Part shown: piece by piece, positions 1 to 59,256 of the stretch
Layout of the letters: each line of letters starts with the position of its first letter
Numbering within the stretch: the stretch's first letter is position 1
Virus record (IMG/VR): IMGVR_UViG_3300028025_001698
Coordinates: 1-59,256 of that record
Strand: one strand, 5' to 3'
Source of the DNA: a virus
DNA length: 59,256 bases
Notes under the pieces: model-generated
Told to the model about the DNA's origin: nothing
Seen by the model: the letters and a program-made list of their open reading frames with translations, nothing else
Databases searched by the model: none
Made by a program: the position numbers and the translations under genes

Positions 1-263
1 CTGCTCACATGGCAAATACTATCGTCAGCTTTAACGGTTCTTTTGGAGCAGTCCATGATAGCTTCAGTACACATGCGGATGAAGTTGATTTCCTACAAGA
101 AGTAACTAAGATGACATTCATAGCACAGTATGATGTAGAAAACTTCTTTAACATACTTCAAGATAACCTTATGGATAATAAGGATACCTTCACGTTTAAT
201 CAACCTGATCTAGGTAATCTAGAACTTTCTGATATAACTAACTCGGAGTATTTCTTTTGTTAA
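1..263 (+). CDS. T7-like single-subunit RNA polymerase, C-terminal fragment
   Basis: This is the 3' end of a single-subunit DNA-directed RNA polymerase, entered in frame at base 3 (A-H-M-A-N-T...). It carries the palm motif C sequence FGAVHDSF, whose His-Asp match T7 H811-D812. It ends in GNLELSDITNSEYFFC, parallel to T7 GNLNLRDILESDFAFA; both run about 70 residues past the HD pair. The ATG at base 9 is internal, not a start. The N-terminal part of the same gene is at 57685-59256. Direct joining of the window ends is out of frame and leaves about 130 residues missing, so the two pieces are inferred, not shown, to be one gene. Confidence 0.9.
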   Translation, partial: AHMANTIVSFNGSFGAVHDSFSTHADEVDFLQEVTKMTFIAQYDVENFFNILQDNLMDNKDTFTFNQPDLGNLELSDITNSEYFFC

Positions 264-334
264 CAACAGGATTATTAATACTTTTATTACTATGGCTAAT
301 AGTAATGCAATGAGTCGGTAACGAACCGTCTCGG

Positions 335-352
335 TGAGTCGGTACCTAATAC
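335..352 (+). promoter_or_regulatory. Candidate phage RNA polymerase promoter
   Basis: TGAGTCGGTACCTAATA (335-351) matches the 17-bp family motif; the predicted start base is C352, whereas all other copies have G. It lies 19 bp upstream of the gene at 371. A partial copy (TGAGTCGGTAAC, 311-322) precedes it. Bases 312-332 can form a hairpin (GAG-CGGT / ACCG-CTC with one T-T mismatch), perhaps a processing or end signal for the RNA polymerase transcript. Confidence 0.65.
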
Positions 353-370
353 CTAATATGAAAGGGAAAA

Positions 371-826
371 ATGAAAATAAAAAATCTTTATTATGTTTAT
401 AAACATATTGACCCTGATAACGGAGAAATCCTTTATGTAGGTATGGGTACTGGTTCTAGAGCATGGGCATCAGGGACTTCTAGCGGAAGCAGTAGGTCTA
501 ATGAACATGCTGCTTGGATTAGTGACAGGTATGAAGAGGGTTACACAATGAGTGATATTACTTTTGTAATGGAAACTTTGTTAACCAAAGAACAAGCTCT
601 TAGTATAGAGCTATCTTTAATTAAAGAATTAAAACCTAGGTTTAATAGGTTATCAAAAGACTTTGTTAATAAAAAATATACTAAAGAACAAGCAAAAGAA
701 GCCTTATCTCTTTTTAAAAGTGGTGTTAGGTATTGTGATATCCCAAGAGAACTCGGTTTAGAATCATCTAACATGAGTGTTCTTGGAAAACGTATGGTAG
801 AATCTGGAGAAAAATTTGAAGACTAA
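371..826 (+). CDS. GIY-YIG endonuclease (probable homing nuclease)
   Basis: A 151-residue protein with an N-terminal GIY-YIG nuclease fold: YYVYKHID (residues 7-14), then ILYVGMG, then GSRAW with the likely catalytic Arg. A later Glu in ALSIELSLIKEL and Asn in RFNR complete the signature. Residues ~100-145 (YTKEQAKEAL...IPRELGLESSNMSVL) look like a helix-turn-helix DNA-binding tail, as in modular homing nucleases. AAAGGGAA upstream is the ribosome site. It sits as a free-standing gene between RNA polymerase and nrdJ and ends 1 nt before the nrdJ ATG, so the two are probably co-translated. The target site is unknown; nearby nrdJ or RNA polymerase is a reasonable guess. Confidence 0.8.
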   Translation: MKIKNLYYVYKHIDPDNGEILYVGMGTGSRAWASGTSSGSSRSNEHAAWISDRYEEGYTMSDITFVMETLLTKEQALSIELSLIKELKPRFNRLSKDFVNKKYTKEQAKEALSLFKSGVRYCDIPRELGLESSNMSVLGKRMVESGEKFED

Positions 827-827
827 T

Positions 828-2705
828 ATGAACTCTTATCAGCAGCTGATTGCAAAATCGAGGTACGCTCGATACCTACCCGAACAAAAACGTAGGGAGA
901 ACTGGGATGAAACTTCTACTCGATGGGTAGACTTCTTTAAAGAACAGCTTAAAGACAAGATCAATACCCAAGATACTATCTGGGATATCTTAGGGACAAG
1001 CATTAATAACTTGTCAGTACTCCCATCTATGCGTTCTGTTATGACTGCTGGTGAAGCTCTTAAGCGTACACACGTAGCTGCATATAACTGTAGTTATCTT
1101 CCTGTAGATCATAAGCGTTGTTTCGATGAGGCTATGTATATCCTATTGTGTGGTACTGGTGTAGGCTTCTCATGTGAGCAAGTCTATACAAACAAATTAC
1201 CTACTGTACCTACATTAGAAGAATCAGATAAGATCATCACAGTAGAAGACTCTAAAGAAGGCTGGTGTGAGGCATATAAGTTGCTTATCAGTCGTTTATA
1301 TGCTGGCTCTATTCCCAAGTGGGATGTATCCTTAGTACGTCCAGCAGGTGCTCCACTTAAAACCTTTGGTGGTCGTGCCTCTGGTCCAGGACCCTTGATT
1401 GACTTGTTCCAGTATACTGTTAACAAGTTTAAGAATGCACAAGGTCGTCAGTTGAAGCCTATCGAGTGCCATGATATCATGTGTAAGATTGGTGAGGTAG
1501 TCGTTGTAGGTGGTGTACGTAGGTCAGCCATGATTTCCCTTGGTGACTTAGGTGACTATGATCATGCTACAGCTAAAGCAGGTGCATGGTGGGAAAACCA
1601 TGGTGAACGTGCATTGGCTAATAACTCTGCTGTATACAATAGTAAGCCTTCTATTGGTGAATTCATGAAGGAATGGTTAGATATCTATAACAGTCACTCA
1701 GGTGAACGTGGTATCTTTAACCGTGAAGCCTCACAGAAACAAGCTAACAAGTGGGGTCGTAGAGATATCAACACTGACTATGGTACTAATCCATGCTCAG
1801 AGATTATCCTTAAGCCATATCAGTTCTGTAACCTGTCTACAGTAGTTGTGTCTCCTGATGACACCGTTGCTTCCCTTAAAACTAAGGTTCGCTTGGCTAC
1901 TATTATGGGTACAATGCAGTCTACACTGACTGACTTCCCTTATCTTCGTGACATCTGGAAAAAGAATACAGAACAAGAGCGTCTCTTGGGTGTGTCTATG
2001 ACTGGTATCCTTGACAACCATATCCTCCGTGGTAGCAGTACACAGCATAACCTACGTAATGTCCTTGAAGAACTCCGTGATGTAGCCCGTGAAACTAATA
2101 AAGAGTGGGCAACTATCTTAGGTGTACCTGAATCAGCCGCTATTACTTGTGTTAAGCCTGAAGGTACTGTGTCACAACTTACACAGACATCTAGCGGTAT
2201 CCATGCTGGTCACGCACCATACTATATCAGACGTATTCGTCAGGATAAAAAAGACCCATTGACTCAGTTCTTGATTGACCAAGGTGTTCCTCATGAAGAC
2301 TGCGTTATGAAGCCAGACCAGACAGCTGTGTTTAGTTTCCCACAACAGTCACCAGGATTTACCCGTAAGGATATCAATGCTATTGAACACCTTAATATTT
2401 GGTTAGCATACCAACGTTTTTGGTGTGAGCATAAGCCTTCAGTAACTATCTCAGTTAAAGACCACGAGTGGATGGAAGTAGGCGCATGGGTATATGAACA
2501 CTTTGATGAGTGCACTGGAATTTCTTTCCTTCCTGATGATGGGGGTACTTATCGGCAAGCACCATACGAGAACACTGACGTTGAAACTTACCGTAATCTG
2601 CTTAACACCTTACCTGCTATTGAATGGGATCTCTTTATTGAAGACCGTGACAATGTAGAAGGTGTGCAGACTTTAAGTTGTGCCGCTGGCGGGTGTGAAA
2701 TCTAA
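828..2705 (+). CDS. nrdJ: Adenosylcobalamin-dependent ribonucleoside-triphosphate reductase (class II, monomeric)
   Basis: Reduces ribonucleoside triphosphates to deoxy forms with coenzyme B12, feeding phage DNA synthesis. All key residues of the Lactobacillus leichmannii type are visible: C88 (NCSYLP, first thiol), NPCSEI with C323 (thiyl radical) and E325, C334 (FCNLS), and a C-terminal redox pair C618/C623 (SCAAGGCEI). The spacings C323-C334 (11) and C618-C623 (5) equal those of C408-C419 and C731-C736 in the family type. At 625 residues it is shorter than the ~740-residue type. ATG at 828 is preferred; an upstream in-frame TTG (816) overlaps the preceding gene. A thioredoxin that could re-reduce the C-terminal pair follows at 3164. 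Confidence 0.96.
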   Translation: MNSYQQLIAKSRYARYLPEQKRRENWDETSTRWVDFFKEQLKDKINTQDTIWDILGTSINNLSVLPSMRSVMTAGEALKRTHVAAYNCSYLPVDHKRCFDEAMYILLCGTGVGFSCEQVYTNKLPTVPTLEESDKIITVEDSKEGWCEAYKLLISRLYAGSIPKWDVSLVRPAGAPLKTFGGRASGPGPLIDLFQYTVNKFKNAQGRQLKPIECHDIMCKIGEVVVVGGVRRSAMISLGDLGDYDHATAKAGAWWENHGERALANNSAVYNSKPSIGEFMKEWLDIYNSHSGERGIFNREASQKQANKWGRRDINTDYGTNPCSEIILKPYQFCNLSTVVVSPDDTVASLKTKVRLATIMGTMQSTLTDFPYLRDIWKKNTEQERLLGVSMTGILDNHILRGSSTQHNLRNVLEELRDVARETNKEWATILGVPESAAITCVKPEGTVSQLTQTSSGIHAGHAPYYIRRIRQDKKDPLTQFLIDQGVPHEDCVMKPDQTAVFSFPQQSPGFTRKDINAIEHLNIWLAYQRFWCEHKPSVTISVKDHEWMEVGAWVYEHFDECTGISFLPDDGGTYRQAPYENTDVETYRNLLNTLPAIEWDLFIEDRDNVEGVQTLSCAAGGCEI

Positions 2706-2718
2706 ATACAACTACTGG

Positions 2719-2736
2719 CTAGTCGGTACCTAATAG
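2719..2736 (+). promoter_or_regulatory. Candidate phage RNA polymerase promoter
   Basis: CTAGTCGGTACCTAATA ends at 2735 with predicted start G2736. This is one of the best copies of the motif. The first transcribed bases, GGAGGT, are also the Shine-Dalgarno of the gene starting at 2749, giving a leader of only 13 nt. Confidence 0.75.
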
Positions 2737-2748
2737 GAGGTATCAATT

Positions 2749-3177
2749 ATGATTGGTCAGAAATTTAATAAGTGGACTGTGGTTGAGTTTGATTCTAAAA
2801 CAAAAAACCACAATTCACTTTACAAATGTATATGTGAATGCGGAAAAGAAAGCATTGTAAAGGATTCTAATTTACGAACAGGTAAATCAAAGCAATGTAA
2901 GTCTTGTTCTGCTAAAATTAATGGGCGTAAAGGTTTAGATGCTCAATCTAAACAACATCTGTATTTCATTCGTTGTGGTGATTATATTAAAATTGGATCT
3001 ACAGATGATATAGAAAGAAGAATTAAAAATTTAAAACATGCTAACCCATATCCAATAGAGCTTATAAAAATTATGCTGAATGAAGGTCACTTAGAATCAA
3101 AATACCATGATCAATACAAAGATAAACGAATCCACGGTGAGTGGTTTAACATGAAAGAGTTAAATGAAACTACTTAA
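2749..3177 (+). CDS. GIY-YIG/T5orf172-type nuclease with N-terminal zinc ribbon
   Basis: A 142-residue two-domain protein. Residues 1-60 carry the GQKFNKWTVVEF start common in phage homing-nuclease DNA-binding modules, then a four-cysteine zinc ribbon (CICECGK...CKSCSAK). Residues ~68-138 are a T5orf172/MUG113-type GIY-YIG fold: LYFIRCGDYIKIGSTDDIERRIKNL, a Glu before YHDQYKDKRI, and the terminal GEWF signature. It has a strong AGGAGG ribosome site and its own candidate promoter. It overlaps thioredoxin by 14 nt and separates it from nrdJ, a typical homing-gene position. Confidence 0.75.
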   Translation: MIGQKFNKWTVVEFDSKTKNHNSLYKCICECGKESIVKDSNLRTGKSKQCKSCSAKINGRKGLDAQSKQHLYFIRCGDYIKIGSTDDIERRIKNLKHANPYPIELIKIMLNEGHLESKYHDQYKDKRIHGEWFNMKELNETT

Positions 3178-3418
3178 ATTCTCTGCAGCATGGTGTCAAC
3201 CATGTAAGCAACTAGATGCATTCCTAGCAGAAGCCTTGTTAGAATATCCTGAGATTGAACTTGTGAGTATGCCTATTGAAGACAATAAAGATTCAGTATC
3301 ATACTACGGTATCCGTACAGTACCCACTATGATTATGGTTGATGACAATGATCAGGTACTCAGGACTTCTGTAGGCTTTATACCTACTAAGGTTAAACCT
3401 TTTTTAGCAGGTACCTAA
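3164..3418 (+). CDS. Thioredoxin-like protein
   Basis: A compact 84-residue thioredoxin fold with active site AAWCQPCK (C11, C14) and the cis-proline segment RTVPTM near residue 53. Thioredoxins reduce disulfides such as the C-terminal pair of class II ribonucleotide reductase, so pairing with the neighbouring nrdJ is the likely role. It is shorter than bacterial thioredoxin (~105), as is common in phages. Its stop codon lies inside the candidate promoter at 3404-3421. Confidence 0.88.
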   Translation: MKLLKFSAAWCQPCKQLDAFLAEALLEYPEIELVSMPIEDNKDSVSYYGIRTVPTMIMVDDNDQVLRTSVGFIPTKVKPFLAGT

Positions 3419-3421
3419 TAG
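3404..3421 (+). promoter_or_regulatory. Candidate phage promoter ahead of the tRNAs
   Basis: TTAGCAGGTACCTAATA then G3421. The conserved GGTACCTAATAG core is kept; the TCGG part is degenerate (CAGG). It overlaps the thioredoxin stop and its predicted start base is 4 nt from the tRNA 5' end, so it probably transcribes the tRNA genes. Confidence 0.6.
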
Positions 3422-3424
3422 AAA

Positions 3425-3496
3425 AGCGGGGTAGCTCAGTAGAAGAGCGCTGGACTCATAATCCAGAGGTCAGAGGTGCGACTCCTTTCCCCGCAA
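3425..3496 (+). tRNA. tRNA with CAU anticodon (Met, initiator-like acceptor)
   Basis: A full cloverleaf folds. The acceptor is GCGGGG/CCCCGC with an unpaired A1-A72 end. The D stem is GCTC/GAGC, the anticodon stem CTGGA/TCCAG with loop CTCATAA (CAT at 3457-3459), and the T stem AGAGG/CCTTT. The acceptor and the 1-72 mismatch mirror bacterial initiator tRNA, but the C11-G24 pair and the anticodon stem without three G-C pairs are elongator-like. The D loop lacks the usual GG and the T loop is TGCGACT rather than TTCRANT. CCA is not fully encoded (ACCC follows). A lysidine-modified Ile2 identity is possible. Confidence 0.85.
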
Positions 3497-3540
3497 CCCT
3501 CGGTCCGACTCTACCGATACGGAGTCACAGACAAAATGAC

Positions 3541-3614
3541 AGTGGTATAATTCAACTGGTAGAATCGAGGATGTATAAGCTTCGGGATGTGGCGTTCGAA
3601 CCCCACTACCACTC
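3541..3614 (+). tRNA. tRNA-like gene, degenerate; anticodon ambiguous (UAU or GUA)
   Basis: A perfect 7-bp acceptor (AGTGGTA/TACCACT), 4-bp D stem (ATTC/GAAT), D loop with GG, and T loop TTCGAAC are present. Two defects stand out. The T stem has an extra C at 3593 (GTGG-C-G against CCCAC). The anticodon stem closes either on a 7-nt loop TGTATAA with an A-G mismatch and G at position 33 (anticodon UAU, Ile), or on a 9-nt loop (GUA, Tyr). The short variable arm argues against Tyr. It may be decaying or non-canonical. Confidence 0.6.
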
Positions 3615-3632
3615 TCTAATCAAGGACACAAC

Positions 3633-3965
3633 ATGGCTAAAGTAAAACACCCTAAGTATTATTCAAGGAAGTTCCTTAATAAAACTAGTGGTACAGCATT
3701 AATTGAAATTAGGGCAGATATCAGTGCTTATTCTATGGATGGTACTATATGTATATCTGACTGTTATCGTAAGACAGAATTAGATATGCACATATATGAT
3801 AAGAAATCATTAAAAGAAAAGTCTGATAAGCTAGACTTATTAATTAAAGAGTTAAATTTATATAAAGATTTTATAAATAATAATGCCGATTATTATTTTA
3901 AATTAAAAGAAAATAATAAAGATAAAAGCTTATTAGCATTATTAAATGAGGATGAAGATGATTAA
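3633..3965 (+). CDS. Hypothetical protein, 110 residues
   Basis: Not recognised. The N-terminal half is basic (KVKHPKYYSRKF) and predicted beta-rich. Residues ~65-100 are Lys/Asn-rich and helical, and the tail is acidic (NEDEDD). It starts 19 nt after the tRNA-like gene. ATG 3633 follows an AAGGAC ribosome site. It opens a run of five small genes with overlapping ends leading to the Dps homologue. Confidence 0.65.
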   Translation: MAKVKHPKYYSRKFLNKTSGTALIEIRADISAYSMDGTICISDCYRKTELDMHIYDKKSLKEKSDKLDLLIKELNLYKDFINNNADYYFKLKENNKDKSLLALLNEDEDD

Positions 3966-4155
3966 TGAACATGATATCATGGATTTATGTCCTGATTACT
4001 ATAAAACTCAGGAAGAAATCCTGCATGATGACAGAGCCTATTGGTACGACATTGAGCTACAGGGGCTAAAGCTTCCTGAGGTATGGGGTAAGTATATCTT
4101 AGGTGAAAATGTTAGATCCTACGAGTTTAATATTAGCAAAGGCTATTATGGGTAA
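3958..4155 (+). CDS. Hypothetical protein, 65 residues
   Basis: Not recognised: an acidic, aromatic-rich small protein (MINEHDIMDLCPDYYKTQ...). ATG 3958 is chosen over upstream in-frame ATGs at 3946 and 3952 because GAGGATGAAG gives it a ribosome site. It overlaps the 3' end of the previous gene by 8 nt and the next start by 8 nt, so translation is probably coupled. Confidence 0.6.
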   Translation: MINEHDIMDLCPDYYKTQEEILHDDRAYWYDIELQGLKLPEVWGKYILGENVRSYEFNISKGYYG

Positions 4156-4294
4156 GGGTAGCGGTCGTAGACCAACCGATGAAAACAAGTTCCAAAGTAA
4201 TTATGACCTGATCTTTGGTAAAAAACCACCTGAAGGTCAGGATAAAGAGAAGGAAAAACAAGATGGCAATGACACCACCCCAACCAAAGAATAA
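4148..4294 (+). CDS. Small MGKGSGRRP-type phage protein
   Basis: A 48-residue protein beginning MGKGSGRRPTDENKFQSNYD. This basic start followed by an F-x-x-N-(Y/W)-D-x-I-F segment recurs in small proteins of T7-like aquatic phages, whose function I do not know. The C terminus is highly charged and probably disordered (KEKEKQDGNDTTPTKE). ATG 4148 begins the conserved part. It overlaps the Dps start by 32 nt in another frame. Confidence 0.6.
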   Translation: MGKGSGRRPTDENKFQSNYDLIFGKKPPEGQDKEKEKQDGNDTTPTKE

Positions 4295-4739
4295 TAGTTT
4301 GATTACACAGCTTACTGAATTGTATGCTAATAACTTTGTAACATACTATAAGTCACATGGATACCACTTCAATGTTGAAGGTCCAATGTTTGCTCAAGAC
4401 CATGCACTACTAGAAGAGATTTATGATTTTCTTTGGGCGCAACATGATATGCTCGGAGAACAAATCCGTCAAATGGATAAAGGAGTACCATGTTCTCTTA
4501 AAGAAATCCTTGGTATGACTGAGATTGTAGAATGCGATTCAGCAAAGAAACCTAGTAAAGAAATGTTTACGTGGTTGAATGAAGACTTTAATTGCTTGAT
4601 TGAGTATGCACAACAACTATATGATGATGCTGATATGCAGAGTTATGGTGGTCTTGCTACTTTAATTGGTGACTATATTAAAGACTTATCTAAGTTAAAT
4701 TGGAAAGTTAAAGCTACTATTGGAAAGAGTTTTAAATGA
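4263..4739 (+). CDS. Dps-like ferritin (DNA-protection, iron oxidation)
   Basis: A 158-residue Dps-family protein. Dps forms a 12-subunit shell that oxidises and stores Fe(II) with peroxide, and some members coat DNA. The signature SHGYHFNVEGPMFAQDH is clear. Candidate ferroxidase ligands H35, H47, E51, D62 and E66 show exactly the spacing of E. coli Dps H51, H63, D67, D78, E82, with Asp-to-Glu at one site, so activity is plausible. ATG 4263 with AAGGA upstream is chosen; it has a short N-terminal tail without an obvious Lys-rich DNA-binding arm. It lies at the end of the plus arm with late-type neighbours. Protection of the phage DNA or host from oxidative stress is inferred. Confidence 0.9.
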   Translation: MAMTPPQPKNNSLITQLTELYANNFVTYYKSHGYHFNVEGPMFAQDHALLEEIYDFLWAQHDMLGEQIRQMDKGVPCSLKEILGMTEIVECDSAKKPSKEMFTWLNEDFNCLIEYAQQLYDDADMQSYGGLATLIGDYIKDLSKLNWKVKATIGKSFK

Positions 4740-5017
4740 AATCATATAACGTACAAGCATTAAGAGGTCATGATTATGATGATCATGACTTTCAAATAGA
4801 TATGCGGGATGTTGGTATTAATATCCCTGATAATGTTCTTTATACTAAAGACCTTGGTCCTTATGTAATTAATGAGGTATATAAACAAAGCTCAACAGGC
4901 TTAGTTGATGTTCTTAACGACAAAACAGGTATGCTTTATACCAAGGCAGAAGCTGAAGAAACTGCTAAGAGTAATAAATCACAAGCATTAGATATGTATA
5001 ACCAGCTATTAAGCTAA
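4736..5017 (+). CDS. Hypothetical protein, 93 residues
   Basis: Not recognised. An acidic protein with His/Asp-rich residues 12-17 (HDYDDHD) and a helical C-terminal third rich in Glu/Ala. It starts by a 4-nt ATGA overlap with the Dps gene, so the two are probably translated together. It is the last gene of the plus arm and is followed directly by the bidirectional terminator. Confidence 0.65.
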   Translation: MKSYNVQALRGHDYDDHDFQIDMRDVGINIPDNVLYTKDLGPYVINEVYKQSSTGLVDVLNDKTGMLYTKAEAEETAKSNKSQALDMYNQLLS

Positions 5018-5028
5018 AAAAAAAAAAT

Positions 5029-5064
5029 AACCCCTACTAGGATAATTCCTAATAGGGGTTTTTT
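5029..5064. terminator. Bidirectional rho-independent terminator
   Basis: AACCCCTA/TAGGGGTT extended by TAGGA/TCCTA gives a nearly continuous 14-bp stem with one mismatch and a TAAT loop. It is flanked by a poly-A run upstream (5016-5028) and T6 downstream. It sits between the convergent ends of the plus arm (5017) and minus arm (5070) and can stop transcription from both sides. Confidence 0.9.
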
Positions 5065-5069
5065 ATTTG

Positions 5070-8000
5070 TCAGGTAAAGAAGTAAATCATTCCCTTGTTG
5101 CCTCGTGCTTTAAGTTCTTTTAAGAATGCATCACGTTTGTCTTTATATTTTAAACTATCCCAAGCATATATGCCTGAATATTTTGAATTAAAATTATAAT
5201 ACATATACATATTATCTGCTAAAGATTTTGCCTGTTGTTTTGTAATACGAGTAGATTCAGGTCTATCAGGACCCGGAGGTGTATAACCTGAAGATTTACT
5301 TTCAAGAAATTCTTTCAATTTCTTTTGGTAATCTGCTAACTCATTTGGCTTTTTATCTTTTAGATATTTGTATTCACGATCAATAGTAGTAAACATACCT
5401 TTGTAAGGTGATCCTGGACCAATTACAATCTCATCATTACGCATCATTTCAGGAACAGCTTCCCTGAGTTGCTTCATAAAGTCAGTAGTAAAACCTTTAG
5501 CCATGTTCCACTCAAACACTTTGGGAGCTACAATATTGTTAGCTACATAGTGAACAAAGGGATAACTCATAGAGTCAACAATAAAATTATCAAACACAGG
5601 AATAATAAAGCTAGAGTCTGCTGGTGTTTTATTACCATTAAGTAACCTTGCTGTCTCAGCAATAATAATTGACTCACGGTATTGACCAAATGTAGGACCA
5701 ACTTGGTTAACTGCTCCAGATCCTTCTTCAGGTATAAACAAAGACCCATCGTCTAACCTTAAGCCTTTAGCTTTAGCTGGTGCTAGAGGGTTAAACATTC
5801 TGGCAGTTTCCATTATACGTCTTCGTATACCTTCTGCACCTTTAATCTGAACAATATTTCCTGTAGGTTCAGTACCAAATCTACCAATAGAAATGTTTTC
5901 ATTATAGTAACCAATTGGCTTAGGAACTCGACCAAACATTTGTAGATACCTGACCATCTTTTTAGGTAATACATATTGCCAAGAGTCAGTTGTCTGTTTT
6001 AAAGTTGATTTATAAATTTCATTAATGTCTTTAGCTAAAGCATTAACGTCACCATTATAAAACCTTACTGCTTCATCCCTAAATTCAGGATGACTCTTTA
6101 AGAAAGCTTGGGCTTCTGCAATGTGGTAATTAGCTGGCTTACCATAGTCGGTAGTCATCAAGACTTTCTTTGAGAAGTCTTTATTGAATTGTTTATTACC
6201 AGCAACCCCTGCACCACCATACTTAGCAAGTAGAATTTTAAAGTTTTCAACCTTATCTGGTTGACTATCTCCAAAAGCAGAAGAAATACCTTGATCTAAA
6301 GCTACTGTTGTAAAGTAATATCGTGGATCACCCTTTTCATTAGGTAACGTATCGGTAAATAAATCACCAACTTTGTCAATAAACTTATCCCATACCAAAC
6401 CAACACGGCTTAAGATATCCATGTTACCAACGTCAGAAGCTAAGAAAGAACGACCAGCTGAGTTCATATCAAGAGCTACAGTAACCCTTGGAGTAAAAGG
6501 AGTTCCATTCAACTTAGAGTCTAAGTAATTAGCAGCATCAAGATAAGCTTGAAGCTTGTAACCCCAGTCATCTCTATCTGCTTCTTTAAGGAAATTATCT
6601 AATGCACCCTTTTGAGCAGGAGTAAGCTTTTCAATAAGACCTTCTGGTTTACCTAAGGCATTAACAACTTCACGGGTATTGTTAGGAACAATGCTACGTA
6701 ACAATCTACCTTTTGCAGCAGCCTCAGCAATAAACTCTGGTGTTACTGTTTGTAACAAGTCAGGTAACAAAATAGATTCAGATGACATACCTGCAGACCT
6801 ACTTGAGTCAAGCACACGACCAAGTGTTGTAAGGAAGCTTAATTCTTTTTCATCTGCTGACAAAGTAAAATTATTATTTCTTGCTTTACCTGCAATCCTA
6901 CTAAAGAAACCTTCAGCAGTTGCTTTGTTAACCCCTGTATTATGGAAGTTACTATTAAGCATAATAGGAGCAGACTTACCTACAGTTAATGCACGAGTCC
7001 ACTTATTACGTTGTGGATTAAAGTCAGTTGCATCCTGATACATTCGGTGTGTTGCATAGTCTTCCCAATAAGTAGAGAACTGTGGACCACCATAAGCCAC
7101 ATGCTTTGCCATGTCACCTAACTCAGTCTGAAGGTTGTTTACTTTTTGATCAATAACTTCTGCCGCTGTTTTGTTTCCATTAACAGAAGCATCTTGAATG
7201 TCTTCTTCAGATACCTTTAACAAGCCCATAACATTTAATTGTGCTGGACTAGTTGGATTCATTACATGACCGAGAATAGCTTCATTAAACAAAGCAGCAA
7301 AGTAAGCTTTAACAGGAGAAATAAATAAGGGTACTTTAGCTACAGCACCTTTGGCCTCAGCCATTTCTTTGGTAACAGTATACTCTTGCTTTTTCTTATC
7401 CATTTCACGGACGTCTTGCAACGCACCTTGATAAGCACCTGTCTCTGTTGGAGGAGCCTTTTGAGCTTTTCCTGACAATGCACCAGTAACACTACGTTGC
7501 ATGCCTTTGCTTTTGTATCTCAACTCAGCACCTAAGCCTGGACTTAACCTGAGAATCTCAGTACCTTGTGGATCAACATCCTCAATTAAGTATCCCTTAT
7601 CAACTAGCGCTTGGCTAATAGTTGCACCAGCTGCTTCATTAGAAATGTTTTGATTAATAGCTTGAGAGTTACCAACAAAAGTTTCTTCTCCTGCACCTTT
7701 AGATAACTTTTTAAACAAACGACCTAGGTTCTTCTCAACCATGTCCCGTTTAAGACCACCGTTAACAGCTACTTTACTTAGCGGACCATCACCATCATCC
7801 ATCAACATTTGATCTAAGCCACTGATATCAGAGTTGTCTTCAGCAGACATGATTTCACCGTCTTTTTGATTTGCAGCACCTGACAACATAGGAGCTAACA
7901 AAATAAAAGAAGTAGTAGCTGCATTACCAACTTGTTTAGTATCTAAACCAGTACCTTGTTTAAGGTAAGTAAGACCGTTAAGTTGTGCATTAGAAGTTGT

Positions 8001-8570
8001 TCCTTCTTTATACAAACCTACACTTAAATCGTTTAAACCATTAGCAATGTTCATAGCAGTACGAACAATAGCACCTGCTTCAGTAGCCTGAACTGCACCA
8101 TCACCATAAGCAGTCCTAATTCCTTCTTCATTTTCCCAACGAGAAGGATCAAGGATTTTCCTTGCTTCCATTTGACTGTTACGTTCTTCTTGAAGCTTGC
8201 TATAGTAGTCTTCGTTAGTACTTTCACCAGCAAAAGTATCCATACCAAAGCCACCATCCTCTTGAGGGGCTTCAGTCATCTCTGGCATGTCATCAATAGG
8301 TTGTTGAGTAGGAATTAATTCCTCTGCTGGCATACGAACATCAGTACCCGCTAGTAGCCTTGCATCAGGAGGTAATCCAGATAACCTTCTTGCAGGAACA
8401 AACTCTTCTTCTTCACCAAATATCAATGATGGATTAGGAATTGTTTGTTGTTCAGGTGGTGGAGGAGCATTCATACGAGCATTAGCTTCGTTGATTTGCT
8501 GTTGAAGTAAATCGTCTGCAATACGTGGTATTGTAGGTACGTTAACCTTTGTATTAATATTAATCGCCAT
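5070..8570 (-). CDS. Giant internal virion protein, 1166 residues
   Basis: The last gene of the late arm. Its size and place after the nozzle, fibre and smaller internal proteins fit the large ejected core proteins of podoviruses (T7 gp15/gp16 position), which form a channel for DNA entry. The N terminus is Pro-rich and probably disordered (residues ~30-110). A mostly helical body follows, with a hydrophobic stretch near residue 220 (NAATTSFILLAPMLSGAAN). I see no transglycosylase motif. It overlaps the end of the 1269-residue gene by 11 nt. The assignment rests on context and size. Confidence 0.7.
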   Translation of the reverse strand: MAININTKVNVPTIPRIADDLLQQQINEANARMNAPPPPEQQTIPNPSLIFGEEEEFVPARRLSGLPPDARLLAGTDVRMPAEELIPTQQPIDDMPEMTEAPQEDGGFGMDTFAGESTNEDYYSKLQEERNSQMEARKILDPSRWENEEGIRTAYGDGAVQATEAGAIVRTAMNIANGLNDLSVGLYKEGTTSNAQLNGLTYLKQGTGLDTKQVGNAATTSFILLAPMLSGAANQKDGEIMSAEDNSDISGLDQMLMDDGDGPLSKVAVNGGLKRDMVEKNLGRLFKKLSKGAGEETFVGNSQAINQNISNEAAGATISQALVDKGYLIEDVDPQGTEILRLSPGLGAELRYKSKGMQRSVTGALSGKAQKAPPTETGAYQGALQDVREMDKKKQEYTVTKEMAEAKGAVAKVPLFISPVKAYFAALFNEAILGHVMNPTSPAQLNVMGLLKVSEEDIQDASVNGNKTAAEVIDQKVNNLQTELGDMAKHVAYGGPQFSTYWEDYATHRMYQDATDFNPQRNKWTRALTVGKSAPIMLNSNFHNTGVNKATAEGFFSRIAGKARNNNFTLSADEKELSFLTTLGRVLDSSRSAGMSSESILLPDLLQTVTPEFIAEAAAKGRLLRSIVPNNTREVVNALGKPEGLIEKLTPAQKGALDNFLKEADRDDWGYKLQAYLDAANYLDSKLNGTPFTPRVTVALDMNSAGRSFLASDVGNMDILSRVGLVWDKFIDKVGDLFTDTLPNEKGDPRYYFTTVALDQGISSAFGDSQPDKVENFKILLAKYGGAGVAGNKQFNKDFSKKVLMTTDYGKPANYHIAEAQAFLKSHPEFRDEAVRFYNGDVNALAKDINEIYKSTLKQTTDSWQYVLPKKMVRYLQMFGRVPKPIGYYNENISIGRFGTEPTGNIVQIKGAEGIRRRIMETARMFNPLAPAKAKGLRLDDGSLFIPEEGSGAVNQVGPTFGQYRESIIIAETARLLNGNKTPADSSFIIPVFDNFIVDSMSYPFVHYVANNIVAPKVFEWNMAKGFTTDFMKQLREAVPEMMRNDEIVIGPGSPYKGMFTTIDREYKYLKDKKPNELADYQKKLKEFLESKSSGYTPPGPDRPESTRITKQQAKSLADNMYMYYNFNSKYSGIYAWDSLKYKDKRDAFLKELKARGNKGMIYFFT

Positions 8571-11500
8571 TTGATTTTCCTAATTCTTTTTGTAAGTATT
8601 TAGCGAAAGCGGGACTTGTTCCAACTATGGGAAGCAGCTTCGCACCCTGTTCAATCTTTTTACCTTCTGGTGCCTCCAAAGCTCGTTTAACCTTACTAAG
8701 GTATGAGAGCTGTGCAGATTGATCGGCAATCCTATCTAAAATATCTTTCTTTTTGTTGTCTTCCATCAACGGGAACATCTGATCAAACACTCTTTGTCCA
8801 GAACCTAGTATACCCATTTGATTAATAACTCTTAAGAATTCTTTGTTTTCTTTAACCCATTTAGGTGGGCTTTCTCCGTACTTGATCATGTCTTTAATGT
8901 ACAAAGCAATCATAGACAAACCAATCATCATAGCAATAACAGCCGCAGAATTCTTTTGGTCTTCTGATCCTGCTTTACGCAAGTCACCTAACAACCGTGG
9001 AAGAATATTAGCAGTAAATGCTGATGTGTATCCTGTAAATTGAGTAAATAATTTTAAATAAGGATCACTATAAAACTTAGGTCTGTTAAGAGTGCTAGGT
9101 AAAACAACAGCTTCGTTAACAAAGTTATAAGTAGCTTGTTGTAAGTTATTAACAACATAATCTTCTTTAGACTTTGTATCAGCATCAATAGCCATCATGT
9201 ATTCATAGTCAACATTTATTCTTCTTAAGTGGTCTTTAGCATCTGTTATTTCTTGCTCTGTACCTGTACCTTGAGTAACAACGTCTAACCAATTCTGAAT
9301 AGCATCAGCTGCAATAGCTAAACGAGCATTACGAGTAATAGCAGTTACAGAAGTAAGACCAGTTATCTTAAAGAAACCATCAGTCCATTTTGAATAGTAA
9401 GAAGTTAATATATCATTACGATGCCCAATACCACCTTCTCTAAGATATCCTGCTTCAGATAATTCTGTTCTTATCCTAGCGTTTTTGATAAGAACTCTAT
9501 CAGAAACCTTATTACCAAGCTCTCGATATATAGCACCCATCTCACTACCCGTACTCTTAAGCAATGCAAGAGTAGCTTTAGCGGCTTGTGGCCTATTTAA
9601 ATTACGATATATCTGAGCAAACTCTACAGTAGAACTAATAGCGGCTAATGGTAATGCAGTAATAGTAGATAAAAAGTTAAGGGTATTTAAACCACCTTTT
9701 AAATAAGGATTAGTAATAGCTTTGTATTCTCCATTGCGTATTGCTAATACGTCTTGAATTTCTTTAGCTATAAACCCTGCTTGTTCAGTATCTATATCAC
9801 CGTTGTCTAACATCTTTTGAACTAATGATGCAAGCTTAGAGCCATTCTCACCAATAAATTCTTTATTAGTATTATATGCAGCTGCAGATGCCGCCAAAGA
9901 GTAAGCATTGTCTAATATATTATGAGACATATATTGACTAAATAAACTTTTAAATCCTGGTTGAGCTATTTTAGCTTCTAATTCTTGTTTACCTTTAATC
10001 TTTTCAGCATTACCGTTAAGCATTGCATCAAGAGAATCTTCAAAGCTGTTTACTTGTTTGTTATCAAGTATTGCGTTAGTTAATTGTGTTGCATCTGCAT
10101 AATTCATATTCAAATGCTGTTGTAAATCTTTAACAAACTTAGCAGAATTTCTTGATACAAGTGCCTTATCTAATGGCTTATGTTCTAAGAATTGTTGGAC
10201 AGATAAATCTTTACCTGTTGCTTCATTATATGCTCGAGTTAAATTACTTATTCTATCTGCATAATCAATAATAGAATCTTTATACTGATCAAATTTACCA
10301 TAATCAATAGCTATCTTATCAGCAATATCTCTGGTAGAATCAGCAAACAAATCCTTTTTAATACGAGCTAATTCTTTTATAGCATTAACAACAGTAGGAT
10401 TAGAAATAATACGAGAGGCTTCTGTAGCAGATACCCCACCAAAAGAAGAAATAAAGTTTTCGCTATTACCAAAGTTCTTAAAGATGTTTGATTCCATCAT
10501 AGCCTGATGGTTCTCAATAGACGTACCATTAACAGCATTAGAACTACCTAACAATGTAGCTAACGTAGCTGAGTAAATGCTTTTGTGGTTAGTATCACCA
10601 GTTATAATGTTAGAGAACTTAGAAAATAAACCACCAATACCTTTATCTTTTATAGCTGAATACGTCTTAGCAACAACACCCTCAGTACCTCTTTTAGAAA
10701 TCTCAGGTTCCGCTAAAACATCTAACGATGTCTTAACATTATTTTTTAATTGTGATGTTTCTGTTTCATTAATAACTTGTTTAGTTGAAGGCATTGTAAC
10801 AAGAGGTTGATCTCCTGCTGCAATACGTTGCTCATTAACATCACTAAGGTATTTCTCTCTGAACTCAACATCTGTTGATGACCTAGGTATTTGGTCACTA
10901 GTAGTTAATGCTGAATAAGTTTTAAGGCCACCAGCTAATCCACCACCTAACACAGCACCACCAGCACCTGCATTCATTAATCTAGACTTTAACTTTGTCA
11001 TTTCTTCTGGTGAAGAAGGTAATTCAAAACCACCTTTCTCACCAAAATAACTAGTTAACTCTTGTCCTGTTTCTGTTAAACCTTCAACAAAAGCTCCTGC
11101 TCCTGTAGCTAAACCAATATCCTTTAGCTTACCCATCTTACTACCAGAGATTGCTTTAAAAGCAGTACTAACTTCTTTAACTGACTCAGTCATAGACTTA
11201 CGAACTAGCTCTTCAGCCGCTTCTTTAGTCATTGTTTTTTGTAATTCTTTTACAACTAAATCTTGAGTAGACTTCTTAGCAATATTTAAACCAGTATTTT
11301 TAAATAAATATCCTAATGATAATTTATCTAATACTGTCATAGTAAAGCCAGCAGCAATAGCAGCTGTTGCATTCTTATTCTTTTGGTCATTGTATACTTG
11401 ACCTGTATACATACTAAAAGGAACTGTTAAAGAAACACCATAAGTTAATGGTGCCGCCATTGTAGCAACAATACTAGTTAACATTTGTGGTGCAGAAGCA

Positions 11501-12369
11501 GCAGCACTTCCTACTGTCCAATCAAAGAATTTACCTAAAGTGTCTAGCTTCCAGTTACCTTTTTCATCAAAAGCTTCTGCGCTTCTTAATTCAGGTATGT
11601 CTGTTAACATTGAGTTTTTAGTATTAATACCTGATTGTGCAAAACTTTTTATTGCTTCACTACCAGTCTTGTCAGCAATTAAATCAAAGGTACCATATAT
11701 GTTTTTAGAGGCTTGAAGTTTACCTTGATCCCAACCACTATCTAAGTTAGATGTAGCCTTACCAAACTTATCTTCACCAGTTCTAATAATAGCTGGACCA
11801 GAAAAATAATCACTGTTGCCTGAATCATCAACAACACTGCCAAACTGACCAGCAGTATCAGTATAACGTTTAGCCATAAAACCAGCGGCATTACGTTCTT
11901 TGTTTAATGTGTCAAGAATATTGTCTGCTAATGTAGGCTTACGATCAACCCTGCGTTGTGCACGTTCTAAACTACCCATATACATAGAAGTATATTGGCC
12001 AGCATCTGTAGAAATAGTTGGATCAACATAACCTAATTCAAGAGCTTTACTAGTAAGACGTCTGCCAGCAGGATCTACTAAATCACCAACCTCACGCTTA
12101 TAAGATTTATCTCCAGTAAAAACAGGGGTAGTATAGTTGCCTTCACTAATTAAATTTTCCATAATTGCTGTTTGGAAATCAGCACCTAATTGAGCACCTT
12201 TAATTTGGTTAGGTTGAAACTTAGCAGTCTCCCTAGCGCTAACACCTTGAAGACGGATGGATTCCCCTGTAGGGGTTACCATAGTGTCGGCATCTTTAAG
12301 TGAGATACCTCCCGGTAAATCTGATTTCCTCGAGAAAATTTGTCGAAGTTCTTCGTCTAATCCATCCAT
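8560..12369 (-). CDS. Giant internal virion protein with N-terminal nuclease-like (SNase-like) domain, 1269 residues
   Basis: The largest protein of the phage and a likely ejected internal core protein. Residues ~20-125 resemble a staphylococcal-nuclease fold: KDADT (DGDT position), SIRLQGVSARE (canonical RLxGIDAPE), and DPAGRRL...LELGYVD (canonical YGRxLA...LVxxGLA). The Asp of DAPE is Ser here, so catalysis may be lost. Hydrophobic stretches near residues 285-350 and ~1170-1190 (AAVIAMMIGLSMIALYI) could cross the host membrane. The rest is helical. It is coupled to the 1166-residue gene by overlap. Function is inferred from position. Confidence 0.7.
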   Translation of the reverse strand: MDGLDEELRQIFSRKSDLPGGISLKDADTMVTPTGESIRLQGVSARETAKFQPNQIKGAQLGADFQTAIMENLISEGNYTTPVFTGDKSYKREVGDLVDPAGRRLTSKALELGYVDPTISTDAGQYTSMYMGSLERAQRRVDRKPTLADNILDTLNKERNAAGFMAKRYTDTAGQFGSVVDDSGNSDYFSGPAIIRTGEDKFGKATSNLDSGWDQGKLQASKNIYGTFDLIADKTGSEAIKSFAQSGINTKNSMLTDIPELRSAEAFDEKGNWKLDTLGKFFDWTVGSAAASAPQMLTSIVATMAAPLTYGVSLTVPFSMYTGQVYNDQKNKNATAAIAAGFTMTVLDKLSLGYLFKNTGLNIAKKSTQDLVVKELQKTMTKEAAEELVRKSMTESVKEVSTAFKAISGSKMGKLKDIGLATGAGAFVEGLTETGQELTSYFGEKGGFELPSSPEEMTKLKSRLMNAGAGGAVLGGGLAGGLKTYSALTTSDQIPRSSTDVEFREKYLSDVNEQRIAAGDQPLVTMPSTKQVINETETSQLKNNVKTSLDVLAEPEISKRGTEGVVAKTYSAIKDKGIGGLFSKFSNIITGDTNHKSIYSATLATLLGSSNAVNGTSIENHQAMMESNIFKNFGNSENFISSFGGVSATEASRIISNPTVVNAIKELARIKKDLFADSTRDIADKIAIDYGKFDQYKDSIIDYADRISNLTRAYNEATGKDLSVQQFLEHKPLDKALVSRNSAKFVKDLQQHLNMNYADATQLTNAILDNKQVNSFEDSLDAMLNGNAEKIKGKQELEAKIAQPGFKSLFSQYMSHNILDNAYSLAASAAAYNTNKEFIGENGSKLASLVQKMLDNGDIDTEQAGFIAKEIQDVLAIRNGEYKAITNPYLKGGLNTLNFLSTITALPLAAISSTVEFAQIYRNLNRPQAAKATLALLKSTGSEMGAIYRELGNKVSDRVLIKNARIRTELSEAGYLREGGIGHRNDILTSYYSKWTDGFFKITGLTSVTAITRNARLAIAADAIQNWLDVVTQGTGTEQEITDAKDHLRRINVDYEYMMAIDADTKSKEDYVVNNLQQATYNFVNEAVVLPSTLNRPKFYSDPYLKLFTQFTGYTSAFTANILPRLLGDLRKAGSEDQKNSAAVIAMMIGLSMIALYIKDMIKYGESPPKWVKENKEFLRVINQMGILGSGQRVFDQMFPLMEDNKKKDILDRIADQSAQLSYLSKVKRALEAPEGKKIEQGAKLLPIVGTSPAFAKYLQKELGKSNGD

Positions 12370-12379
12370 TTGTTTTCCT

Positions 12380-14827
12380 TTATTTTAACTGATTCTGTAA
12401 TCTTGATTTCAAGAATTGTGCAAATGCGGTTTCATTATCTGTACCCTTGAATTCTTCACGATACTTTTTACCATCAGGTGAATTCCATACGGTTGCTAAT
12501 TTATTAACTCCATCAGCTAAGTTTTTCTGATCAATATTACCTTCTTTGTCAGATGCTGCTCGTCTAGCTAATGCATAAATTTCACTAATCTTTTCAGGCG
12601 GCATTGGCTTATTACCAATATTAAACAAATTAGGATCTGTACCTGTAAGACCCATACGATGAGTAACAATATTACGAGCTAAATAAGGTGTTACATCTTT
12701 AATGTCTTTAACTCTTCCAGATTTTTTATCAGCAATCATTTGTTCAGTTGCTTGATTCATAAGTGCAGTAGCTTCTTGGGAAACATCGGCACTTGTAATA
12801 TCAAAACCTGAACGTTTTAAATAAGATAAACTCTGTTGTGTATTTTGTTTAGGTGTTGGTAAACCAGATCTAGAAGGATTTGGTTGATCTTTAACATCTT
12901 CGCTACCAAGCTCACGTTTGTAAATTTCGCTAATAGCACTGGCCGCTTTATCAGTATGTTTTTCCATACGTTCAAGTTTGGCTTGAGGACTATTGTTCTT
13001 TAATTCTTCACGAGCATACATCATAGCCCACTGGTTACCCATTGTAGCTTGAAGTTGATTAAATTGTTTTTGAGATTGGGCAGCAAGCACTCTCATTTCT
13101 TGTTCTCGTTTTGCATAATCTCTTGTGAGCATAAATTCTTGATCAATTTTTCTCATCTTTTCTTGTTGATTAGCAATAAAACGATCATGTTCCCTACGAG
13201 CATCTTCTCTTAGAACTGCTCTTTTCTCAGCAGAAAGAGCATTCTCTTCAGCACGAACATCACGAACTTCTTGACCACGAATCTGAACAGCAGCTGCACG
13301 AATAGCTTTCTTATCTGCTTGTTGTTGTGCATTACGCTTAGATGATTCTTCAAATGCCTGTCTACCAGCAAAAGCAAGAGCACGATTAACACCAAACTTC
13401 CTAGCACCAACAGCAGTTGATATAGCCATACGAATAATATCTTGATTATTTAAACCAAGTTCTTCTTTAAAGCCACTGGCAGTAAACAAATTAGCTAATG
13501 AATCTGTAAAAGATTTTTCTGTCTTTTGTGTTCCAGATAATTCTTCAACAATCTCTGCTACACTACGAATTTTTCTAGATGCTTTAGCAGGATCTGTTTC
13601 ATAATCTTTCTTTAAACCAGAAACAAAAGCAGGATCTGTGCTTTCTTTAGGTGGAACTTCAGATACAGCAACTGTTACAGGAGTATTTTGGATATTGCTC
13701 TTATCACGTTCAGCAAGTTGTTCTACAGTCATTTGTTCTGGAGCAACTGCAAGAGGTGCTACGACAGGAGCTGGAGCTACTTGGGTAGGTGAAACAATAA
13801 CAGGTTGTGTGTCTTCAGGTACTACTTCTAAAGGAGTTTTATATCTATCAGGCATTGCAGGTACAACTGAGACAGTAGAAACTGGTACTACTGTATCTAC
13901 AACTACTGGAGGGACTTCTCTTGAAGTTATAACCGCATTAGATGGAGAAGCTTCAATAACAGGAGTTGATACTGCTTCAGTAGGTGGTCGTTTATCAACT
14001 GCAACCATATTAGCGTATAATTCAGCTTGATCTTTAGGATAGCGCTCATCCCATACAGGAATGTTTTCAACTGTTGGTTGAATAATCATTGGTACTACAT
14101 TTTGACGTTTTCTTTCTTCGTCAATGTCTGCATCAACAGTACCAAATTGGTAACCTGCCGCAGACTGTACTTGTTGGGGTACTACACCATATGTACCGTT
14201 CTTATAGTTAGCTTGGGCAGAAGAGCCACGGCTAAAGTCAGGCACACTCATTGTACCATGCATGAATGATGATCCGGGTACATCTGGATGACGATACGCT
14301 AATGATGGCACACCGCTAGTACCATCTGCATTATACAATGGGGCATCTGAGTTACGTACATCTACTGCACCGTCACGCATATTAGCCTTACGACCTTCTT
14401 GCACCATACGTTTAATAGCTTTTTTATTCTTAGGATTTTGTGCAGCAGCTCTAGGAATAACAGCTTCTCCGGGAGTAAGCATAGCAGGAACTGTATCAGT
14501 GCCTTTTGCTTGGAAGATAGGAGCTTGAGCAAGGCTACGTTGACCTTGTTTGAACATACCAGTGCCAGCTAAAGGATTTTGAGATGGGATACCTAGCTTT
14601 TGTTTGTTCATCCTAGCAGGAGGAATACCCATGTCTTTTAGTCTGGCATTATTAACTTGTTCTTTATGACCTAAACCTTGATTAGCTTTTGCAGCTGCTT
14701 CTTTAAGTTTAAGTTCATGTAATTGTTGTTTACGCATTTCATCAAGTCCCATCTTAGAAACTTCACGAGCTTCTTTATTCTGGAACTTGAGATATTCTCT
14801 CTGTTGTTTACCTGATAAGGGTGCCAT
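12380..14827 (-). CDS. Internal virion protein with GTDTVPAMLTPGE motif, 815 residues
   Basis: The N-terminal ~100 residues are charged and helical. Next comes GTDTVPAMLTPGEAVIP (residues ~109-125) and NPKNKKAIKRMVQEGR, a motif well known in phage tape-measure and internal core proteins. Residues ~170-410 are low-complexity (Pro/Val-rich, with GTMSVP and GTYGVVP segments). Residues ~480-700 are a long Gln/Arg/Glu-rich coiled coil. This architecture and the position between smaller and giant internal proteins point to an ejected core or chaperone-like virion protein. No enzyme motif is seen. Confidence 0.72.
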   Translation of the reverse strand: MAPLSGKQQREYLKFQNKEAREVSKMGLDEMRKQQLHELKLKEAAAKANQGLGHKEQVNNARLKDMGIPPARMNKQKLGIPSQNPLAGTGMFKQGQRSLAQAPIFQAKGTDTVPAMLTPGEAVIPRAAAQNPKNKKAIKRMVQEGRKANMRDGAVDVRNSDAPLYNADGTSGVPSLAYRHPDVPGSSFMHGTMSVPDFSRGSSAQANYKNGTYGVVPQQVQSAAGYQFGTVDADIDEERKRQNVVPMIIQPTVENIPVWDERYPKDQAELYANMVAVDKRPPTEAVSTPVIEASPSNAVITSREVPPVVVDTVVPVSTVSVVPAMPDRYKTPLEVVPEDTQPVIVSPTQVAPAPVVAPLAVAPEQMTVEQLAERDKSNIQNTPVTVAVSEVPPKESTDPAFVSGLKKDYETDPAKASRKIRSVAEIVEELSGTQKTEKSFTDSLANLFTASGFKEELGLNNQDIIRMAISTAVGARKFGVNRALAFAGRQAFEESSKRNAQQQADKKAIRAAAVQIRGQEVRDVRAEENALSAEKRAVLREDARREHDRFIANQQEKMRKIDQEFMLTRDYAKREQEMRVLAAQSQKQFNQLQATMGNQWAMMYAREELKNNSPQAKLERMEKHTDKAASAISEIYKRELGSEDVKDQPNPSRSGLPTPKQNTQQSLSYLKRSGFDITSADVSQEATALMNQATEQMIADKKSGRVKDIKDVTPYLARNIVTHRMGLTGTDPNLFNIGNKPMPPEKISEIYALARRAASDKEGNIDQKNLADGVNKLATVWNSPDGKKYREEFKGTDNETAFAQFLKSRLQNQLK

Positions 14828-14836
14828 AGTATTTCC

Positions 14837-15832
14837 TTAAAATATTCCTAGCTTCTTAGCTAACAATGCTCCACCAATGACCATGCCTACGGGTCCCATA
14901 GCGGCTAATGCGGCTTCCCCGCCTAAACCTGCGGCAGCACCCATACCAGCTGTAGTTGCACCAGTAGCTGCAGCTCCACCAGTAGCTAATGCAGTACCTT
15001 CAGCGGCTGCAACACCAGTGCTTAATCCTGCTAATGAGCTACCTAATGGAGCGGCAACTTCACCTGCACCAACTACTGTTGGCAACACTGAAGAAGCAAC
15101 AGGAGAAACCCCTTGTACAGCACCACCTATTGATGCAGGGGCATTCAAAGCATACATACCAGTAGAAGCAGGAGATGCTAAAGCACCAGCATTAGTCAAT
15201 GCAACAGGAGCACCACTAGCAGTAGTACCCATAGATGTAATAGCGTTAGTTGTTAATGGTGCATTATAAGCTTTATATGCGGCATCAATTCCTTTTGCAG
15301 CTGCATTGGTACCCATAGCTGTAGCTTGTTGACCTAAATATTGTTCTGTTTGGTCAGGCATAGCTTGAGGCACAACAATCTCTGCGGGTTTAATAGATGC
15401 GGCTAATGGAGCTACTTGTTCTTTTTTAGTCCAATTCCAAGGATCATCTTCTGCACCCATTGTTCCTTGTGCATAACCTGCTACGGATGTGCTACCATAA
15501 GCATACCCAGGAACTGACATAGTACCATTAGCAAGAGTCATACCTGAATTCATTTGGTTTGATGTACCACCCATACCCATTGAAGGAGTACTTGATGGTT
15601 GTGGTAAGTCAGAACCATAACTACTAGGTGCACCTAAGCCTGAGGATTGTGGTTGCATTGCACCAGCACCACCCCCTTTACCACCACTAGCCCCTTGCAT
15701 ATTACTTTGAGTCATGTCTGGTAATTGCATACCACCTTGAGGTATACCTCCGTCACCACCCATTGCACCTAAACCTTGTGATGCACCTTGCGATGGATTT
15801 CCTGTTGCGGGAGTTCCCATATTACCAGCCAT
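14837..15832 (-). CDS. Gly/Ala/Met-rich virion protein, 331 residues
   Basis: A low-complexity protein: Gly/Met/Gln/Ser-rich N-terminal ~100 residues, then ANGTMSVPGYAYGSTSVAGY (residues ~101-120), which echoes the GTMSVP segment of the neighbouring 815-residue protein. The C-terminal ~90 residues are Ala/Gly-rich and hydrophobic, ending in GMVIGGALLAKKLGIF, a plausible membrane-active helix. By position it is a small internal virion protein that may insert into the host membrane during DNA ejection; this is inference. The start overlaps the stop of the upstream gene by 1 nt. Confidence 0.65.
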   Translation of the reverse strand: MAGNMGTPATGNPSQGASQGLGAMGGDGGIPQGGMQLPDMTQSNMQGASGGKGGGAGAMQPQSSGLGAPSSYGSDLPQPSSTPSMGMGGTSNQMNSGMTLANGTMSVPGYAYGSTSVAGYAQGTMGAEDDPWNWTKKEQVAPLAASIKPAEIVVPQAMPDQTEQYLGQQATAMGTNAAAKGIDAAYKAYNAPLTTNAITSMGTTASGAPVALTNAGALASPASTGMYALNAPASIGGAVQGVSPVASSVLPTVVGAGEVAAPLGSSLAGLSTGVAAAEGTALATGGAAATGATTAGMGAAAGLGGEAALAAMGPVGMVIGGALLAKKLGIF

Positions 15833-16518
15833 TATTTACCTCCTGAAGCATTTTGTCGTGCGGGATTACCATAGATAGTCGAAGCATAGCGCTGAAGACC
15901 TTGCCAAGCAGAGTCAAGACCTTGTTGTTCAACTCCACGTTGTTGATTACCAAGATTAGCCGTTCCTGCTACACCTTGATTAGCAATACCTGATGCAGCT
16001 GTAGCACCTGACTGAAGCGATTGTTCAGCTGCAAGACGATTCTTAAACGCTTTGTCTTCGTATTCAGCATCTAGTTTAGCTAATTGACCTGTAGTCTCAG
16101 CGTTCTGAGCGCCTTGCATAACAGCTTGTCGTGCAGAACCTAATGTCCCTGCTTGACCAAAACCTGTGTTAAGTTTTGCAACACCTTTTTGAGCTTCATT
16201 AAGAACACCAGCTTTTTGAGCAGCTAATATTTCAGCGCTAGGTGCAGTTGCCATAGTAGACAACCTTCTATTTTGATCACCTAAAGAACCAACAGCAGTA
16301 GATGTAGTTGCCTCAAGTAAATCTGCTCCAGATCCAAAAGCTTTTTTCTGTAAACTAGATTCACCAGCTACCTTAGACAAGTCACCACTCTCATATTTAC
16401 CTTGAGCCGCAGTACCTACTTTTTCTAAATAAGGTTGCGCCCACTCTGGAATACTACTTGTAGAACCTCCACCGCCCCCGTAGTTCCTTTTAATAGAACC
16501 ATTAATTTTATATTTCAT
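15832..16518 (-). CDS. Internal virion protein (T7 gp14-like position), 228 residues
   Basis: After a basic, Gly-rich start (KRNYGGGGGS) the protein is helical and Ala/Gln-rich, with GFGQAGTLGSARQAVMQGAQNA around residue 120, a segment type frequent in small internal or DNA-transfer proteins of podoviruses. WAQPY near residue 26 is also typical of this group. It overlaps the GNAT-like gene by 4 nt. Membrane or core role is inferred from context. Confidence 0.65.
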   Translation of the reverse strand: MKYKINGSIKRNYGGGGGSTSSIPEWAQPYLEKVGTAAQGKYESGDLSKVAGESSLQKKAFGSGADLLEATTSTAVGSLGDQNRRLSTMATAPSAEILAAQKAGVLNEAQKGVAKLNTGFGQAGTLGSARQAVMQGAQNAETTGQLAKLDAEYEDKAFKNRLAAEQSLQSGATAASGIANQGVAGTANLGNQQRGVEQQGLDSAWQGLQRYASTIYGNPARQNASGGK

Positions 16519-16934
16519 TCTAAATCCTTTCGCATTACTACGTAAGCTTCTTTAAATCCAGATACATACTTTGGTAGTACCTTTGCCCATCCTGGACGAC
16601 CCCATTGTTCAATAGCTTTACAGCCAGAATCACGGGCAAATTGTTCCACTGTAGGGAACACCTTAGATTGTTCTTCAAAGTCACTTCCAGAGAAAGCAAT
16701 TATATGAAGTGTTTTGTGTTGAGAGTATTGTAAGTATTGAGTTAAACCAGCACCAATAATATTTAATTCATCATCTACTACCGCCCAACATTGAATGTAC
16801 TCATTAAGAATCTTTTTAAGATAGTCTGTTAATGTAGATTCTCCTTGTCCATGCTCAATTACTTTCTGAAGTAATACAGAGAGTGTTGACCAGTGTTGTA
16901 CTGTTTGATCGGGTGATAACAAAATAATTTTCAT
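16515..16934 (-). CDS. GNAT-fold virion-associated protein (T7 gp13-like position)
   Basis: A 139-residue protein with features of an acetyltransferase-like (GNAT) fold: CWAVVDDELNIIGAG (beta strands), a central strand and helix (KTLHIIAFSG...VEQFARDSGCKAI) and GRPGWAKVLPKYV. T7 gp13, encoded in the equivalent place beside internal proteins, has a related degenerate GNAT fold and assists assembly. Cofactor-binding residues are not convincing. ATG 16934 lies 3 nt after the upstream stop; the longer frame uses a GTG at 16958 and would overlap that gene. Confidence 0.6.
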   Translation of the reverse strand: MKIILLSPDQTVQHWSTLSVLLQKVIEHGQGESTLTDYLKKILNEYIQCWAVVDDELNIIGAGLTQYLQYSQHKTLHIIAFSGSDFEEQSKVFPTVEQFARDSGCKAIEQWGRPGWAKVLPKYVSGFKEAYVVMRKDLE

Positions 16935-16936
16935 AG

Positions 16937-17353
16937 TTAGTTTGGTGGAGTTGGCCACACTATAGTTACAGGATATCCTTGTTGAAAAGTAATATCTCTT
17001 AGTTGTTGTCTATAGGTTTCCCACTCAGTTTGTTTAGCTTGTGTTAATGGGTTGTTAGGTATTTGAGTCCAGTCACATAAGGTTAACAATTCATTTCTTT
17101 GTTGTTTAACTTTATTAGATAAGATAGTAGTATCAAACACCCATTCAGATGTATCAAAGTTGTAATAGTAGTTATCACCGGGAGAATTAGGTATTGGAAC
17201 AATTTCTTTATTAACTACTTTGTATTTTGTATTGTCAATAAAGGAGTCTGTTTGTAAATAATTATCTAAAGAATTTACAACTTCTAATTGTGTTACTCCA
17301 CTACCAATGATCCTACCATTGCTTAAGTTATATTGTACGTAATATGTATTCAT
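16937..17353 (-). CDS. Tail fibre assembly chaperone-like protein
   Basis: 138 residues. The C-terminal half (QRNELLTLCDWTQIPNNPL, WETYRQQLRDI and GYPVTIVWPTPP) is the typical ending of phage tail-assembly chaperone-like proteins encoded directly after tail fibres. It overlaps the stop of the 541-residue fibre gene by 4 nt, so it probably helps fold or trimerise that fibre. The N-terminal half is divergent. Confidence 0.72.
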   Translation of the reverse strand: MNTYYVQYNLSNGRIIGSGVTQLEVVNSLDNYLQTDSFIDNTKYKVVNKEIVPIPNSPGDNYYYNFDTSEWVFDTTILSNKVKQQRNELLTLCDWTQIPNNPLTQAKQTEWETYRQQLRDITFQQGYPVTIVWPTPPN

Positions 17354-18975
17354 CGATAAGTCGCTAATGTTGTTAAGGCTGCGTTACCAACTATAAAAGA
17401 AGGTCCACCTGTTTCTTGTGATATTTGCACCATAAAACTCCTTGCTCCACTTCCAATTCCTGTCATATTAATTGTTAAAGGAAGAATTGTAGAGTTAGTG
17501 TGAGTTATACCATTTGCTAAAGTAGCAATACCACTATTAGTTTCTATAACTCTAACAAAAGATGCGGTTGTTCCCGAGCCAGACATATAAAACAAATTAA
17601 GAGATACAGTAACAAGAACAGCATCAGGTGTACTAGCATAAGTAGTAGATACACCACCTACGTCTTGCCAAACTCCTGGACCATTTTTGTTAACAGCACT
17701 ACCAAGATACGCTGAAATGTTTGCGGGTACTGTAACAGAGTTACTGTTAATATTACCTGTAGAAACAACGTTACCATTAAGGTACATAGCACTACCATTA
17801 TAAGTAATGTTAGTAGATGAATTACCAATAGCAAATGTACCTGTGTTATTTATCTTGGCACCTGAACCAGTCATAGTTGTACCACTAACTGCAGGGCTAG
17901 AGCCTACTGTTAAAGATCCTGCAAATGCAGTTCCCGCAGACAATGTTCCAGCTGTAATAGTACCCATGTTAGCACTAATAGCCGCAAGGTTAGATACGGT
18001 AATCTTATCTGATGTTACAGATCCAGCAAAGATTTTATCTGATGTAATAGCACCAGTTTCAATCTTAACAGAAGTAATAGCTTGAGCTGCAATAGCTTGA
18101 GCACCAATAGTTAATGCCGCAATGTTGTCACCAGTAATAGTATTGGCAAATATCTTATCACCAGTAATTGTACCAGCTTGGATATTACTTGCTACAATAG
18201 CATTAGCCGCAATCTTACCTGCTGTAATAGCATTAGCAGTAATCTTTTGAGATGTAATTGCATTGTCAGTAATCTGTGTGCTACCAACAGAGTTAGCAAC
18301 TAAATTACCTGTTGATGAATCAATAGCCGCAACTGCAGTCTTAGCCGCAGTAACTGCTCCATCAAGAAGCTTTATGTTAGTAACTGCATTAGTAGCAATC
18401 TGTGCGGCAGACACTGTATTAGGTCTAAGGTCACCAAAGGCTTGGTCAAGAGCCGCTACGTTGATCTTAGTAGCAGTTACAGCACTAGCCGCAATCTTAA
18501 GCTCTGTTACTGCTCCATTCATAAGTTCATTAAATGAAACAGTAGATGGAGGTACAATAGTATCTAAGTCAATAGCAGTACCATCATCTACTTTCCAATG
18601 ATAGTCTGGAGGAGAAGTATTAACAGCAAACTTAATCTTACGACCACCTAAGATAAGGTAGTAAAGAAAGTAAGTAGTACCAAAAGGAAATCCTGAAAGA
18701 TACCAAGTGTAGTCTGCTGGGTTAGTTGACTCTGTACTTGAGTCACTATTATAAATACCAAAGTAAGTCTTGTTAGTAGGTGTATTAGAAAACCCTGTAC
18801 CTACATTATCTGTAGCATACTTAACATGAATGTATTGGTATGTATAAGAACCGGGATCTCCACCAGGAATATCAGGGTTAGACTCTGTAGCACCAGTACT
18901 GCCATCTAAATTTAAACTTAAATCATACAGATAAGCATCAAGATCTTTATTACCTGTTATGGGAGGATTAAACAT
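17350..18975 (-). CDS. Tail fibre / host-specificity protein with repeat shaft, 541 residues
   Basis: The N-terminal ~145 residues form a globular attachment-like domain. Residues ~150-340 hold many imperfect ~10-residue repeats of the form AIT-x-x-KI-x-A-x, as in the shaft regions of lambda J-like and other fibre proteins. The C-terminal ~170 residues form a beta-rich tip (AYLGSAVNKNGPGVWQDVGG...), likely the receptor-binding end. It is placed between the nozzle gene and the fibre chaperone, away from the main fibre cassette. Confidence 0.78.
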   Translation of the reverse strand: MFNPPITGNKDLDAYLYDLSLNLDGSTGATESNPDIPGGDPGSYTYQYIHVKYATDNVGTGFSNTPTNKTYFGIYNSDSSTESTNPADYTWYLSGFPFGTTYFLYYLILGGRKIKFAVNTSPPDYHWKVDDGTAIDLDTIVPPSTVSFNELMNGAVTELKIAASAVTATKINVAALDQAFGDLRPNTVSAAQIATNAVTNIKLLDGAVTAAKTAVAAIDSSTGNLVANSVGSTQITDNAITSQKITANAITAGKIAANAIVASNIQAGTITGDKIFANTITGDNIAALTIGAQAIAAQAITSVKIETGAITSDKIFAGSVTSDKITVSNLAAISANMGTITAGTLSAGTAFAGSLTVGSSPAVSGTTMTGSGAKINNTGTFAIGNSSTNITYNGSAMYLNGNVVSTGNINSNSVTVPANISAYLGSAVNKNGPGVWQDVGGVSTTYASTPDAVLVTVSLNLFYMSGSGTTASFVRVIETNSGIATLANGITHTNSTILPLTINMTGIGSGARSFMVQISQETGGPSFIVGNAALTTLATYR

Positions 18976-18978
18976 ATA

Positions 18979-20502
18979 TTACCTCCGATCAGCTGGTCGT
19001 ACATCAAATGCAAGAGTAGGAAGTCTCCAATAGTCTGTTGATGTAATATATAAATTCATTACACGACCATTAACTCGAGGATCTACTTTATAGCCTTGAG
19101 ACTTTTGATTGTTAGGGAGAAATGTAAATACATCCGCAGACGTATATGTAGGGTTATCTATATAATTATTTTGTCCAAGTACTTTAATACTAATACTAGC
19201 TGAGCCAGATACTTTATCAAATATAGGGTATATAGAGTTAATAATAGAACTACCAGTTAAGTCGCCTGTATTAATCTTTTTAGACACATAAGAATCATAC
19301 GCTACAAATGTTGTACCATTGTACATGAGATAAGCATCATTTGTAATCAATGTTTGTGTTGAGTTAGTTGTAAACAATAACTCTTGTTTAGCATAATTAA
19401 AAGTATTACTTACATTTTGCGGAGCATTAAATGTATAAGTAACATTAGCTAATGTTCTCTTTGTCCATGTATTATTTTTATAATTAAATATAAGGGCTTC
19501 AGTACAAGTTGTTGCATTTCCTTTAGGATAATTAATCCAGATTTCTTTATAGAAAGGATTACGTACAACATGAACTTTGTTAGTGTAACTCTTATTAAGG
19601 TTACTAAAGAAATACTTTTTAATACGGAAGTCAGCAATAGACTCAATACTACCTGAACCATTATGAACATAGATATCATTACGGTCTACTACAAAGTGAC
19701 TACCATCAAACTCGCATACACAATCTGTATTGAGAATACCATAAGACTTTGAGTATGGGGTTACTTTAGTTACATTACCAATAGACAATATATTAATACT
19801 GTCTTCAGAATAAATAAACATGCTACCTCTAAGGTCTAGCATATCGAGTACTTGTGATGTTGAGCTTAATTCAAACTCATCTGCTGTGTCTGTTGTAACT
19901 CCGGGTGCCCATACTTGTGGGATGTTACCTGTAGGAGCCTGAACAGAAACACGTACAGTTCCTGGGGCATATGTTACAATGCCACTCTCGGTTAAAGTAA
20001 GGTTAGCCGCAACAAGAGAATAGTTAAGTGAACGGATTACTTTAGCAGTCACTGTAAGACCAGCTAAGTAATTCCATCCGGGTAAAGGTTGAAAGGTAGA
20101 TCCTGCTGAAGCACTACCATATAAACAATACAATGGGGTTGTCTGACCGTTGTTTACTACAACAGCAAATCCACCGTTAAAAAGAGTACCTTGCCAGTCG
20201 CTATTGTTGTACAGTACATCAGCAGAAGAAAACATATTAGATGAATTCCCTGCCGCATCTACTCGAACAATAGCTCCATTTTTAGCAAAGATATTATAGC
20301 CTTGGTCTGGTCTTTTCCAGTGAATACCATAATCAGGGGTAATAGCCACAGTCCTGTATGCTCCTTCACCCGTAATTGTTTGTACTGCATTGTCGTCAAA
20401 ACGAACATTGAGTACATCTGAGAAAACGTTAGGAGGAACAATCAAGGGTGATAAGTCTGTGTTGAGACCTCCCTTGCCTAGGTCTGTAATTGGTGTTGCC
20501 AT
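18979..20502 (-). CDS. Tail nozzle / DNA-stabilisation protein (P22 gp10 or T7 gp12 analogue)
   Basis: 507 residues, beginning MATPITDLGKGGLNTDLSP, a start typical of podovirus nozzle/stabilisation proteins (a short Gly-rich opening, then NVFSDVLNVRFDDNAV). The body is beta-rich with repeated blade-like segments (SMFIYSEDSINIL, HFVVDRNDIYVHNG, EALIFNYKNNTW), consistent with a beta-propeller tail tube protein. It follows a candidate phage promoter (20521-20538) and AAAGGAT as ribosome site, so it may head a separate late transcript with the fibre and internal protein genes. Confidence 0.78.
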   Translation of the reverse strand: MATPITDLGKGGLNTDLSPLIVPPNVFSDVLNVRFDDNAVQTITGEGAYRTVAITPDYGIHWKRPDQGYNIFAKNGAIVRVDAAGNSSNMFSSADVLYNNSDWQGTLFNGGFAVVVNNGQTTPLYCLYGSASAGSTFQPLPGWNYLAGLTVTAKVIRSLNYSLVAANLTLTESGIVTYAPGTVRVSVQAPTGNIPQVWAPGVTTDTADEFELSSTSQVLDMLDLRGSMFIYSEDSINILSIGNVTKVTPYSKSYGILNTDCVCEFDGSHFVVDRNDIYVHNGSGSIESIADFRIKKYFFSNLNKSYTNKVHVVRNPFYKEIWINYPKGNATTCTEALIFNYKNNTWTKRTLANVTYTFNAPQNVSNTFNYAKQELLFTTNSTQTLITNDAYLMYNGTTFVAYDSYVSKKINTGDLTGSSIINSIYPIFDKVSGSASISIKVLGQNNYIDNPTYTSADVFTFLPNNQKSQGYKVDPRVNGRVMNLYITSTDYWRLPTLAFDVRPADRR

Positions 20503-20520
20503 GAGATATCCTTTTTATTA

Positions 20521-20538
20521 CTATTAGGTACCAAGTAA
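20521..20538 (-). promoter_or_regulatory. Candidate phage RNA polymerase promoter (minus strand)
   Basis: Read on the minus strand: TTACTTGGTACCTAATA, start G at 20521. The core GGTACCTAATAG is intact and the upstream half weaker. It overlaps the lysozyme 3' end and lies 19 nt before the nozzle gene ATG. Confidence 0.6.
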
Positions 20539-20970
20539 AGCGCATTCAGCTTTGCGTCTTTTGTTAAGACCAGCCAACACTTTACCTCCACCTTTATTCC
20601 ATTTCATTAACTCTACCTTAGCGGCTTCCCAGTCTTGTTCATTAATCTTTCGTCTTAATGTACTTGTCTGTAGTCTACCTACACCTAAGTTGTAACAGAA
20701 GTCAACAATAGCATTTAATTTTTTTTCATCTGTAGCTAGTACAGGACAGTACCTAAGTGTTCCGGGCAAATAGGTATGATGTAATTCTTTAAGTAAAAGA
20801 TCATAAGCCTCAGGCTCACTCATAGGAGGATCTTGAAGCGTTACTTTTCTACCGTCAGCATAGTATGTACTGCCGTAGCCAATAGTAGCTACATTAGCAG
20901 GACACATGTAAGGCTTAGAACTAAAGCCTTCAAAATGTTTACACAAGTCTGCGGCTATAGTTAAGTTCAT
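20524..20970 (-). CDS. Endolysin, T4-type lysozyme (GH24)
   Basis: 148 residues; cleaves the glycan strands of peptidoglycan at lysis. The catalytic region FEGFSSKPYMCPANVATIGYG places E14, C23 and T29 at the exact spacing of T4 lysozyme E11, D20, T26. Cys at the Asp position is seen in many phage GH24 enzymes. The C-terminal part (ALVDFCYNLGVG-like IVDFCYNLGVG, LMKWNKGGGKVLAGLNKRR) is also family-typical. There is no signal peptide, so it needs a holin. It overlaps the holin-like gene by 4 nt. Confidence 0.93.
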   Translation of the reverse strand: MNLTIAADLCKHFEGFSSKPYMCPANVATIGYGSTYYADGRKVTLQDPPMSEPEAYDLLLKELHHTYLPGTLRYCPVLATDEKKLNAIVDFCYNLGVGRLQTSTLRRKINEQDWEAAKVELMKWNKGGGKVLAGLNKRRKAECALLGT

Positions 20971-21464
20971 AGTCCACGCTTGCTGAGTGTACGATCAAGG
21001 AACCAGTAGTTAAGAGTACCAGAGACAAGAGCCGCAAAGTCTGCTGACATCATTACCTTAAATACTTCTACTGGAGGCATACCATTTTGCCATGAGTTAT
21101 AAGCTAACCATACATGGACAAATGACCACAGTGCTAAGATCCAATATGTTACTACGGGTCGTACTGAAGCTGATAGAGCAGCTACAAAGCCGCCTCCTGC
21201 TGCCTTAACCATTTCTGTTTGTTGTTCAATAGCAGACTGGAAAGCACCCATAACACCGACATCAATAGCGGCTTCACGTTGAGCACCAATCTCAGCTAAC
21301 TTCTGTTGACCACGTTGAGCTTCTAAGTCACATTGAAACTTAAACATATTAAGCTCATGTACACGCTCATCTTTCTTATCTAACCACTTGAGTACTTCAG
21401 GGGCTAATCGAAATAGACCGCCAAACACTGATCCCAGAATACCACCACTTAAAATATCTAACAT
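20967..21464 (-). CDS. Holin-like membrane protein (3TM GTA-holin type)
   Basis: 165 residues: a hydrophobic N terminus (ILSGGILGSVFGGLFRL), a charged coiled segment (residues ~25-75), then ASVRPVVTYWILALWSFVHVWLAY and FAALVSGTLNYWFLDRTLSKRG. This layout, with SVRPVVTYW and a terminal W-F-x-D-R-T-x-x-K-R-G, matches the three-TM holins of gene transfer agents and many phages. It would open the membrane for the endolysin encoded 3' of it. Confidence 0.75.
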   Translation of the reverse strand: MLDILSGGILGSVFGGLFRLAPEVLKWLDKKDERVHELNMFKFQCDLEAQRGQQKLAEIGAQREAAIDVGVMGAFQSAIEQQTEMVKAAGGGFVAALSASVRPVVTYWILALWSFVHVWLAYNSWQNGMPPVEVFKVMMSADFAALVSGTLNYWFLDRTLSKRGL

Positions 21465-21467
21465 ATA

Positions 21468-21716
21468 TTAATCCTTACATTTATGACACTTTTTATCTTC
21501 ATCATGAGATAATTTAACACCAGCTAATAGACCAATGAATCCACCAACAATAGTTTGAAACGCTGGTGAGAGGAGTTTAAAGATCTCTGCGTTATCTACT
21601 TCTTTAGCCCATAAGCCAAGAACAAATGCAACCATCATACCTAGTACTGATAAACACAGAGTAGATGCAACCATAAAAGTAACATTATACGTTAGCTTTG
21701 CTTTAATATCTTCCAT
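21468..21716 (-). CDS. Small two-TM membrane protein, 82 residues
   Basis: MEDIKAKLTYNV..., with two membrane segments (VASTLCLSVLGMMVAFVLGLW and TIVGGFIGLLAGVKL) and a Cys/Lys-rich tail (KKCHKCKD). ATG 21716 with AAGGA upstream is preferred; the longer frame has only an internal run through the neighbouring gene. In the lysis cluster it could be a second holin or antiholin. Function not known. Confidence 0.65.
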   Translation of the reverse strand: MEDIKAKLTYNVTFMVASTLCLSVLGMMVAFVLGLWAKEVDNAEIFKLLSPAFQTIVGGFIGLLAGVKLSHDEDKKCHKCKD

Positions 21717-21726
21717 TGGTTTTTCC

Positions 21727-21966
21727 TTATGCGTAGATGTCGAGGGTTGGGTTGTTGATTTGTCTCTCGACAGTAAGCTCTTTATTTTTACGCTCATACA
21801 ACTCAAGCTCATAGTCTTGGAATGCTTTAGTAACTCTTTTAATCTCTCTAAGAATTTCTCTTTCAACATTTAATAGTTCCATTTTCTTGTTGTATAGCTT
21901 TAATTGAATGTCTGAATAAGTAGGGTGTACTACAGGATAATATTTATCATAGCTGTGTAACTTCAT
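21727..21966 (-). CDS. Hypothetical coiled-coil protein, 79 residues
   Basis: Not recognised. A Tyr-rich start (MKLHSYDKYYPVVHPTYSD), then a strongly helical Glu/Lys/Leu segment (residues ~25-65). It overlaps the signal-peptide protein upstream by 4 nt and lies within the lysis cluster. No membrane segment, so it is not a simple spanin. Confidence 0.6.
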   Translation of the reverse strand: MKLHSYDKYYPVVHPTYSDIQLKLYNKKMELLNVEREILREIKRVTKAFQDYELELYERKNKELTVERQINNPTLDIYA

Positions 21967-22250
21967 TTCTTCTCCCTCTTAATTGCTTCTTTATAAGCAT
22001 AAACAATCTTATGTCTAAGCTCTGCGCTATCAGATGCTCCTGCCCATTCAGATATATTATTCCATATAACAACCATATCTTTACTTGAGCATAAATCTTT
22101 GTGATTAGTTAACCATTGAGACATCTGCATATGTCGTTCTGTAGGGTTGTGTATAGTATAAGCTATACCATAAAATTCTCTTACGCTACACTTGTCCTCA
22201 GCAGATGATGTTAAGGTTAATAGAAGTATAGCTAAGAGAATCCACTTCAT
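21963..22250 (-). CDS. Small exported protein with signal peptide, 95 residues
   Basis: The N terminus MKWILLAILLLTLTSSAEDK is a good Sec signal peptide with likely cleavage after SSA. The mature part has two Cys (SVREFYG preceded by C, and DLCSSKD) and is helical. No lipobox, so it is not an evident outer-membrane spanin, but the lysis-cluster position suggests a role in the envelope. It overlaps both neighbours by 4 nt. Confidence 0.65.
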   Translation of the reverse strand: MKWILLAILLLTLTSSAEDKCSVREFYGIAYTIHNPTERHMQMSQWLTNHKDLCSSKDMVVIWNNISEWAGASDSAELRHKIVYAYKEAIKREKK

Positions 22251-22492
22251 TTTAGATGAAGCTTATTATCTATTGCTAACCATAATGCACCAAAGAAAGC
22301 ACCAACAATAATAATTGGTTTTACTGCTCTGGCAAGCCATTCAAGGACAGTAAATGCCCCTTGAGCAGCATTAAAAGCTTTGACTACTTCTTCAGTGCTT
22401 TTATCTAGTTTATCTACTTTGGCTTCTACTGCCAGAAGTCGTTCATATATTTGTTTGTGACTTACTTCATTATCTTGAGTGGTTTCTTGCAT
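22247..22492 (-). CDS. Small membrane-anchored protein, 81 residues
   Basis: A soluble coiled-coil N terminus (IYERLLAVEAKVDKLDKSTEEV) followed by one C-terminal membrane helix (AVKPIIIVGAFFGALWLAI) and a short polar tail. This shape resembles small holin-like or tail-anchored phage proteins. It belongs to the tightly packed lysis cluster. The exact role is unknown. Confidence 0.65.
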   Translation of the reverse strand: MQETTQDNEVSHKQIYERLLAVEAKVDKLDKSTEEVVKAFNAAQGAFTVLEWLARAVKPIIIVGAFFGALWLAIDNKLHLK

Positions 22493-22493
22493 C

Positions 22494-22730
22494 TTATTCC
22501 TTAATTACGGCATCCTGAATGTCGTCAGGTTTCTTTTCTAGTTCTGTTTTAAGCAAACCAAAGAATGCTTCACGACCAACTTGGAGTTGATCAACGTTGA
22601 ATCGTGCTGACTCAAGTTTACGATCTAAGTCTGCTACATGATTCAACAACAGTTGTTGCTGAGTAGTCATGTCTTCAAACTTATATTCAATACCATCAAT
22701 AGTTACGGGGGTCTTTTCATTTTTTCCCAT
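22494..22730 (-). CDS. Conserved small phage protein (DUF6447-like)
   Basis: 78 residues. PVTIDGIEYKFEDMTTQQQ followed by a coiled segment with LDRKLESARFNVDQLQVGREAFFGLLKTEL is the pattern I associate with the uncharacterised DUF6447 family, common beside tail fibre and lysis genes of aquatic phages. Function not established. Confidence 0.6.
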   Translation of the reverse strand: MGKNEKTPVTIDGIEYKFEDMTTQQQLLLNHVADLDRKLESARFNVDQLQVGREAFFGLLKTELEKKPDDIQDAVIKE

Positions 22731-22748
22731 GATTATTTTCCTTTTAAA

Positions 22749-23075
22749 TTATTCACCTGCCCATACACGGACACGGTTAGTTGGGGTTACACTATACGGT
22801 TGGAGTACGCTTGTATCTTCATCCTGCATTACATAAACGTTACAATGCCAACCGTTTAAAGCTTGCATTATAGGAGACTCTCTACCGTCAATAGTTTGAG
22901 TCTCACCTGTTGGTTTATAAATGATACCTATTGTATCAATGTTTTTAAAATTAGCTACTATGTAGCCTTCCTCTGCTTCTATATTCATTTCAGGGTTAGC
23001 TTCTACAGCACCTTCAATACGATATAAAATTGACTTAGCCTCTTCTTCAGACTCAAATTTTAAACAAATGTTCAT
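22749..23075 (-). CDS. Conserved hypothetical phage protein, 108 residues
   Basis: The C-terminal ALNGWHCNVYVMQDEDTSVLQPYSV...RVRVWAGE resembles small proteins that follow tail fibre or tape genes in many phages (GWHxN... then P-x-R-x-W-A). The N-terminal half is acidic. Function unknown. It starts 9 nt after the spike gene stop. Confidence 0.6.
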   Translation of the reverse strand: MNICLKFESEEEAKSILYRIEGAVEANPEMNIEAEEGYIVANFKNIDTIGIIYKPTGETQTIDGRESPIMQALNGWHCNVYVMQDEDTSVLQPYSVTPTNRVRVWAGE

Positions 23076-23084
23076 GTTGATTCC

Positions 23085-24782
23085 TTATGAGGTTAAAGCA
23101 TTAAGCTGTGATTGTGTTACAGCAATTGGATAGTAAGCAGCTTTTTTAATTCTTACAGGGAAAGGGTAATAAATACGACCAACACCAAACACTAATTGCG
23201 TAAGACCGCTAATTGATAATCCGCTATCTATATATGGTCCTAATGTAGAACCATTCCGTGAAATAAGCGCAGTTGTTGAATTAGCATTAAGAGATGATGC
23301 ATTTTTAGTAAATACGTTTGCTGTATTACTTGCGTATGTGTAAGGACCTGATTGAAAGAATTTATTTTGTGTTCCATCATTCATTTCAACTGATCCAGTA
23401 ACTGTTGAAGCACCTGTATCTTGCATATGTGCGTATTCAGCGTATAAAGTCCCAGCACTTTGAGCATACCAACTTGTAAAATTTACACCTGTCATACTTG
23501 CTATATCCGCAATCCTGGTAACCCCAGCACCATCTGTTTTTATATAAGAAGTAGGAAAAGCACCACTCTCGATTTGAATACCCCAAATCATTGTTGAATT
23601 ATTAGCAGTATCAAAAGAACCAATACCAAGGGTAGAACCTGCAATAGTTACAGTAATCCAAACTCTTGCCATAGTATCTGATAAACGTTGGCATCCATAG
23701 CTAACAGGAGCACCAGCTGCAAGACTAACAGTACCTGTTCCAAAATTATAATCTATTGAAACAGAAGGGCTAAACATATTTACACGACCTACGTTTAACG
23801 TATTAAAAACTGTTTTCTTAATATATACACTGTATGTCCATGTTCCTGCTGAAATACCTGTACCATACGTCAAATAAGCATATCCAGCATTTTTAGTCAT
23901 CCAACCACCAGCTCTTCCTGCTGGATTAATTGTTCCTGAATCAACAACAACTGCACCAGTACCGTCTACTGACCAACTAGTTAAGCCTTCACTTATGCTA
24001 AATACATTTGTTCTTTGTTCTTCAATTAACAACCCCAATGATTCTCTAGTAATAGGATCACAATCAAACCTTGCTTGGTTATTTCCTGCTGTTAAAAGAA
24101 CAGGAACGTAATTTGTAATAGCTGCAGTTGTTGTAGGTGTGTATGTTGTTACAGTAGAACGCTGTTCTAATTGTGCACCCCAAACAAACAACCCTGAAGT
24201 TCCATTACCAGCATAAGTTGTTACGTTGTTGCCAGTAGCAAGCCATAATTCAAAGAAGGTAGTTGAACCCCCAGTTGTAGTTACTGAACACCTATACCAA
24301 CCACTTCCGACAGATGTAATTGTTGCAGTACAACCTGCTGCAACTGTTCCAACAACACCATTAGTTAAATCAAACCATGTGTTTCTAACACCTGCAATAT
24401 AAGTGTTTAAATTTAACCAACTCCTTGTATCTGCTTTTGCATAGACACTAAATGTGCATGGCCCACTTGTTGTGCCAAGTGCTTGATAAATTGCATGGGC
24501 AGAATTTGCACTATCTTCAATAATTTTATCAGCAGTACTTGTTCCATCAGGTGCTGTTGTTGCATTTGCTGTTACTGTTGTGTTTGATAATGCCCAAGGT
24601 GAAACATTAAATGTTTGACTTTGTAAAACTAAATTCTGTTCAGCAACTGCAGCAGTATCATTATCATAAAACGTTGCAGTAGACGCACGATTAAATGTAA
24701 CTCTGTTATCTAATTGCCTTGTGTTAGCAAAGTCAAGCAAGAGAGAAGGTTTCAAATTAGGAAAGTTTGATTGTATACTCAT
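23085..24782 (-). CDS. Tail spike/fibre with jelly-roll carbohydrate-binding modules, 565 residues
   Basis: It opens with LKPSLLLDFANTRQLDNRVTFNRASTATFYD, a start typical of phage spike or head-fibre proteins. At least two beta-rich jelly-roll-like modules follow, each ending in an L-F-V-W-G-A-Q-L-E or I-W-G-I-Q-I-E strand (residues ~200 and ~405). The linker GLLIEEQRTNVF between them is also family-typical. A C-terminal LamG-like domain is possible (SWYAQSAGTLYAEYAHM...). It probably binds host surface glycans. It overlaps the small gene upstream by 4 nt. Confidence 0.75.
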   Translation of the reverse strand: MSIQSNFPNLKPSLLLDFANTRQLDNRVTFNRASTATFYDNDTAAVAEQNLVLQSQTFNVSPWALSNTTVTANATTAPDGTSTADKIIEDSANSAHAIYQALGTTSGPCTFSVYAKADTRSWLNLNTYIAGVRNTWFDLTNGVVGTVAAGCTATITSVGSGWYRCSVTTTGGSTTFFELWLATGNNVTTYAGNGTSGLFVWGAQLEQRSTVTTYTPTTTAAITNYVPVLLTAGNNQARFDCDPITRESLGLLIEEQRTNVFSISEGLTSWSVDGTGAVVVDSGTINPAGRAGGWMTKNAGYAYLTYGTGISAGTWTYSVYIKKTVFNTLNVGRVNMFSPSVSIDYNFGTGTVSLAAGAPVSYGCQRLSDTMARVWITVTIAGSTLGIGSFDTANNSTMIWGIQIESGAFPTSYIKTDGAGVTRIADIASMTGVNFTSWYAQSAGTLYAEYAHMQDTGASTVTGSVEMNDGTQNKFFQSGPYTYASNTANVFTKNASSLNANSTTALISRNGSTLGPYIDSGLSISGLTQLVFGVGRIYYPFPVRIKKAAYYPIAVTQSQLNALTS

Positions 24783-24955
24783 GCTTGTTCTCCATCTGCG
24801 GGTGTCGGTGTATTGCCTTCAGCAAGCCACTTAAGATATTCTTGGTAGTCGGTGTTGTCTAATGCAAATGGGATACTTATATACATTCCTGACTCTGTAG
24901 TTGTACTTACAGAATCTGCAACACCTTCTGAATTTTTATGTAGTTTATATTGCAT
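24779..24955 (-). CDS. Small fibre-companion protein, 58 residues
   Basis: MQYKLHKNSEGVADSV..., with ISIPFALDNTDYQEYLKWLAEGNTPTPAD. Small proteins with this N-T-D-Y-x-x-Y-L-x-W-x-x-x-G-N-x-P-x-P-A-D ending are regular neighbours of phage tail fibres and may be fibre chaperones. ATG 24955 with GGAG upstream is preferred over a TTG at 24961. Confidence 0.68.
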   Translation of the reverse strand: MQYKLHKNSEGVADSVSTTTESGMYISIPFALDNTDYQEYLKWLAEGNTPTPADGEQA

Positions 24956-24957
24956 AA

Positions 24958-26448
24958 TCAAAGCTCCGCAGTTACACCAAAATAGCCAGTAGTACTATCT
25001 CGGTTAGTTATCCATCCACTTGTATTTGCTACTAATGTTGTAAAACCCGAATTAAAATTTAACCTAAAACTTGTAGGCGTAGACCCTGAAATAACAGGGT
25101 TTACATCAGAGTTGTCATTTACAGTACCTAAGTTAGCACGATACTTTGTAGTGCCTCCGGCAAGAGTGATTGACAATGATGGTGCGGTTCTCATAGGCAC
25201 AGGTAAAAAGACAACACCAAAACCAGTGCTTGTGCTATCTGCAACAAATCCTGATATGTATGCGCCAGTACCAGTTGACACTGCTAAGGTTTGAAAGTAA
25301 CGCTGACACAATCGAAATTCAGTTTCATAAGATCTCACATCAAACGATGTTGCTATACTTCCTTTTTCAACTTGAATACCCGTGATGTACCAAGTTGCTC
25401 CATTAGTGCTAATAAGGCTAACGCATCCATCTGCTGAAAACTGGTCGCCACCACCCCAAAGATTTGCTGGCTCGGTAAAACTTGTGCCAACTCCCAAACC
25501 GAAACTTATCCACAATCCTGTGCCGTTTGTACCGCCAACCCAAGTGCCTGTCGTATCACCACCAATAACTAAAGTTTTTTGTTCCCAAGTATTTGCATTA
25601 TTGATTGTGTAAGTAAATGGGTATGCTCTATTTCTAGCACTATTTTTTAATGCACCACCAAATGTTCCAGTTATAGAACTACGAACCCAAAAAGACAATG
25701 TTAATGTTTGTGCATTTGAAGTTCCGTACATAAAATCTGCAAAATTAAATCCTTCAATTTTTTGTTCAATATTGTAAATATCTGATGTAGTTGTAGCAGA
25801 TGCCGATAATGACGTAACTAACAAAGAATTTGAAAATCCTGTTGGTGCTGTGCCTGATTGACCAACACTAAATTTACCAGTAGCTGCACCTCCGTTATAA
25901 GAATTTCCAGACCATCTATCAAGATTAAATGCACCATTAATTTGGTTAACAGTTGTTCCCGCATTACGCTGATCAATTCTCATGTCACCATTAATAATAC
26001 GATTCCTAAACCCAGTAGTCATCCCTGTATTATAATACGCAGAACTATCCTGATAAGCCATTGATCCAAGATATTGATTCAATGGGATTTCATTAGGTGC
26101 TGTGCCAATGTCTGATTGGTCAACTAGTTGGTATTGAGTACCACTAACAGTCTGACTTATAGTTCCATTAACGACTAACTTAGATGAGTTAGTGTTAGTA
26201 GTTGTGCCAATCTGTAGGTTAGTCCCATCAAAATTAAGTGCACTACCACTGCTAAGAACCTTTGATCCATTAGCGTACAACACACCATTAACTGTTGCGT
26301 TAGTCATTGTCAGATTTAAATCTGTTCCTACAGATAACGCAGTAACACCGTTAGATTGTAAAGCTAAAACACCTGTGGAGTCTGCATTACTTTTTAAGCC
26401 AGCACTTCCGCTGACTACGCCATTATCGGCATTTAAAATACTTGCCAT
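24958..26448 (-). CDS. Tail fibre with carbohydrate-binding module, 496 residues
   Basis: An N-terminal repeat-type fibre region (SGSAGLKSNADSTGVLALQSNG) is shared in style with the other fibres. NRIINGDMRIDQRNAG (residues ~150) then opens a beta-rich jelly-roll module closing at WYITGIQVEKGSIATSFDVRSYETEFRLCQRYF, a well-known ending in phage and bacteroidal fibre proteins. The C-terminal ~110 residues form a separate tip. It is a likely receptor-binding fibre. Confidence 0.78.
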   Translation of the reverse strand: MASILNADNGVVSGSAGLKSNADSTGVLALQSNGVTALSVGTDLNLTMTNATVNGVLYANGSKVLSSGSALNFDGTNLQIGTTTNTNSSKLVVNGTISQTVSGTQYQLVDQSDIGTAPNEIPLNQYLGSMAYQDSSAYYNTGMTTGFRNRIINGDMRIDQRNAGTTVNQINGAFNLDRWSGNSYNGGAATGKFSVGQSGTAPTGFSNSLLVTSLSASATTTSDIYNIEQKIEGFNFADFMYGTSNAQTLTLSFWVRSSITGTFGGALKNSARNRAYPFTYTINNANTWEQKTLVIGGDTTGTWVGGTNGTGLWISFGLGVGTSFTEPANLWGGGDQFSADGCVSLISTNGATWYITGIQVEKGSIATSFDVRSYETEFRLCQRYFQTLAVSTGTGAYISGFVADSTSTGFGVVFLPVPMRTAPSLSITLAGGTTKYRANLGTVNDNSDVNPVISGSTPTSFRLNFNSGFTTLVANTSGWITNRDSTTGYFGVTAEL

Positions 26449-26449
26449 A

Positions 26450-26701
26450 TTAGGCTCCTTGTTGTGCTACCTGTTGAGCTTGATAAGCCGCAATAATTTC
26501 AGAAGTCCAAGCTGTATTGCAGATTGCAACAACATTAGCAGGGATGCCTGTCAGGTCTTGTGCAGGTGTGAGGCTTGTGCGGTGAAAGGTTTGGCTAATC
26601 TGATTGCCATTTTCCATGATGCGTGTAGCTTCACGATATAGAACGATGCCGTTCTCTGTTACTGTAATTTGGTCAACAGTTGTGGTTTTGGTTAAAGACA
26701 T
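26450..26701 (-). CDS. Small fibre-companion protein, 83 residues
   Basis: MSLTKTTTVDQITVTENGIVLYREATRIMENG...; this pattern (dQIev...G.vqvR..t.i.edG) is common in short proteins encoded between phage fibre genes. The tail is Ala/Gln-rich. Likely structural or chaperone; function unproven. A promoter-like TTAGTCGG sequence lies just upstream on the same strand. Confidence 0.65.
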   Translation of the reverse strand: MSLTKTTTVDQITVTENGIVLYREATRIMENGNQISQTFHRTSLTPAQDLTGIPANVVAICNTAWTSEIIAAYQAQQVAQQGA

Positions 26702-26714
26702 TTTTATTTCCTTT

Positions 26715-26732
26715 TCAGTTGTGTCCGACTAA
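26715..26732 (-). promoter_or_regulatory. Divergent promoter-like motif in the fibre cassette
   Basis: On the minus strand, TTAGTCGGACACAACTGA shares the TTAGTCGG half and some A residues with the phage promoter family, but lacks the CTAATAG end. A second TAAGTCGG lies 16 nt upstream. It occupies the only wider gap within this part of the cassette. It may be a weak or decayed promoter. Confidence 0.25.
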
Positions 26733-26746
26733 GCCATCCGACTTAG

Positions 26747-27859
26747 TTAAGTTGATGTGAAATATGTAATAGTGCAAATTATGGGATCGGTAGCACTAAC
26801 ATCGCTAACAATGACATCGTAGTCTGTAACATTAGAGCCGCTGGTAAGTAAACGAAGATACGTGTTACCGCCAGCAGGGGTATAAACTGTACATTGAGTT
26901 TTTGTACTCCAATTTACCCCTGATGTATAAACTGCACCTGTTCCAGCAACAGAAGATGTGAAAGGCAATCCCTTTAGGTATAAATTACCGCTACCGCCAG
27001 AATATGATGATGCGTTTAGGTTAATTGTTGCAGTTACAACTCTACCAACTTTTGTATATGTCCCAATTTGAGTTGAATAACTAACTGTTGGGTCAGAAAC
27101 AGAACCTCCAAAAGTAGGAGTAAATGTCCCCTCCTCATAGTCATCTAGCGTATTAGCGTTTGATGATGCTGATTGAGTTGCGGGGAATGTGATGCCTGTG
27201 CCTGATGATGGAATTGCGCCTCCAACACCAACGCCGTATGGGTTTATCGTAGTACCCGCATCCCATGTAATAGCGTTCCCTGCCGTTCCAGTTGCAGTAG
27301 TTGCGTTAAATGTGTGTGCGCCATCGTATTGATAATACAGAGTTGCCTTGTCGCCGCTGGTTAAATATTTCCAACCACTGTTTAAATAAGCGTTAGAAGT
27401 TACCTCTGCGGTTTTTGCACCTGTTTGTCCACTAAATGTTGCAGCCAAACCAATTTGAATTGCTTTGCTTGAAGCCCAAGAACTTGGAATAATACCTAAA
27501 CCTTGATTACCATCACGAGTAATTATAAAACGAGGCGTAGTTAAATTATTATCATCCCAAACTTGCAATGCCCCTGCTGGTCCTCCACCAGAACCAACCA
27601 TTACATCTAAACCACCTAAAGTCAATGCTCCAGTAAATGCGGAACCAGAAGCAGAACCAAGTCTTGAAGGACCTGCTACTTGCAATCTAACATTTGGAGA
27701 ACTTGTATTAATACCTAAATTAGCGCCATCAAACACCAACCCAGCAGACCCCGTAAGATTCCCACTAGCACCCGCATAGACAACCCGACCGGATGTCAAT
27801 GAAGAATCAATTAAGTCAGGAGTTGTTATACCTGCTGTGCCATCTAAAATAATTGCCAT
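26747..27859 (-). CDS. Tail fibre, 370 residues
   Basis: It starts MAIILDGTAGITTPDLIDSS, typical of phage fibre N termini. A module around residues 115-200 (QGLGIIPSSWASS... NSGWKYLTSGD... GTAGNAITW) is clearly paralogous to one in the 502-residue fibre. The C-terminal part, TLDDYEEGTFTPTFGG...YTKVGRVVTATI, is a recurrent fibre-tip domain. There is no auto-cleaving chaperone domain in this one. Confidence 0.78.
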   Translation of the reverse strand: MAIILDGTAGITTPDLIDSSLTSGRVVYAGASGNLTGSAGLVFDGANLGINTSSPNVRLQVAGPSRLGSASGSAFTGALTLGGLDVMVGSGGGPAGALQVWDDNNLTTPRFIITRDGNQGLGIIPSSWASSKAIQIGLAATFSGQTGAKTAEVTSNAYLNSGWKYLTSGDKATLYYQYDGAHTFNATTATGTAGNAITWDAGTTINPYGVGVGGAIPSSGTGITFPATQSASSNANTLDDYEEGTFTPTFGGSVSDPTVSYSTQIGTYTKVGRVVTATINLNASSYSGGSGNLYLKGLPFTSSVAGTGAVYTSGVNWSTKTQCTVYTPAGGNTYLRLLTSGSNVTDYDVIVSDVSATDPIICTITYFTST

Positions 27860-27878
27860 GTTAATTCCTTAAAAAAGA

Positions 27879-28169
27879 TTACCATGGAACACCCACGGCT
27901 TGTACGGGATTCTTTTGCGCTTCAATCTGAGCATCCAGAGCATCTTCTGTAGCTTGCTTATCAACACCATTAGCCCACACCCATCCAAGCACTGTGGCTT
28001 GTGTCAGGTCTGCATAAGGCGTATTGACTGTGCCATCTGCCCATGAGCAAGTTGAATAGATGGATGCTGTGTGTTCACCATCTACTGCTGTAGCTTGCCA
28101 ATGTGCTGTGGTTACAAAACCATCTGCTGTTTTGCGGTCAAGTTGTGAGATTGTCCAAGTGGTAGTCAT
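27879..28169 (-). CDS. Small fibre-companion protein (DUF7936-like), 96 residues
   Basis: MTTTWTISQLDRKTADGFVTTAHWQATAVDGEHTAS, ending AQKNPVQAVGVPW. I recognise this as a conserved family of short phage proteins beside tail fibres (called DUF7936, as I recall). Possibly a fibre assembly or virion protein; function not shown. Confidence 0.7.
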   Translation of the reverse strand: MTTTWTISQLDRKTADGFVTTAHWQATAVDGEHTASIYSTCSWADGTVNTPYADLTQATVLGWVWANGVDKQATEDALDAQIEAQKNPVQAVGVPW

Positions 28170-28177
28170 GTTAGTCC

Positions 28178-29686
28178 TTAAAGATTAGCGGCATCAAGTC
28201 GTGCCTTGAGTGATTCAATGATTGCTTGTTGTTCTTGGATGCACTTCATCAGCGCATATTGCAAATCTGTTTGGTAGATTGACAAACGCATCTTGGGGGT
28301 TTCATCTTTGCTTGCCCAATTACTTTCCATGACCAACTCAGGTGCAACAGATTGCACATCTTGAGCAATAACACCTAATGTCAGGCCATCATCTTCTTCC
28401 ATGTTTTGGTCAATGTAATTAAATGTCTGAACAGGAATTGCACAAATCTTGTCAAGGTAAGAAGTTGCAGGGGCAAAGTTTGTTTTTTCTCTGCGGTCAG
28501 ACAGGTTAACATTGTTTGCTGAATAGTTAGCAATACCGCCATTAGAACGAACTTCAAATCTTACTGCTGTTGCATCACTTGCAGAATGAAAGAAAAAATC
28601 AGTATTATTAGGTGTTACTGCGCTGTAATTAATTCGCAAACCATAAGGCGTTGAGTTTGTATTTCTAATGTAAGCAACATTGTTTGCAACATTACCTACA
28701 AGTGTAAATGCTGCGCTTGAAATAGTGCTTGTAGTCCCCACCAGAAAGTTACCGCTAGAGTCTATTCTCATGCGTTCTGCCCAAGCAGTGTTGGGGTACT
28801 GCAAGAAGATAATTTCCGAACTTGCCCCCATCTGCATTGTCGCAGCCCATGCGTTCGGGCCAGTGACGCTCTGCATGTAGAAGTTTGGCCCTTGACCAAT
28901 CGTTGAACTTCCATCTGCCCACACAGATATACGAGAACCAGTTGAACCAGTGCTTTGCACACGAAGGCCATTGCTAGTTGCGCTACCAGAGTCAAGCGTC
29001 ATTCGGTAAGTAGTGTCTGTCGTCGTACCGAGCAACAGATTGTTGCTGGCGTTCAGAGTCATCGCCTGAGTAAAGGTGATAGCGTTTCCTGCTGTGCCTG
29101 ATGGGGCTGTGCGCCAAAAGTGACCACCATTTAATTGGTAATAATTAGTTGCTGGAGTTGAAGTTGATTTAATATATTTCCATCCACTAACATACTGAGC
29201 ATTTAGTGATAACTGTAAAGACAACTCATCAGTTGTCATCAGTGATGCAAAATTTGTAATTTGTAAACCAGCAGAAAAAGGAGTTGTCCAAGCACTCGGA
29301 ATAACTCCCAAGCCTAGATTGCCTGAAGTGTCGAGGCGCATACGCTCTGTGCCGTTTGTGCTAAACACCATTGGATGGTTTGTGTCAGTTCTGAGAACTA
29401 CCTCTGTGTCTGTGCAAAGCGCATCAAACTGAACAGGCGTTGTTGTATCAATAATAGTAAGTCGTGGGTTGGCTGACCCACTAATACGAATACCATCTTG
29501 AGAAGTGTTAGAAAGTATGTCTAATTTTTTAGTAGGCGATGCAGTACCAATACCAACATTCTGAGAAGCGTTAATTGTTACCGCAGTAGTATCCGAAGCA
29601 CCAGTTTTTAAAACAAGTGCTCCAGTAGTATCCGAGCTAACAACATAACCAGTTGTTGTGGTTGTTCCTGAAGATATAGAACTCAT
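28178..29686 (-). CDS. Tail fibre with C-terminal S74 auto-chaperone domain, 502 residues
   Basis: Beta-rich fibre repeats (NVGIGTASPTKKLDIL, NLGLGVIPSAW, NFLVGTTS) lead to a C-terminal peptidase-S74/endosialidase-type intramolecular chaperone. The marks are NLSDRREKTN with the Ser/Lys catalytic pair, TFNYID, LTLGVIAQDVQSVAPELV, then LSIYQTDLQYALMKCIQEQQAIIESLKARL, the trimerising coiled coil. This domain cuts itself off after folding the fibre trimer. The mid-region shares a module with the 370-residue fibre. Confidence 0.88.
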   Translation of the reverse strand: MSSISSGTTTTTGYVVSSDTTGALVLKTGASDTTAVTINASQNVGIGTASPTKKLDILSNTSQDGIRISGSANPRLTIIDTTTPVQFDALCTDTEVVLRTDTNHPMVFSTNGTERMRLDTSGNLGLGVIPSAWTTPFSAGLQITNFASLMTTDELSLQLSLNAQYVSGWKYIKSTSTPATNYYQLNGGHFWRTAPSGTAGNAITFTQAMTLNASNNLLLGTTTDTTYRMTLDSGSATSNGLRVQSTGSTGSRISVWADGSSTIGQGPNFYMQSVTGPNAWAATMQMGASSEIIFLQYPNTAWAERMRIDSSGNFLVGTTSTISSAAFTLVGNVANNVAYIRNTNSTPYGLRINYSAVTPNNTDFFFHSASDATAVRFEVRSNGGIANYSANNVNLSDRREKTNFAPATSYLDKICAIPVQTFNYIDQNMEEDDGLTLGVIAQDVQSVAPELVMESNWASKDETPKMRLSIYQTDLQYALMKCIQEQQAIIESLKARLDAANL

Positions 29687-29695
29687 ATTTTCTCC

Positions 29696-32059
29696 TTAAA
29701 TAACAACCCAGCGTTGTCCACTAGCTATGTTCACAGAGTATCCACTCTGAATAGTCATTGGTCCAACAGAGAATCCGTTAGAGCCAGCTGCAATAGTTTG
29801 ATTAGTTGATACAGAATCTGCGTTCTGTGTGATAGGACCACCACCAGTAACTACAGTTTCCCATGTTGCTGTTGTACCGTCTGTCTTAAGATATTTATTA
29901 GCATTACCTGTTTGAGAGGGTAGTGCATCTACTGTAGCCCATGATGTTGATGTACCGTCTGTTGTAAGATATTTACCTGTATTACTTGTTTGACTAGGTG
30001 CAAGAGCATTAAACGCAGTATTAGCAGTTGTCTGCCCTGTACCACCATTAGCAATAGCTACTGTGCCTGATACATTACCTGCTGTTAAAGCCGATTGAGC
30101 TGTTTTAGTCCACAAGCTTGTTGAGCTATTATATACAAGAGTATCACCGTTTGTAGGTGACTGAGCTGACACATCATGTAGCTCATCCATCTCATAACCG
30201 TTTTGAATCTTAACTTCAATAGTGCCTTGATTAACGTGGCTATAAGTTACAATACCTACATATACTAAGTGAATAGGTGCGTAAGGTTTAGTGCTTGTAT
30301 AGGTACCTGCAGTAGTTCCGCTAAGATACAACTGAGTACCGTTAGCAAAAGCAGAAGTATTAAGACCACTAACTACACCTGTAACAACTACATAACCGTT
30401 ATTGTTATTAGATATATCTGCTTGTATAACACCAAATGTTTGTGCTGATGTAGCGTCTGCATTAGCTATTGCTTTAGATACAAGAGCTTTGTTGCTTGCA
30501 GCTCCGCTAACATATACAACAGTACCTTTAGTAAGTGTTGCACCAGTTTCATTACGTACTTGAGCAATTAAAGTAGCAGTATTAAGAGCAGTACCTACAG
30601 ACAAGTCTCGTACAGTACCTGTAGGACTAATCACTACACTACCGTCTGCTGATGTAATAGAACTGATAGCATTATCTGCTAATATACCTTGTGCGGCAGT
30701 AGCAAACGCTGTACTGTTTTGAGTAGCCGCAGTACCTAATCCAGAAATGTCTGTGTTAGATAAAGTAATTGCACCTGTACGACCAGCTACGGAAGTAACT
30801 AAGTTAGTCTGATCAATTTTTTGCCATGCTGTACCGTTAAATATAGCCCAGTCACCAATGACCCAGTCTGTGACTCCATCAAGGTTAGTACTACCTGAAA
30901 CAGATACTACATAGTATGTTCCTTGAGTACCTACACCAGATGCAAGTGTTGGTGTATTAGTAGATGCATTCCATGTACCACCATATATAAGACCACCAGT
31001 GAGACTCACCCATTGTGTATCATAATTAGTGCTACTTAATTTAGCAAGAACTTGTCCTGCAGAACCGCCTGTAGCAATTCCTGGGGTGTTCATCCATGCT
31101 GAACCAGTATATACCTTCATGATACTACTGGTTGAATTAAAATACATAGCTCCTGTTATCAGAGCATTACCATCATTGTCTACTGTTGGATCACTGGTCT
31201 TAGCACCAAGATAACGGTCATCAAATGAATCATATGAAGCAGCCGCAGCTGTTGCACTTGCAGATGCACTTGTAGCACTATTGCTTGCGTTTGTAGCCTG
31301 TGTTGTTGCAGTGCTTGCACTTGCCGCAGAGTTAGTTGCTGATGTTGCACTTGCAGATGCACTATTGCTTGCATTAGTTGCATATGTAGATGCATTAGTT
31401 GCTTGGGTAGTAGCTATCCCTGCTTGCGTAGTAGCAATACCCGCTTGTGTAGTTGCTGTTGTTGCGGATGTACTAGCAGACGTAGCTGAGTTAGACGCAT
31501 TAGTTGCCTGTGTTGTAGCAATACCAGCTTGAGTACTAGCAGTAGATGCGCTATTAGCGGCATTAGATGCTTGTGTTGTTGCAATACCTGCTTGAGTAGT
31601 TGCTATACCCGCTTGAGTCGTAGCAGTAGAAGCACTGGTAGCCGCATTAGTAGCCTGTGTAGTGGCTATTCCTGCTTGTGTAGTTGCGGTAGATGCACTG
31701 GTAGCGGCATTAGTAGCTTGCGTAGTAGCAATACCAGCCTGAGTTGTAGCAACTCCCGCCTGTGTTGTAGCCGTAGCCGCACTAGCAGAAGCATTAGAGG
31801 CTTGTGTAGTAGCAATACCCGCTTGTGTAGTCGCTATACCTGCTTGAGTAGTTGCAGTAGTAGCCGCATTTGAAGCGGTAGTAGCAGAACCAGCCGCAGC
31901 TGTTGCTGAGTTTGCAGCCGCAGTTGCACTTGCCGCAGCCGCATCTGCTTGAGCTGCCGCTAGGTTTTCATAACTTGCTGCACTTGTTTCGTCAGTATTG
32001 TCATATTCTCCACCTTTTGAGGCATTAGTAGTAGCTCCTGCTGTTGTAGTATAAGCCAT
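29696..32059 (-). CDS. Tail fibre with long Ala/Thr repeat stalk, 787 residues
   Basis: The first gene of the fibre cassette. N-terminal residues ~1-40 (MAYTTTAGATTNASKGGEYD) may attach to the tail. Residues ~40-280 are a regular heptad-like repeat of ATTQAGI and ATTQASN units, probably a long trimeric stalk. Residues ~290-480 hold knob-like beta domains (YLGAKTSDPTVDNDGNAL, AGQVLAKLSSTNYDTQWV). The C-terminal part has the GNVSGTVAIANGGTGQTTA fibre motif and LPSQTGNANKYLKTDG repeats. It is the longest fibre and lies next to the tail adaptor gene. Confidence 0.8.
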   Translation of the reverse strand: MAYTTTAGATTNASKGGEYDNTDETSAASYENLAAAQADAAAASATAAANSATAAAGSATTASNAATTATTQAGIATTQAGIATTQASNASASAATATTQAGVATTQAGIATTQATNAATSASTATTQAGIATTQATNAATSASTATTQAGIATTQAGIATTQASNAANSASTASTQAGIATTQATNASNSATSASTSATTATTQAGIATTQAGIATTQATNASTYATNASNSASASATSATNSAASASTATTQATNASNSATSASASATAAAASYDSFDDRYLGAKTSDPTVDNDGNALITGAMYFNSTSSIMKVYTGSAWMNTPGIATGGSAGQVLAKLSSTNYDTQWVSLTGGLIYGGTWNASTNTPTLASGVGTQGTYYVVSVSGSTNLDGVTDWVIGDWAIFNGTAWQKIDQTNLVTSVAGRTGAITLSNTDISGLGTAATQNSTAFATAAQGILADNAISSITSADGSVVISPTGTVRDLSVGTALNTATLIAQVRNETGATLTKGTVVYVSGAASNKALVSKAIANADATSAQTFGVIQADISNNNNGYVVVTGVVSGLNTSAFANGTQLYLSGTTAGTYTSTKPYAPIHLVYVGIVTYSHVNQGTIEVKIQNGYEMDELHDVSAQSPTNGDTLVYNSSTSLWTKTAQSALTAGNVSGTVAIANGGTGQTTANTAFNALAPSQTSNTGKYLTTDGTSTSWATVDALPSQTGNANKYLKTDGTTATWETVVTGGGPITQNADSVSTNQTIAAGSNGFSVGPMTIQSGYSVNIASGQRWVVI
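31230..31910 (-). repeat. Tandem coding repeats (Ala/Thr/Gln units) in the stalk
   Basis: About 680 bp of short imperfect tandem repeats encoding ATTQAGI/ATTQATN/SASTATTQ units of 7-14 residues. Codons vary between units, so the protein pattern rather than the DNA is conserved. Such arrays can expand or contract by recombination and may alter fibre length. Confidence 0.75.
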
Positions 32060-32069
32060 TTATACCTCC

Positions 32070-32984
32070 TTAAATAAGTCCACCTGTGTTAAAATTAACC
32101 TGTACGTTACCGCCAGAAGCCCTACGCCACTTTTCTTCTTTATTCAATGAGAATACATTCTCAGCAAATTTCTTTTCATAACGCTGTTCCATCTTTTCAT
32201 CAAATAGATAAGAACCTAAATTGTATAATGCTCCCCATATAAGGAGTCTTTCGTTTTCGTCTCGTAGCCAGTTAGATACTTCTTTACCAACATAATACTT
32301 TGTAGTAACAGGAGTAGCATAAGCAGTTGCTGATGCAGATGTTGCAAAACATTTTGTTACAGAATTTAATGTAGAAAAGTATAGTGGTGTATCTGTGTTA
32401 ACACCTGTAAGAGTCAAGTAAGGTTGGTTAGCATCAAGCAAACCAATAAGATAGTTAACAGGAATAACTGCATATGTAGCGTCTAAAGCAGGAAGTCTAC
32501 GATAGTAGCTGATCTCTACTTCAGCACCAACAGCTAATTGTGGGTGAATAAAGATCTTACCGTCTTTCCACATCCAGTTATATACTGAATACTTTTCACT
32601 ATACAAGTCAAAGAATGTACGTGAGTCTGTTACTTCATTAAATACTTTACTTACATTTGAAGGAAAAGTAGAGTAAGGAGTTTCAAAATTACTCATTGCC
32701 AGAGTACGCACATAAATAAACTGTATCAAATCTTCTGGAATATCAAAAGATGTGTAGGCATTTCCATAAGGAAGTCCTGCGCTGTTGTCACCTGTATTAT
32801 CACCTGCTTCAACAACGTATGTAACAGTTGCTTCAAGTGGAGGGATTCTTAGTGTACGATAGCACTCATCAGCAGAATAACCTAGGCAATCTTGAATGAC
32901 GCTATCTGGAATAGTATTTACTTCGGGTTTGTTTGACCAGTCACGTACTTTGTCTACGAGTGCGTCATATCGGGGGGTTGCCAT
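32070..32984 (-). CDS. Tail adaptor / head-tail connector protein, 304 residues
   Basis: MATPRYDALVDKVRDWSNKPE...; helical ends around a beta insert with VEISYYRRLPAL, followed by VSNWLRDENERLLIWGALYNLGSYLFDE and AENVFSLNKEEKWRR. These segments and the position after the capsid module match adaptor proteins (P22 gp4-like or T7 gp11-like position) that join portal to nozzle. The C terminus, GGNVQVNFNTGGLI, is typical of the group. No enzyme motif. Confidence 0.7.
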   Translation of the reverse strand: MATPRYDALVDKVRDWSNKPEVNTIPDSVIQDCLGYSADECYRTLRIPPLEATVTYVVEAGDNTGDNSAGLPYGNAYTSFDIPEDLIQFIYVRTLAMSNFETPYSTFPSNVSKVFNEVTDSRTFFDLYSEKYSVYNWMWKDGKIFIHPQLAVGAEVEISYYRRLPALDATYAVIPVNYLIGLLDANQPYLTLTGVNTDTPLYFSTLNSVTKCFATSASATAYATPVTTKYYVGKEVSNWLRDENERLLIWGALYNLGSYLFDEKMEQRYEKKFAENVFSLNKEEKWRRASGGNVQVNFNTGGLI

Positions 32985-33003
32985 AGATTATTCTCCTGTA
33001 AAA

Positions 33004-33327
33004 TCAGAGAGCCTTCACGTTACTTGTTTTAAGCAAAGGATAGTCTGTTTCAATAATTTGTTTTAATCGTCTTACATTTGTGGGTTCCTGCATGAATGTA
33101 TCTGAATGAATATCAAGACCATATTTGGTCAAGATATCAATAGCTACAATATCAGGGATAATTGCAAATGAACGGTATGTCCGACCGTTGGCGGCAAATG
33201 AATCTAATTCTCTTTGTTGTGCTGCATAATCTTTGTATGCACTTACATCTTGTACTAGTTGAAAATTCTCTTCATCAGTTTTAACTTGGAAACTATTTTT
33301 GTTTCCGTCTTGTGATAGAAAGCCCAT
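33004..33327 (-). CDS. Hypothetical head-region protein, 107 residues
   Basis: Not recognised by family name. It contains YRSFAIIPDIVAIDILTKYGLDIHSDTF, which reads like a conserved core, and a charged N-terminal third. It lies between the capsid and adaptor genes, so a structural or completion role is likely but unproven. Confidence 0.6.
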   Translation of the reverse strand: MGFLSQDGNKNSFQVKTDEENFQLVQDVSAYKDYAAQQRELDSFAANGRTYRSFAIIPDIVAIDILTKYGLDIHSDTFMQEPTNVRRLKQIIETDYPLLKTSNVKAL

Positions 33328-33344
33328 GTGTCCTCTTGTATAGT

Positions 33345-33632
33345 TTAGTTAGTCATTGCGGCACTAAAAGCACCGTCAATGGTAAAACAACCGTATTCAT
33401 ATTTTGTGTTAGAGCCGTTGAAAGCTGTAACAGCCGCAACAACAATAGCTCCCGCAGTAGTGTCAGCACCATCATAATATTTTACCTGAGTAATTTTTCC
33501 ACGAATAACATTAGGTGCTCGATAGTCTGAACCAGCGTCCAGAGTATCAGCAGATGTACTAACATTAACTACGTAATTATCAGGAATATATGTTCGAGTA
33601 CCGTTTGTTGCAGTAATTCGTAGAAATTCCAT
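33345..33632 (-). CDS. Small beta-rich head protein (possible decoration protein), 95 residues
   Basis: MEFLRITATNGTRTYIPDNYVVNV... is beta-rich throughout, with little helix and no Cys-rich motif. Size, composition and place two genes after the major capsid protein suggest a decoration or minor head protein. This is inference; no family is recognised. Confidence 0.55.
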   Translation of the reverse strand: MEFLRITATNGTRTYIPDNYVVNVSTSADTLDAGSDYRAPNVIRGKITQVKYYDGADTTAGAIVVAAVTAFNGSNTKYEYGCFTIDGAFSAAMTN

Positions 33633-33643
33633 TTGTGTTCCTT

Positions 33644-34027
33644 TTATATTAGGTCTGAAAAGTGTCTGATCCTATGACAATTAGCACATAGTAAAACACA
33701 TTTATCAAGTTCTTGTTTAGCTTTTTCATTTAGGGAAATAGTATCCCGTAGGAAATGAGCAGGTTCTTTGTTTGCTTTTGTAGACGGGTCTGTGTGATGA
33801 AATTCAAATGCAGCCTGATGTACTACTGCTAAACAGTCATTACATTTACCGCCTTTATAAGCAATAGCTTCAGCTTTTAAACTTCTAGATTTTTCTTTTC
33901 GAAAAATAGACCTACATTCTTTACAATCACAATTGTATTTAATACCACTCTTTTTAAGTTTTGTTAGCACAGAAAATTCTGATACCGCTTTGACTTGATT
34001 ACAAGTCCTACAAGTTTTTGTTTCCAT
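33644..34027 (-). CDS. HNH endonuclease (probable homing nuclease)
   Basis: 127 residues. An N-terminal zinc-binding region (KTCRTCNQV...NCDCKECRS) precedes the HNH core: KGGKCNDC, FEFHHTDP with the paired His, and CVLLCANCHRIRH. The four Cys of the structural zinc site and HH/N/H are all present, so it is probably active. It is inserted directly behind the capsid terminator, a common place for homing genes in phages. Confidence 0.88.
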   Translation of the reverse strand: METKTCRTCNQVKAVSEFSVLTKLKKSGIKYNCDCKECRSIFRKEKSRSLKAEAIAYKGGKCNDCLAVVHQAAFEFHHTDPSTKANKEPAHFLRDTISLNEKAKQELDKCVLLCANCHRIRHFSDLI

Positions 34028-34043
34028 AAATTCCTTATCAATA

Positions 34044-34078
34044 AAAAAGGGGATATGAACTTGTCATACCCCCTTTTT
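34044..34078 (-). terminator. Rho-independent terminator after the capsid gene
   Basis: On the minus strand: AAAAAGGGG paired with CCCCTTTTT, extended after one mismatch by TATGA/TCATA round a 5-nt loop, with a T-run. It lies between the capsid stop (34135) and the HNH gene (34027). It probably sets high capsid expression relative to downstream genes. Confidence 0.85.
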
Positions 34079-34134
34079 AAGGTTGTTGAGGTTATTGCTC
34101 CTCAAGAGTAAGTGATCAGCTTACTCTACCTAAA

Positions 34135-35250
34135 TTAGGCACCCGACAGACCGAAAATCATTCCGCATCCTTTTGGATTCCTACATTCCAAAGTACCCTC
34201 TTCAACGATCTGACCGATGATAGAGTCACCAAGCTGACCGAGGTCAACTTCTTGCAGAGGACGCAAGCTAGCGTAGCTGAACCACATTGGGTCATATACG
34301 AATGCTGTAAAGTTAGCCACATCGTTCACACCAGCAACGTTTGTATTAGAAATACCCATTACGTAGTTAGGAACAACCATGATGTCACCGAAGTCAGACA
34401 TGTAGATTTCAACTGACTGACGGAGCTTGCCATCAGCGTCAATATTTCGACGAACGTTAGAATCACCAGTAGAACCTGTAACGGAACCTGCAGACTGAGC
34501 CTTAGCAGAGAACACACGACGGTTAGCAGGAGACAACATCAATTTAGTAGCTTTACCACCGTTTTCATAGATGCCTTGCATAACTGTGTCAACGTGTGAC
34601 AGAGCCAAAGATACCTTGTCACCAGCGATAACGTTAGCGAATGTACCGCAGACACCGCCACCAGGATTAGTAGGAGCAGTATAGTCACCGGGAACAGCCA
34701 ACACGTTTAGTGCTGTAGCAGGAGTTGTAGTAGCAGCAGTGTAGTTAATCCAAGACTGATAGCCACCAAAAGTACGTGTGCCAGAGCCGTTAGAAGATTT
34801 CCAACTGTTCACCAAGTCAAACTCAACGTCACGACGAAGTTCGGTACCACGCTTTTTGAGCTGGTATGCGTATTCATCAGCAACACCTGCTTGGTCAACA
34901 GCACGCTTAGTGCCAGTAACTGTAACAGTCTTGGAGTTGATTTGTGTGTAGTTACCCAAACGTGTACGGAAGGGTTCTGCAGCTTGAGCCGCATTTTGTG
35001 TATTATATGATACACCCTCGGCTACAGGAGCAGAAGTTGGGGGTGCCAACTCGTCTGTTTGCCATTCGTGAAACACAGCCGTAGCTTTAGTCTTGCCAAT
35101 AGACGACAAGAAAGGTGTCTCATCACGAGAGATCATTGAAATAAAATTCGCTAAGTCTTCACGCTCACCAGCGTTGACAGCGTTACCCGTAGCAGCTGCG
35201 CTACGTGCGGCAGCCTTAGGGCCACCTGTTGCAAAAGTTTGTCCAGCCAT
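34135..35250 (-). CDS. Major capsid protein (SU10-type, HK97 fold)
   Basis: 371 residues forming the head shell. The N-terminal region NFISMISRDETPFLSSIGKTKATAVF and FHEWQTDELAPPTSAPVAEG fits the SU10-like capsid family (DUF5309) with an HK97-type fold. The middle has YGNGGKATKLMLSP-like KATKLMLSPANRRVF and a C-terminal ASLRPLQEVDLGQLGDS. AAGGAAAA precedes the ATG. The gene is preceded by the scaffold gene and followed by a strong terminator. Confidence 0.9.
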   Translation of the reverse strand: MAGQTFATGGPKAAARSAAATGNAVNAGEREDLANFISMISRDETPFLSSIGKTKATAVFHEWQTDELAPPTSAPVAEGVSYNTQNAAQAAEPFRTRLGNYTQINSKTVTVTGTKRAVDQAGVADEYAYQLKKRGTELRRDVEFDLVNSWKSSNGSGTRTFGGYQSWINYTAATTTPATALNVLAVPGDYTAPTNPGGGVCGTFANVIAGDKVSLALSHVDTVMQGIYENGGKATKLMLSPANRRVFSAKAQSAGSVTGSTGDSNVRRNIDADGKLRQSVEIYMSDFGDIMVVPNYVMGISNTNVAGVNDVANFTAFVYDPMWFSYASLRPLQEVDLGQLGDSIIGQIVEEGTLECRNPKGCGMIFGLSGA

Positions 35251-35275
35251 TTGTTATTTTCCTTTTAGTGAGAAA

Positions 35276-36415
35276 TTAAAGTTTTTTGCTCACTGAAGAA
35301 ATACGTTTTAGAAAATCTAATTCGTCTTGTTTAGATCCTTGACCTGTTAGAACTTTAGTCCGGTTATTATTAACGGCTTGCTTCTCTTTTTGAGAACTCG
35401 AAGTTCCCTTCTTTGAGGGTATCGATTTCACGTTTGGAGATGCCTTTCGTTTTACTTCACCTGTTTCTTTAGCAGTTTTAAGTTTACGATAATCATTGAT
35501 GAACTTAACTACGTTAGGGTCATAGACCGCTTCCAATAGTTGTTCAGGGATACCTTCTTTAATAGCGAACTCACGAATATTCTTAGCAACTTTTTCTGAA
35601 TAGTCAGGAATGAGGTTAACAATGTTTTCCTCATACTGTCTCAGTAACACTTGTTGTTGTTCTATTTGTTGAGCTTGAATCTTTTCAACTACAGCTTTAG
35701 TTTGTTGTTCACGTTTATTGCGTGCATTCCAATACTTTTCCTGTACTTCTTCAAGTTGCTCTTTGAGTTCCCTAGCCGTGTAGGAATCACCTTCTTCTCG
35801 GGCTTTTTCAATTTCGCCTCTGACTTTATGATATTGTTGTGCAAGATTAGATTCAACAGCGGTCAGTTCTTCATTAATAACTGATCCAAGTTGAATAATC
35901 TCTTGTAACTTTTCTGCTCGTTCTTGGTCGATCTGTTTCTTCAGTTCGCCTAGTTCACGCCCCTTTTGAGATAGATGTTGGTCAGTAGAATAACCCTTAC
36001 GGATTTCTTCTAGGGTAACATACTCAGTTTTACCGTCAACTGTGACAGGTACTTTGTATTCCCAATCGATATCATCTTCAGAAGGCAAGTCAGCATTTTG
36101 GGTAGACGTATCATCCTCAGCTGTATTATCTTCTTCTGAATCATTCGATTCTTCTTCTTCATCTAGGTCATTTTCAGACTCGGTATCGTTCTCTTTTTGG
36201 GCTTCTTCTTCCGATACTTCATCTGGACTTGGGACGTCATCGCCTTCTTCTGGTAGAGATTCTTTATTAAGACCCAACAGTTCTGCTGCTGGAGAATTAC
36301 GTAGAATGTCATCAAAGCTCTTCACTTCCAAGTCTGCACTATTCGATCCGTCATCAAAACTCTGGCTACTGATTTCAGAAGCAGGAGTGTTGGTAGAGAG
36401 ATGTGGTAGATTCAT
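35276..36415 (-). CDS. Scaffolding protein, 379 residues
   Basis: The N-terminal ~110 residues are extremely acidic (runs of Asp/Glu/Ser, e.g. DLDEEEESNDSEEDN). A short ordered part follows (VPVTVDGKTEYVTLEEIRKGYS), then a long coiled coil (residues ~150-270) and a basic C-terminal tail (VKRKASPNVKSIPSKKGTSSS). This layout and the place immediately upstream of the capsid gene are characteristic of phage scaffolds, which guide procapsid assembly and leave. Confidence 0.88.
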   Translation of the reverse strand: MNLPHLSTNTPASEISSQSFDDGSNSADLEVKSFDDILRNSPAAELLGLNKESLPEEGDDVPSPDEVSEEEAQKENDTESENDLDEEEESNDSEEDNTAEDDTSTQNADLPSEDDIDWEYKVPVTVDGKTEYVTLEEIRKGYSTDQHLSQKGRELGELKKQIDQERAEKLQEIIQLGSVINEELTAVESNLAQQYHKVRGEIEKAREEGDSYTARELKEQLEEVQEKYWNARNKREQQTKAVVEKIQAQQIEQQQVLLRQYEENIVNLIPDYSEKVAKNIREFAIKEGIPEQLLEAVYDPNVVKFINDYRKLKTAKETGEVKRKASPNVKSIPSKKGTSSSQKEKQAVNNNRTKVLTGQGSKQDELDFLKRISSVSKKL

Positions 36416-36436
36416 ATTCTTTTACCTTTGTGTCCG

Positions 36437-36697
36437 TTAGGGAGCAGTGTCTGCGACCCTGTATTGTTTGGCTTCAGCTTTAGCTTTTTTAGCTACAGCC
36501 ATACGTTCAGCGAAGTCACCTTTAGATGGTTCCATCATTCGGTTAACTGCATCAATAGCATTTGTTAAATTAACAAAGGTTGGTGCATAATTCCCTGCTC
36601 GACCTACACCGCCATTTGACCCGCATTGGACCAATTCACGTAGGATTTCTTCTCGTGCTTTCTCAAGCACATCTTTCGCTTTATTTAAATCACTCAT
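36437..36697 (-). CDS. Hypothetical protein between portal and scaffold, 86 residues
   Basis: MSDLNKAKDVLEKAREEILRELV..., helical and charged, with a Gly-rich centre (CGSNGGVGRAG). The start at 36697 has GAGGAAAA as ribosome site; the longer frame to 36778 is only an extension inside the upstream gene. Likely a virion or assembly factor by position. No family recognised. Confidence 0.62.
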   Translation of the reverse strand: MSDLNKAKDVLEKAREEILRELVQCGSNGGVGRAGNYAPTFVNLTNAIDAVNRMMEPSKGDFAERMAVAKKAKAEAKQYRVADTAP

Positions 36698-37055
36698 TAT
36701 TTTCCTCAGACCCCTCTTGGGTATTTTTGTTTTGTTGTTGGATGAACTTGACGTTATTACCGTACATTTCAATACCAACTAACTTCTCTTTAACACTGCC
36801 TAATGCCATAGCGGTATGATACAGGTACTCTCGTTCCTTAGAACAATGAGGCTCTGTCTTTAACCACGTAACAAAAAGGTCAGCTAAAATTTCGCTATAT
36901 GCGTCACCAAAGAATTGTTCACGTTCACGGTGTACAAATTCAGCACGACCTAAAGCTACTTGGGCTTCCCTAAAGGGTTCCACCTTGTACTCATTGGTCT
37001 CATGATTCATCTTAGGCTTAATCTTCGCTTCAAAGCCTTTTCGATATTTATCCAT
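36690..37055 (-). CDS. Conserved hypothetical protein after portal, 121 residues
   Basis: Helical throughout. The segment ILADLFVTWLKTEPHCSKEREYLYHTAMALGSVKEKLVGIEM is typical of a small conserved protein found between portal and scaffold genes of P22-like and SU10-like podoviruses. Function not known. It overlaps the next gene by 8 nt. Confidence 0.65.
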   Translation of the reverse strand: MDKYRKGFEAKIKPKMNHETNEYKVEPFREAQVALGRAEFVHREREQFFGDAYSEILADLFVTWLKTEPHCSKEREYLYHTAMALGSVKEKLVGIEMYGNNVKFIQQQNKNTQEGSEENNE

Positions 37056-37069
37056 AAATTATTTCTAGA

Positions 37070-37096
37070 AAGACTCCCCCATCTCTGAGGGAGGGT
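37070..37096 (-). terminator. Possible terminator after portal
   Basis: On the minus strand CTCCC and GGGAG pair around a 10-nt loop, followed by a T-rich stretch (CTTTCT). It lies between the portal stop (37102) and the next gene (37055). The U-tract is interrupted, so it may attenuate rather than stop. Confidence 0.5.
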
Positions 37097-37101
37097 TATT
37101 A

Positions 37102-39357
37102 TTACATTATTGGGTTTTCACCAGCAGCCGCAGGACCAGCCTGTGGTTGTGGGGGTTGACTACCTTGAGGCGCACTTGCATCGTTATGCGAGTCAGCATC
37201 AATGAAAGACTTAGCCATTGCAAGGAGTTCTTTAATATCAGGCTTAGGAGGCATTTCAACCCCTTCTTTAGCCGCCTGAATATATAGCTTACCCCACTCT
37301 TGATAACTCTTATCCAACGCAACCATAAGTTGTTTGGTGTTATCTTGCATGGCATTTTTAGCTTGTACATTAGTGAGGTCAAGGGTTGCTTGCCTCTGTG
37401 CTATGTCAATCATTTTAACTTGTTCTTCAAGTTGTTTCTGCTTTTCACCAGCCTGCATCTCACCTTCTCTTGACTTCATAGCCTGTTCAATGAACTTAGG
37501 GTCTGTATAATCAACAAGGTAGTCTAAAGGATCAAGATCCATAGACTCAAGAGCTTTGCATGCAATAGTTACTGCAGCTTGTGGACTTACAGCTCCACCA
37601 GCTCCTGCTTGTTGCAGTGCTGGAATAATCTGTTGTCCAATTACATTCATCTTTTTCATGATATTGCTGTTACTGTTTTCACCAACATCAACATCAACAT
37701 AAAGCATCAAGTTACTTGGCAATGTACCAGGATCGACTGTCTTAAACAGATCATTTTGATCATAGTAACCAACTTCTTGACCACGGAGTTTATCCCGCAT
37801 TGTCTTGTAGATACCTTCACACAGACGTTTAAAGCCTGTTTCAGCAAACCTACGTGCCATAAACTGGATACGTACTTGTGCTGCAGACATAGCTCTCTGC
37901 ATCTTTTCTTCTGAATTACCAGAAACATAGAGTGTATCATTCAAACCCTGAGCAGCCTTAGACAAACCTGTAGCCTGTTCTTTGTGCATTTGTAATAGCT
38001 CAAGAATAGGTACTGTACCTGTACTGATAGTATCAGGTGTCATTGAAGCAACCGCATTGTTAGGGTTACCATTGGTAGCAATAATCTGCTTAGGCTTCAT
38101 GTTCTGTAGCGCACTGAAGTCTACAACGTTAGGATCAGCAAGCTTAGGTGAGTAGTTAGTTAAGTAGACATTCTCAATAAATCCACGCATGATAGCTGTT
38201 GAGGCTAATGTCATGGGTCGAATCATATCTGCTACTGACAAACCAAAGAATTCATGTGGTACTTCAAAGGGACAAAGAGTCGCCAATGGAATCATATCAC
38301 AGTCTTCTTCAAGAAGAATTGTTGAACCAGCAATAATAAAATGCTTTAGTTCAGCAATACCGTCACCATCACGGTCTACACGTAACCAACACTCAATAAC
38401 AGTGAGTTGTCGATTAGCTTCTGACGGGAATAGCTCCCGTGAATTTCCCCCAAGCCAGTACTCTTCACCAACTAGACGCTTACGAGCAGCCTGCTCTTCG
38501 GTGTACTTGGTAGCCCAATCATAGCTACCGTCTCCAATGGCGTCCCAGTCAATATTCTCTGCTATGTCAGGGAAAAACTTTCTAACTTCAGATCGAGTCA
38601 TGTCAATCTGGATACCCACAAATGCCGCATCATCAAGTGAGTGCGCATCCCGTGTAATACGGAAACATTCTGGGTGTACATTCTTAATTAAAATTCTTGT
38701 CTTGTTCTTTTTCTTTTTAAGGCGAACATCCTTGTATACCATTTTGTATACAGCATTACCTTCTTCATCGGTGTCTAACTCTTGATCATATTTAAGATCT
38801 CCGATAATTTCTGTGTCATCTTCTGATAACAAGAGATCAAGGTTTTCTTGACTGATAGAATCAAACTCTTCAAATTTATAATCAAAGTCTTCAATATATT
38901 CCCATCTAACAATACTATTTTTCCATAACAAGGCAGACTTAACCCATGTATTTAGGACTTCCCAACCAGGATTCTGCTTAAAGATTCCATAGTTAACAAG
39001 GTCAGAAGCTACTTTAGCTTCATGGAAAGCCTTAGGAGAACTTCCTGCCGGAATAAACCTTGCGATCTTATTGTTGTTAAACATAAGTTCAGCAAGAATA
39101 GCTGTATAACCCTCGATAGCCTCTACAGTGTCTGAAGAGACAATCTGTGAAGCACCCTGAGGAGTCAGGTGAAATTGCGGCATCATGCCGTATTCATAGG
39201 TAGCCTTCTGACGTTCACGAGCTAAGTCGGAACTATTCAAGAAGTCACCAACAGAGTTCATTACACCCTGTTCGATCATAGCTAGGAGTTCATTATCTCC
39301 TACTGGATCTTTATATCTATCCACAAAGCGGATGATATCTCTACTTGTATCACTCAT
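37102..39357 (-). CDS. Portal protein (P22-like)
   Basis: 751 residues forming the dodecameric DNA gate at one head vertex. Family signs include VEAIEGYTAILAELMFNNNKI near the start, a wing domain with RVDRDGDGIAELKHFIIAG, and PHEFFGLSVADMIRPM, SAAQVRIQFMARRFAETGFKRL in the stem region. A C-terminal helical barrel-like tail (Gln/Ala-rich, residues ~640-720) ends in a Pro/Gln-rich segment. ATG 39357 (MSDTSRDIIRF) with AGAAAGG upstream is preferred over 39381. The 39382-39514 gap holds a small hairpin (GATAGT/ACTATC) but no gene. Confidence 0.93.
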   Translation of the reverse strand: MSDTSRDIIRFVDRYKDPVGDNELLAMIEQGVMNSVGDFLNSSDLARERQKATYEYGMMPQFHLTPQGASQIVSSDTVEAIEGYTAILAELMFNNNKIARFIPAGSSPKAFHEAKVASDLVNYGIFKQNPGWEVLNTWVKSALLWKNSIVRWEYIEDFDYKFEEFDSISQENLDLLLSEDDTEIIGDLKYDQELDTDEEGNAVYKMVYKDVRLKKKKNKTRILIKNVHPECFRITRDAHSLDDAAFVGIQIDMTRSEVRKFFPDIAENIDWDAIGDGSYDWATKYTEEQAARKRLVGEEYWLGGNSRELFPSEANRQLTVIECWLRVDRDGDGIAELKHFIIAGSTILLEEDCDMIPLATLCPFEVPHEFFGLSVADMIRPMTLASTAIMRGFIENVYLTNYSPKLADPNVVDFSALQNMKPKQIIATNGNPNNAVASMTPDTISTGTVPILELLQMHKEQATGLSKAAQGLNDTLYVSGNSEEKMQRAMSAAQVRIQFMARRFAETGFKRLCEGIYKTMRDKLRGQEVGYYDQNDLFKTVDPGTLPSNLMLYVDVDVGENSNSNIMKKMNVIGQQIIPALQQAGAGGAVSPQAAVTIACKALESMDLDPLDYLVDYTDPKFIEQAMKSREGEMQAGEKQKQLEEQVKMIDIAQRQATLDLTNVQAKNAMQDNTKQLMVALDKSYQEWGKLYIQAAKEGVEMPPKPDIKELLAMAKSFIDADSHNDASAPQGSQPPQPQAGPAAAGENPIM

Positions 39358-39514
39358 TGTAAACCTTTCTGGGTTGTACATTCAATCAATCAAAGTCTAC
39401 AACAAGACTTGTATGTGCTACTAATTCTTTAATCACCCTGCTAGTAGCCAACAAAGTAGAAGTTACCTTCTCTTAGGACACAAGGACTAACTCTTAATGA
39501 TAGTATAACTATCG

Positions 39515-39661
39515 TTATCCTTTTCGGGGATTAAAATCTTTGGGGATTTTATTACCGATTTTTTCCTGTGGATTTAAAAGCTTACCAGCCTGTTTAGGCT
39601 TGATCATACTTTTAAATTGTTCTTTTTCTTTCCCTGTTAGGGGTACATTCATTTGTGCCAT
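39515..39661 (-). CDS. Small basic protein, 48 residues
   Basis: MAQMNVPLTGKEKEQFKSMI..., rich in Lys/Pro/Gln, ending PKDFNPRKG. It starts 4 nt after the preceding stop, so translation is coupled. The longer frame to 39751 lies in the upstream gene. No family recognised; in the terL-portal interval it may be a small head factor. Confidence 0.58.
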   Translation of the reverse strand: MAQMNVPLTGKEKEQFKSMIKPKQAGKLLNPQEKIGNKIPKDFNPRKG

Positions 39662-39665
39662 ATAT

Positions 39666-39929
39666 TTACCATTTAACCTTATTAGCCCAGTATGCCGCAG
39701 ACAATGGTCCTTTGGCAATATTAGATGCATGACGAGCTTTAAAAGCTTCATTACGTTTGGAACCGTCAGGACTACCTACAGCACCCTGAGCACCAAAGTG
39801 AATAGTCTTAACTTTATCACCAACTTTAGCTACAACAACGTGACTCTTAGTTTTGTGATTAGGTGTTCTCTTAGGTTTATTATAACCAGAGACACCAGCT
39901 CTCTCTAGTCTTGAATCTTTTTCAGCCAT
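39666..39929 (-). CDS. Conserved DUF6321-like protein, 87 residues
   Basis: MAEKDSRLERAGVSGYNKPKRTPNH..., followed by KSHVVVAKVGDKVKTIHFG, FKARHASNIAKG and the invariant-looking end SAAYWANKVKW. I recognise this as a conserved phage family of unknown function (DUF6321, as I recall), frequent in aquatic phages. Basic, probably nucleic-acid binding. ATG 39929 is chosen because the conserved region begins there; the upstream extension lies in the next gene. Confidence 0.75.
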   Translation of the reverse strand: MAEKDSRLERAGVSGYNKPKRTPNHKTKSHVVVAKVGDKVKTIHFGAQGAVGSPDGSKRNEAFKARHASNIAKGPLSAAYWANKVKW

Positions 39930-39930
39930 A

Positions 39931-40086
39931 CTATTTCCCCTTCTTAGCAGTCTTAGCAGACTCTTTAAAGCTTTTATCTGTAGGCGCACCTTTAGTACCT
40001 ACCTTACGCATCTTCTCTCCGGAACCTTCAGCTATTCGTTTTCGTTTAGCATGGATATTGTCATATAATCCTTGTTTAGTTGCCAT
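39931..40086 (-). CDS. Small basic GLYDNIHAKRKR protein, 51 residues
   Basis: A short gene: MATKQGLYDNIHAKRKRIAE, then GSGEKMRKVGTKGAPTDKSF, ending KTAKKGK. Short proteins with GLYxNIHAKRKRI...GSGEKMR...GAPT recur in aquatic phages. Very basic, so DNA or RNA contact is plausible. It starts 9 nt after terL ends with GGAGAATATT as ribosome site, and its stop is directly adjacent to the next start. Confidence 0.72.
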   Translation of the reverse strand: MATKQGLYDNIHAKRKRIAEGSGEKMRKVGTKGAPTDKSFKESAKTAKKGK

Positions 40087-40095
40087 AATATTCTC

Positions 40096-41736
40096 CTAAA
40101 TCCATGTTGTTTCTATTTGCTGAAAGTTACCCATACGCTGTGAAAAGGGTACTGTTGTGTTTGTTAATCTGTCTCCATGTGTCCTGATAACCTCAAGAGC
40201 AATAGCTAAGGCAATAACTGTATCATCATTCTGACCTATGATAGCATTTGTCTTTCCAGACTCATCTGCTACATAATTCATCAATTCACCAATAATAACC
40301 CTAGAAGGTATCCATATATCTTCTTGTTCAATAGCATTCTTTAAGAATCCAATGATAGCTGGCTTAGAAGCTGATGTTGTTCTCCAGCCAATTCTACTAC
40401 CCTCTTCTTTGGATACATTTGCCATCTTAGTCTGATAGTACATATTCATGTAACCCATTTGAGTTAACCTGTTTAATGTTGCTATACCCATAGAGTTAGA
40501 CTCTACTGCTAACAAAGCATTATTGTAGTACCTACCTAGATAAAATAATAAATCACCAAACTGACTAGGATCAATCGTATTACTGCGATAAACTGCGCAC
40601 ACTTCCCTCTGGGCATTAATGACCACTGCTGTAGAATAATCCTTGCCAACACCCAGAGCAACGTCAGCACCGATAGCAAAGGCATCTTCAAAAGTAGGAT
40701 ACTTAAATATCTCGATAGACCCATCTCTTAAATCCTCCATCATAGAGGATTCAAAGTTAAACTCTCTCTTGGCTAATATTGGTTGAGGTATAAGTTTACT
40801 TAACTTCTCAATGTTAAATACATTAGAGCCAGAAACAATAAATGCTTCTTCAGGTGTCGCAGGGTATTCTTGTCTGAACTTATTCTCACCACCCTCTGCA
40901 ATCTTTAACCTTCTCCAGTATAATTGGTCATCACTAAGGTTGTACCTAGTAACTAATACTTCTTCTTCTGTTGTTCTCTCAAATCCTTCAGGGACTTTCC
41001 TCTGGTACTCCGTCATCAGGTACCATGGAACAAAGATAGCGATATAGTCATTCTCACCTTTTACAGCTCCCTGCCATAACCTGTGAAATGAATTACCCAC
41101 ACCATTAGCAGTACTCTCAAGGATTACTTCGGTACCTTCCGCTTGGGAGATTCCCTGAAACAATCCTGCTAGGATCTTTTCATCATGCCCCCAAAAGGCT
41201 ACCTCTGAAAGGTGAGCAATCGTAGGAGTCGTTCCCCTACCAGCCTCAGGAGCACCAGCCGTATATAACCGATATCCTGAATCATTATGCTCAAACATAA
41301 TCTCTTTTGCATTTGATTTCTTTAACACTGGTCTGAATGTATCAGACATGTTATAGATAGTATTCCTGGACATACTAAATAATGCATCACTAGTAGCCGC
41401 ATCATGCGCCATAACTACTGACTTATTATAAGCATTAAAGTAACTCTTCCAGAATACCCTACCTGTCGTGTATGTACTTAAACCCATCTGTCGAGCTTTT
41501 AAAATAATGGCTCTGACTCTCCCCGTCTCTTTTAATTGTTTATCAAGAGCTTCATTTACAATCTTCTGAGCTTCATTAAACTCGAAAAATTGGAATCCCT
41601 TGGAGGAGTCCTTGGGTAAGATTTTAATTTGTTCTTTGGCGAATAACTCAAAGTTATTCTTGTATGAAGCTAATTTTTCTCGCTTCTTTAATTCCCTCAG
41701 AGCCTCTAGCTTATCAGAATTGTTTTGTGTGGTCAT
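40096..41736 (-). CDS. Terminase large subunit
   Basis: 546 residues; motor ATPase and nuclease that packages DNA. The N-terminal ATPase has a Walker A-like KARQMGLST (residues 80-88), Walker B in TIAHLSEVAFW near residue 170 and a coupling STANG (ILESTANGVGN). The C-terminal RNase H-like nuclease has FAIGADVALG (Asp), LLAVESNSMGI (Glu) and DDTVIALAIALE (Asp). It begins 28 nt after a predicted phage promoter start. The small subunit is not adjacent but 3 kb away at 44692. Confidence 0.95.
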   Translation of the reverse strand: MTTQNNSDKLEALRELKKREKLASYKNNFELFAKEQIKILPKDSSKGFQFFEFNEAQKIVNEALDKQLKETGRVRAIILKARQMGLSTYTTGRVFWKSYFNAYNKSVVMAHDAATSDALFSMSRNTIYNMSDTFRPVLKKSNAKEIMFEHNDSGYRLYTAGAPEAGRGTTPTIAHLSEVAFWGHDEKILAGLFQGISQAEGTEVILESTANGVGNSFHRLWQGAVKGENDYIAIFVPWYLMTEYQRKVPEGFERTTEEEVLVTRYNLSDDQLYWRRLKIAEGGENKFRQEYPATPEEAFIVSGSNVFNIEKLSKLIPQPILAKREFNFESSMMEDLRDGSIEIFKYPTFEDAFAIGADVALGVGKDYSTAVVINAQREVCAVYRSNTIDPSQFGDLLFYLGRYYNNALLAVESNSMGIATLNRLTQMGYMNMYYQTKMANVSKEEGSRIGWRTTSASKPAIIGFLKNAIEQEDIWIPSRVIIGELMNYVADESGKTNAIIGQNDDTVIALAIALEVIRTHGDRLTNTTVPFSQRMGNFQQIETTWI

Positions 41737-41763
41737 AAATTTGTATGTAATAAAAAGGTTTCT

Positions 41764-41781
41764 CTATTATGTACCGACTAA
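41764..41781 (-). promoter_or_regulatory. Candidate late phage promoter for terL and head genes
   Basis: On the minus strand: TTAGTCGGTACATAATA, start G at 41764, one base off the consensus core. It is the only motif copy upstream of the head operon, 28 nt from the terL ATG, and so likely drives the whole late arm down to the fibre genes. Confidence 0.72.
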
Positions 41782-41848
41782 CCTATTGATTTACTTATAA
41801 AAATAATTCTGATATTTTTTGGAAATGTAATCTTTTGTATACGTCTTT

Positions 41849-41913
41849 GGGGTACCCCTACTTTTATATATGGGATGTCGCTGGGGAATGTCGTGGGTAG
41901 ATGTCTTTGTGTG
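41849..41913. repeat. Palindrome and three 13-bp direct repeats in the divergent region
   Basis: GGGGTACCCC (41849-41858) is a perfect 10-bp palindrome. It is followed by three 13-bp-spaced units beginning ATGTCG at 41875, ATGTCG at 41888 and ATGTCT at 41901. This lies between terL and the first early gene. It could hold operator or terminase recognition sites; nothing here proves either. Confidence 0.45.
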
Positions 41914-42044
41914 TGTTTAAAAGAATCAATGTTTGTTTATGTGTACCCTAGCTGGGTTTGTATGCCCCCCTAGTTTCTCTCTGTTGTTTCGGTGCGTTGC
42001 GCTGCCCGTCTCAGCTTCCTTTGTCTGCGCTGCTTGGAGCTATC

Positions 42045-42203
42045 ATGCCTTCTGTTGTTGCTGGTTTTCTTGTTTTCTTTTCTTGCCTTGGTCTATTGAC
42101 TTGTTGTGCTGCTGCTTTGCTAGGTGCTCCCCTGTTTCCTTTGTACCTTGCTTTGTTTACCTTTGTTGGGACATTAGTCTGGGCTATTGTTTCTTCTATC
42201 TGA
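42045..42203 (+). CDS. Possible small two-TM membrane protein, 52 residues
   Basis: MPSVVAGFLVFFSCLGLLTC, then LGAPLFPLYLALFTFVGTLVWAIVSSI: two membrane segments, Cys-rich, with GGAG five bases before ATG. Codons ending in T fit the genome. The opposite strand also reads open as a basic 70-residue frame (42223 to 42011, rich in Lys/Arg/Gln/Ala) without a ribosome site. The segment is pyrimidine-rich on the plus strand, unlike most genes here, so either or neither frame may be real. The rest of 41737-42280 holds the late promoter, repeats and hairpins. Confidence 0.35.
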   Translation: MPSVVAGFLVFFSCLGLLTCCAAALLGAPLFPLYLALFTFVGTLVWAIVSSI

Positions 42204-42218
42204 GGTTTAGATCTCTGC

Positions 42219-42254
42219 CACATACTTGCGGGTATGTGAGAGCGATCTTGCTCT
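42219..42254 (+). other. Two consecutive hairpins in the early leader
   Basis: CACATAC/GTATGTG (7 bp, 6-nt loop) is followed at once by AGAGC/GCTCT (5 bp, 6-nt loop). They lie 26-60 nt before the first early plus-strand ATG. They may stabilise or process the 5' end of the early transcript. Confidence 0.55.
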
Positions 42255-42280
42255 GTATGTCATAGCTCAAGGAGATTAAT

Positions 42281-42472
42281 ATGACTAAGTTAATGCACAT
42301 TGTTCTTATATTCTTGTGGTCACATCTAATGTTGTGGTGTGTTGATAAGATACAGTATGAAGTTATGTATGGATGGATGCATGTCATCGGTCTTATCATT
42401 TCAGGTGTAGTAGCAGGGATTCAGTTCGCTATTCTTATTATTGAAATCAACGAAGCAACAGAAGAGGCTTAA
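42281..42472 (+). CDS. Small two-TM membrane protein, 63 residues
   Basis: MTKLMHIVLIFLWSHLMLWC and VIGLIISGVVAGIQFAILII are two membrane helices, with a short acidic tail (NEATEEA). AAGGAGAT upstream is a strong ribosome site. It is the first secure gene of the rightward early arm. Early membrane proteins in phages often alter host membrane or exclude other phages; function here is unknown. Confidence 0.68.
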   Translation: MTKLMHIVLIFLWSHLMLWCVDKIQYEVMYGWMHVIGLIISGVVAGIQFAILIIEINEATEEA

Positions 42473-42473
42473 T

Positions 42474-42587
42474 ATGTACTTAGTATACTGTAACAAGACA
42501 AACAAATTAATTGACAGAGTATTGTCAGCTAAAGATTTAATCAAATATAAATCAGAAGATGTAACAGTTCACATCGTTCACATCTAA
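42474..42587 (+). CDS. Very small hypothetical protein, 37 residues
   Basis: MYLVYCNKTNKLIDRVLSAK followed by DLIKYKSEDVTVHIVHI. It begins 1 nt after the preceding stop, so it is translationally coupled. Predicted beta-alpha-beta; no family. Similar tiny early proteins in other phages often take over host functions. Confidence 0.55.
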   Translation: MYLVYCNKTNKLIDRVLSAKDLIKYKSEDVTVHIVHI

Positions 42588-42619
42588 TCACAGCTCTTCT
42601 CGGGCTTACGGAGAGACCA

Positions 42620-42637
42620 CTTGGGGTAAGTACCAAG
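42620..42637 (+). other. Intergenic hairpin in early region
   Basis: CTTGG/CCAAG pair round an 8-nt loop in the 82-nt gap before the gene at 42670. Possibly an RNA processing or stability element; weak on its own. Confidence 0.3.
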
Positions 42638-42669
42638 ATTTCATTAACAGTCATTACCAAAGGAATAAT

Positions 42670-42954
42670 ATGACTATCTTAACATTCGGATTTGCCACTA
42701 AAGGCGACACAACAACTGCTTCATTCACAATGGAGTCATCTACATTGATGGCAGTCTATACAGACTCATCAAACAGATACCTGTATGCAGTAGATAGTAA
42801 CGATATTGTTCGTAAACTGTCTATTACTCGTGATGTTGAACACGCACGTAAGCAGTATAAGGTCGCTCGTAGCTTAATCGGCAAACAAGTTAAGTTCGGT
42901 GTAACCTCAGGATGGTCTTCATCTAACTGGTTCAATGAAATCGTAGAAGCTTAA
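42670..42954 (+). CDS. Hypothetical early protein, 94 residues
   Basis: MTILTFGFATKGDTTTASFTMESS..., beta-rich with Ser/Thr, then a basic helix (DVEHARKQYKVARSL) and GKQVKFGVTSGWSSSNWFNEI. Not recognised. AAAGGAATA precedes the ATG. It sits in a block of small rightward early genes that share tight spacing. Confidence 0.6.
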   Translation: MTILTFGFATKGDTTTASFTMESSTLMAVYTDSSNRYLYAVDSNDIVRKLSITRDVEHARKQYKVARSLIGKQVKFGVTSGWSSSNWFNEIVEA

Positions 42955-42964
42955 GGAGAAACCT

Positions 42965-43216
42965 ATGAAAGCACGTTATTTACTCTTAAACCCACTCAAG
43001 GCAAGAGACTTTGGGTGTACAACAGAAGAAGTCGTAGAGTCAGTACATGAATTCGGCTGTAAAGTAGTCATGTCACCAGACACAACAGGAGAAACACTGC
43101 TGTATGCGGTGTCAGACAACAGAAGTGTGCTGGAAAACATGGTAAATGAGGTAGAACTCAATGGCATCATCATAGAATACACAGCAATCTATGATCAAAT
43201 ACTGGAAGGACAGTAA
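42965..43216 (+). CDS. Hypothetical early protein, 83 residues
   Basis: MKARYLLLNPLKARDFGCTTEEV..., predicted alternating strands and helices of a small alpha/beta fold, two Cys, acidic overall. AAGGAGAAACC gives a good ribosome site. No family recognised. Confidence 0.6.
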   Translation: MKARYLLLNPLKARDFGCTTEEVVESVHEFGCKVVMSPDTTGETLLYAVSDNRSVLENMVNEVELNGIIIEYTAIYDQILEGQ

Positions 43217-43217
43217 A

Positions 43218-43427
43218 ATGGCATACCTAAGACAGTCCTATGGTAGATATTACCTAGATATGTCACCTGAAGAGCTAAATGCACTAGTAGACGTCATGGA
43301 TGAACTACCTTCTATGACAAAAATAGAGACAGGCATACACTACCAGATAACAAAACACAGGGAATACATACAACAGGAGGAGAAATGGCACAGACAGATA
43401 GATATTGACAGGGGGATTGTAACCTAA
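43218..43427 (+). CDS. Hypothetical early protein, 69 residues
   Basis: MAYLRQSYGRYYLDMSPEELNALVDVMDELPSM..., helical, with a Gln/Glu/Lys-rich C terminus. ATG 43218 is preferred (GGAAGGACAG upstream, directly after the previous stop); the frame extends to 43191 inside the previous gene. Function unknown. A strong RNA hairpin follows. Confidence 0.6.
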   Translation: MAYLRQSYGRYYLDMSPEELNALVDVMDELPSMTKIETGIHYQITKHREYIQQEEKWHRQIDIDRGIVT

Positions 43428-43431
43428 AGAC

Positions 43432-43478
43432 ATTCTCTCAGGACATTTCGCTGTGAAAAAGGCGAGACCTGAGGGAAT
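43432..43478 (+). other. Long imperfect RNA hairpin (possible RNase III site)
   Basis: An 11-bp outer stem, ATTCTCTCAGG (43432-43442) with CCTGAGGGAAT (43468-43478, one G-T pair), leads over a 3-nt bulge (ACA) to a 6-bp inner stem TTTCGC/GCGAGA and a 10-nt loop. It lies in the 140-nt gap between genes at 43427 and 43568 and has no T-run. Its form recalls the intergenic RNase III processing hairpins of T7 early mRNA. A weak AACGTT/AACGTT stem with T6 (43510-43532) follows and may be a terminator. Confidence 0.6.
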
Positions 43479-43567
43479 TCTTGAAGGATTTTCGTGTGTA
43501 GAAAACCTGAACGTTGTTTTTAAACGTTTTTTGTCACTTTTTGAGCTTTTTAAACAAAGGAGTCTAA

Positions 43568-43735
43568 ATGTACAAACACCTGTACTTTGTAAAATGTGAA
43601 GAATGTCTTATTGAATACAACTCAGAAGACGTTAATATATTAAAAATAACCCACACCGCTTTAGGTCATAAAATTGCAGAATTCGTCTGCACACTCTGCC
43701 AAGAAACAACTGAATCACTAGTAACTGAGGTATAA
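43568..43735 (+). CDS. Small zinc-finger-like protein, 55 residues
   Basis: MYKHLYFVKCEECLIEYNSE..., then FVCTLCQETTES: two C-x2-C pairs (CEEC and CTLC) about 33 residues apart, consistent with one zinc-binding site. AAAGGAG precedes the ATG. Possibly a nucleic-acid or host-protein binder; no family recognised. Confidence 0.6.
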   Translation: MYKHLYFVKCEECLIEYNSEDVNILKITHTALGHKIAEFVCTLCQETTESLVTEV

Positions 43736-43736
43736 C

Positions 43737-43958
43737 ATGAAGACCATAACCAGACGACATAAACCAATCGCCTTCCAGCCATTCGAGTTAACGATGTCCA
43801 TAGAAACCCAAGAACAGTTCTATGATATGATGTCGCTATTCTCATTCTACACCAACCTAGCAGACGTCACCAATACAAACAACCCAGACGTACATAAACG
43901 TATGACTCACATATGTATGTCTATCTATGACGCACTTGAAGCAGAGGATCAGTACTAA
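43737..43958 (+). CDS. Hypothetical early protein, 73 residues
   Basis: Basic N terminus (MKTITRRHKPIAFQPFELTM) then a helical body (TQEQFYDMMSLFSFYTNLAD...MTHICMSIYDALEAED). It starts 1 nt after the previous stop. Function unknown. Confidence 0.58.
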   Translation: MKTITRRHKPIAFQPFELTMSIETQEQFYDMMSLFSFYTNLADVTNTNNPDVHKRMTHICMSIYDALEAEDQY

Positions 43959-43959
43959 T

Positions 43960-44169
43960 ATGCAAATCTCCAAACAAACCCAAGTTGAATACACAATCGT
44001 CATGTCTGAAGAAGACGCATTAGTACTTTTGAACGGCTTAGGCAAGCTTGACTACCATGAGCTATCCAGACTAACAGACAACCTTGAATTTGGCTCTGTG
44101 ATGCATAAACTATATGACGTCCTTGTAAGTAAGATCAAACGAGGTTCAATCCTTAAAGATGAATCGTAA
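43960..44169 (+). CDS. Hypothetical early protein, 69 residues
   Basis: MQISKQTQVEYTIVMSEEDALVLLNGLGKL...; a beta strand then two helices with a basic end (VSKIKRGSILKDES). It starts just after the preceding stop; the frame extends upstream to 43927 but only within that gene. The EDALVLLNGLGKL helix is similar in style to that of the 69-residue protein at 43218. Function unknown. Confidence 0.58.
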   Translation: MQISKQTQVEYTIVMSEEDALVLLNGLGKLDYHELSRLTDNLEFGSVMHKLYDVLVSKIKRGSILKDES

Positions 44170-44344
44170 AAGAAAGATCATGTCCATGTCAAATGCAAGA
44201 GAAATCTATGACGACCTTATCCTGAGAATCAAATCAAAGGTAAAGTCTGAAATATCCGTAGTCTTTGATGATACAACAGGTATCCAAAAGGCATTCCTTA
44301 AAGGCAAACTATTGTGGGTCAAAAAAGTGAGGTTAGATAAATGA
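44159..44344 (+). CDS. Small basic early protein, 61 residues
   Basis: MNRKRKIMSMSNAREIYDDLILRIKSKVKSEIS...; strongly basic, helical at the start and beta at the end. It overlaps the preceding gene by 11 nt and the next by 4 nt. No family recognised. Confidence 0.55.
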   Translation: MNRKRKIMSMSNAREIYDDLILRIKSKVKSEISVVFDDTTGIQKAFLKGKLLWVKKVRLDK

Positions 44345-44556
44345 AACTGCAAGAACTATTAAATCCTCGTTGGATATGTGTTGATGAACACTTTTGTACT
44401 GAGTTTGGTGAAACTGTAGCTGACTGTATTGAAAGATACAAAAAGTCTATGGATGAAGGTGTTGATGTATCTAAACTGACCTTCTACACACTTGAAACAC
44501 CGTATGTAGTTGAAGTATTTTACGCACTAAAGGAGAAAAACCCAATAGAATCATAA
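44341..44556 (+). CDS. Hypothetical early protein, 71 residues
   Basis: MKLQELLNPRWICVDEHFCTEFGETVADCIERYKK...; helical, three Cys, acidic. It closes the first early block, with a 4-nt overlap to the preceding gene. It is followed by a phage promoter motif, an AT-rich tract and the small terminase terminator. Function unknown. Confidence 0.58.
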   Translation: MKLQELLNPRWICVDEHFCTEFGETVADCIERYKKSMDEGVDVSKLTFYTLETPYVVEVFYALKEKNPIES

Positions 44557-44562
44557 ACTTAT

Positions 44563-44580
44563 TTAGCTGGAACCTAATAG
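44563..44580 (+). promoter_or_regulatory. Candidate phage promoter without a close gene (possible origin promoter)
   Basis: TTAGCTGGAACCTAATA then G44580. The next plus-strand gene is 600 bp away, across the oppositely oriented small terminase gene. The AT-rich tract at 44593-44649 follows. It may prime replication, or drive the ssDNA-binding protein operon while running antisense to the small terminase. Confidence 0.6.
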
Positions 44581-44592
44581 GATACTGTCCCT

Positions 44593-44649
44593 TAAATGGT
44601 TATTAATATATTTATTAAAAGTATATTATTAAGAGTAAATAAAAAAGAG
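44593..44649. other. AT-rich tract, candidate replication origin
   Basis: About 57 bp with only seven G and no C on the plus strand (~88% AT), directly downstream of a phage promoter motif and without a gene. The T7 primary origin has the same order: RNA polymerase promoters followed by an AT-rich stretch where primase-helicase loads. Confidence 0.4.
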
Positions 44650-44690
44650 AACATCAATAGGTAATATACCTAAAGACATTCTCTTAATTA
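44642..44690 (-). terminator. Terminator of the small terminase gene
   Basis: AAGAGAA (44645-44651) pairs with TTCTCTT (44679-44685), with an inner TAGGTA/TACCTA stem and ATA loop. On the minus strand it ends in a T-run (complement of 44641-44646). There is no T-run on the plus strand, so rightward transcripts may read through. Confidence 0.7.
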
Positions 44691-44691
44691 C

Positions 44692-45081
44692 TTACTTATC
44701 AAGACCTTCTTCTGAGATAATTCTCTGAAGTTCTTCATCTGAGAGGTCTGCTGTACGTGTAGTAGTAGTCTGATCAATCCTCTGTAGTTTAGGTTGTTCA
44801 TACTCTGCTACCATGTTAGCATACCTAGCAGCATCTTCGAAGTTATCTTGTTGAAGTGCTTGATGCATAGCCATTCTTAGGACATCGAGTGAAGATAGTT
44901 GAGGTAAGTCTTTCATTACTTCTTGAAAGTTCTTAGCATTCAACTTAAATTCTTCTCTGATCTGCTTATTCAACATTCTTGACTGAGTAGCTTTCTTCTG
45001 ATTCTCTCGAGCTGTCTCTGAAGTAATTAGCTTTAGGTTAGCAAGAGAGTTAATGTTACGGGTTTTACCACCTGATGACAT
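44692..45081 (-). CDS. Terminase small subunit (putative)
   Basis: 129 residues. A basic, Asn/Arg-rich N terminus (GGKTRNINSLANLKLITSETARENQKKATQSR) would suit DNA binding. A helical core follows (SLDVLRMAMHQALQQDNFEDAARYANMVAEYEQPKLQRID) and the ending is ADLSDEELQRIISEEG, typical of small terminases that recognise packaging sites and dock to the large subunit. It is a solitary minus-strand gene within the plus arm, with its own promoter (45113-45130) and terminator. AAGGAG precedes the ATG. Confidence 0.75.
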   Translation of the reverse strand: MSSGGKTRNINSLANLKLITSETARENQKKATQSRMLNKQIREEFKLNAKNFQEVMKDLPQLSSLDVLRMAMHQALQQDNFEDAARYANMVAEYEQPKLQRIDQTTTTRTADLSDEELQRIISEEGLDK

Positions 45082-45112
45082 TCCATTCTCCTTATTGTTT
45101 CTGATAAATTAT

Positions 45113-45130
45113 CTATTAGGAACCGACTAG
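45113..45130 (-). promoter_or_regulatory. Candidate phage promoter for the small terminase gene
   Basis: On the minus strand: CTAGTCGGTTCCTAATA, start G at 45113, one base different from the best copies. It is 32 nt upstream of the small terminase ATG, putting this gene under late control like the large subunit. Confidence 0.72.
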
Positions 45131-45180
45131 CGAGAAGTATACTTGAAACATAAATTAAACGTAAATCCATAGGAAATATC

Positions 45181-45684
45181 ATGACACAAGCAACAAACAC
45201 ACCTAACATCATCATCAAAGATGTAGCCTTATTCTGGGCTAAGTTAGATAAACCTGTATCACCTTTCGGTGTTGATCAGTATGAGTTACAGATCCAAGGT
45301 GACAAGAAGCGTGAGAAAGAGTTCTCTCAGTTCGGTAAAGTTAAAGTAATTGAAGGCGGTAAAATCTCTGTTAATCTTAAAAAGAAAGCTTTTAAGAAAG
45401 ATGGTACAGATGCCGCTAAAGTGCGTGTAGTAGACGCAGGTAAGAAAGAACTTGATCCAAAGTTGATTGGTAATGGTTCTATCGGTAATGTCATGGTGTA
45501 TTGCTCACCTTATGAAATTAAGCTTCCTAATGGTAAAATTAGTAAGTCTGGTATCTCTACCATGTTAGTAGCTGTTCAGGTTACTGATCTTGTTCGTTAT
45601 GAACGTAAATCTGAAAACTTTGTTGACTTTGATGTTGAAGGTGCTTCAGTTGATACAGATCAATCTGAAGAAGCAATGTTCTAA
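45181..45684 (+). CDS. Single-stranded DNA-binding protein (T7 gp2.5-like)
   Basis: 167 residues, beta-rich OB-like body (FWAKLDKPVSPFGVDQYELQIQGD, GNGSIGNVMVYCSPYEI, SGISTMLVAVQVTDLVRYE). It ends in an acidic tail with a terminal Phe (DTDQSEEAMF), the hallmark by which T7 gp2.5 contacts polymerase and helicase. It would coat ssDNA and coordinate replication. GGAAATATC precedes the ATG and a terminator follows, so it may be expressed strongly on its own. Confidence 0.85.
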   Translation: MTQATNTPNIIIKDVALFWAKLDKPVSPFGVDQYELQIQGDKKREKEFSQFGKVKVIEGGKISVNLKKKAFKKDGTDAAKVRVVDAGKKELDPKLIGNGSIGNVMVYCSPYEIKLPNGKISKSGISTMLVAVQVTDLVRYERKSENFVDFDVEGASVDTDQSEEAMF

Positions 45685-45691
45685 ATAAATT

Positions 45692-45738
45692 AATCCCTTG
45701 TGATAGTCCTTAACAGGTCTGTCATGAGGGATTTTTAT
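45692..45738 (+). terminator. Rho-independent terminator after the ssDNA-binding protein
   Basis: AATCCCT pairs with AGGGATT, with an inner GATAG/CTGTC stem, followed by T5. It lies 8 nt after the stop codon. Confidence 0.8.
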
Positions 45739-45776
45739 TTCTCTCTGTTCTTTTCTTTAAACTTAATGGATATAAA

Positions 45777-46148
45777 ATGAAACTCAATAAAACACAACGT
45801 GACTATGCTGTATCTCGTCTTGCTGATAAACTCTCTCAAAAACGTAATGCAGAAACTCCAGACTTTGTTCCGTCTAAGAAAACTGATATTAAAGAAATCT
45901 ATAATTTGCTAATTAGTGCAGGTGTTAAGATAACATCTGAATCTGACTTCGTTAATCGTAGCTGGAGGCTAACTGATCTTGGTGAAGTAATCATCTTCCC
46001 TGTTGGCTTTGATAAAGCACATGAAGAAAACCAACGTGTTCGTGATGAAATCCGTGTTAAATATGAAACTATCCAACAAGAATTAACAGATAAACTGTAT
46101 CTCTGTGATGAAGCACAAGAAGCTCTCGACTTAATCAACTCAATCTAA
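45777..46148 (+). CDS. Hypothetical protein, 123 residues
   Basis: Basic helical N terminus (MKLNKTQRDYAVSRLADKLSQKR), a middle alpha/beta segment (DFVNRSWRLTDLGEVIIFPVGFDKAHEENQRV) and a C-terminal coiled coil. KTQRDYAVxR is a common opening in small phage proteins beside ssDNA-binding genes. Function unknown. Confidence 0.65.
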   Translation: MKLNKTQRDYAVSRLADKLSQKRNAETPDFVPSKKTDIKEIYNLLISAGVKITSESDFVNRSWRLTDLGEVIIFPVGFDKAHEENQRVRDEIRVKYETIQQELTDKLYLCDEAQEALDLINSI

Positions 46149-46158
46149 AGGAAATATC

Positions 46159-46446
46159 ATGTTAGAACTCAATCCATTCTTCTCCACAACTCTGCAATTT
46201 GAAGTAAATCAAATTGAAAAAGTACCTGAGAACGCATATGATGTAAGCACTTGGGAACAAGGTAAAGGTGTGTATTACTGCAAAGAAAATGACAACCTGT
46301 ATTTCGTAGGTAAATACTCTGTAGATAACATCTATAGTGTAAGTGATAAAGGTTTCTTTACTGTTGTTGAGAACACCTTTGAAACACCTAAAGTTGATGA
46401 GCATCTAATGCTTAAAATCGTAGCTGCAACTCACGGACACCTATGA
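46159..46446 (+). CDS. Hypothetical protein, 95 residues
   Basis: MLELNPFFSTTLQFEVNQIE..., beta-rich with several aromatic strands (GVYYCKENDNLYFVGKYSV). AAAGGAAATATC is the ribosome site, similar to its upstream neighbours. No family recognised. Confidence 0.6.
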   Translation: MLELNPFFSTTLQFEVNQIEKVPENAYDVSTWEQGKGVYYCKENDNLYFVGKYSVDNIYSVSDKGFFTVVENTFETPKVDEHLMLKIVAATHGHL

Positions 46447-46670
46447 AACCTGATGCTTTCTCATTAGAGCAAGCTATCATGGAATGTTGGCAAGTATGCG
46501 ATGATCTCAAAGAAGAAATGGATCGTCAAGTACTTGCCAAATACTACCAAATGAAGTTTGAAAAACTCTGGAATATCTTTGAGGAATTAACACATGACAG
46601 ATACTTTAATCCTGCTACCAGAAAAACACCGACACCTAATCCGTTCAACGATGAAACATCTTCTTCATGA
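46443..46670 (+). CDS. Hypothetical protein, 75 residues
   Basis: MKPDAFSLEQAIMECWQVCDDLKEEMDRQVLAKYYQMKFEKLWNIFEEL..., an all-helical acidic protein with a disordered Pro/Thr-rich tail. Start overlaps the previous stop by 4 nt. Its 3' 77 nt overlap the next gene in another frame. Confidence 0.58.
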   Translation: MKPDAFSLEQAIMECWQVCDDLKEEMDRQVLAKYYQMKFEKLWNIFEELTHDRYFNPATRKTPTPNPFNDETSSS

Positions 46671-46848
46671 ACGTGAAGGTGATCTCGACTTCTGTAATGA
46701 TATGATAACAATGCACTGGAATTGTTCTAACAAAGACAAGCCCGAAAGTGCAAGAGCATTCAAAAACCTTAACCACTACAAGGATTACAAACGTAAACTT
46801 CGTAAAGAACTAACCACAATCCGTTCAATTCTACAGGTAATGAAATGA
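46594..46848 (+). CDS. Hypothetical protein, 84 residues
   Basis: MTDTLILLPEKHRHLIRSTMKHLLHEREGDLDF..., a basic, His-rich helical protein. GAGGAATTAACAC precedes the ATG, which supports a true start despite the 77-nt overlap with the previous gene. It ends in an ATGA overlap with the next. No family recognised. Confidence 0.58.
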   Translation: MTDTLILLPEKHRHLIRSTMKHLLHEREGDLDFCNDMITMHWNCSNKDKPESARAFKNLNHYKDYKRKLRKELTTIRSILQVMK

Positions 46849-47081
46849 AATATAACCACTGGTATTATACTGATAATGCAGACTTTGAATGCACTATTGA
46901 AGCTGAGAAAGGTAGTTTATGTCAAATCCGTGATGAAAAAGGAGGCTATGAACCAGACTATGCAGATGAAATCTATGTTACTGAAGTTAAGCACAAAGAT
47001 ACTGATATCATTGATGTTATCCATCCAGATGTACTACGTGATATCGTATCTCAATTCGTTGAAGTAAATTCCTCACTCTGA
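46845..47081 (+). CDS. Hypothetical protein, 78 residues
   Basis: MKYNHWYYTDNADFECTIEAEKGSLCQI...; acidic, beta-rich, two Cys. It is coupled by a 4-nt overlap to the preceding gene. No family recognised. Confidence 0.58.
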   Translation: MKYNHWYYTDNADFECTIEAEKGSLCQIRDEKGGYEPDYADEIYVTEVKHKDTDIIDVIHPDVLRDIVSQFVEVNSSL

Positions 47082-47090
47082 AAGACTAAA

Positions 47091-47534
47091 ATGCAAAATC
47101 CATTATCCGAGTATCGTAGTAATCTCTTTGCTACACATGATAGCCTTGATGAATCCTTCTCATACTTAAACAGTGTGATGGCAGGTGTCTCAAATAATGA
47201 TCGTGCAGGTGTTGATGTAGCTGTTCGTTGTATGATTAACACAATTGCAAAACAAATTGATAATGTATATCATCCAGACAAATACCAGTCTATCGAGTCT
47301 GTTGTTACTAAATACCTTGATGATGTCCTTGCAGTACGTGTTGAAGAAATCGTCAATGAACGTATCAGCACTGCTCTAGATCAATACATGGAAGATGTGT
47401 TTGATATCACTGACTATGATCATGAAATCGATTGGGAGGATCGTATCAGTTCTAACCTTGATAGAAGTGTTATCGCTGACCTTGTTGAAGAAGCAATTAA
47501 AGACAACATAACATTCGAGGTAACTGTATCGTGA
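47091..47534 (+). CDS. Hypothetical acidic helical protein, 147 residues
   Basis: Helical and acidic, with VVTKYLDDVLAVRVEEIVNERISTALDQYMEDVFDITDYD... and VIADLVEEAIKDNITFEVTVS at the end. The repeated amphipathic helices suggest a protein-binding role. No family recognised. It ends in a GTGA overlap with the next gene. Confidence 0.6.
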   Translation: MQNPLSEYRSNLFATHDSLDESFSYLNSVMAGVSNNDRAGVDVAVRCMINTIAKQIDNVYHPDKYQSIESVVTKYLDDVLAVRVEEIVNERISTALDQYMEDVFDITDYDHEIDWEDRISSNLDRSVIADLVEEAIKDNITFEVTVS

Positions 47535-47764
47535 ACCAACCAGAGTCTAACGGCTACTTTGTCTTCGTAAAGCAAGGTTATGATCGAGCCTACTATTGTG
47601 TAGCAGGTCGTGATATCAAACTTCAAGACGCTGTATGCTATCTATTCCCAAATGAAGCAGCTAATGTATGTACAACAATGAACATGAGATTTAATGATGA
47701 ACACCGTCAAAAAGAAACGCTCAATGAATCCAGAAGTACTAGCCAAGGGCAAAGCAGCTCTTGA
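47531..47764 (+). CDS. Hypothetical protein, 77 residues (GTG start)
   Basis: MNQPESNGYFVFVKQGYDRAYYCVAGRDIKLQDAVCYLFPNE...; compact alpha/beta start and a disordered Ser/Gln-rich tail. The GTG start overlaps the previous stop by 4 nt. Its last 71 nt overlap the next gene, and the low-complexity tail is largely a by-product of that overlap. Confidence 0.55.
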   Translation: MNQPESNGYFVFVKQGYDRAYYCVAGRDIKLQDAVCYLFPNEAANVCTTMNMRFNDEHRQKETLNESRSTSQGQSSS

Positions 47765-47999
47765 ACAGTGGCGTAAAGAAAAAGCTTATGCTGTAAAAAA
47801 AGGTGGTAAGTTCCTTGAAGCATGGAATGAAGAACAAGAGTTAAAGAAAGCTCAAAAACGTACTTCACCCATGCAAGCAATCAAAAACTTTTGTAATGAC
47901 TGTGTAGGAGGTATTCGTACAGACATAACCAACTGTACTGCTAAACAATGTTCTCTGTATATCTATCGACCATACAAAAAAGGTGATGACAATGAATGA
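47694..47999 (+). CDS. Zinc-finger protein of conserved phage type, 101 residues
   Basis: A basic helical N terminus (MNPEVLAKGKAALEQWRKEKAYAVKK) is followed by AIKNFCNDCVGGIRTDITNCTAKQCSLYIYRPYKK. The C-x2-C-x-G-G...C-x4-C-x-L-x-x-Y-R-P pattern is a well-known small zinc module in phage proteins linked to DNA transactions. Start could be 47694, 47697 or 47724. Exact role unknown. Confidence 0.68.
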   Translation: MMNTVKKKRSMNPEVLAKGKAALEQWRKEKAYAVKKGGKFLEAWNEEQELKKAQKRTSPMQAIKNFCNDCVGGIRTDITNCTAKQCSLYIYRPYKKGDDNE

Positions 48000-48138
48000 A
48001 TACTGCTTTCAAATCAGTGCTACCCGTACAATCTGGGTATGCGCTATTGATGAAGAAGAAGCTGAATCCAAAGTCTATGAAGAAGTCGGCTATGATCCCG
48101 GTGAAATGGAACTTGTTGACGTTAACTTTGATATATGA
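47992..48138 (+). CDS. Very small acidic protein, 48 residues
   Basis: MNEYCFQISATRTIWVCAID then EEEAESKVYEEVGYDPGEME. A short acidic alpha/beta protein, the kind of small early protein that mimics nucleic acid or binds host enzymes; this is speculative. It overlaps both neighbours (8 nt upstream, 4 nt downstream). Confidence 0.55.
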   Translation: MNEYCFQISATRTIWVCAIDEEEAESKVYEEVGYDPGEMELVDVNFDI

Positions 48139-48401
48139 AACTCTACGACCTACCCAGAGGATCATACTTCACTTTAATCGGTGATACACAAATACCACCT
48201 AAAGCAAGACATCCTAATCTTGATAAAACCTATAAACTAGGTAACATAGATGGTATGTACTCACACTGTTCTGATAACACAGGTAACATATACCATTTTG
48301 CCGCATGGTCTGAAATTAATGAGGTAACTGATAATGATAGCATACAAACTTTTCAGGAAACGTACAGACAATACCTACGGACCACTCTTTATCAATCGTA
48401 A
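48135..48401 (+). CDS. Conserved small phage protein, 88 residues
   Basis: MKLYDLPRGSYFTLIGDTQI..., then KLGNIDGMYSHCSDNTGNIYHFAAWSEINEV. The DLPRGSxF...DGMYSxC...A-W-x-E-V pattern recurs in uncharacterised early proteins of many phages. A small beta-barrel is likely. Its last 68 nt overlap the next gene. Confidence 0.62.
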   Translation: MKLYDLPRGSYFTLIGDTQIPPKARHPNLDKTYKLGNIDGMYSHCSDNTGNIYHFAAWSEINEVTDNDSIQTFQETYRQYLRTTLYQS

Positions 48402-48633
48402 ACAACGACTAGAAAAAGATGTATGGTACTTCGCTGAAGATCATAAGACAAAAGGTTATGCACATCGTCCAGGATGGCATGCATGTGCTGAACCTATTGC
48501 ACCACACCTATCTAAGAAAGGTCGTGTATGGTGTAAAGTAAAAATCAATGATCTTGTACGTCACCAAAGACCTGAGTCTCAAGGCGGTCTCTGGTTTACT
48601 GCTAATGTACTTAAAATAATCGAGGAACTATGA
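48334..48633 (+). CDS. Conserved phage protein, 99 residues
   Basis: MIAYKLFRKRTDNTYGPLFINRKQRL..., TKGYAHRPGWHACAEPIAPHLSKKGRVWCKV, RPESQGGLWFTAN. This H-R-P-G-W-H...A-P-H-L...R-V-W signature marks a widespread uncharacterised phage family, so the start and frame are secure despite the 68-nt overlap with the previous gene. Function unknown. Confidence 0.72.
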   Translation: MIAYKLFRKRTDNTYGPLFINRKQRLEKDVWYFAEDHKTKGYAHRPGWHACAEPIAPHLSKKGRVWCKVKINDLVRHQRPESQGGLWFTANVLKIIEEL

Positions 48634-48779
48634 GTTCAACACTAATCGCAATCATCGGCATAGTCTATCTAGGTGTATGTATTGACCTGTTCCTTAAAGG
48701 AAGTCTAGGTCTAAGCATTGCATTCTTAGGTTATGCTATCGGCAATGTAGGTTTATACTTGGAGACAATGACTAAATGA
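48630..48779 (+). CDS. Small two-TM membrane protein, 49 residues
   Basis: MSSTLIAIIGIVYLGVCIDL then FLKGSLGLSIAFLGYAIGNV. Two membrane segments with a short cytoplasmic turn. ATGA-type overlaps link it to both neighbours; CGAGGAACT is the ribosome site. Function unknown. Confidence 0.6.
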   Translation: MSSTLIAIIGIVYLGVCIDLFLKGSLGLSIAFLGYAIGNVGLYLETMTK

Positions 48780-49183
48780 ATCGTAGAACAATCTACCTTG
48801 CGGGTCCAATGGAACACGTATCTACTGAAGAAGCTAAAGGTTGGCGATCAACAGCGACCCACCTGTTAGCTCACTCTTCAAACATACTTAACCCATGCAG
48901 ACGTATTCATGCATTTCAACCTAAATATATGAAACGTATATTTGAGCTTGATCTTCGTGATATCCGTGAATCTGACTTAATATTAGCAAACTTGAATGAT
49001 CCAACTGTTCCTAAACACGGTACAGCTATGGAAGTATTCTATGCTGCTTATGTATTAAAAATCCCTGTTGTAGCGTTTAAAGAAGACAATACAACAATTC
49101 ATCCTTTCTTTGAATCCCTTGTAACTGAATGGAGGTCTACTGTCGATAAAGCTTGTGATACAATCTTAGCGGAGTACTTATAA
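48776..49183 (+). CDS. Nucleoside 2-deoxyribosyltransferase-like protein
   Basis: 135 residues with the family marks: IYLAGPME near the N terminus, DLRDIRESDLILANLNDP and HGTAMEVFYAAYVLKIPVVAF, where the Glu of GTAMEV is the expected nucleophile. Such enzymes transfer deoxyribose between bases or hydrolyse deoxynucleotides, so a role in nucleotide salvage, or in altering the pool, is likely. The exact substrate cannot be told. Overlaps the preceding gene by 4 nt and the next by 1 nt. Confidence 0.78.
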   Translation: MNRRTIYLAGPMEHVSTEEAKGWRSTATHLLAHSSNILNPCRRIHAFQPKYMKRIFELDLRDIRESDLILANLNDPTVPKHGTAMEVFYAAYVLKIPVVAFKEDNTTIHPFFESLVTEWRSTVDKACDTILAEYL

Positions 49184-49248
49184 TGTGGGGTGTATTGCTT
49201 ATCATAGTAATCTACTACATCTGGTACTGCGTTGCATTTAAGGAATAA
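49183..49248 (+). CDS. Tiny single-TM peptide, 21 residues
   Basis: MWGVLLIIVIYYIWYCVAFK plus E: one membrane helix and a charged end. It shares the A of the preceding stop codon (TAATG) and ends 1 nt before the next ATG, so its place in the coupled array supports translation, though its size makes it uncertain. Confidence 0.4.
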   Translation: MWGVLLIIVIYYIWYCVAFKE

Positions 49249-49249
49249 T

Positions 49250-49492
49250 ATGCCATACATAACTGAAAAAGCCCGTCAATCACCACACATGCTCAACTAT
49301 GAGCCACACTGTGCAGGTGAATTAAACTTCCTGATCACAACATTCATTCGTGACTACTACAACAAAAGCCCATCATATCAATCTGTAAATGATGTTGTTG
49401 GCGCACTTGAAGGAGCTAAACTAGAATTCTATCGTAGAATTGCCGCCCCTTATGAAGATACTAAAATCATTATGAACGGAGATGTATACTAA
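49250..49492 (+). CDS. Conserved DUF6899-like protein, 80 residues
   Basis: MPYITEKARQSPHMLNYEPH..., AGELNFLITTFIRDYY, YQSVNDVVGALEGAKLEFYRRIAAPYEDTKI, NGDVY. I recognise this conserved phage family (DUF6899, as I recall): a helical protein with the E-x-x-K-x-E-F-Y-R-R core. Function not known. ATG 49250 begins the conserved MPYI; the upstream in-frame extension is not used. Confidence 0.78.
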   Translation: MPYITEKARQSPHMLNYEPHCAGELNFLITTFIRDYYNKSPSYQSVNDVVGALEGAKLEFYRRIAAPYEDTKIIMNGDVY

Positions 49493-49920
49493 TGGAAATC
49501 ACAATGAAACCAAAACCAGTGCCACAGTCACGTATCGACAAAATCCTATCACATTGGGATGAAGAAGATTTCTTTGATATTCAATCTAAAAAGTTGCTTG
49601 AAAAAGAACGTATAGAAATGGAAAAAGGTTGGTCTGAAGCATTCGGTATAGAATACAACAAGGAAATTGATATGGAATCTGCTAAATTAGATGCTATTAA
49701 CCCTCCACACTACAAAAACGTAGCCGCAGGTAAACAATACATGGAACTCATGGTTGACATGCTTGAAGGTAAGTCAGGTGTTGAAGCTCACTTGTTCGGT
49801 CAAGTGTATAAGTACCTGATGCGTTGTGGTAATAAAGACCAAGAAGTACAAGAGTTGAACAAAGCTCTGTGGTATCTTCAGGCACTCATCAAGTACAAGT
49901 CTGAAGGTAAAGTACTGTGA
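49492..49920 (+). CDS. DUF3310-type protein, 142 residues
   Basis: The C-terminal ~75 residues carry the DUF3310 signature: INPPHYKN, EAHLFGQVYKYLMRCGNKDQEVQELNKALWYLQAL. This domain is common in phages and is sometimes called a nucleotide kinase, without firm proof. The N-terminal ~65 residues are charged and helical. It shares 1 nt with the preceding stop and overlaps the next gene by 4 nt. Confidence 0.8.
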   Translation: MEITMKPKPVPQSRIDKILSHWDEEDFFDIQSKKLLEKERIEMEKGWSEAFGIEYNKEIDMESAKLDAINPPHYKNVAAGKQYMELMVDMLEGKSGVEAHLFGQVYKYLMRCGNKDQEVQELNKALWYLQALIKYKSEGKVL

Positions 49921-50153
49921 GTGAACACAAAGTAGTCCATTACTTTGGAACTCCAACATTCCATAAAGTTGACTTCAATGATATTACATTAACATTCGCA
50001 TCTATTCCACTAGTATTAGATCATCCTAAACTAGGTAGATGCTTTGATGTAAGATCTTCTGTAGTCTGTTCAGGAATAGACGATGAAGGGTCATTCTATA
50101 CAATGAATACTTATTACAAAAAAGCAACTAATGAACCACATCAAGACGATTAA
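49917..50153 (+). CDS. Hypothetical protein, 78 residues (GTG start)
   Basis: MSEHKVVHYFGTPTFHKVDF..., beta-rich (ITLTFASIPLVLDHPKLGRCFDVRSS). The GTG start overlaps the previous stop (GTGA). The last 23 nt overlap the GIY-YIG gene. No family recognised. Confidence 0.55.
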   Translation: MSEHKVVHYFGTPTFHKVDFNDITLTFASIPLVLDHPKLGRCFDVRSSVVCSGIDDEGSFYTMNTYYKKATNEPHQDD

Positions 50154-50745
50154 ACGTTTTGTCGCTGGAAGTATTAAGTTCTTCGACATCTATGAATGCA
50201 CTGTAGATGAAGTTGATACTTATACTTCTAGCACTGGCAAATCTATGGTTAAAGTGTCTATTGAAGGCAAAGAGTATAATGGTCTCCATAACAAATGGGT
50301 CTATGAATATCTCTGCGCCAACGAAGGACAGCCATCTTTTGTAGTCTTCTGGAAAGCCCCTAAAGGTGATCCTATGGTAGCCTACGTTAAAGAGATATGG
50401 CAGAATCACATTGATGGTACTCCACAAGAAACTGTCTATCTAGCAGATGATGCTGAAGCACATAAACAAGAGGGTGACTCTTTCCTGTATATGTGGGTTA
50501 ACAAAGATACCGATAAGAAATACATTGGTAAACACAGAGGTAAACCTGATGATGGTTATGTGTGTTCGTCTGAAAGCTTTATGGCTGAATACAATGAATG
50601 TCCATCGAGATTCATCAGAACAATCCTTGAATATGGTTCTGATCAAGAAATGCTTGAGTTAGAAACCATTATGCTTCTGCAGTTAAAGACTCGTATGAGT
50701 CCACTGTACTATAACCTTTCAAACAATCTTAATAAGGATAATTGA
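50131..50745 (+). CDS. GIY-YIG nuclease-domain protein with unknown N-terminal domain
   Basis: 204 residues. Residues ~115-200 are a GIY-YIG-like nuclease domain: FLYMWVNKDTDKKYIGKHRG, DDGYVCSSESF, an Arg in RFIRTIL, Glu in MLELETIMLLQL and a terminal YYNLSNN. Residues 1-110 form a beta-rich domain (YECTVDEVDTYTSSTGKSMV..., VVFWKAPKGDPMVAYVKEIW) that I do not recognise and that might bind DNA. It could be a homing nuclease or a phage-specific DNase. Overlaps the preceding gene by 23 nt. Confidence 0.72.
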   Translation: MNHIKTIKRFVAGSIKFFDIYECTVDEVDTYTSSTGKSMVKVSIEGKEYNGLHNKWVYEYLCANEGQPSFVVFWKAPKGDPMVAYVKEIWQNHIDGTPQETVYLADDAEAHKQEGDSFLYMWVNKDTDKKYIGKHRGKPDDGYVCSSESFMAEYNECPSRFIRTILEYGSDQEMLELETIMLLQLKTRMSPLYYNLSNNLNKDN

Positions 50746-50746
50746 T

Positions 50747-51004
50747 ATGGCAAAATCACATGATGTTAAACATGACTTCACTATTAAATTAGGTGGTCAA
50801 AACTATGAGATTCAAATTAGCCCTAGCACTAACTATGGATGGTTTGAACATAAAGAACTTGGTGACGAATCAGGTGGAGGTCTCTGGTTTGATCGTGGAA
50901 TGTTCCTGATTGACTATGATGGGGTATATGAGTTACCCTCAGAAGTTAAAGATAGCCTAATCAGGTTTGGTTATATTGATCCACTAGAGGTTGAACAATG
51001 GTAA
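50747..51004 (+). CDS. Hypothetical protein, 85 residues
   Basis: MAKSHDVKHDFTIKLGGQNY..., GDESGGGLWFDRGMFLIDYDGVYELPSEV. The L-W-F-x-x-x-x-L-x-D-Y-D-G-x-x-x-L-P segment is seen in small phage proteins of unknown function. TAAGGATAATTG precedes the ATG. It starts just after the GIY-YIG gene. Confidence 0.6.
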   Translation: MAKSHDVKHDFTIKLGGQNYEIQISPSTNYGWFEHKELGDESGGGLWFDRGMFLIDYDGVYELPSEVKDSLIRFGYIDPLEVEQW

Positions 51005-51198
51005 TTGATATTGATGATGAAGTAGTTGACAAGTTAGTGTCTGCAAATATTAAAAAGTCATATGAGCTTTTATCTGATCCTAGATTCCAAAAAGGAATGT
51101 ATAGCATGGATGAATATGAAAACTTAGTCATGATAAATCTTTTGCGCAGAGCTATGGAAAGAGTATACGAGTACTATAGCTCAGACAAACTCGATTAA
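50998..51198 (+). CDS. Hypothetical acidic protein, 66 residues
   Basis: MVIDIDDEVVDKLVSANIKKSYELLSDPRF..., a helical acidic protein with NLVMINLLRRAMERVYEYY. It overlaps the previous gene by 7 nt and closes this block before the promoter at 51212. Confidence 0.58.
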   Translation: MVIDIDDEVVDKLVSANIKKSYELLSDPRFQKGMYSMDEYENLVMINLLRRAMERVYEYYSSDKLD

Positions 51199-51211
51199 AA
51201 TCAACACAACC

Positions 51212-51229
51212 ACAGTCGGTACCTTATAG
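51212..51229 (+). promoter_or_regulatory. Candidate phage promoter before the replication block
   Basis: ACAGTCGGTACCTTATA then G51229; one base off the core. It lies in a 48-nt gap and 18 nt before the gene at 51247. It would give the nucleotide and replication genes, and RNA polymerase itself, a self-reinforcing phage-driven transcript. Confidence 0.7.
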
Positions 51230-51246
51230 ATACACACGGAGAACCT

Positions 51247-51414
51247 ATGAAAAAGTATGTTGTAACTTGCTGTTTTGAAATCAACTATGAGCCAGAAACA
51301 ATGGCTGATATTGATACTATCATCCATGAGATGGTCAAGGAAGACTATCTAGACATCTATAACGGTGAAATGTTTTATGTAGTACAAGCAGAGGAAATTA
51401 ATGAACAGAGATAA
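51247..51414 (+). CDS. Hypothetical acidic protein, 55 residues
   Basis: MKKYVVTCCFEINYEPETMA..., ending VVQAEEINEQR. Beta-alpha-beta, acidic. It is the first gene after the promoter, with ACGGAGAACCT as ribosome site. It overlaps the MazG-like gene by 14 nt. Function unknown. Confidence 0.6.
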   Translation: MKKYVVTCCFEINYEPETMADIDTIIHEMVKEDYLDIYNGEMFYVVQAEEINEQR

Positions 51415-51679
51415 GGCGTATACACTGTATACAACAGCTGAAGAATGTAATGAGGTCTCTCAAAACATTATGAAGGTACTGAGGTTTGGTCTTGATACAA
51501 TCTATCCTAAAGATGGTAAAGAAAGTAATCGAGATAAACTTGAGGAAGAAATGGGTCAATTAATGTTTTGTCTTAATCACTTGATATCCGATCTGGATTT
51601 AAGTGAAGACAATATCATGAATGCCTATAACGAGAAAGCTAATACATGGTTAAAATGGAAAGCCTATTATGTTAATTGA
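51401..51679 (+). CDS. MazG-like nucleotide pyrophosphohydrolase
   Basis: 92 residues with the helical all-alpha NTP-pyrophosphatase pattern: AEECNEVSQNIMKVLRFGLD (E-E-x-x-E), then KLEEEMGQLMFCLNHLISDL. The second metal site usually has E-x-x-D; here the Asp position reads Gln, so activity is less certain. Phage MazG-like proteins clean up nucleotide pools or adjust host alarmone levels. It is followed by dCMP deaminase. Confidence 0.65.
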   Translation: MNRDKAYTLYTTAEECNEVSQNIMKVLRFGLDTIYPKDGKESNRDKLEEEMGQLMFCLNHLISDLDLSEDNIMNAYNEKANTWLKWKAYYVN

Positions 51680-51830
51680 TACAGCACAAGAAGGTGTAGT
51701 ACGGGTTACTATTGACTTCTTTACACCACTAACAGATGAACTTGAGTATAAGCTACACTATATTCTGGATAGTATAGCTGAACTTGAGTATGACTATGAC
51801 AGAGAGGTAGAACTTGAAATCGCAAAGTGA
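51669..51830 (+). CDS. Hypothetical acidic protein, 53 residues
   Basis: MLIDTAQEGVVRVTIDFFTP..., ending EYDYDREVELEIAK. Acidic, with two strands and two helices. It overlaps the MazG-like gene by 11 nt and the deaminase by 17 nt. No family recognised. Confidence 0.55.
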   Translation: MLIDTAQEGVVRVTIDFFTPLTDELEYKLHYILDSIAELEYDYDREVELEIAK

Positions 51831-52269
51831 CTGGGATCTGTTCTATATGCGTATTGCTAACCTGATTTCTCAACAGTCATACGCAGAAGATCGTAAGGTT
51901 GGTGCTATCATTGTCAAAGATGATAACATCATTTCATTCTCATACAACGGTACACCACGAGGGACTAACAATGATACCCAAGTACATGAGGTTCTCCATG
52001 CAGAGGCTCAAGCAATTGCCAAAGTTTCCCGTTCTAATCAATCTACTGTGGGTGCTACTCTCTATAGCACTCTTGCCCCTTGCATTGATTGTGCTAAGCT
52101 TGTATACGCTGTTGGGATTCATCGAGTGGTTTTTAGAGACCCTTATAAGTGCTCTAGAGGGCTTGAATTCCTAACTAATCAAGGTGTTATCATCAATAAC
52201 ACACAACTCCACGAAGCATTCATTGATCCAATGTTGCTGATTAACACAGGACTATACAACAATGACTGA
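51814..52269 (+). CDS. Deoxycytidylate (dCMP) deaminase
   Basis: Converts dCMP to dUMP for dTTP synthesis. 151 residues with the zinc-site motifs LHAEAQAIAK (His and catalytic Glu) and TLAPCIDCAKLV (Cys pair), plus RKVGAIIV and SYNGTPRGTNN at the substrate side. The TTG start (51814) is chosen because AGAGAGG lies 7 nt upstream and the DWDLFYMRIANLIS helix belongs to the fold; an ATG at 51847 would remove part of it. Confidence 0.92.
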   Translation: MKSQSDWDLFYMRIANLISQQSYAEDRKVGAIIVKDDNIISFSYNGTPRGTNNDTQVHEVLHAEAQAIAKVSRSNQSTVGATLYSTLAPCIDCAKLVYAVGIHRVVFRDPYKCSRGLEFLTNQGVIINNTQLHEAFIDPMLLINTGLYNND

Positions 52270-52462
52270 AACAACAGCACTACTTGCAATTAGTTTAGTA
52301 GCGTTAGGCGCATACAACTGGCATCTCCATACAATTATTCAAGGGCTTAACGATCAACTCGATAACTTCCTTGAGATGGTCATGGAGATGGCTAAAGAAC
52401 TACAAGAACTTGGGTCACCTAATGTAAAGGTAGTTGATGATAAAATCAAAGAAAACCTATGA
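52262..52462 (+). CDS. Small single-TM protein with coiled tail, 66 residues
   Basis: MTETTALLAISLVALGAYNW... is one N-terminal membrane helix; the rest (QLDNFLEMVMEMAKELQEL) is amphipathic and helical. Overlaps the deaminase by 8 nt and the metalloprotease-like gene by 26 nt. Function unknown. Confidence 0.6.
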   Translation: MTETTALLAISLVALGAYNWHLHTIIQGLNDQLDNFLEMVMEMAKELQELGSPNVKVVDDKIKENL

Positions 52463-52934
52463 TAGACCTAAGAATATCCGTGTGACAGTAGCTTGTCTAC
52501 CTGATGCTGAGAAAGACGTAAGGCAAATGTTCTTTGATTGTCTTAATGATTACAGCAAACGTTTCAAGGTACCTATCACGGATAAAAAGTTTGTAGTGCA
52601 TATTTGCTTAATTGAATATGAAGAAAACTGTAATGAACAGGGATTAACCATATACAACGATGTAGATAGGCGTATTCTTATTCAGTTAAGAGACCCACTA
52701 TTAAACGAGTGGGGTCCAAACCACTATGTCATGGATAAGTTTATTAACATTCTTGCCCATGAAATTGTACATGCATGTCAGTACCTATGCAATCGTAAGA
52801 TACCTAAGTTTAATAAACTAAATTACGATAAAAAAGATTTAAGAGAGCAATACTTCTTTGATCCCTCAGAAATGGAGGCTCGAATGTTAGAGGCTCCATA
52901 CACATCATTCTACGGGAGTATACTCAATGAGTAA
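52437..52934 (+). CDS. Zincin-like metallopeptidase-fold protein (HExxH)
   Basis: 165 residues. The segment INILAHEIVHACQYLCNRKI carries HExxH (zinc ligands and catalytic Glu), and a third ligand may be Glu in DPSEMEARMLE ~45 residues later, as in many zincins and SprT-like proteins. The N-terminal half is alpha/beta. Substrate unknown: it may process a phage or host protein. ATG 52437 chosen; a TTG precedes it. Overlaps DNA polymerase by 8 nt. Confidence 0.65.
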   Translation: MIKSKKTYDRPKNIRVTVACLPDAEKDVRQMFFDCLNDYSKRFKVPITDKKFVVHICLIEYEENCNEQGLTIYNDVDRRILIQLRDPLLNEWGPNHYVMDKFINILAHEIVHACQYLCNRKIPKFNKLNYDKKDLREQYFFDPSEMEARMLEAPYTSFYGSILNE

Positions 52935-54774
52935 ATTAAGGCTATGTGTAGACATCGAGACCAATGGTTTCATTCCAGATGTAAATAAGATCTGGTGTCT
53001 TGTTGCTGTTGATTCAGACAACGGAAATGTCTACTCATTCTCAGACTATGACGATGAGCTACCAAGCTTATCTGAAGGTCTTGACTTCATATCCAAGGCT
53101 GATATCGTCTTTGGTCATAACATTATTGGCTATGACCTTGTAGTACTAGACTATATCCTTGGATTCAAACTACCTGAGACAGTTAAGGTAGTAGACACAT
53201 GGGTCTTATCCCAACTAAACCAGTATAAGCGTGAGCATAAGCATGGTCTAGAGGGATGGGGTGCTAAACTAAACTATCCTAAGCTTGAGTTTACTGAGTT
53301 CGATAAGTACAGTAAAGAAATGCTTACATACTGTATTCGAGATGTTGAACTCAACGTTAAGGTATACAAAGTATTAGCTGAAGAAGCTACTAACTTGATT
53401 CGTAAATACCCATTGTACAGGAAAGGTATCGAGATTGAAACAGAGTTTGCCAAGATCGAAGCAGACATCAGGTCTAAGGGCTGGATGTTTGATATGGCTA
53501 AAGCTCAGACCCTCTTAACAGAGATCAACAACAAGTTAGATGCTATTGAGATGGTACTTGAACCTAAGATTGGAATGAGGTGTATCAAGACAGATGGAAA
53601 AGACGAATTCAAAGAACCCGCATGGCGAAAAGACGGGTGCTATACAGTCGCCACTGTTAAACACTTTAATCTACCGCAAGAGTCGGGAAGAACTGAAAGA
53701 CCTATTGAAGGAGCCTACTGTAGAATCTCCTTTGAACAAGGTAAAGTCGGATCAATCGAAGTAGTTAAAGACTGGTTGTACTCTATTGGATGGGTACCTG
53801 ACGAATGGAACGTGGAGAAAATCAATGGTAAGTTTGTTAACAAGTCACCTAAGATTACCGAATCTTCTCTTGAGAAGCTTGGTCCTGATGCTATGCTTGT
53901 CAGTGAATACTATACTATTAGGAGCCGTAAAGGTATTCTTGAGGGTTGGATCAATGAAGTTAAAAACAGTAAAGACAATCGTTTACATGGTCGCATGTGG
54001 ACTATTGGTACACCTACTTTTAGGTGTCGCCATGAAGTCGTTGCTAATCTCCCTTCTGTTGACTCTGTATATGGGAAAGAGATGCGAGGACTTCTTATAT
54101 CCGAAACAGGAACAACCATTGTCGGTGCTGACTCGGCTGGAAATCAGATGCGTGGTCTTTGCCATTACATACGTAACGATGAATTCACTAATGAGGTAAT
54201 CAATGGAGATGTTCACCAACGAAATGCAGATGCTCTTGGAACTAGCCGCAAGCTTGCTAAGCCTTTTCTTTATGCTTTCCTGTTCGGGGGTGGTGATGGT
54301 AAGCTTGGTCTCATACTTACGGGTAAGACGGATGCGAAGACGGGTAGAACTGCTAAAGAAAAGTTTGAGAACTCAATCCCAGGATTAAAGGAACTCAAAG
54401 ATAACCTGTCAAGTCTATTTGATAAGACAGCTAATACATTCGGTAAAGATAAAGCCTTCATCAGAGGTATCGATGGTCGTATGGTATTTGTAAGCTCTCA
54501 GCACCAAGTACTTAACTACCTATTACAGACTGCTGAAGGTGTCAGCTGCAAAGCGGCAGCAGTATATCTAAGAGACAAACTAAAAGAACGTAACATCCCA
54601 CACTACTTTGTTCTACATTATCATGATGAAGTTGCTGTTGTAACTAAAGATGAGTATGCAGAAGAAGTAGCAGAACTATCTATCGAAGCATTCACTGAAG
54701 CACCTAAGTGGTTTGGTATCGAGTGCATGGGTGGTGATGCACATACAGGTAAAACATATGCAGAGGTACACTGA
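52927..54774 (+). CDS. DNA polymerase, family A, with 3'-5' exonuclease (T7 gp5-like)
   Basis: Replicative polymerase, 615 residues. Exonuclease motifs: LCVDIETNGF (D9, E11), VFGHNIIGYD and YCIRDVELN. Polymerase motifs: A, GADSAGNQMRGL around residue 400; B, RKLAKPFLYAFLFGGG; C, HYHDEVAVV. The exonuclease residues look intact, so it should proofread. In motif A the Glu that serves as sugar steric gate in T7 (E480) is Gln here. In T7 the host thioredoxin is the processivity factor; whether this enzyme uses the phage thioredoxin is unknown. Confidence 0.96.
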   Translation: MSKLRLCVDIETNGFIPDVNKIWCLVAVDSDNGNVYSFSDYDDELPSLSEGLDFISKADIVFGHNIIGYDLVVLDYILGFKLPETVKVVDTWVLSQLNQYKREHKHGLEGWGAKLNYPKLEFTEFDKYSKEMLTYCIRDVELNVKVYKVLAEEATNLIRKYPLYRKGIEIETEFAKIEADIRSKGWMFDMAKAQTLLTEINNKLDAIEMVLEPKIGMRCIKTDGKDEFKEPAWRKDGCYTVATVKHFNLPQESGRTERPIEGAYCRISFEQGKVGSIEVVKDWLYSIGWVPDEWNVEKINGKFVNKSPKITESSLEKLGPDAMLVSEYYTIRSRKGILEGWINEVKNSKDNRLHGRMWTIGTPTFRCRHEVVANLPSVDSVYGKEMRGLLISETGTTIVGADSAGNQMRGLCHYIRNDEFTNEVINGDVHQRNADALGTSRKLAKPFLYAFLFGGGDGKLGLILTGKTDAKTGRTAKEKFENSIPGLKELKDNLSSLFDKTANTFGKDKAFIRGIDGRMVFVSSQHQVLNYLLQTAEGVSCKAAAVYLRDKLKERNIPHYFVLHYHDEVAVVTKDEYAEEVAELSIEAFTEAPKWFGIECMGGDAHTGKTYAEVH

Positions 54775-55622
54775 TGATTGAATCAGATGATCAATTCGAC
54801 ATTGCAATTATAGATGCAGATAGTATTCTGTATCAGATTGCTTACATGCAACCATCTCCAGCGTTATGCCGTAAAGCTCTTGACGATAAGTTAAAAGAGA
54901 TTATGACTAACACTGGAGCTATTGCTGGTGCTGTATTTATTAAAGGTAAAGACAACTTTAGGTATCAGGTAGATGCCGCCTATAAAGGTAATAGGAAAGA
55001 CAATATAGAACCTGAGGTTAAGGATCGTATTGAAGACCTATACGAGTACTGTAAAGAGTTTAGTATACAGTCAGATGGTGGTGAAGCAGATGATTACTGT
55101 GGTATTGCCGCTGACTTAGCAATAGGTGACAACAAACGTTATATTGTATGCCATATAGATAAAGACCTTGACTGTATTCCTGGGTGGCACTATAACTTCC
55201 GCAAGGATACGTTATACTATGTTGAACCAGAAGACGGATATAGGTTTCTTATGATGCAGATCTTAACAGGAGATGCAACAGATAATATCCAAGGCTTAAG
55301 AGGTGTTGGACCAAAGACAGCTGAAAAGCTTATCAATGGTGTACCTAATACCCACTTGTGGTCAAGGGTTATTGACATCTGGAAAGAAAAATGTGGTGAT
55401 AATTGGGAACCTTTCTTCTTGAAATGTGCTAACTGCATATACATCAGAGAGAGTGATGAAGACCTTAAGCCACTATCATTTGAAGAACTAAAGGAAAGAT
55501 TATCATGGAAGATTACGGACACTGGATTGCCCTCACAGAGCGACCAGCCAACGCCTTCGGATTCATCTATGCAGTCTTTGGACCAACTGGAAGACAATAC
55601 ATCGGAAGAAAGCAACTCATAA
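54774..55622 (+). CDS. 5'-3' exonuclease (T7 gp6 / FEN-like)
   Basis: 282 residues. Acidic metal-site motifs: IIDADSILYQIAY, GGEADDYCGIAA and CHIDKDLDCIPG, with AAYKGNRK for substrate contact. The helix-three-turn-helix QILTGDATDNIQGLRGVGPKTAEKLI is diagnostic. It removes RNA primers and may degrade host DNA. The Ser/Gln-rich C-terminal tail (residues ~245-282) is encoded where the SegE-like gene overlaps in another frame, so this tail may be a later extension. It shares 1 nt with polymerase. Confidence 0.93.
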   Translation: MIESDDQFDIAIIDADSILYQIAYMQPSPALCRKALDDKLKEIMTNTGAIAGAVFIKGKDNFRYQVDAAYKGNRKDNIEPEVKDRIEDLYEYCKEFSIQSDGGEADDYCGIAADLAIGDNKRYIVCHIDKDLDCIPGWHYNFRKDTLYYVEPEDGYRFLMMQILTGDATDNIQGLRGVGPKTAEKLINGVPNTHLWSRVIDIWKEKCGDNWEPFFLKCANCIYIRESDEDLKPLSFEELKERLSWKITDTGLPSQSDQPTPSDSSMQSLDQLEDNTSEESNS

Positions 55623-55921
55623 GTGAAACATCTAGACTACCAGCAGGAGCTAAGCGCAGAATTAAGACTCGAAGAGAGTCTGATTGGCGAACTTACACAT
55701 CCTCATGCAGAGAATTACTTGATGATATTGAGCTATACGGACTTGAAGTTTTTACTTTTGTTATCTATGACTGGGTATACGGAAGAGGAATGCTTACATA
55801 TCGGGAAGTGCAGGAGCAATGGCAATGTGAAGTCCTTTCAAGAGATGAAACAGCTGATGGAGAACGTCTCTGGTACAATGGAAACATCGGTGCAGTAAAG
55901 TTTTTAAAACCTAAATCATGA
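55505..55921 (+). CDS. SegE-like GIY-YIG endonuclease
   Basis: 138 residues: FGFIYAVFGPTGRQYIGRKQL is the GIY-YIG core, then KTRRESDWRTYTSSCRELLDDIELYG, VFTFVIYDW and a Glu in REVQEQWQCEVL. This is the SegE-type phage homing nuclease family. Its start lies 118 nt inside the exonuclease gene in the +1 frame and has AAGGAAAG as a good ribosome site, so the overlap seems real. Confidence 0.8.
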   Translation: MEDYGHWIALTERPANAFGFIYAVFGPTGRQYIGRKQLISETSRLPAGAKRRIKTRRESDWRTYTSSCRELLDDIELYGLEVFTFVIYDWVYGRGMLTYREVQEQWQCEVLSRDETADGERLWYNGNIGAVKFLKPKS

Positions 55922-56076
55922 AGAAGAATAAACCTATTAAACCACTTGAGAAAGAAATCCCTTCACTGAAAGATGATTTCAAGAATCAATTCAAACGTAA
56001 GAAAGAAACCCAACAAGAAGCTAAAGATCGAAGAGAACGTATTAGAGAGTACAAAGACAACAGAGACTGGAACTAA
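55918..56076 (+). CDS. Small charged protein, 52 residues
   Basis: MKKNKPIKPLEKEIPSLKDD..., KKETQQEAKDRRERIREY. Lys/Glu/Arg-rich and helical, ending RDWN. It overlaps the nuclease by 4 nt and ends 3 nt before the primase start. It may be an accessory DNA-binding peptide; unproven. Confidence 0.58.
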   Translation: MKKNKPIKPLEKEIPSLKDDFKNQFKRKKETQQEAKDRRERIREYKDNRDWN

Positions 56077-56079
56077 TAT

Positions 56080-57684
56080 ATGTCAAGGTGGATTCATACC
56101 GCTTGCCCTAAGTGCAGCTCATCAGATGCCTTTTCTTATAAAGAAGATGATGAGTTTGGATACTGCTTTTCATGCTGTAAATCAGCACCAACAGACCCTA
56201 ACTTTAAACCAACAGTTTATCACAAAGAAAACTACGATATGCACACAATAGAGGAGATCAAAGAGTATGACACAAGAGGCTTCCAAGAAAGAGGTATCAC
56301 CAAACCCGTATCAGCTCACTACGGTGTTAAGGTTTCGTATGCTGAGGATGGTACTATCAGTAGCCATTTTTATCCATATACTAAAGACAATAGTGTTGTT
56401 GCCTATAAAGAGCGTAAACTACCTAAGACCTTTATTATTCACGGTGAGTTTAAAGGTGTACAGTTATTCGGTCAGAATGTTTCAACGGGTGGTAAGCGCA
56501 TTATCATCACGGAAGGAGAGCTAGACGCATTAGCTGTAGCTCAGGCTCAACATGATAAATATGGTAGGTTCTACCCAGTAGTAGCCTTACCATCAGCGTC
56601 TGCTACATCAATGATCCTTGAACAACGTGAATGGTTACGTAACTTCGATGAAGTCGTATTGATGTTCGATCAAGATGATGCAGGAAAGAAAGCTACAGAT
56701 CAAGCCGCTAAGATCATTGGCTATGATAAGGTTAAGGTAGCATCACTACCTGAGAAAGACCCTTGTGATGTACTTATTAAGCATGGTTCAGCTATGCTAA
56801 TGAACTGTATCTTTGATGCACGTACATTCAGTCCAGCAGGTGTTGTTAAAGGTGAGGCTATCTGGGAACAATTCATGCGTAAGAAAGAAACTAATTCTTT
56901 GCCTTACCCTGAATGCTTGAAGACCCTAAACGACAAACTGCATGGTCTTCGCTTAGGTGAGATTGTGTTGTTCACATCAGGCACAGGCTCAGGTAAGAGT
57001 ACAGTCATTAAAGAGATTGTACTTGAAATCCTAGCTAAGACAACTGATATGATCGGTATGGTGTCACTCGAAGAATCCATTGGTGACTCTGCTGAGAAGT
57101 TTATTGGTATGCAGTTACGTAAGAACCTTACTACAAACAAAGTAACTGAGGAAGAAATGTATGCAGCTCACCAACAAGTCTTTGGTGATGAACGCTTGGT
57201 ACTGCTTGATCACCAAGGTTCTGTAGGTGATGAGTCACTTATAGATAAGCTTGAACACTTAGCCTTGATGGGTTGTAAGTATATCATCCTTGACCACATC
57301 ACTATTGCTGTGTCTGAAGGTGCTAAGGGTCGTACAGGTAATGAGGCAGTTGACTCAGTTATGAGTGATCTACTTAAGATCTGTAAGAAACATAACGTCT
57401 GGCTAGGCGTTGTGTCTCACCTACGTAAAGGTGAAAAGCCTTTTGAAGAGGGTCACTTGCCAACCATTGATGATATCAAAGGCTCAGGCTCTATTAAACA
57501 AATCTCATTTGACATCATTGCTTTCTCACGCAACATGATTGCTGAGACAGAACAGATGCGTAACACAATTAAGCTTCGTGTATTGAAGTCTCGATTCACG
57601 GGTATGACAGGTGACTGCGGTAATACTAGGTATGACGCTGACACTGGTCGCTTAATGCAAACAACTTTTGTTGACTTTGAATAA
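56080..57684 (+). CDS. DNA primase-helicase (T7 gp4-like)
   Basis: 534 residues, primase and hexameric helicase in one chain. N-terminal zinc ribbon: C9, C12, C29, C32. TOPRIM primase: ITEGELDALAV (~143) and MFDQDDAGKKA. RecA-like helicase: Walker A SGTGSGKST (~303), SLEES, ILDHITIAVS with Walker B, and LGVVSHLRKG. It ends TFVDFE with an acidic aromatic tail, as gp4 does for polymerase contact. It would synthesise primers and unwind the fork with the polymerase and ssDNA-binding protein encoded here. Confidence 0.96.
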   Translation: MSRWIHTACPKCSSSDAFSYKEDDEFGYCFSCCKSAPTDPNFKPTVYHKENYDMHTIEEIKEYDTRGFQERGITKPVSAHYGVKVSYAEDGTISSHFYPYTKDNSVVAYKERKLPKTFIIHGEFKGVQLFGQNVSTGGKRIIITEGELDALAVAQAQHDKYGRFYPVVALPSASATSMILEQREWLRNFDEVVLMFDQDDAGKKATDQAAKIIGYDKVKVASLPEKDPCDVLIKHGSAMLMNCIFDARTFSPAGVVKGEAIWEQFMRKKETNSLPYPECLKTLNDKLHGLRLGEIVLFTSGTGSGKSTVIKEIVLEILAKTTDMIGMVSLEESIGDSAEKFIGMQLRKNLTTNKVTEEEMYAAHQQVFGDERLVLLDHQGSVGDESLIDKLEHLALMGCKYIILDHITIAVSEGAKGRTGNEAVDSVMSDLLKICKKHNVWLGVVSHLRKGEKPFEEGHLPTIDDIKGSGSIKQISFDIIAFSRNMIAETEQMRNTIKLRVLKSRFTGMTGDCGNTRYDADTGRLMQTTFVDFE

Positions 57685-59256
57685 ATGAATCCATTAAATT
57701 ATCTTACTGAACGTGTATCGAAGGTTGTCCCCAACTCAGATAAGATCTACAATGAGGGTGCTCGCCTTCTAGCACACTACCCAACATGGGAATATGAACT
57801 TGAAAGATTTATCAACGAGTCTTGGGATACCCTCCTTAGATACTGCATTCGTAACAAGAACGCAACGCATAGCGCCTCTGTTAAACTCACCTTTGCTTCT
57901 GACCTTATCGGAAAAAGAATTGCAAGAGCTATTGGAGCTGACGAACTTGATATCAAGTCAACTCTATCGCTTGGAGATCTTCTTCTCGAAACGTTCCTTC
58001 AAGATGGACTGATTGACATCTTCAGGGAATATGCAGGATACAAAGCTCCCTACATGGTACGCATTGTTAACCAAGCAGATGATATTAAGCCAACATTAAT
58101 TGGTACATCATTCGAACCTTTGTTACCTATCATGGGTCTATATAGCCCATTAACTAAAGAACCCTTTATTAAGGGCTGGACTAACTCTAAGCTTTTCCAT
58201 GATAACCTTAATAAAACCTTTGTAAGATCCCTTGAGACCCTTCGTCAGCAGTCTTGGAAGCTTAACATACCAGTGTTAAATGCTATGCAAGCACAGACTC
58301 CTAAGGAAATCCTTGAGTTGATCGATGAAGATGGTGTTGTAAGAGAATACAATATACACCATGAAAACCTAGAGTTACCTAAGAAACTATCTCATACAGA
58401 TGGTACTAAGTTCCTTGGTAAGAAGGATCCTAAGCTACAACGTATGATGAGTAAATACTTTGAGTACATGCAAGTGCTTAAGAAAGCTGAGATGATCGGT
58501 GAAAGAACTTTCTTTCAGGAAGTCTCTTGTGACTACCGAGGTAGAGTATATTATGCAGAATCATTCTTAGAGTTTCAAGGTAGTGATCTAGCTCGTAGCT
58601 TGTTTATGTTTGCCAACAAAAAGAAAGTTACTGAGAGAGGTTTATTCTGGATCAAAGTGCATACAGCAGCTTGCTTTAATAAATCATTTATCATCAGTGA
58701 TATACCTAAGTACTTTAAGACAGACTATAAAGCCTATCTTGAGGGCGAAGGTCTTGATACTATATCAGTAGACAAGATGACTCTTGAAGATAGAGTTGCA
58801 TGGGTAGATAATAACATTGAGTTTATCTATGATGTAGCTCGTACTAAGACTATTCATCCTGATGCTGAAAAGTCTTATAGCTTTTTAGCTTGTTGTAATG
58901 AATTACTAGGATACAAGAGAGCTAAGATGGAAGGCAAGGAGTTCATGTCTGGACTACCTATACCTATTGATGGTAGTAATAACGGATGGCAACACTTAGC
59001 GGCTATGTCTAAAGACAAACAAGCTGGTACGCTGGTGTCACTTGTTCCTACACCTATCCAGAAAGACTTCTACGTAGCTGTCGCTAAAGAACTTATTGGT
59101 ATTATGCCTGAGTACTTTGAGATTAAAGGTATGCCTATGAAACATATCAGAAAAGGTATAGCTAAACGAGGCTCAATGACTCGTGCATACAGTGCAGGTA
59201 AAATGCGTATAGCAAAAAACATGTACGAAGACTGTCACGTAGAAGGTTATACTGTT
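57685..59256 (+). CDS. T7-like single-subunit RNA polymerase, N-terminal 524 residues (cut by window end)
   Basis: Starts directly after the primase stop and stays open to the last base. Diagnostic motifs: CDYRGRVYYAESFLEFQGSD (T7 DWRGRVY...PQGND), IPIDGSNNGWQHLAAMS with the catalytic Asp (T7 D537 DGSCSGIQH) and KRGSMTRAYSAG (T7 KRSVMTLAYG with K631 and Y639). The HDS motif and C terminus are at 1-263. It presumably transcribes from the TAGTCGGTACCTAATAG-type promoters found on both strands. The N-terminal promoter-recognition region is divergent from T7, as the promoter is. Confidence 0.95.
   Translation, partial: MNPLNYLTERVSKVVPNSDKIYNEGARLLAHYPTWEYELERFINESWDTLLRYCIRNKNATHSASVKLTFASDLIGKRIARAIGADELDIKSTLSLGDLLLETFLQDGLIDIFREYAGYKAPYMVRIVNQADDIKPTLIGTSFEPLLPIMGLYSPLTKEPFIKGWTNSKLFHDNLNKTFVRSLETLRQQSWKLNIPVLNAMQAQTPKEILELIDEDGVVREYNIHHENLELPKKLSHTDGTKFLGKKDPKLQRMMSKYFEYMQVLKKAEMIGERTFFQEVSCDYRGRVYYAESFLEFQGSDLARSLFMFANKKKVTERGLFWIKVHTAACFNKSFIISDIPKYFKTDYKAYLEGEGLDTISVDKMTLEDRVAWVDNNIEFIYDVARTKTIHPDAEKSYSFLACCNELLGYKRAKMEGKEFMSGLPIPIDGSNNGWQHLAAMSKDKQAGTLVSLVPTPIQKDFYVAVAKELIGIMPEYFEIKGMPMKHIRKGIAKRGSMTRAYSAGKMRIAKNMYEDCHVEGYTV

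What the first reader, a model, noticed from the sequence alone, without database searches (positions are those of the whole stretch)
335..51229. A phage-specific promoter family, consensus TTAGTCGGTACCTAATAG, on both strands
Eight copies were found by eye: plus at 335, 2719, 3404, 44563 and 51212; minus ending at 20538, 41781 and 45130. Each is 17 bp plus a start base, mostly G. All but the 44563 copy lie 4-32 bp upstream of a gene or tRNA. Length and the TAATA|G end parallel T7 (17 bp ending CTATA|G) and SP6, yet the recognition half (TAGTCGGTACC) is unlike T7, T3 or SP6. The cognate polymerase is encoded here. This promoter specificity may be undescribed.
Basis: partly seen in the sequence, partly recalled or inferred. 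Interest (0 to 1): 0.85.

Follow-up and report, generated by a model that had tools for sequence, protein, structure and literature searches.

The report
Marine phage promoters that switched specificity
An uncultured podovirus carries eight copies of a compact promoter for its own T7-like RNA polymerase, and in related phages the promoter's recognition letters appear to have changed at many copies, together with the polymerase hairpin that should read them.

Summary
In detail: all eight copies are present at the stated places (0.08 expected in shuffles), and a matrix scan finds no ninth above 9 bits. The reading as promoters of the encoded single-subunit RNA polymerase (RNAP) is strongly supported. 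No transcript start has been measured.

The best evidence is co-variation in relatives. The same slots hold the same -17..+1 frame, but the -12..-7 letters come in several versions, each with its own form of the RNAP specificity hairpin: type A GG[TA]NCC, B mostly G[TAC]CCCC, C GGCCCC, D CTGCTC. Across 83 distinct loci the pairing is nearly clean. The tree needs three hairpin changes. In B, four of 12 clade-private residues of the 733-residue RNAP lie in the hairpin, one aligned with T7 Q758. All eight window slots have a B-like counterpart in G011, including the promoter of an inserted endonuclease-like gene.

The window's own RNAP gene is broken by the record's ends; about 367 bp, including the hairpin, are missing, so its hairpin is inferred from near relatives. 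My literature searches found no description of this promoter.

The parts
335..352 (+). promoter copy TGAGTCGGTACCTAATAC; slot just after the RNAP gene; here upstream of a homing-endonuclease-like gene 371-826, in relatives such as G018 upstream of the ribonucleotide reductase gene
   Evidence: +1 is C at this slot in 53 of 63 loci with a site there
2719..2736 (+). promoter copy CTAGTCGGTACCTAATAG, 13 nt from the start of a T5orf172/MUG113-domain (homing-endonuclease-like) gene
3404..3421 (+). promoter copy TTAGCAGGTACCTAATAG, +1 four nt before tRNA-Met; holds the stop codon of the thioredoxin-domain gene
20521..20538 (-). promoter copy TTACTTGGTACCTAATAG upstream of a virion protein gene; holds the stop codon of the endolysin gene
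41764..41781 (-). promoter copy TTAGTCGGTACATAATAG upstream of terminase large subunit and the structural genes
44563..44580 (+). promoter copy TTAGCTGGAACCTAATAG; faces the 45113 copy; about 600 nt upstream of the SSB-like gene
45113..45130 (-). promoter copy CTAGTCGGTTCCTAATAG upstream of the 129-aa gene 44692-45081
51212..51229 (+). promoter copy ACAGTCGGTACCTTATAG upstream of a 55-aa ORF and a nucleoside triphosphate pyrophosphohydrolase (MazG-like) gene
57685..59256 (+). RNAP gene, N-terminal 524 aa, runs off the right end of the record
3..263 (+). RNAP gene, C-terminal 86 aa (HDSF motif to stop), at the left end; about 367 bp with the specificity hairpin are missing between the two ends
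371..826 (+). homing-endonuclease-like gene downstream of the 335 copy
   Evidence: weak PHROG matches; no Pfam match
2749..3177 (+). T5orf172/MUG113-domain gene downstream of the 2719 copy; 65% identical homologue in the same slot in G011
3425..3498 (+). tRNA-Met (CAT) downstream of the 3404 copy
18979..20502 (-). virion protein gene downstream of the 20521 copy
40096..41736 (-). terminase large subunit gene downstream of the 41764 copy
44692..45081 (-). 129-aa gene of unknown function between the two facing copies
45181..45684 (+). Gp2.5-like ssDNA-binding protein gene downstream of the 44563 copy

Best explanation
The eight copies are promoters of the phage's own T7-like single-subunit RNAP. 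The polymerase reads an 18-bp element. All versions found share A-15 G-14 and T-5 A-4 A-3 as consensus letters. The -12 to -7 letters are read by the specificity hairpin (RNAP residues about 590-617, the counterpart of T7 739-770). The TAATA of -5..-1 melts, and RNA starts at the G, tending to continue GAAAC. This gives middle and late transcription on both strands and transcribes the tRNA and inserted endonuclease-like genes. In relatives the hairpin has changed at least three times, and the promoters of each genome carry other -12..-7 letters at corresponding slots. Shown here: the sites, their placement, conserved slots, the RNAP fold of relatives and the hairpin-promoter co-variation. Inferred: binding, the start base, timing, and the window's own hairpin.
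For: Chance excluded. Over 32 related contigs, 109 hits against 1 for the reversed-pattern control (summed from their tables). Found de novo in noncoding DNA. Placement outside genes. In 48 of 56 full-length RNAP genes a copy starts -4 to +47 nt from the end of the stop codon, as T7 phi1.1A lies at +26. RNAP: Pfam RNA_pol, HMM match to T7 RNAP, AlphaFold model of the L003 RNAP pLDDT 86.2 with strands 590-598 and 609-617, Z 40.3 to 8dh5. Co-variation over 83 distinct loci, as sites of type A/B/C/D: A-hairpin 63 loci 134/4/0/7; B-hairpin 11 loci 0/27/2/0; C-hairpin (L068) 0/0/2/0; D-hairpin 6 loci 0/0/0/8; L078 and L200 fit no class and hold none. Columns invariant in 38 A-type RNAPs and changed in all 10 B-type ones: 3 of 733, all in the hairpin (595, 606, 607); 611, M in 37 of 38 and aligned with T7 Q758, is R or N in B (8 divergent RNAPs of the 56 left out). 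Other clades or rows with unchanged promoters: 3 of 263 private columns in the hairpin (1 of 93 without the two single rows), against 4 of 12 for B. T7 N748, R756 and Q758 contact -11/-10, -9 and -8 (passage of PMC5937735). Fewest hairpin-class changes on the tree without hairpin columns: 3 (tree). The inserted gene's promoter is A-type in the window and GGCCCC in G011. Isolate CRP-7 has a further version, TAGTCCATTATTAAAAGG, 5 copies at up to 2 mismatches, and before the RNAP gene in 39 of 41 relatives.
Against: No transcript data. The window's RNAP lacks the hairpin. Of 63 A-hairpin loci, 11 have no A site just after the RNAP gene and 5 none in the locus at all. None of the 6 D-hairpin loci, nor L068, has a site just after the RNAP gene. 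Three A-hairpin contigs (G016, G019, G032) have no copy within 3 mismatches; in G032 hits within 5 mismatches equal the control, 18 and 18. Type C rests on one contig: 2 sites at 1 mismatch and 3 at 3, one of the latter inside the reductase gene. The A-hairpin loci also hold 4 B-pattern and 7 D-pattern hits, which I take as background. Loci are related, so counts are not independent; B is one event. Position -8 varies within type A, and L060 and others have T at 611 with an A promoter, so the residue-to-base map is not one to one. +1 is C in 53 of 63 post-RNAP sites, unusual for such enzymes (recalled).
Confidence: 0.95

Rival explanations
1. The copies are promoters of the host RNAP redirected by a phage sigma factor or activator, as in phiEco32-like phages whose portal this one resembles (the phiEco32 mechanism is recalled).
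For: SU10-type portal. TAATA could pass for a -10-like element.
Against: No match to Pfam Sigma70_r2 or Sigma70_r4_2 in the record at E up to 1 (controls ring in 11 and 14 of 14 genomes). Other sigma models were not tried and the record is incomplete. The central letters change together with the hairpin of the single-subunit RNAP.
Confidence: 0.03
2. The copies are binding sites of another protein (endonuclease target, repressor, packaging or replication protein), not promoters.
For: The GGTACC centre is palindromic; two of eight copies stand before endonuclease-like genes.
Against: Directional frame with orientation following the downstream gene in seven of eight; a tRNA 4 nt after +1; recurrence at terminase, virion, SSB and RNAP slots; co-variation with the RNAP hairpin.
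Confidence: 0.02
3. Some copies, above all 44563 with its AT-rich downstream stretch, serve mainly as RNAP-primed replication origins, as the promoters after gene 1 do in T7 (recalled). This would add to the promoter reading rather than replace it.
For: The copy after the RNAP gene sits as T7 phi1.1A does; the stretch after 44580 is AT-rich by eye.
Against: Not tested; cumulative GC skew is lowest near 41-43 kb, where gene direction also changes, so it does not discriminate.
Confidence: 0.1

Closest known systems
T7, T3, SP6 and K11 promoters with their single-subunit RNAPs
   Same: Compact 17-18 bp element ending at +1, read by a specificity hairpin; RNAP fold (T7 compared); a promoter just after the RNAP gene in T7.
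   Different: CCTAATA in place of the CACTA core; AG at -15/-14; RNAP of 733 aa against 883 for T7; recognition half unlike those (their promoter sequences recalled).
Roseobacter phage CRP-7 (MK613349), closest isolate found
   Same: RNAP (N-terminal 524 aa) 33% and portal 52% identical; its own promoter family, found here, shares the AGTC...TAAAA-GG frame.
   Different: Letters -11 to -6 differ (CATTAT and variants); promoter lies before, not after, its RNAP gene. The word promoter does not occur in its description PMC6918029 (find).
Laboratory-evolved T7 RNAP/promoter system (PMC6171733)
   Same: Change of the -11 to -9 triplet matched to an altered RNAP (Introduction).
   Different: There only 4-5 of 16 promoters changed (Discussion); here all eight window slots have B-like counterparts in G011, two still with -10 G.

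Membership tests
Promoters of phage single-subunit (T7-like) RNAPs | cognate single-subunit RNAP encoded by the same phage | tested here: met
   in this record the gene is split by the ends
Promoters of phage single-subunit (T7-like) RNAPs | short contiguous element in sense orientation before genes | tested here: met
   seven of eight window copies directly before a gene or tRNA on the same strand
Promoters of phage single-subunit (T7-like) RNAPs | central letters recognised by the specificity hairpin | tested here: met
   met as co-variation only; binding not tested; the window's own hairpin is missing
Promoters of phage single-subunit (T7-like) RNAPs | transcription starts at the +1 G | not testable with these tools
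   no transcript data; GGAAAC trend after +1
T7/T3/SP6/K11 promoter group | CACTA core at -7 to -3 | tested here: not met
   -7 to -3 is CCTAA; CACTA as common core from a passage of PMC13029058
Phage sigma-factor promoters (phiEco32-like) | sigma-70 family factor encoded | tested here: inconclusive
   no match to two sigma models at E up to 1; record incomplete, other models not tried

The most novel reading that the evidence does not exclude
One group of uncultured phages holds a natural set of at least four distinct RNAP-promoter specificities, five with CRP-7. They arose by at least three independent switches in which the promoters of a genome and a few hairpin residues changed together, with a partly readable residue-to-base pattern inside the group: 611 M to R or N goes with C at -9/-8; 595, 606 and 607 go with loss of G at -10; a rewritten hairpin goes with change of all of -11 to -7. 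The promoter of an inserted endonuclease-like gene followed suit. Such switches would isolate lineages transcriptionally from each other. CRP-7, with N at the aligned place, does not follow the -9/-8 pattern.
Probability: 0.75. Interest if true: 0.78.

Novelty: new variant of a known kind. Interest (0 to 1): 0.66.

Why it matters
How a phage can change the specificity of its RNAP when many promoters must change with it is a question that has been approached with laboratory-evolved T7, where most promoters did not change (PMC6171733, abstract, Introduction and Discussion read). These contigs hold what look like finished natural switches, one with possible intermediates (GGCCCC sites in G011), and matched enzyme-promoter pairs for a direct test. 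The pairs could also serve as orthogonal transcription systems. Searches that look for CACTA-like cores would miss them.

Tried and rejected
Megablast of the structural region against phage records found nothing, so there is no close isolate in that collection. Whole-genome 18-mer clustering without masking was swamped by coding repeats in several genomes; masking long ORFs helped, though the promoter family still did not come out among the five largest in G007, G016, G019 and G021. A sigma-70 scan of 41.6-46 kb gave 14 matches against 14.5 in shuffles, so early promoters were not identified. The type A pattern in G032 had 18 hits within 5 mismatches, as had its reversed control. CRP-7 hits at 4-5 mismatches are background: 7 of them against 13 in the reversed control, which had none at fewer than 4 mismatches. 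GC skew did not locate an origin. The string GGTACCTAATA occurs in 8 papers, judged unrelated from titles and abstract starts. PMC12629253 was checked by find: no promoter or RNA polymerase; the CRP-7 match that I looked at is part of the name CRP-701. The scan with the L078 RNAP found only itself.
Full report
Observation. All eight copies exist as written; shuffles give 0.08. A matrix trained on sites of nine type A genomes scores them at 22.5-31.4 bits and finds one further hit between 8 and 9 bits and none above 9 in the window. The matrix was trained partly on these sites; the de novo clustering of noncoding 18-mers, which uses no model, also returns the family first. Copies 3404 and 20521 overlap the last 15 nt of the upstream gene and carry its stop codon.

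What the genome is. A virus record of 59,256 bases. It has an SU10-type portal, terminase, major head and tail proteins on the minus strand, and A-family DNA polymerase, exonuclease, primase-helicase, ribonucleotide reductase and RNAP on the plus strand. The closest isolate found is Roseobacter phage CRP-7. The record is broken inside the RNAP gene: the N-terminal 524 aa are at 57685-59256 and the C-terminal 86 aa at 3-263. In the closest relatives 367 bp lie between the two. The missing part holds the specificity hairpin; the eight listed relatives closest at the left end (91-99% and 86-97% DNA identity at the two ends) all have KQRGTIKGIQGNKDGRVMH.

Placement. In nine type A and five type B genomes or part-genomes I count from the rows 97 sites of at least 16 bits (65 and 32); 3 fall inside a mechanically called ORF of 100 aa or more (first and last 30 nt counted as outside), and 18.5-24% of the sequence lies outside such ORFs. 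Over 32 related contigs, 20 have copies within 3 mismatches, 109 hits in all, against 1 for the reversed pattern. The 12 without are six type B, two type D, one type C and three with an A hairpin (G016, G019, G032). The slots recur: before terminase, before the virion gene, just after RNAP, before the tRNA, before the MazG-like gene, and a facing pair round the 129-aa gene upstream of SSB. After +1 the commonest letters are G, G, A, A, A, C in 82 distinct rows (72, 41, 39, 66, 54 and 30 of 82), a trend only; these rows include a few loose matches.

The other versions. Clustering in relatives without type A hits gave TTAGTTGTCCCCTAATAG (type B; largest noncoding family in G011, G013, G014 and G020), AGCAGGCCCCTAAT (type C, 4 copies in G025) and AGCCCTGCTCTAAAGGA (type D). 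By mismatches, G022 has 6 D sites at up to 2 against 0 for the reversed pattern; G025 has 2 C sites at 1 and 3 at 3, against 0 up to 3. In G022 the D copies stand before terminase, before the virion gene, after ribonucleotide reductase, upstream of the 129-aa gene and SSB, and about 0.9 kb upstream of DNA polymerase; one, 47054, has no assigned slot, and the slot after RNAP is empty. In G011 all eight window slots have a counterpart: 335-25325, 2719-23386, 3404-22685, 20521-3045 (with a 226-aa ORF between it and the virion gene), 41764-45863, 44563-42046, 45113-41477, 51212-33965. Two of these (25325, 23386) read GGCCCC, keeping G at -10; one (3045) reads GACCCC. The 2719 copy and its T5orf172-domain gene (65% identical proteins) sit between ribonucleotide reductase and thioredoxin in both genomes and are absent from G018, a long relative with 99% identical RNAP N-terminus; the surrounding letters are alike and the centre differs.

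Co-variation with the RNAP. 83 distinct loci carry a complete hairpin region (the 83 still include near-copies). Hairpin class against sites within 2 mismatches outside an exact core: A-hairpin 63 loci, 134 A, 4 B, 0 C, 7 D; B-hairpin 11 loci, 0, 27, 2, 0; C-hairpin 1 locus, 0, 0, 2, 0; D-hairpin 6 loci, 0, 0, 0, 8; two loci (L078, L200) fit no class and hold none. Just after the RNAP gene, 52 of 63 A-hairpin loci have an A site and 11 have none; 10 of 11 B-hairpin loci have a B site and one a C site; the C and D loci have none there. The core patterns were chosen after seeing the sites, so this table shows consistency, not a blind test; the D sites were found after its odd hairpin had been seen and a different promoter predicted (note, then). 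Of 733 residues, 12 separate 10 type B from 38 type A RNAPs completely, four of them in the hairpin; three columns are invariant in A and changed in all B, all in the hairpin (of 56 full RNAPs the 8 divergent rows L058, L065-L069, L075 and L078 were left out; as the alignment shows, six of them keep Q, K and D, L068 has F at 595, and L078 has a shorter hairpin). The same count for eight other clades or single rows with unchanged promoters gives 3 of 263 in the hairpin, one of them T at 611 in L060 (summed). M611 aligns with T7 Q758 both by MAFFT and by HMM. T7 N748, R756 and Q758 contact -11/-10, -9 and -8, and the hairpin the groove from -11 to -7 (passage of PMC5937735). Type B differs from A at -10, -9 and -8, and type D at -11 to -7, as that map predicts. 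On trees B is one clade within A (100/100); with hairpin columns removed, the four hairpin classes need 3 changes (33 of 34 rows labelled, L078 not; tree, quick method, long branches warned of).

Structure. The AlphaFold model of the L003 RNAP (pLDDT 86.2, pTM 0.78) has strands 590-598 and 609-617 with the changed residues in both strands and the turn. It matches T7 RNAP at Z 40.3, rmsd 3.4 over 501 residues, 22% identity (8dh5).

CRP-7. Its largest noncoding family is, in sense, TAGTCCATTATTAAAAGG: five copies at up to 2 mismatches against none for the reversed control at fewer than 4, on the plus strand in the plus-gene half and the minus strand in the minus-gene half, one starting 27 nt before the RNAP gene. 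39 of 41 CRP-7-like loci have it before the RNAP gene; the two without (L230, L233) start inside that gene. So an isolate can be used to test the class.

Literature. Searches showed no description of this promoter or of a natural multi-way switch in the listings; beyond listings I saw passages of PMC6918029, PMC13029058, PMC5937735, PMC7948468 and PMC12629253, and the abstract, Introduction and Discussion of PMC6171733, which itself remarks that T7-like RNAPs with very different promoters are known. Subscription papers are not covered. PMC13029058 looked for promoters by the CACTA core and reports no hits for some of its phage RNAPs (passages).

Judgement. The kind, a phage single-subunit RNAP with its own promoters, is well known. 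The specificity, its frame, and the natural series of matched switches are new as far as I could search. Shown: sequence, placement, co-variation, fold. Not shown: binding, start site, orthogonality.

Noticed in passing
window 44563-45130: Two promoters face each other across a 129-aa gene. In type D contig G022 the gene has the same orientation as SSB and only the plus promoter was found, suggesting a local inversion.
   Followed up: partly
window 2705-3177: Endonuclease-like gene with its own promoter inserted between ribonucleotide reductase and thioredoxin; absent in G018, present in G011.
   Followed up: yes
window 310-352: Partial promoter copy TGAGTCGGTA and a hairpin-like stretch stand just before the full 335 copy, where G018 has a single promoter.
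   Followed up: partly
window 3541-3614: Second, weak tRNA match, 30.8 bits against a cut-off of 29 when the stretch is searched alone, not reported by ARAGORN or by the whole-window Rfam search.
   Followed up: partly
L063 11256-11499 and L070 7062-7293: Group I intron in the interrupted RNAP gene of relatives, with a type A promoter about 200 nt after the interrupting stop.
   Followed up: partly
G024 14777, 14824 and 14877 (-): Three tandem type A promoters within 120 bp.
   Followed up: no
slot just after the RNAP gene in relatives: The proposed +1 base is C in 53 of 63 loci with a site there, G in 6 and A in 4, whereas other slots mostly have G.
   Followed up: partly
G008 and G017 contig ends: Exact end repeats of 121 and 127 bases, suggesting circularly assembled genomes of about 64 kb.
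   Followed up: no

What the first reader, a model, noticed from the sequence alone, without database searches (positions are those of the whole stretch)
4263..4739. Phage-encoded Dps with complete ferroxidase spacing
H35, H47, E51, D62 and E66 reproduce the exact spacing of the E. coli Dps di-iron ligands, with one Asp-to-Glu change. It suggests an active mini-ferritin carried by a lytic phage, perhaps guarding DNA from oxidative damage or managing iron during infection.
Basis: partly seen in the sequence, partly recalled or inferred. Interest (0 to 1): 0.65.

Follow-up and report, generated by a model that had tools for sequence, protein, structure and literature searches.

The report
Phage Dps with altered iron site

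Summary
The ORF is real (4263-4739, + strand, 158 aa) and is a Dps-fold protein: Pfam Ferritin, PDB Dps hits, AlphaFold2 pLDDT 91, Z 23 to Nostoc Dps4. The 12/4/11/4 ligand spacing matches E. coli Dps and is not chance (1 hit, 0.01 expected). Two details of the claim change. First, the 'one Asp-to-Glu change' is ordinary: 29 of 30 bacterial relatives have Glu there. Second, the site is not 'complete' at family level: in related phage proteins H35, H47, D62 and E66 hold, but position 51 is E, N, G, Q, K or S (at least 12 changes on a tree of 32). Phage proteins also lose the Trp beside the first His, replace A65-R67 by G/N-Q, lose the acidic cluster at the start of helix D, and gain a basic C-terminus. 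The gene is under purifying selection (dN/dS mostly 0.05-0.2), sits at one fixed place after RNA polymerase, ribonucleotide reductase and usually thioredoxin, and is absent from some relatives. The closest isolate, roseophage CRP-7, lacks it. Phage-encoded Dps is already known; Privateer's was found with purified virions. Most likely: an intracellular Fe(II)-binding/oxidising dodecamer limiting oxidative damage, not an E. coli-type DNA condenser. Activity and assembly are untested.

The parts
4263..4739 (+). dps-like gene, 158 aa. Ligands H35, H47, D62, E66 (invariant in relatives), E51 (variable); F36, H61, G65, Q67, D137, W147 and the basic C-terminus are family features
4247..4253 (+). GAGAAGG, probable ribosome-binding site for the ATG at 4263
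   Evidence: sequence; inference
4103..4294 (+). 63-aa ORF overlapping the dps start by 32 bases; a homologue lies just upstream of dps in most relatives
4736..5017 (+). 93-aa ORF overlapping the dps stop (ATGA); no Pfam match; present also in L121, which lacks dps
5029..5060 (.). 14-pair hairpin with T runs on both sides, between dps operon and convergent structural genes: probable bidirectional terminator
3164..3418 (+). thioredoxin, same operon
   Evidence: PF00085 4e-13
816..2705 (+). ribonucleotide reductase, class II (B12-dependent) by its insertion domain; replaced by class I NrdA/NrdB in some dps-bearing relatives
57685..59256 (+). T7-like RNA polymerase, truncated by the window end; its C-terminus is the ORF at 9-263
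9..263 (+). C-terminal part of the T7-like RNA polymerase: in relatives it follows RNAP after about 376 bases, so the window is a circularly permuted near-complete genome

Best explanation
It is a phage-encoded Dps (mini-ferritin) subunit made with the replication and nucleotide-supply genes of a CRP-7-like podovirus. Shown: the fold, the four invariant core ligands, purifying selection, and the fixed place in an operon with RNA polymerase, ribonucleotide reductase and usually thioredoxin. Inferred: twelve subunits form a hollow shell; Fe(II) binds at dimer interfaces at a site built from H35, D62 and E66 with H47 at the second position, and is oxidised (by H2O2 or O2) and stored, so that free iron does not drive Fenton damage to replicating phage DNA or the nucleotide supply. 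The second-site carboxylate (position 51) is dispensable in this family, as in Nostoc Dps4, where Asn67 does not bind metal. The protein probably does not coat DNA as E. coli Dps does.
For: Fold and homology: AF2 pLDDT 91.1 / pTM 0.85, VIA-align Z 23.1, rmsd 1.7 over 151 residues to Nostoc Dps4 and Z above 20 to about 50 entries, nearly all Dps. H35, H47, D62 and E66 are invariant in the 35 phage and 30 bacterial proteins; the same ligands hold in 42 unique relatives matched by pattern (the pattern itself fixes the two His; D62 and E66 were free). dN/dS mostly 0.05-0.2. Operon position conserved in about 35 loci. Nostoc Dps4 Asn67 precedent: PMC6675082. Acidic protein, net -8, one Lys in the N-terminal 15 residues.
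Against: No activity data. Trp at 36, Ala at 65 and Arg at 67, each in 30/30 bacterial relatives, are replaced; acidic residues 128, 129 and 133 at the start of helix D are lost, which could impair iron entry or change the chemistry. Dodecamer assembly was not modelled. dps is kept with either class II or class I RNR, so a specific link to iron-dependent RNR is not supported. Some relatives lack dps.
Confidence: 0.65

Rival explanations
1. A Dps shell whose iron chemistry has been altered: it binds metal at a reduced (A-site only) centre, with slow or different oxidation, and serves as a metal chelator or store (Fe, Mn or Zn) during infection.
For: Position 51 drifts, with 12 changes on a tree of 32; Trp36, Ala65, Arg67 and the helix-D acids are lost. 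Similar losses occur in unrelated phage Dps: S-EIV1 has G, MT836104 has K at that position.
Against: The four core ligands are invariant under strong purifying selection. Dps with Asn at this position is known to bind iron in crystals (PMC6675082), though with a His-type site that these phages do not share at D62.
Confidence: 0.2
2. The protein is packaged in the virion or ejected with DNA, protecting the genome on entry.
For: [quoted passage not shown] Several BFVD entries named 'Prohead protease' carry a Dps-like domain.
Against: Here the gene lies in the rightward replication/nucleotide operon, separated by a hairpin from the leftward structural genes; it is missing from some relatives; Privateer Dps has a canonical ligand set and is only distantly related.
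Confidence: 0.1
3. A DNA-binding Dps that condenses or shields phage DNA through its conserved basic C-terminus (WKVKATxGKSFK).
For: The last 12 residues carry +4 in most of the sequences examined; K148 replaces an otherwise universal Met.
Against: Overall net charge -4 to -10; the L058-type relatives lack the KSFK end; in Dps the C-terminus is near a threefold pore, so the charge may serve the shell itself.
Confidence: 0.05

Closest known systems
Bacterial Dps / NapA family (Pfam PF00210; Vibrio Dps 3iq1, HP-NAP, TpF1, Listeria Dps)
   Same: Five-helix Dps fold over the whole length, ligand spacing, H35/H47/D62/E66, E51 as in many bacterial members
   Different: Only about 27-30% identity; F/L for Trp at 36, G/N for Ala at 65, Q for Arg at 67; helix-D acids lost; position 51 free in relatives; short N-terminus, basic C-terminus
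Nostoc punctiforme Dps4 / TeDpsA (His-type ferroxidase centre)
   Same: Best structural match (Z 23.1, tied with several other Dps); non-acidic residue tolerated at position 67 (Asn)
   Different: His-type Dps has His in place of D78 and a third-subunit His164; these phage proteins keep D62
PHROG 3636 and annotated phage Dps (S-EIV1, Privateer, Streptomyces samistiviruses, Lactobacillus Lbab1/Semele/LP65)
   Same: Dps encoded by phages, sometimes by nucleotide-metabolism genes (thioredoxin and RNR in Privateer, thymidine kinase in Lbab1)
   Different: Distant (13-32% identity where measured); Privateer, Evy, Lbab1 and BS162P1 keep Trp and the acidic residue, which this clade does not
Roseobacter phage CRP-7
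   Same: Closest isolate: terminase 61%, capsid 51%, same genome layout
   Different: No dps and no RNR in the interval between RNA polymerase and the convergent structural genes

Membership tests
Dps (mini-ferritin) | Ferritin-like domain over the whole protein | tested here: met
   PF00210 44.5 bits against cut-off 24.5, residues 15-155
Dps (mini-ferritin) | Dps subunit fold (four-helix bundle with short BC helix, no ferritin E helix) | tested here: met
   Helices 10-37, 43-70, 79-85, 98-125, 129-156; listed matches nearly all Dps
Dps (mini-ferritin) | Intersubunit ligand set His, His, Asp/Glu, Asp, Glu at 12/4/11/4 spacing | tested here: met
   Met in this protein; in relatives the third residue is often N, G, Q, K or S
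Dps (mini-ferritin) | Dodecameric assembly with interface iron site | not testable with these tools
   Only single chains could be modelled
Dps (mini-ferritin) | Fe(II) oxidation with H2O2 or O2 | not testable with these tools
   Needs purified protein
Dps, E. coli DNA-condensing type (not all Dps) | DNA binding by a Lys-rich N-terminal tail | tested here: not met
   One Lys in the first 15 residues, net -8 overall
NCBIfam equivalogs of named Dps (NF006975, NF041388) | Score over curated cut-off | tested here: not met
   18.7 against 114 and 26.7 against 170 bits; a bacterial Dps control also falls below
His-type FOC Dps | His in place of D78, His164 from a third subunit | tested here: not met
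   D62 invariant; no His near W147 in the window protein

The most novel reading that the evidence does not exclude
A phage-specific Dps lineage has rebuilt the mini-ferritin: an A-site-centred iron site without the second-site carboxylate or the neighbouring Trp, a changed iron-entry region and a basic C-terminus, giving a different metal chemistry adapted to infection rather than to host stress.
Probability: 0.25. Interest if true: 0.6.

Novelty: new variant of a known kind. Interest (0 to 1): 0.42.

Why it matters
Phage-encoded Dps is annotated widely, but the searches made here found no functional study. This clade offers a natural experiment: sister phages carry E, N, G, Q, K or S at one ferroxidase ligand with the rest of the site fixed, so what that residue does can be tested with natural proteins. 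The clean presence and absence of dps in close relatives also allows its benefit in infection to be tested, and it bears on whether viruses manage host iron.

Tried and rejected
Chance ligand spacing: rejected. Asp-to-Glu as a special feature: rejected. Dps as partner of iron-dependent RNR: not supported, since most relatives have B12-type RNR and others class I with dps kept. Temperate phage: no PF00589 or PF00239 match, nor PF00589 in 12 relatives. L116 as a dps-less genome: rejected as a probable assembly inversion of RNAP. A viral scan with the mixed alignment A3 had no conserved stretch to search with. Paper searches for phage Dps function found only the Privateer remark; S-EIV1 and Trp52 searches found nothing. 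The tree puts other phage Dps near this clade but on very long branches, so one phage origin is not shown.

Full report
Observation. The ORF at 4263-4739 (+) starts with ATG behind GAGAAGG and encodes 158 aa. H35, H47, E51, D62 and E66 align with E. coli MG1655 Dps H51, H63, D67, D78 and E82. The spacing pattern occurs once in the window's 231 stop-to-stop frames of 60 aa or more; shuffled frames give 0.01. Pfam Ferritin (1.9e-11), PHROG 3636 (1.4e-26) and solved Dps/NapA structures (4e-12) agree. The AlphaFold2 model has pLDDT 91.1 and pTM 0.85, with only the first residues poorly placed. VIA-align finds Nostoc Dps4 at Z 23.1, rmsd 1.7 over 151 residues, then Dps after Dps. So it is a Dps-fold protein.

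Which phage. The terminase is 61% and the capsid 51% identical to Roseobacter phage CRP-7, a 58-kb podovirus of the RCA lineage that its authors describe as a new group. No integrase or resolvase domain was found. The window starts and ends inside the T7-like RNA polymerase gene; by comparison with relatives about 370 bases are missing, so this is a near-complete, circularly permuted genome (inference from spacing).

Relatives. Scans of viral contigs gave about 40 relatives at roughly 37-89% identity, in genomes of about 58-64 kb where the contig is long. Pairwise dN/dS is mostly 0.05-0.2, up to 0.3 in two comparisons: the protein is maintained. In 35 phage sequences H35, H47, D62 and E66 never change; in the 42 unique sequences, which were picked by a pattern that fixes the two His, D62 and E66 also hold. 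Position 51 is E 13, N 12, G 6, Q 6, K 3, S 2 in those 42. On a tree of 32, that column needs at least 12 changes, 5 between acidic and non-acidic. By contrast 29 of 30 bacterial relatives have Glu there. The bacterial set consists of the best matches from a sample of Pseudomonadota, so it is not all of Dps; E. coli itself has Asp.

What else differs. Against those 30 bacterial proteins, the phage clade has F or L for Trp at 36, G or N for Ala at 65, Q for Arg at 67, His at 61 for mostly V/I/L, and K for Met at 148. At the start of helix D the bacterial D128, E129 and D/A/S133 become a variable residue, G129 and T133. In bacterial Dps this region lines the ferritin-like threefold pore (established knowledge, not tested here), so iron entry may differ (inference). 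In Nostoc Dps4, Asn67 takes no part in metal binding, and in canonical Dps this residue acts through water at the second site (PMC6675082). A free position 51 is therefore compatible with an active site, but 'complete ferroxidase site' is not what selection is keeping.

Other phage Dps. Proteus phage Privateer, Streptomyces phage Evy, Lactobacillus Lbab1 and Bacteroides BS162P1 keep the Trp and an acidic residue at the position of E51. S-EIV1 (Gly, Leu for Trp) and a faecal phage contig (Lys, Tyr for Trp) do not. Phage-borne Dps is thus already known, as PHROG 3636 and many BFVD names also show. Privateer Dps sits between thioredoxin and an RNR gene and was detected with purified virions (PMC7881722).

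Genome context. In the relatives the order RNAP - RNR - (thioredoxin) - small ORFs - 63-aa ORF - dps - 93-aa ORF - convergent structural genes is largely kept. Of 29 loci in which the interval from RNAP to the convergent genes is intact, 23 carry dps and 6 do not (not corrected for near-duplicates; L116 left out as a probable assembly inversion). In L121 the neighbours on both sides are kept (93-aa ORF 80%, structural protein 79%) while dps and thioredoxin are gone. In L113 a diverged dps allele (37%) sits among close neighbours (RNR 87%). dps is therefore movable cargo at a fixed site. RNR is B12-type in most but class I NrdA/NrdB in L058, L135 and L160, with dps kept, so dps does not track iron-dependent RNR.

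Mechanism. The best reading is an intracellular Fe(II)-binding and oxidising shell made with the nucleotide-supply genes, limiting Fenton chemistry during infection. Fold, ligands, selection and operon are shown; assembly, oxidation, timing and benefit are inferred. DNA coating of the E. coli type is unlikely (net -8, one Lys in the first 15 residues), but a basic C-terminus is conserved. Packaging is possible by the Privateer precedent, though here the gene is outside the structural cluster.

Verdict. Phage-borne Dps is a known kind; the variant is a clade with a relaxed second-site ligand and changed site surroundings.

Noticed in passing
BFVD A0A6J7XDU5, A0A6J7WPK9, A0A6J7WIS1: Proteins of uncultured phages named 'Prohead protease' (333-763 aa) contain a region matching the Dps model at TM 0.79-0.89. 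This may be a protease-Dps fusion, which would suggest packaging in heads, or an annotation artefact.
   Followed up: no
L113 10325-10747 against neighbours: A diverged dps allele of the L058 type lies among genes 80-92% identical to the window: allele replacement by recombination.
   Followed up: partly
L058 1520-4481, L135, L152, L155, L160: Class I NrdA (with a fused glutaredoxin in L058) plus NrdB stands where the window has class II RNR and thioredoxin: a swap of RNR class at one locus within one phage group.
   Followed up: partly
window 3425-3498: tRNA-Met (CAT) between thioredoxin and the next ORF.
   Followed up: no
window 2749-3177: A MUG113/T5orf172 (GIY-YIG-like) ORF lies between RNR and thioredoxin and is absent in most relatives: probably a mobile insertion.
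   Followed up: partly
L116 428-2175: RNAP sequence appears inverted next to its own C-terminus: likely an assembly artefact.
   Followed up: partly
window 5070-12369 (-): Two very large virion-type proteins (1166 and 1269 aa) at the end of the structural cluster; the first varies from 98% to about 30% between otherwise close relatives.
   Followed up: no
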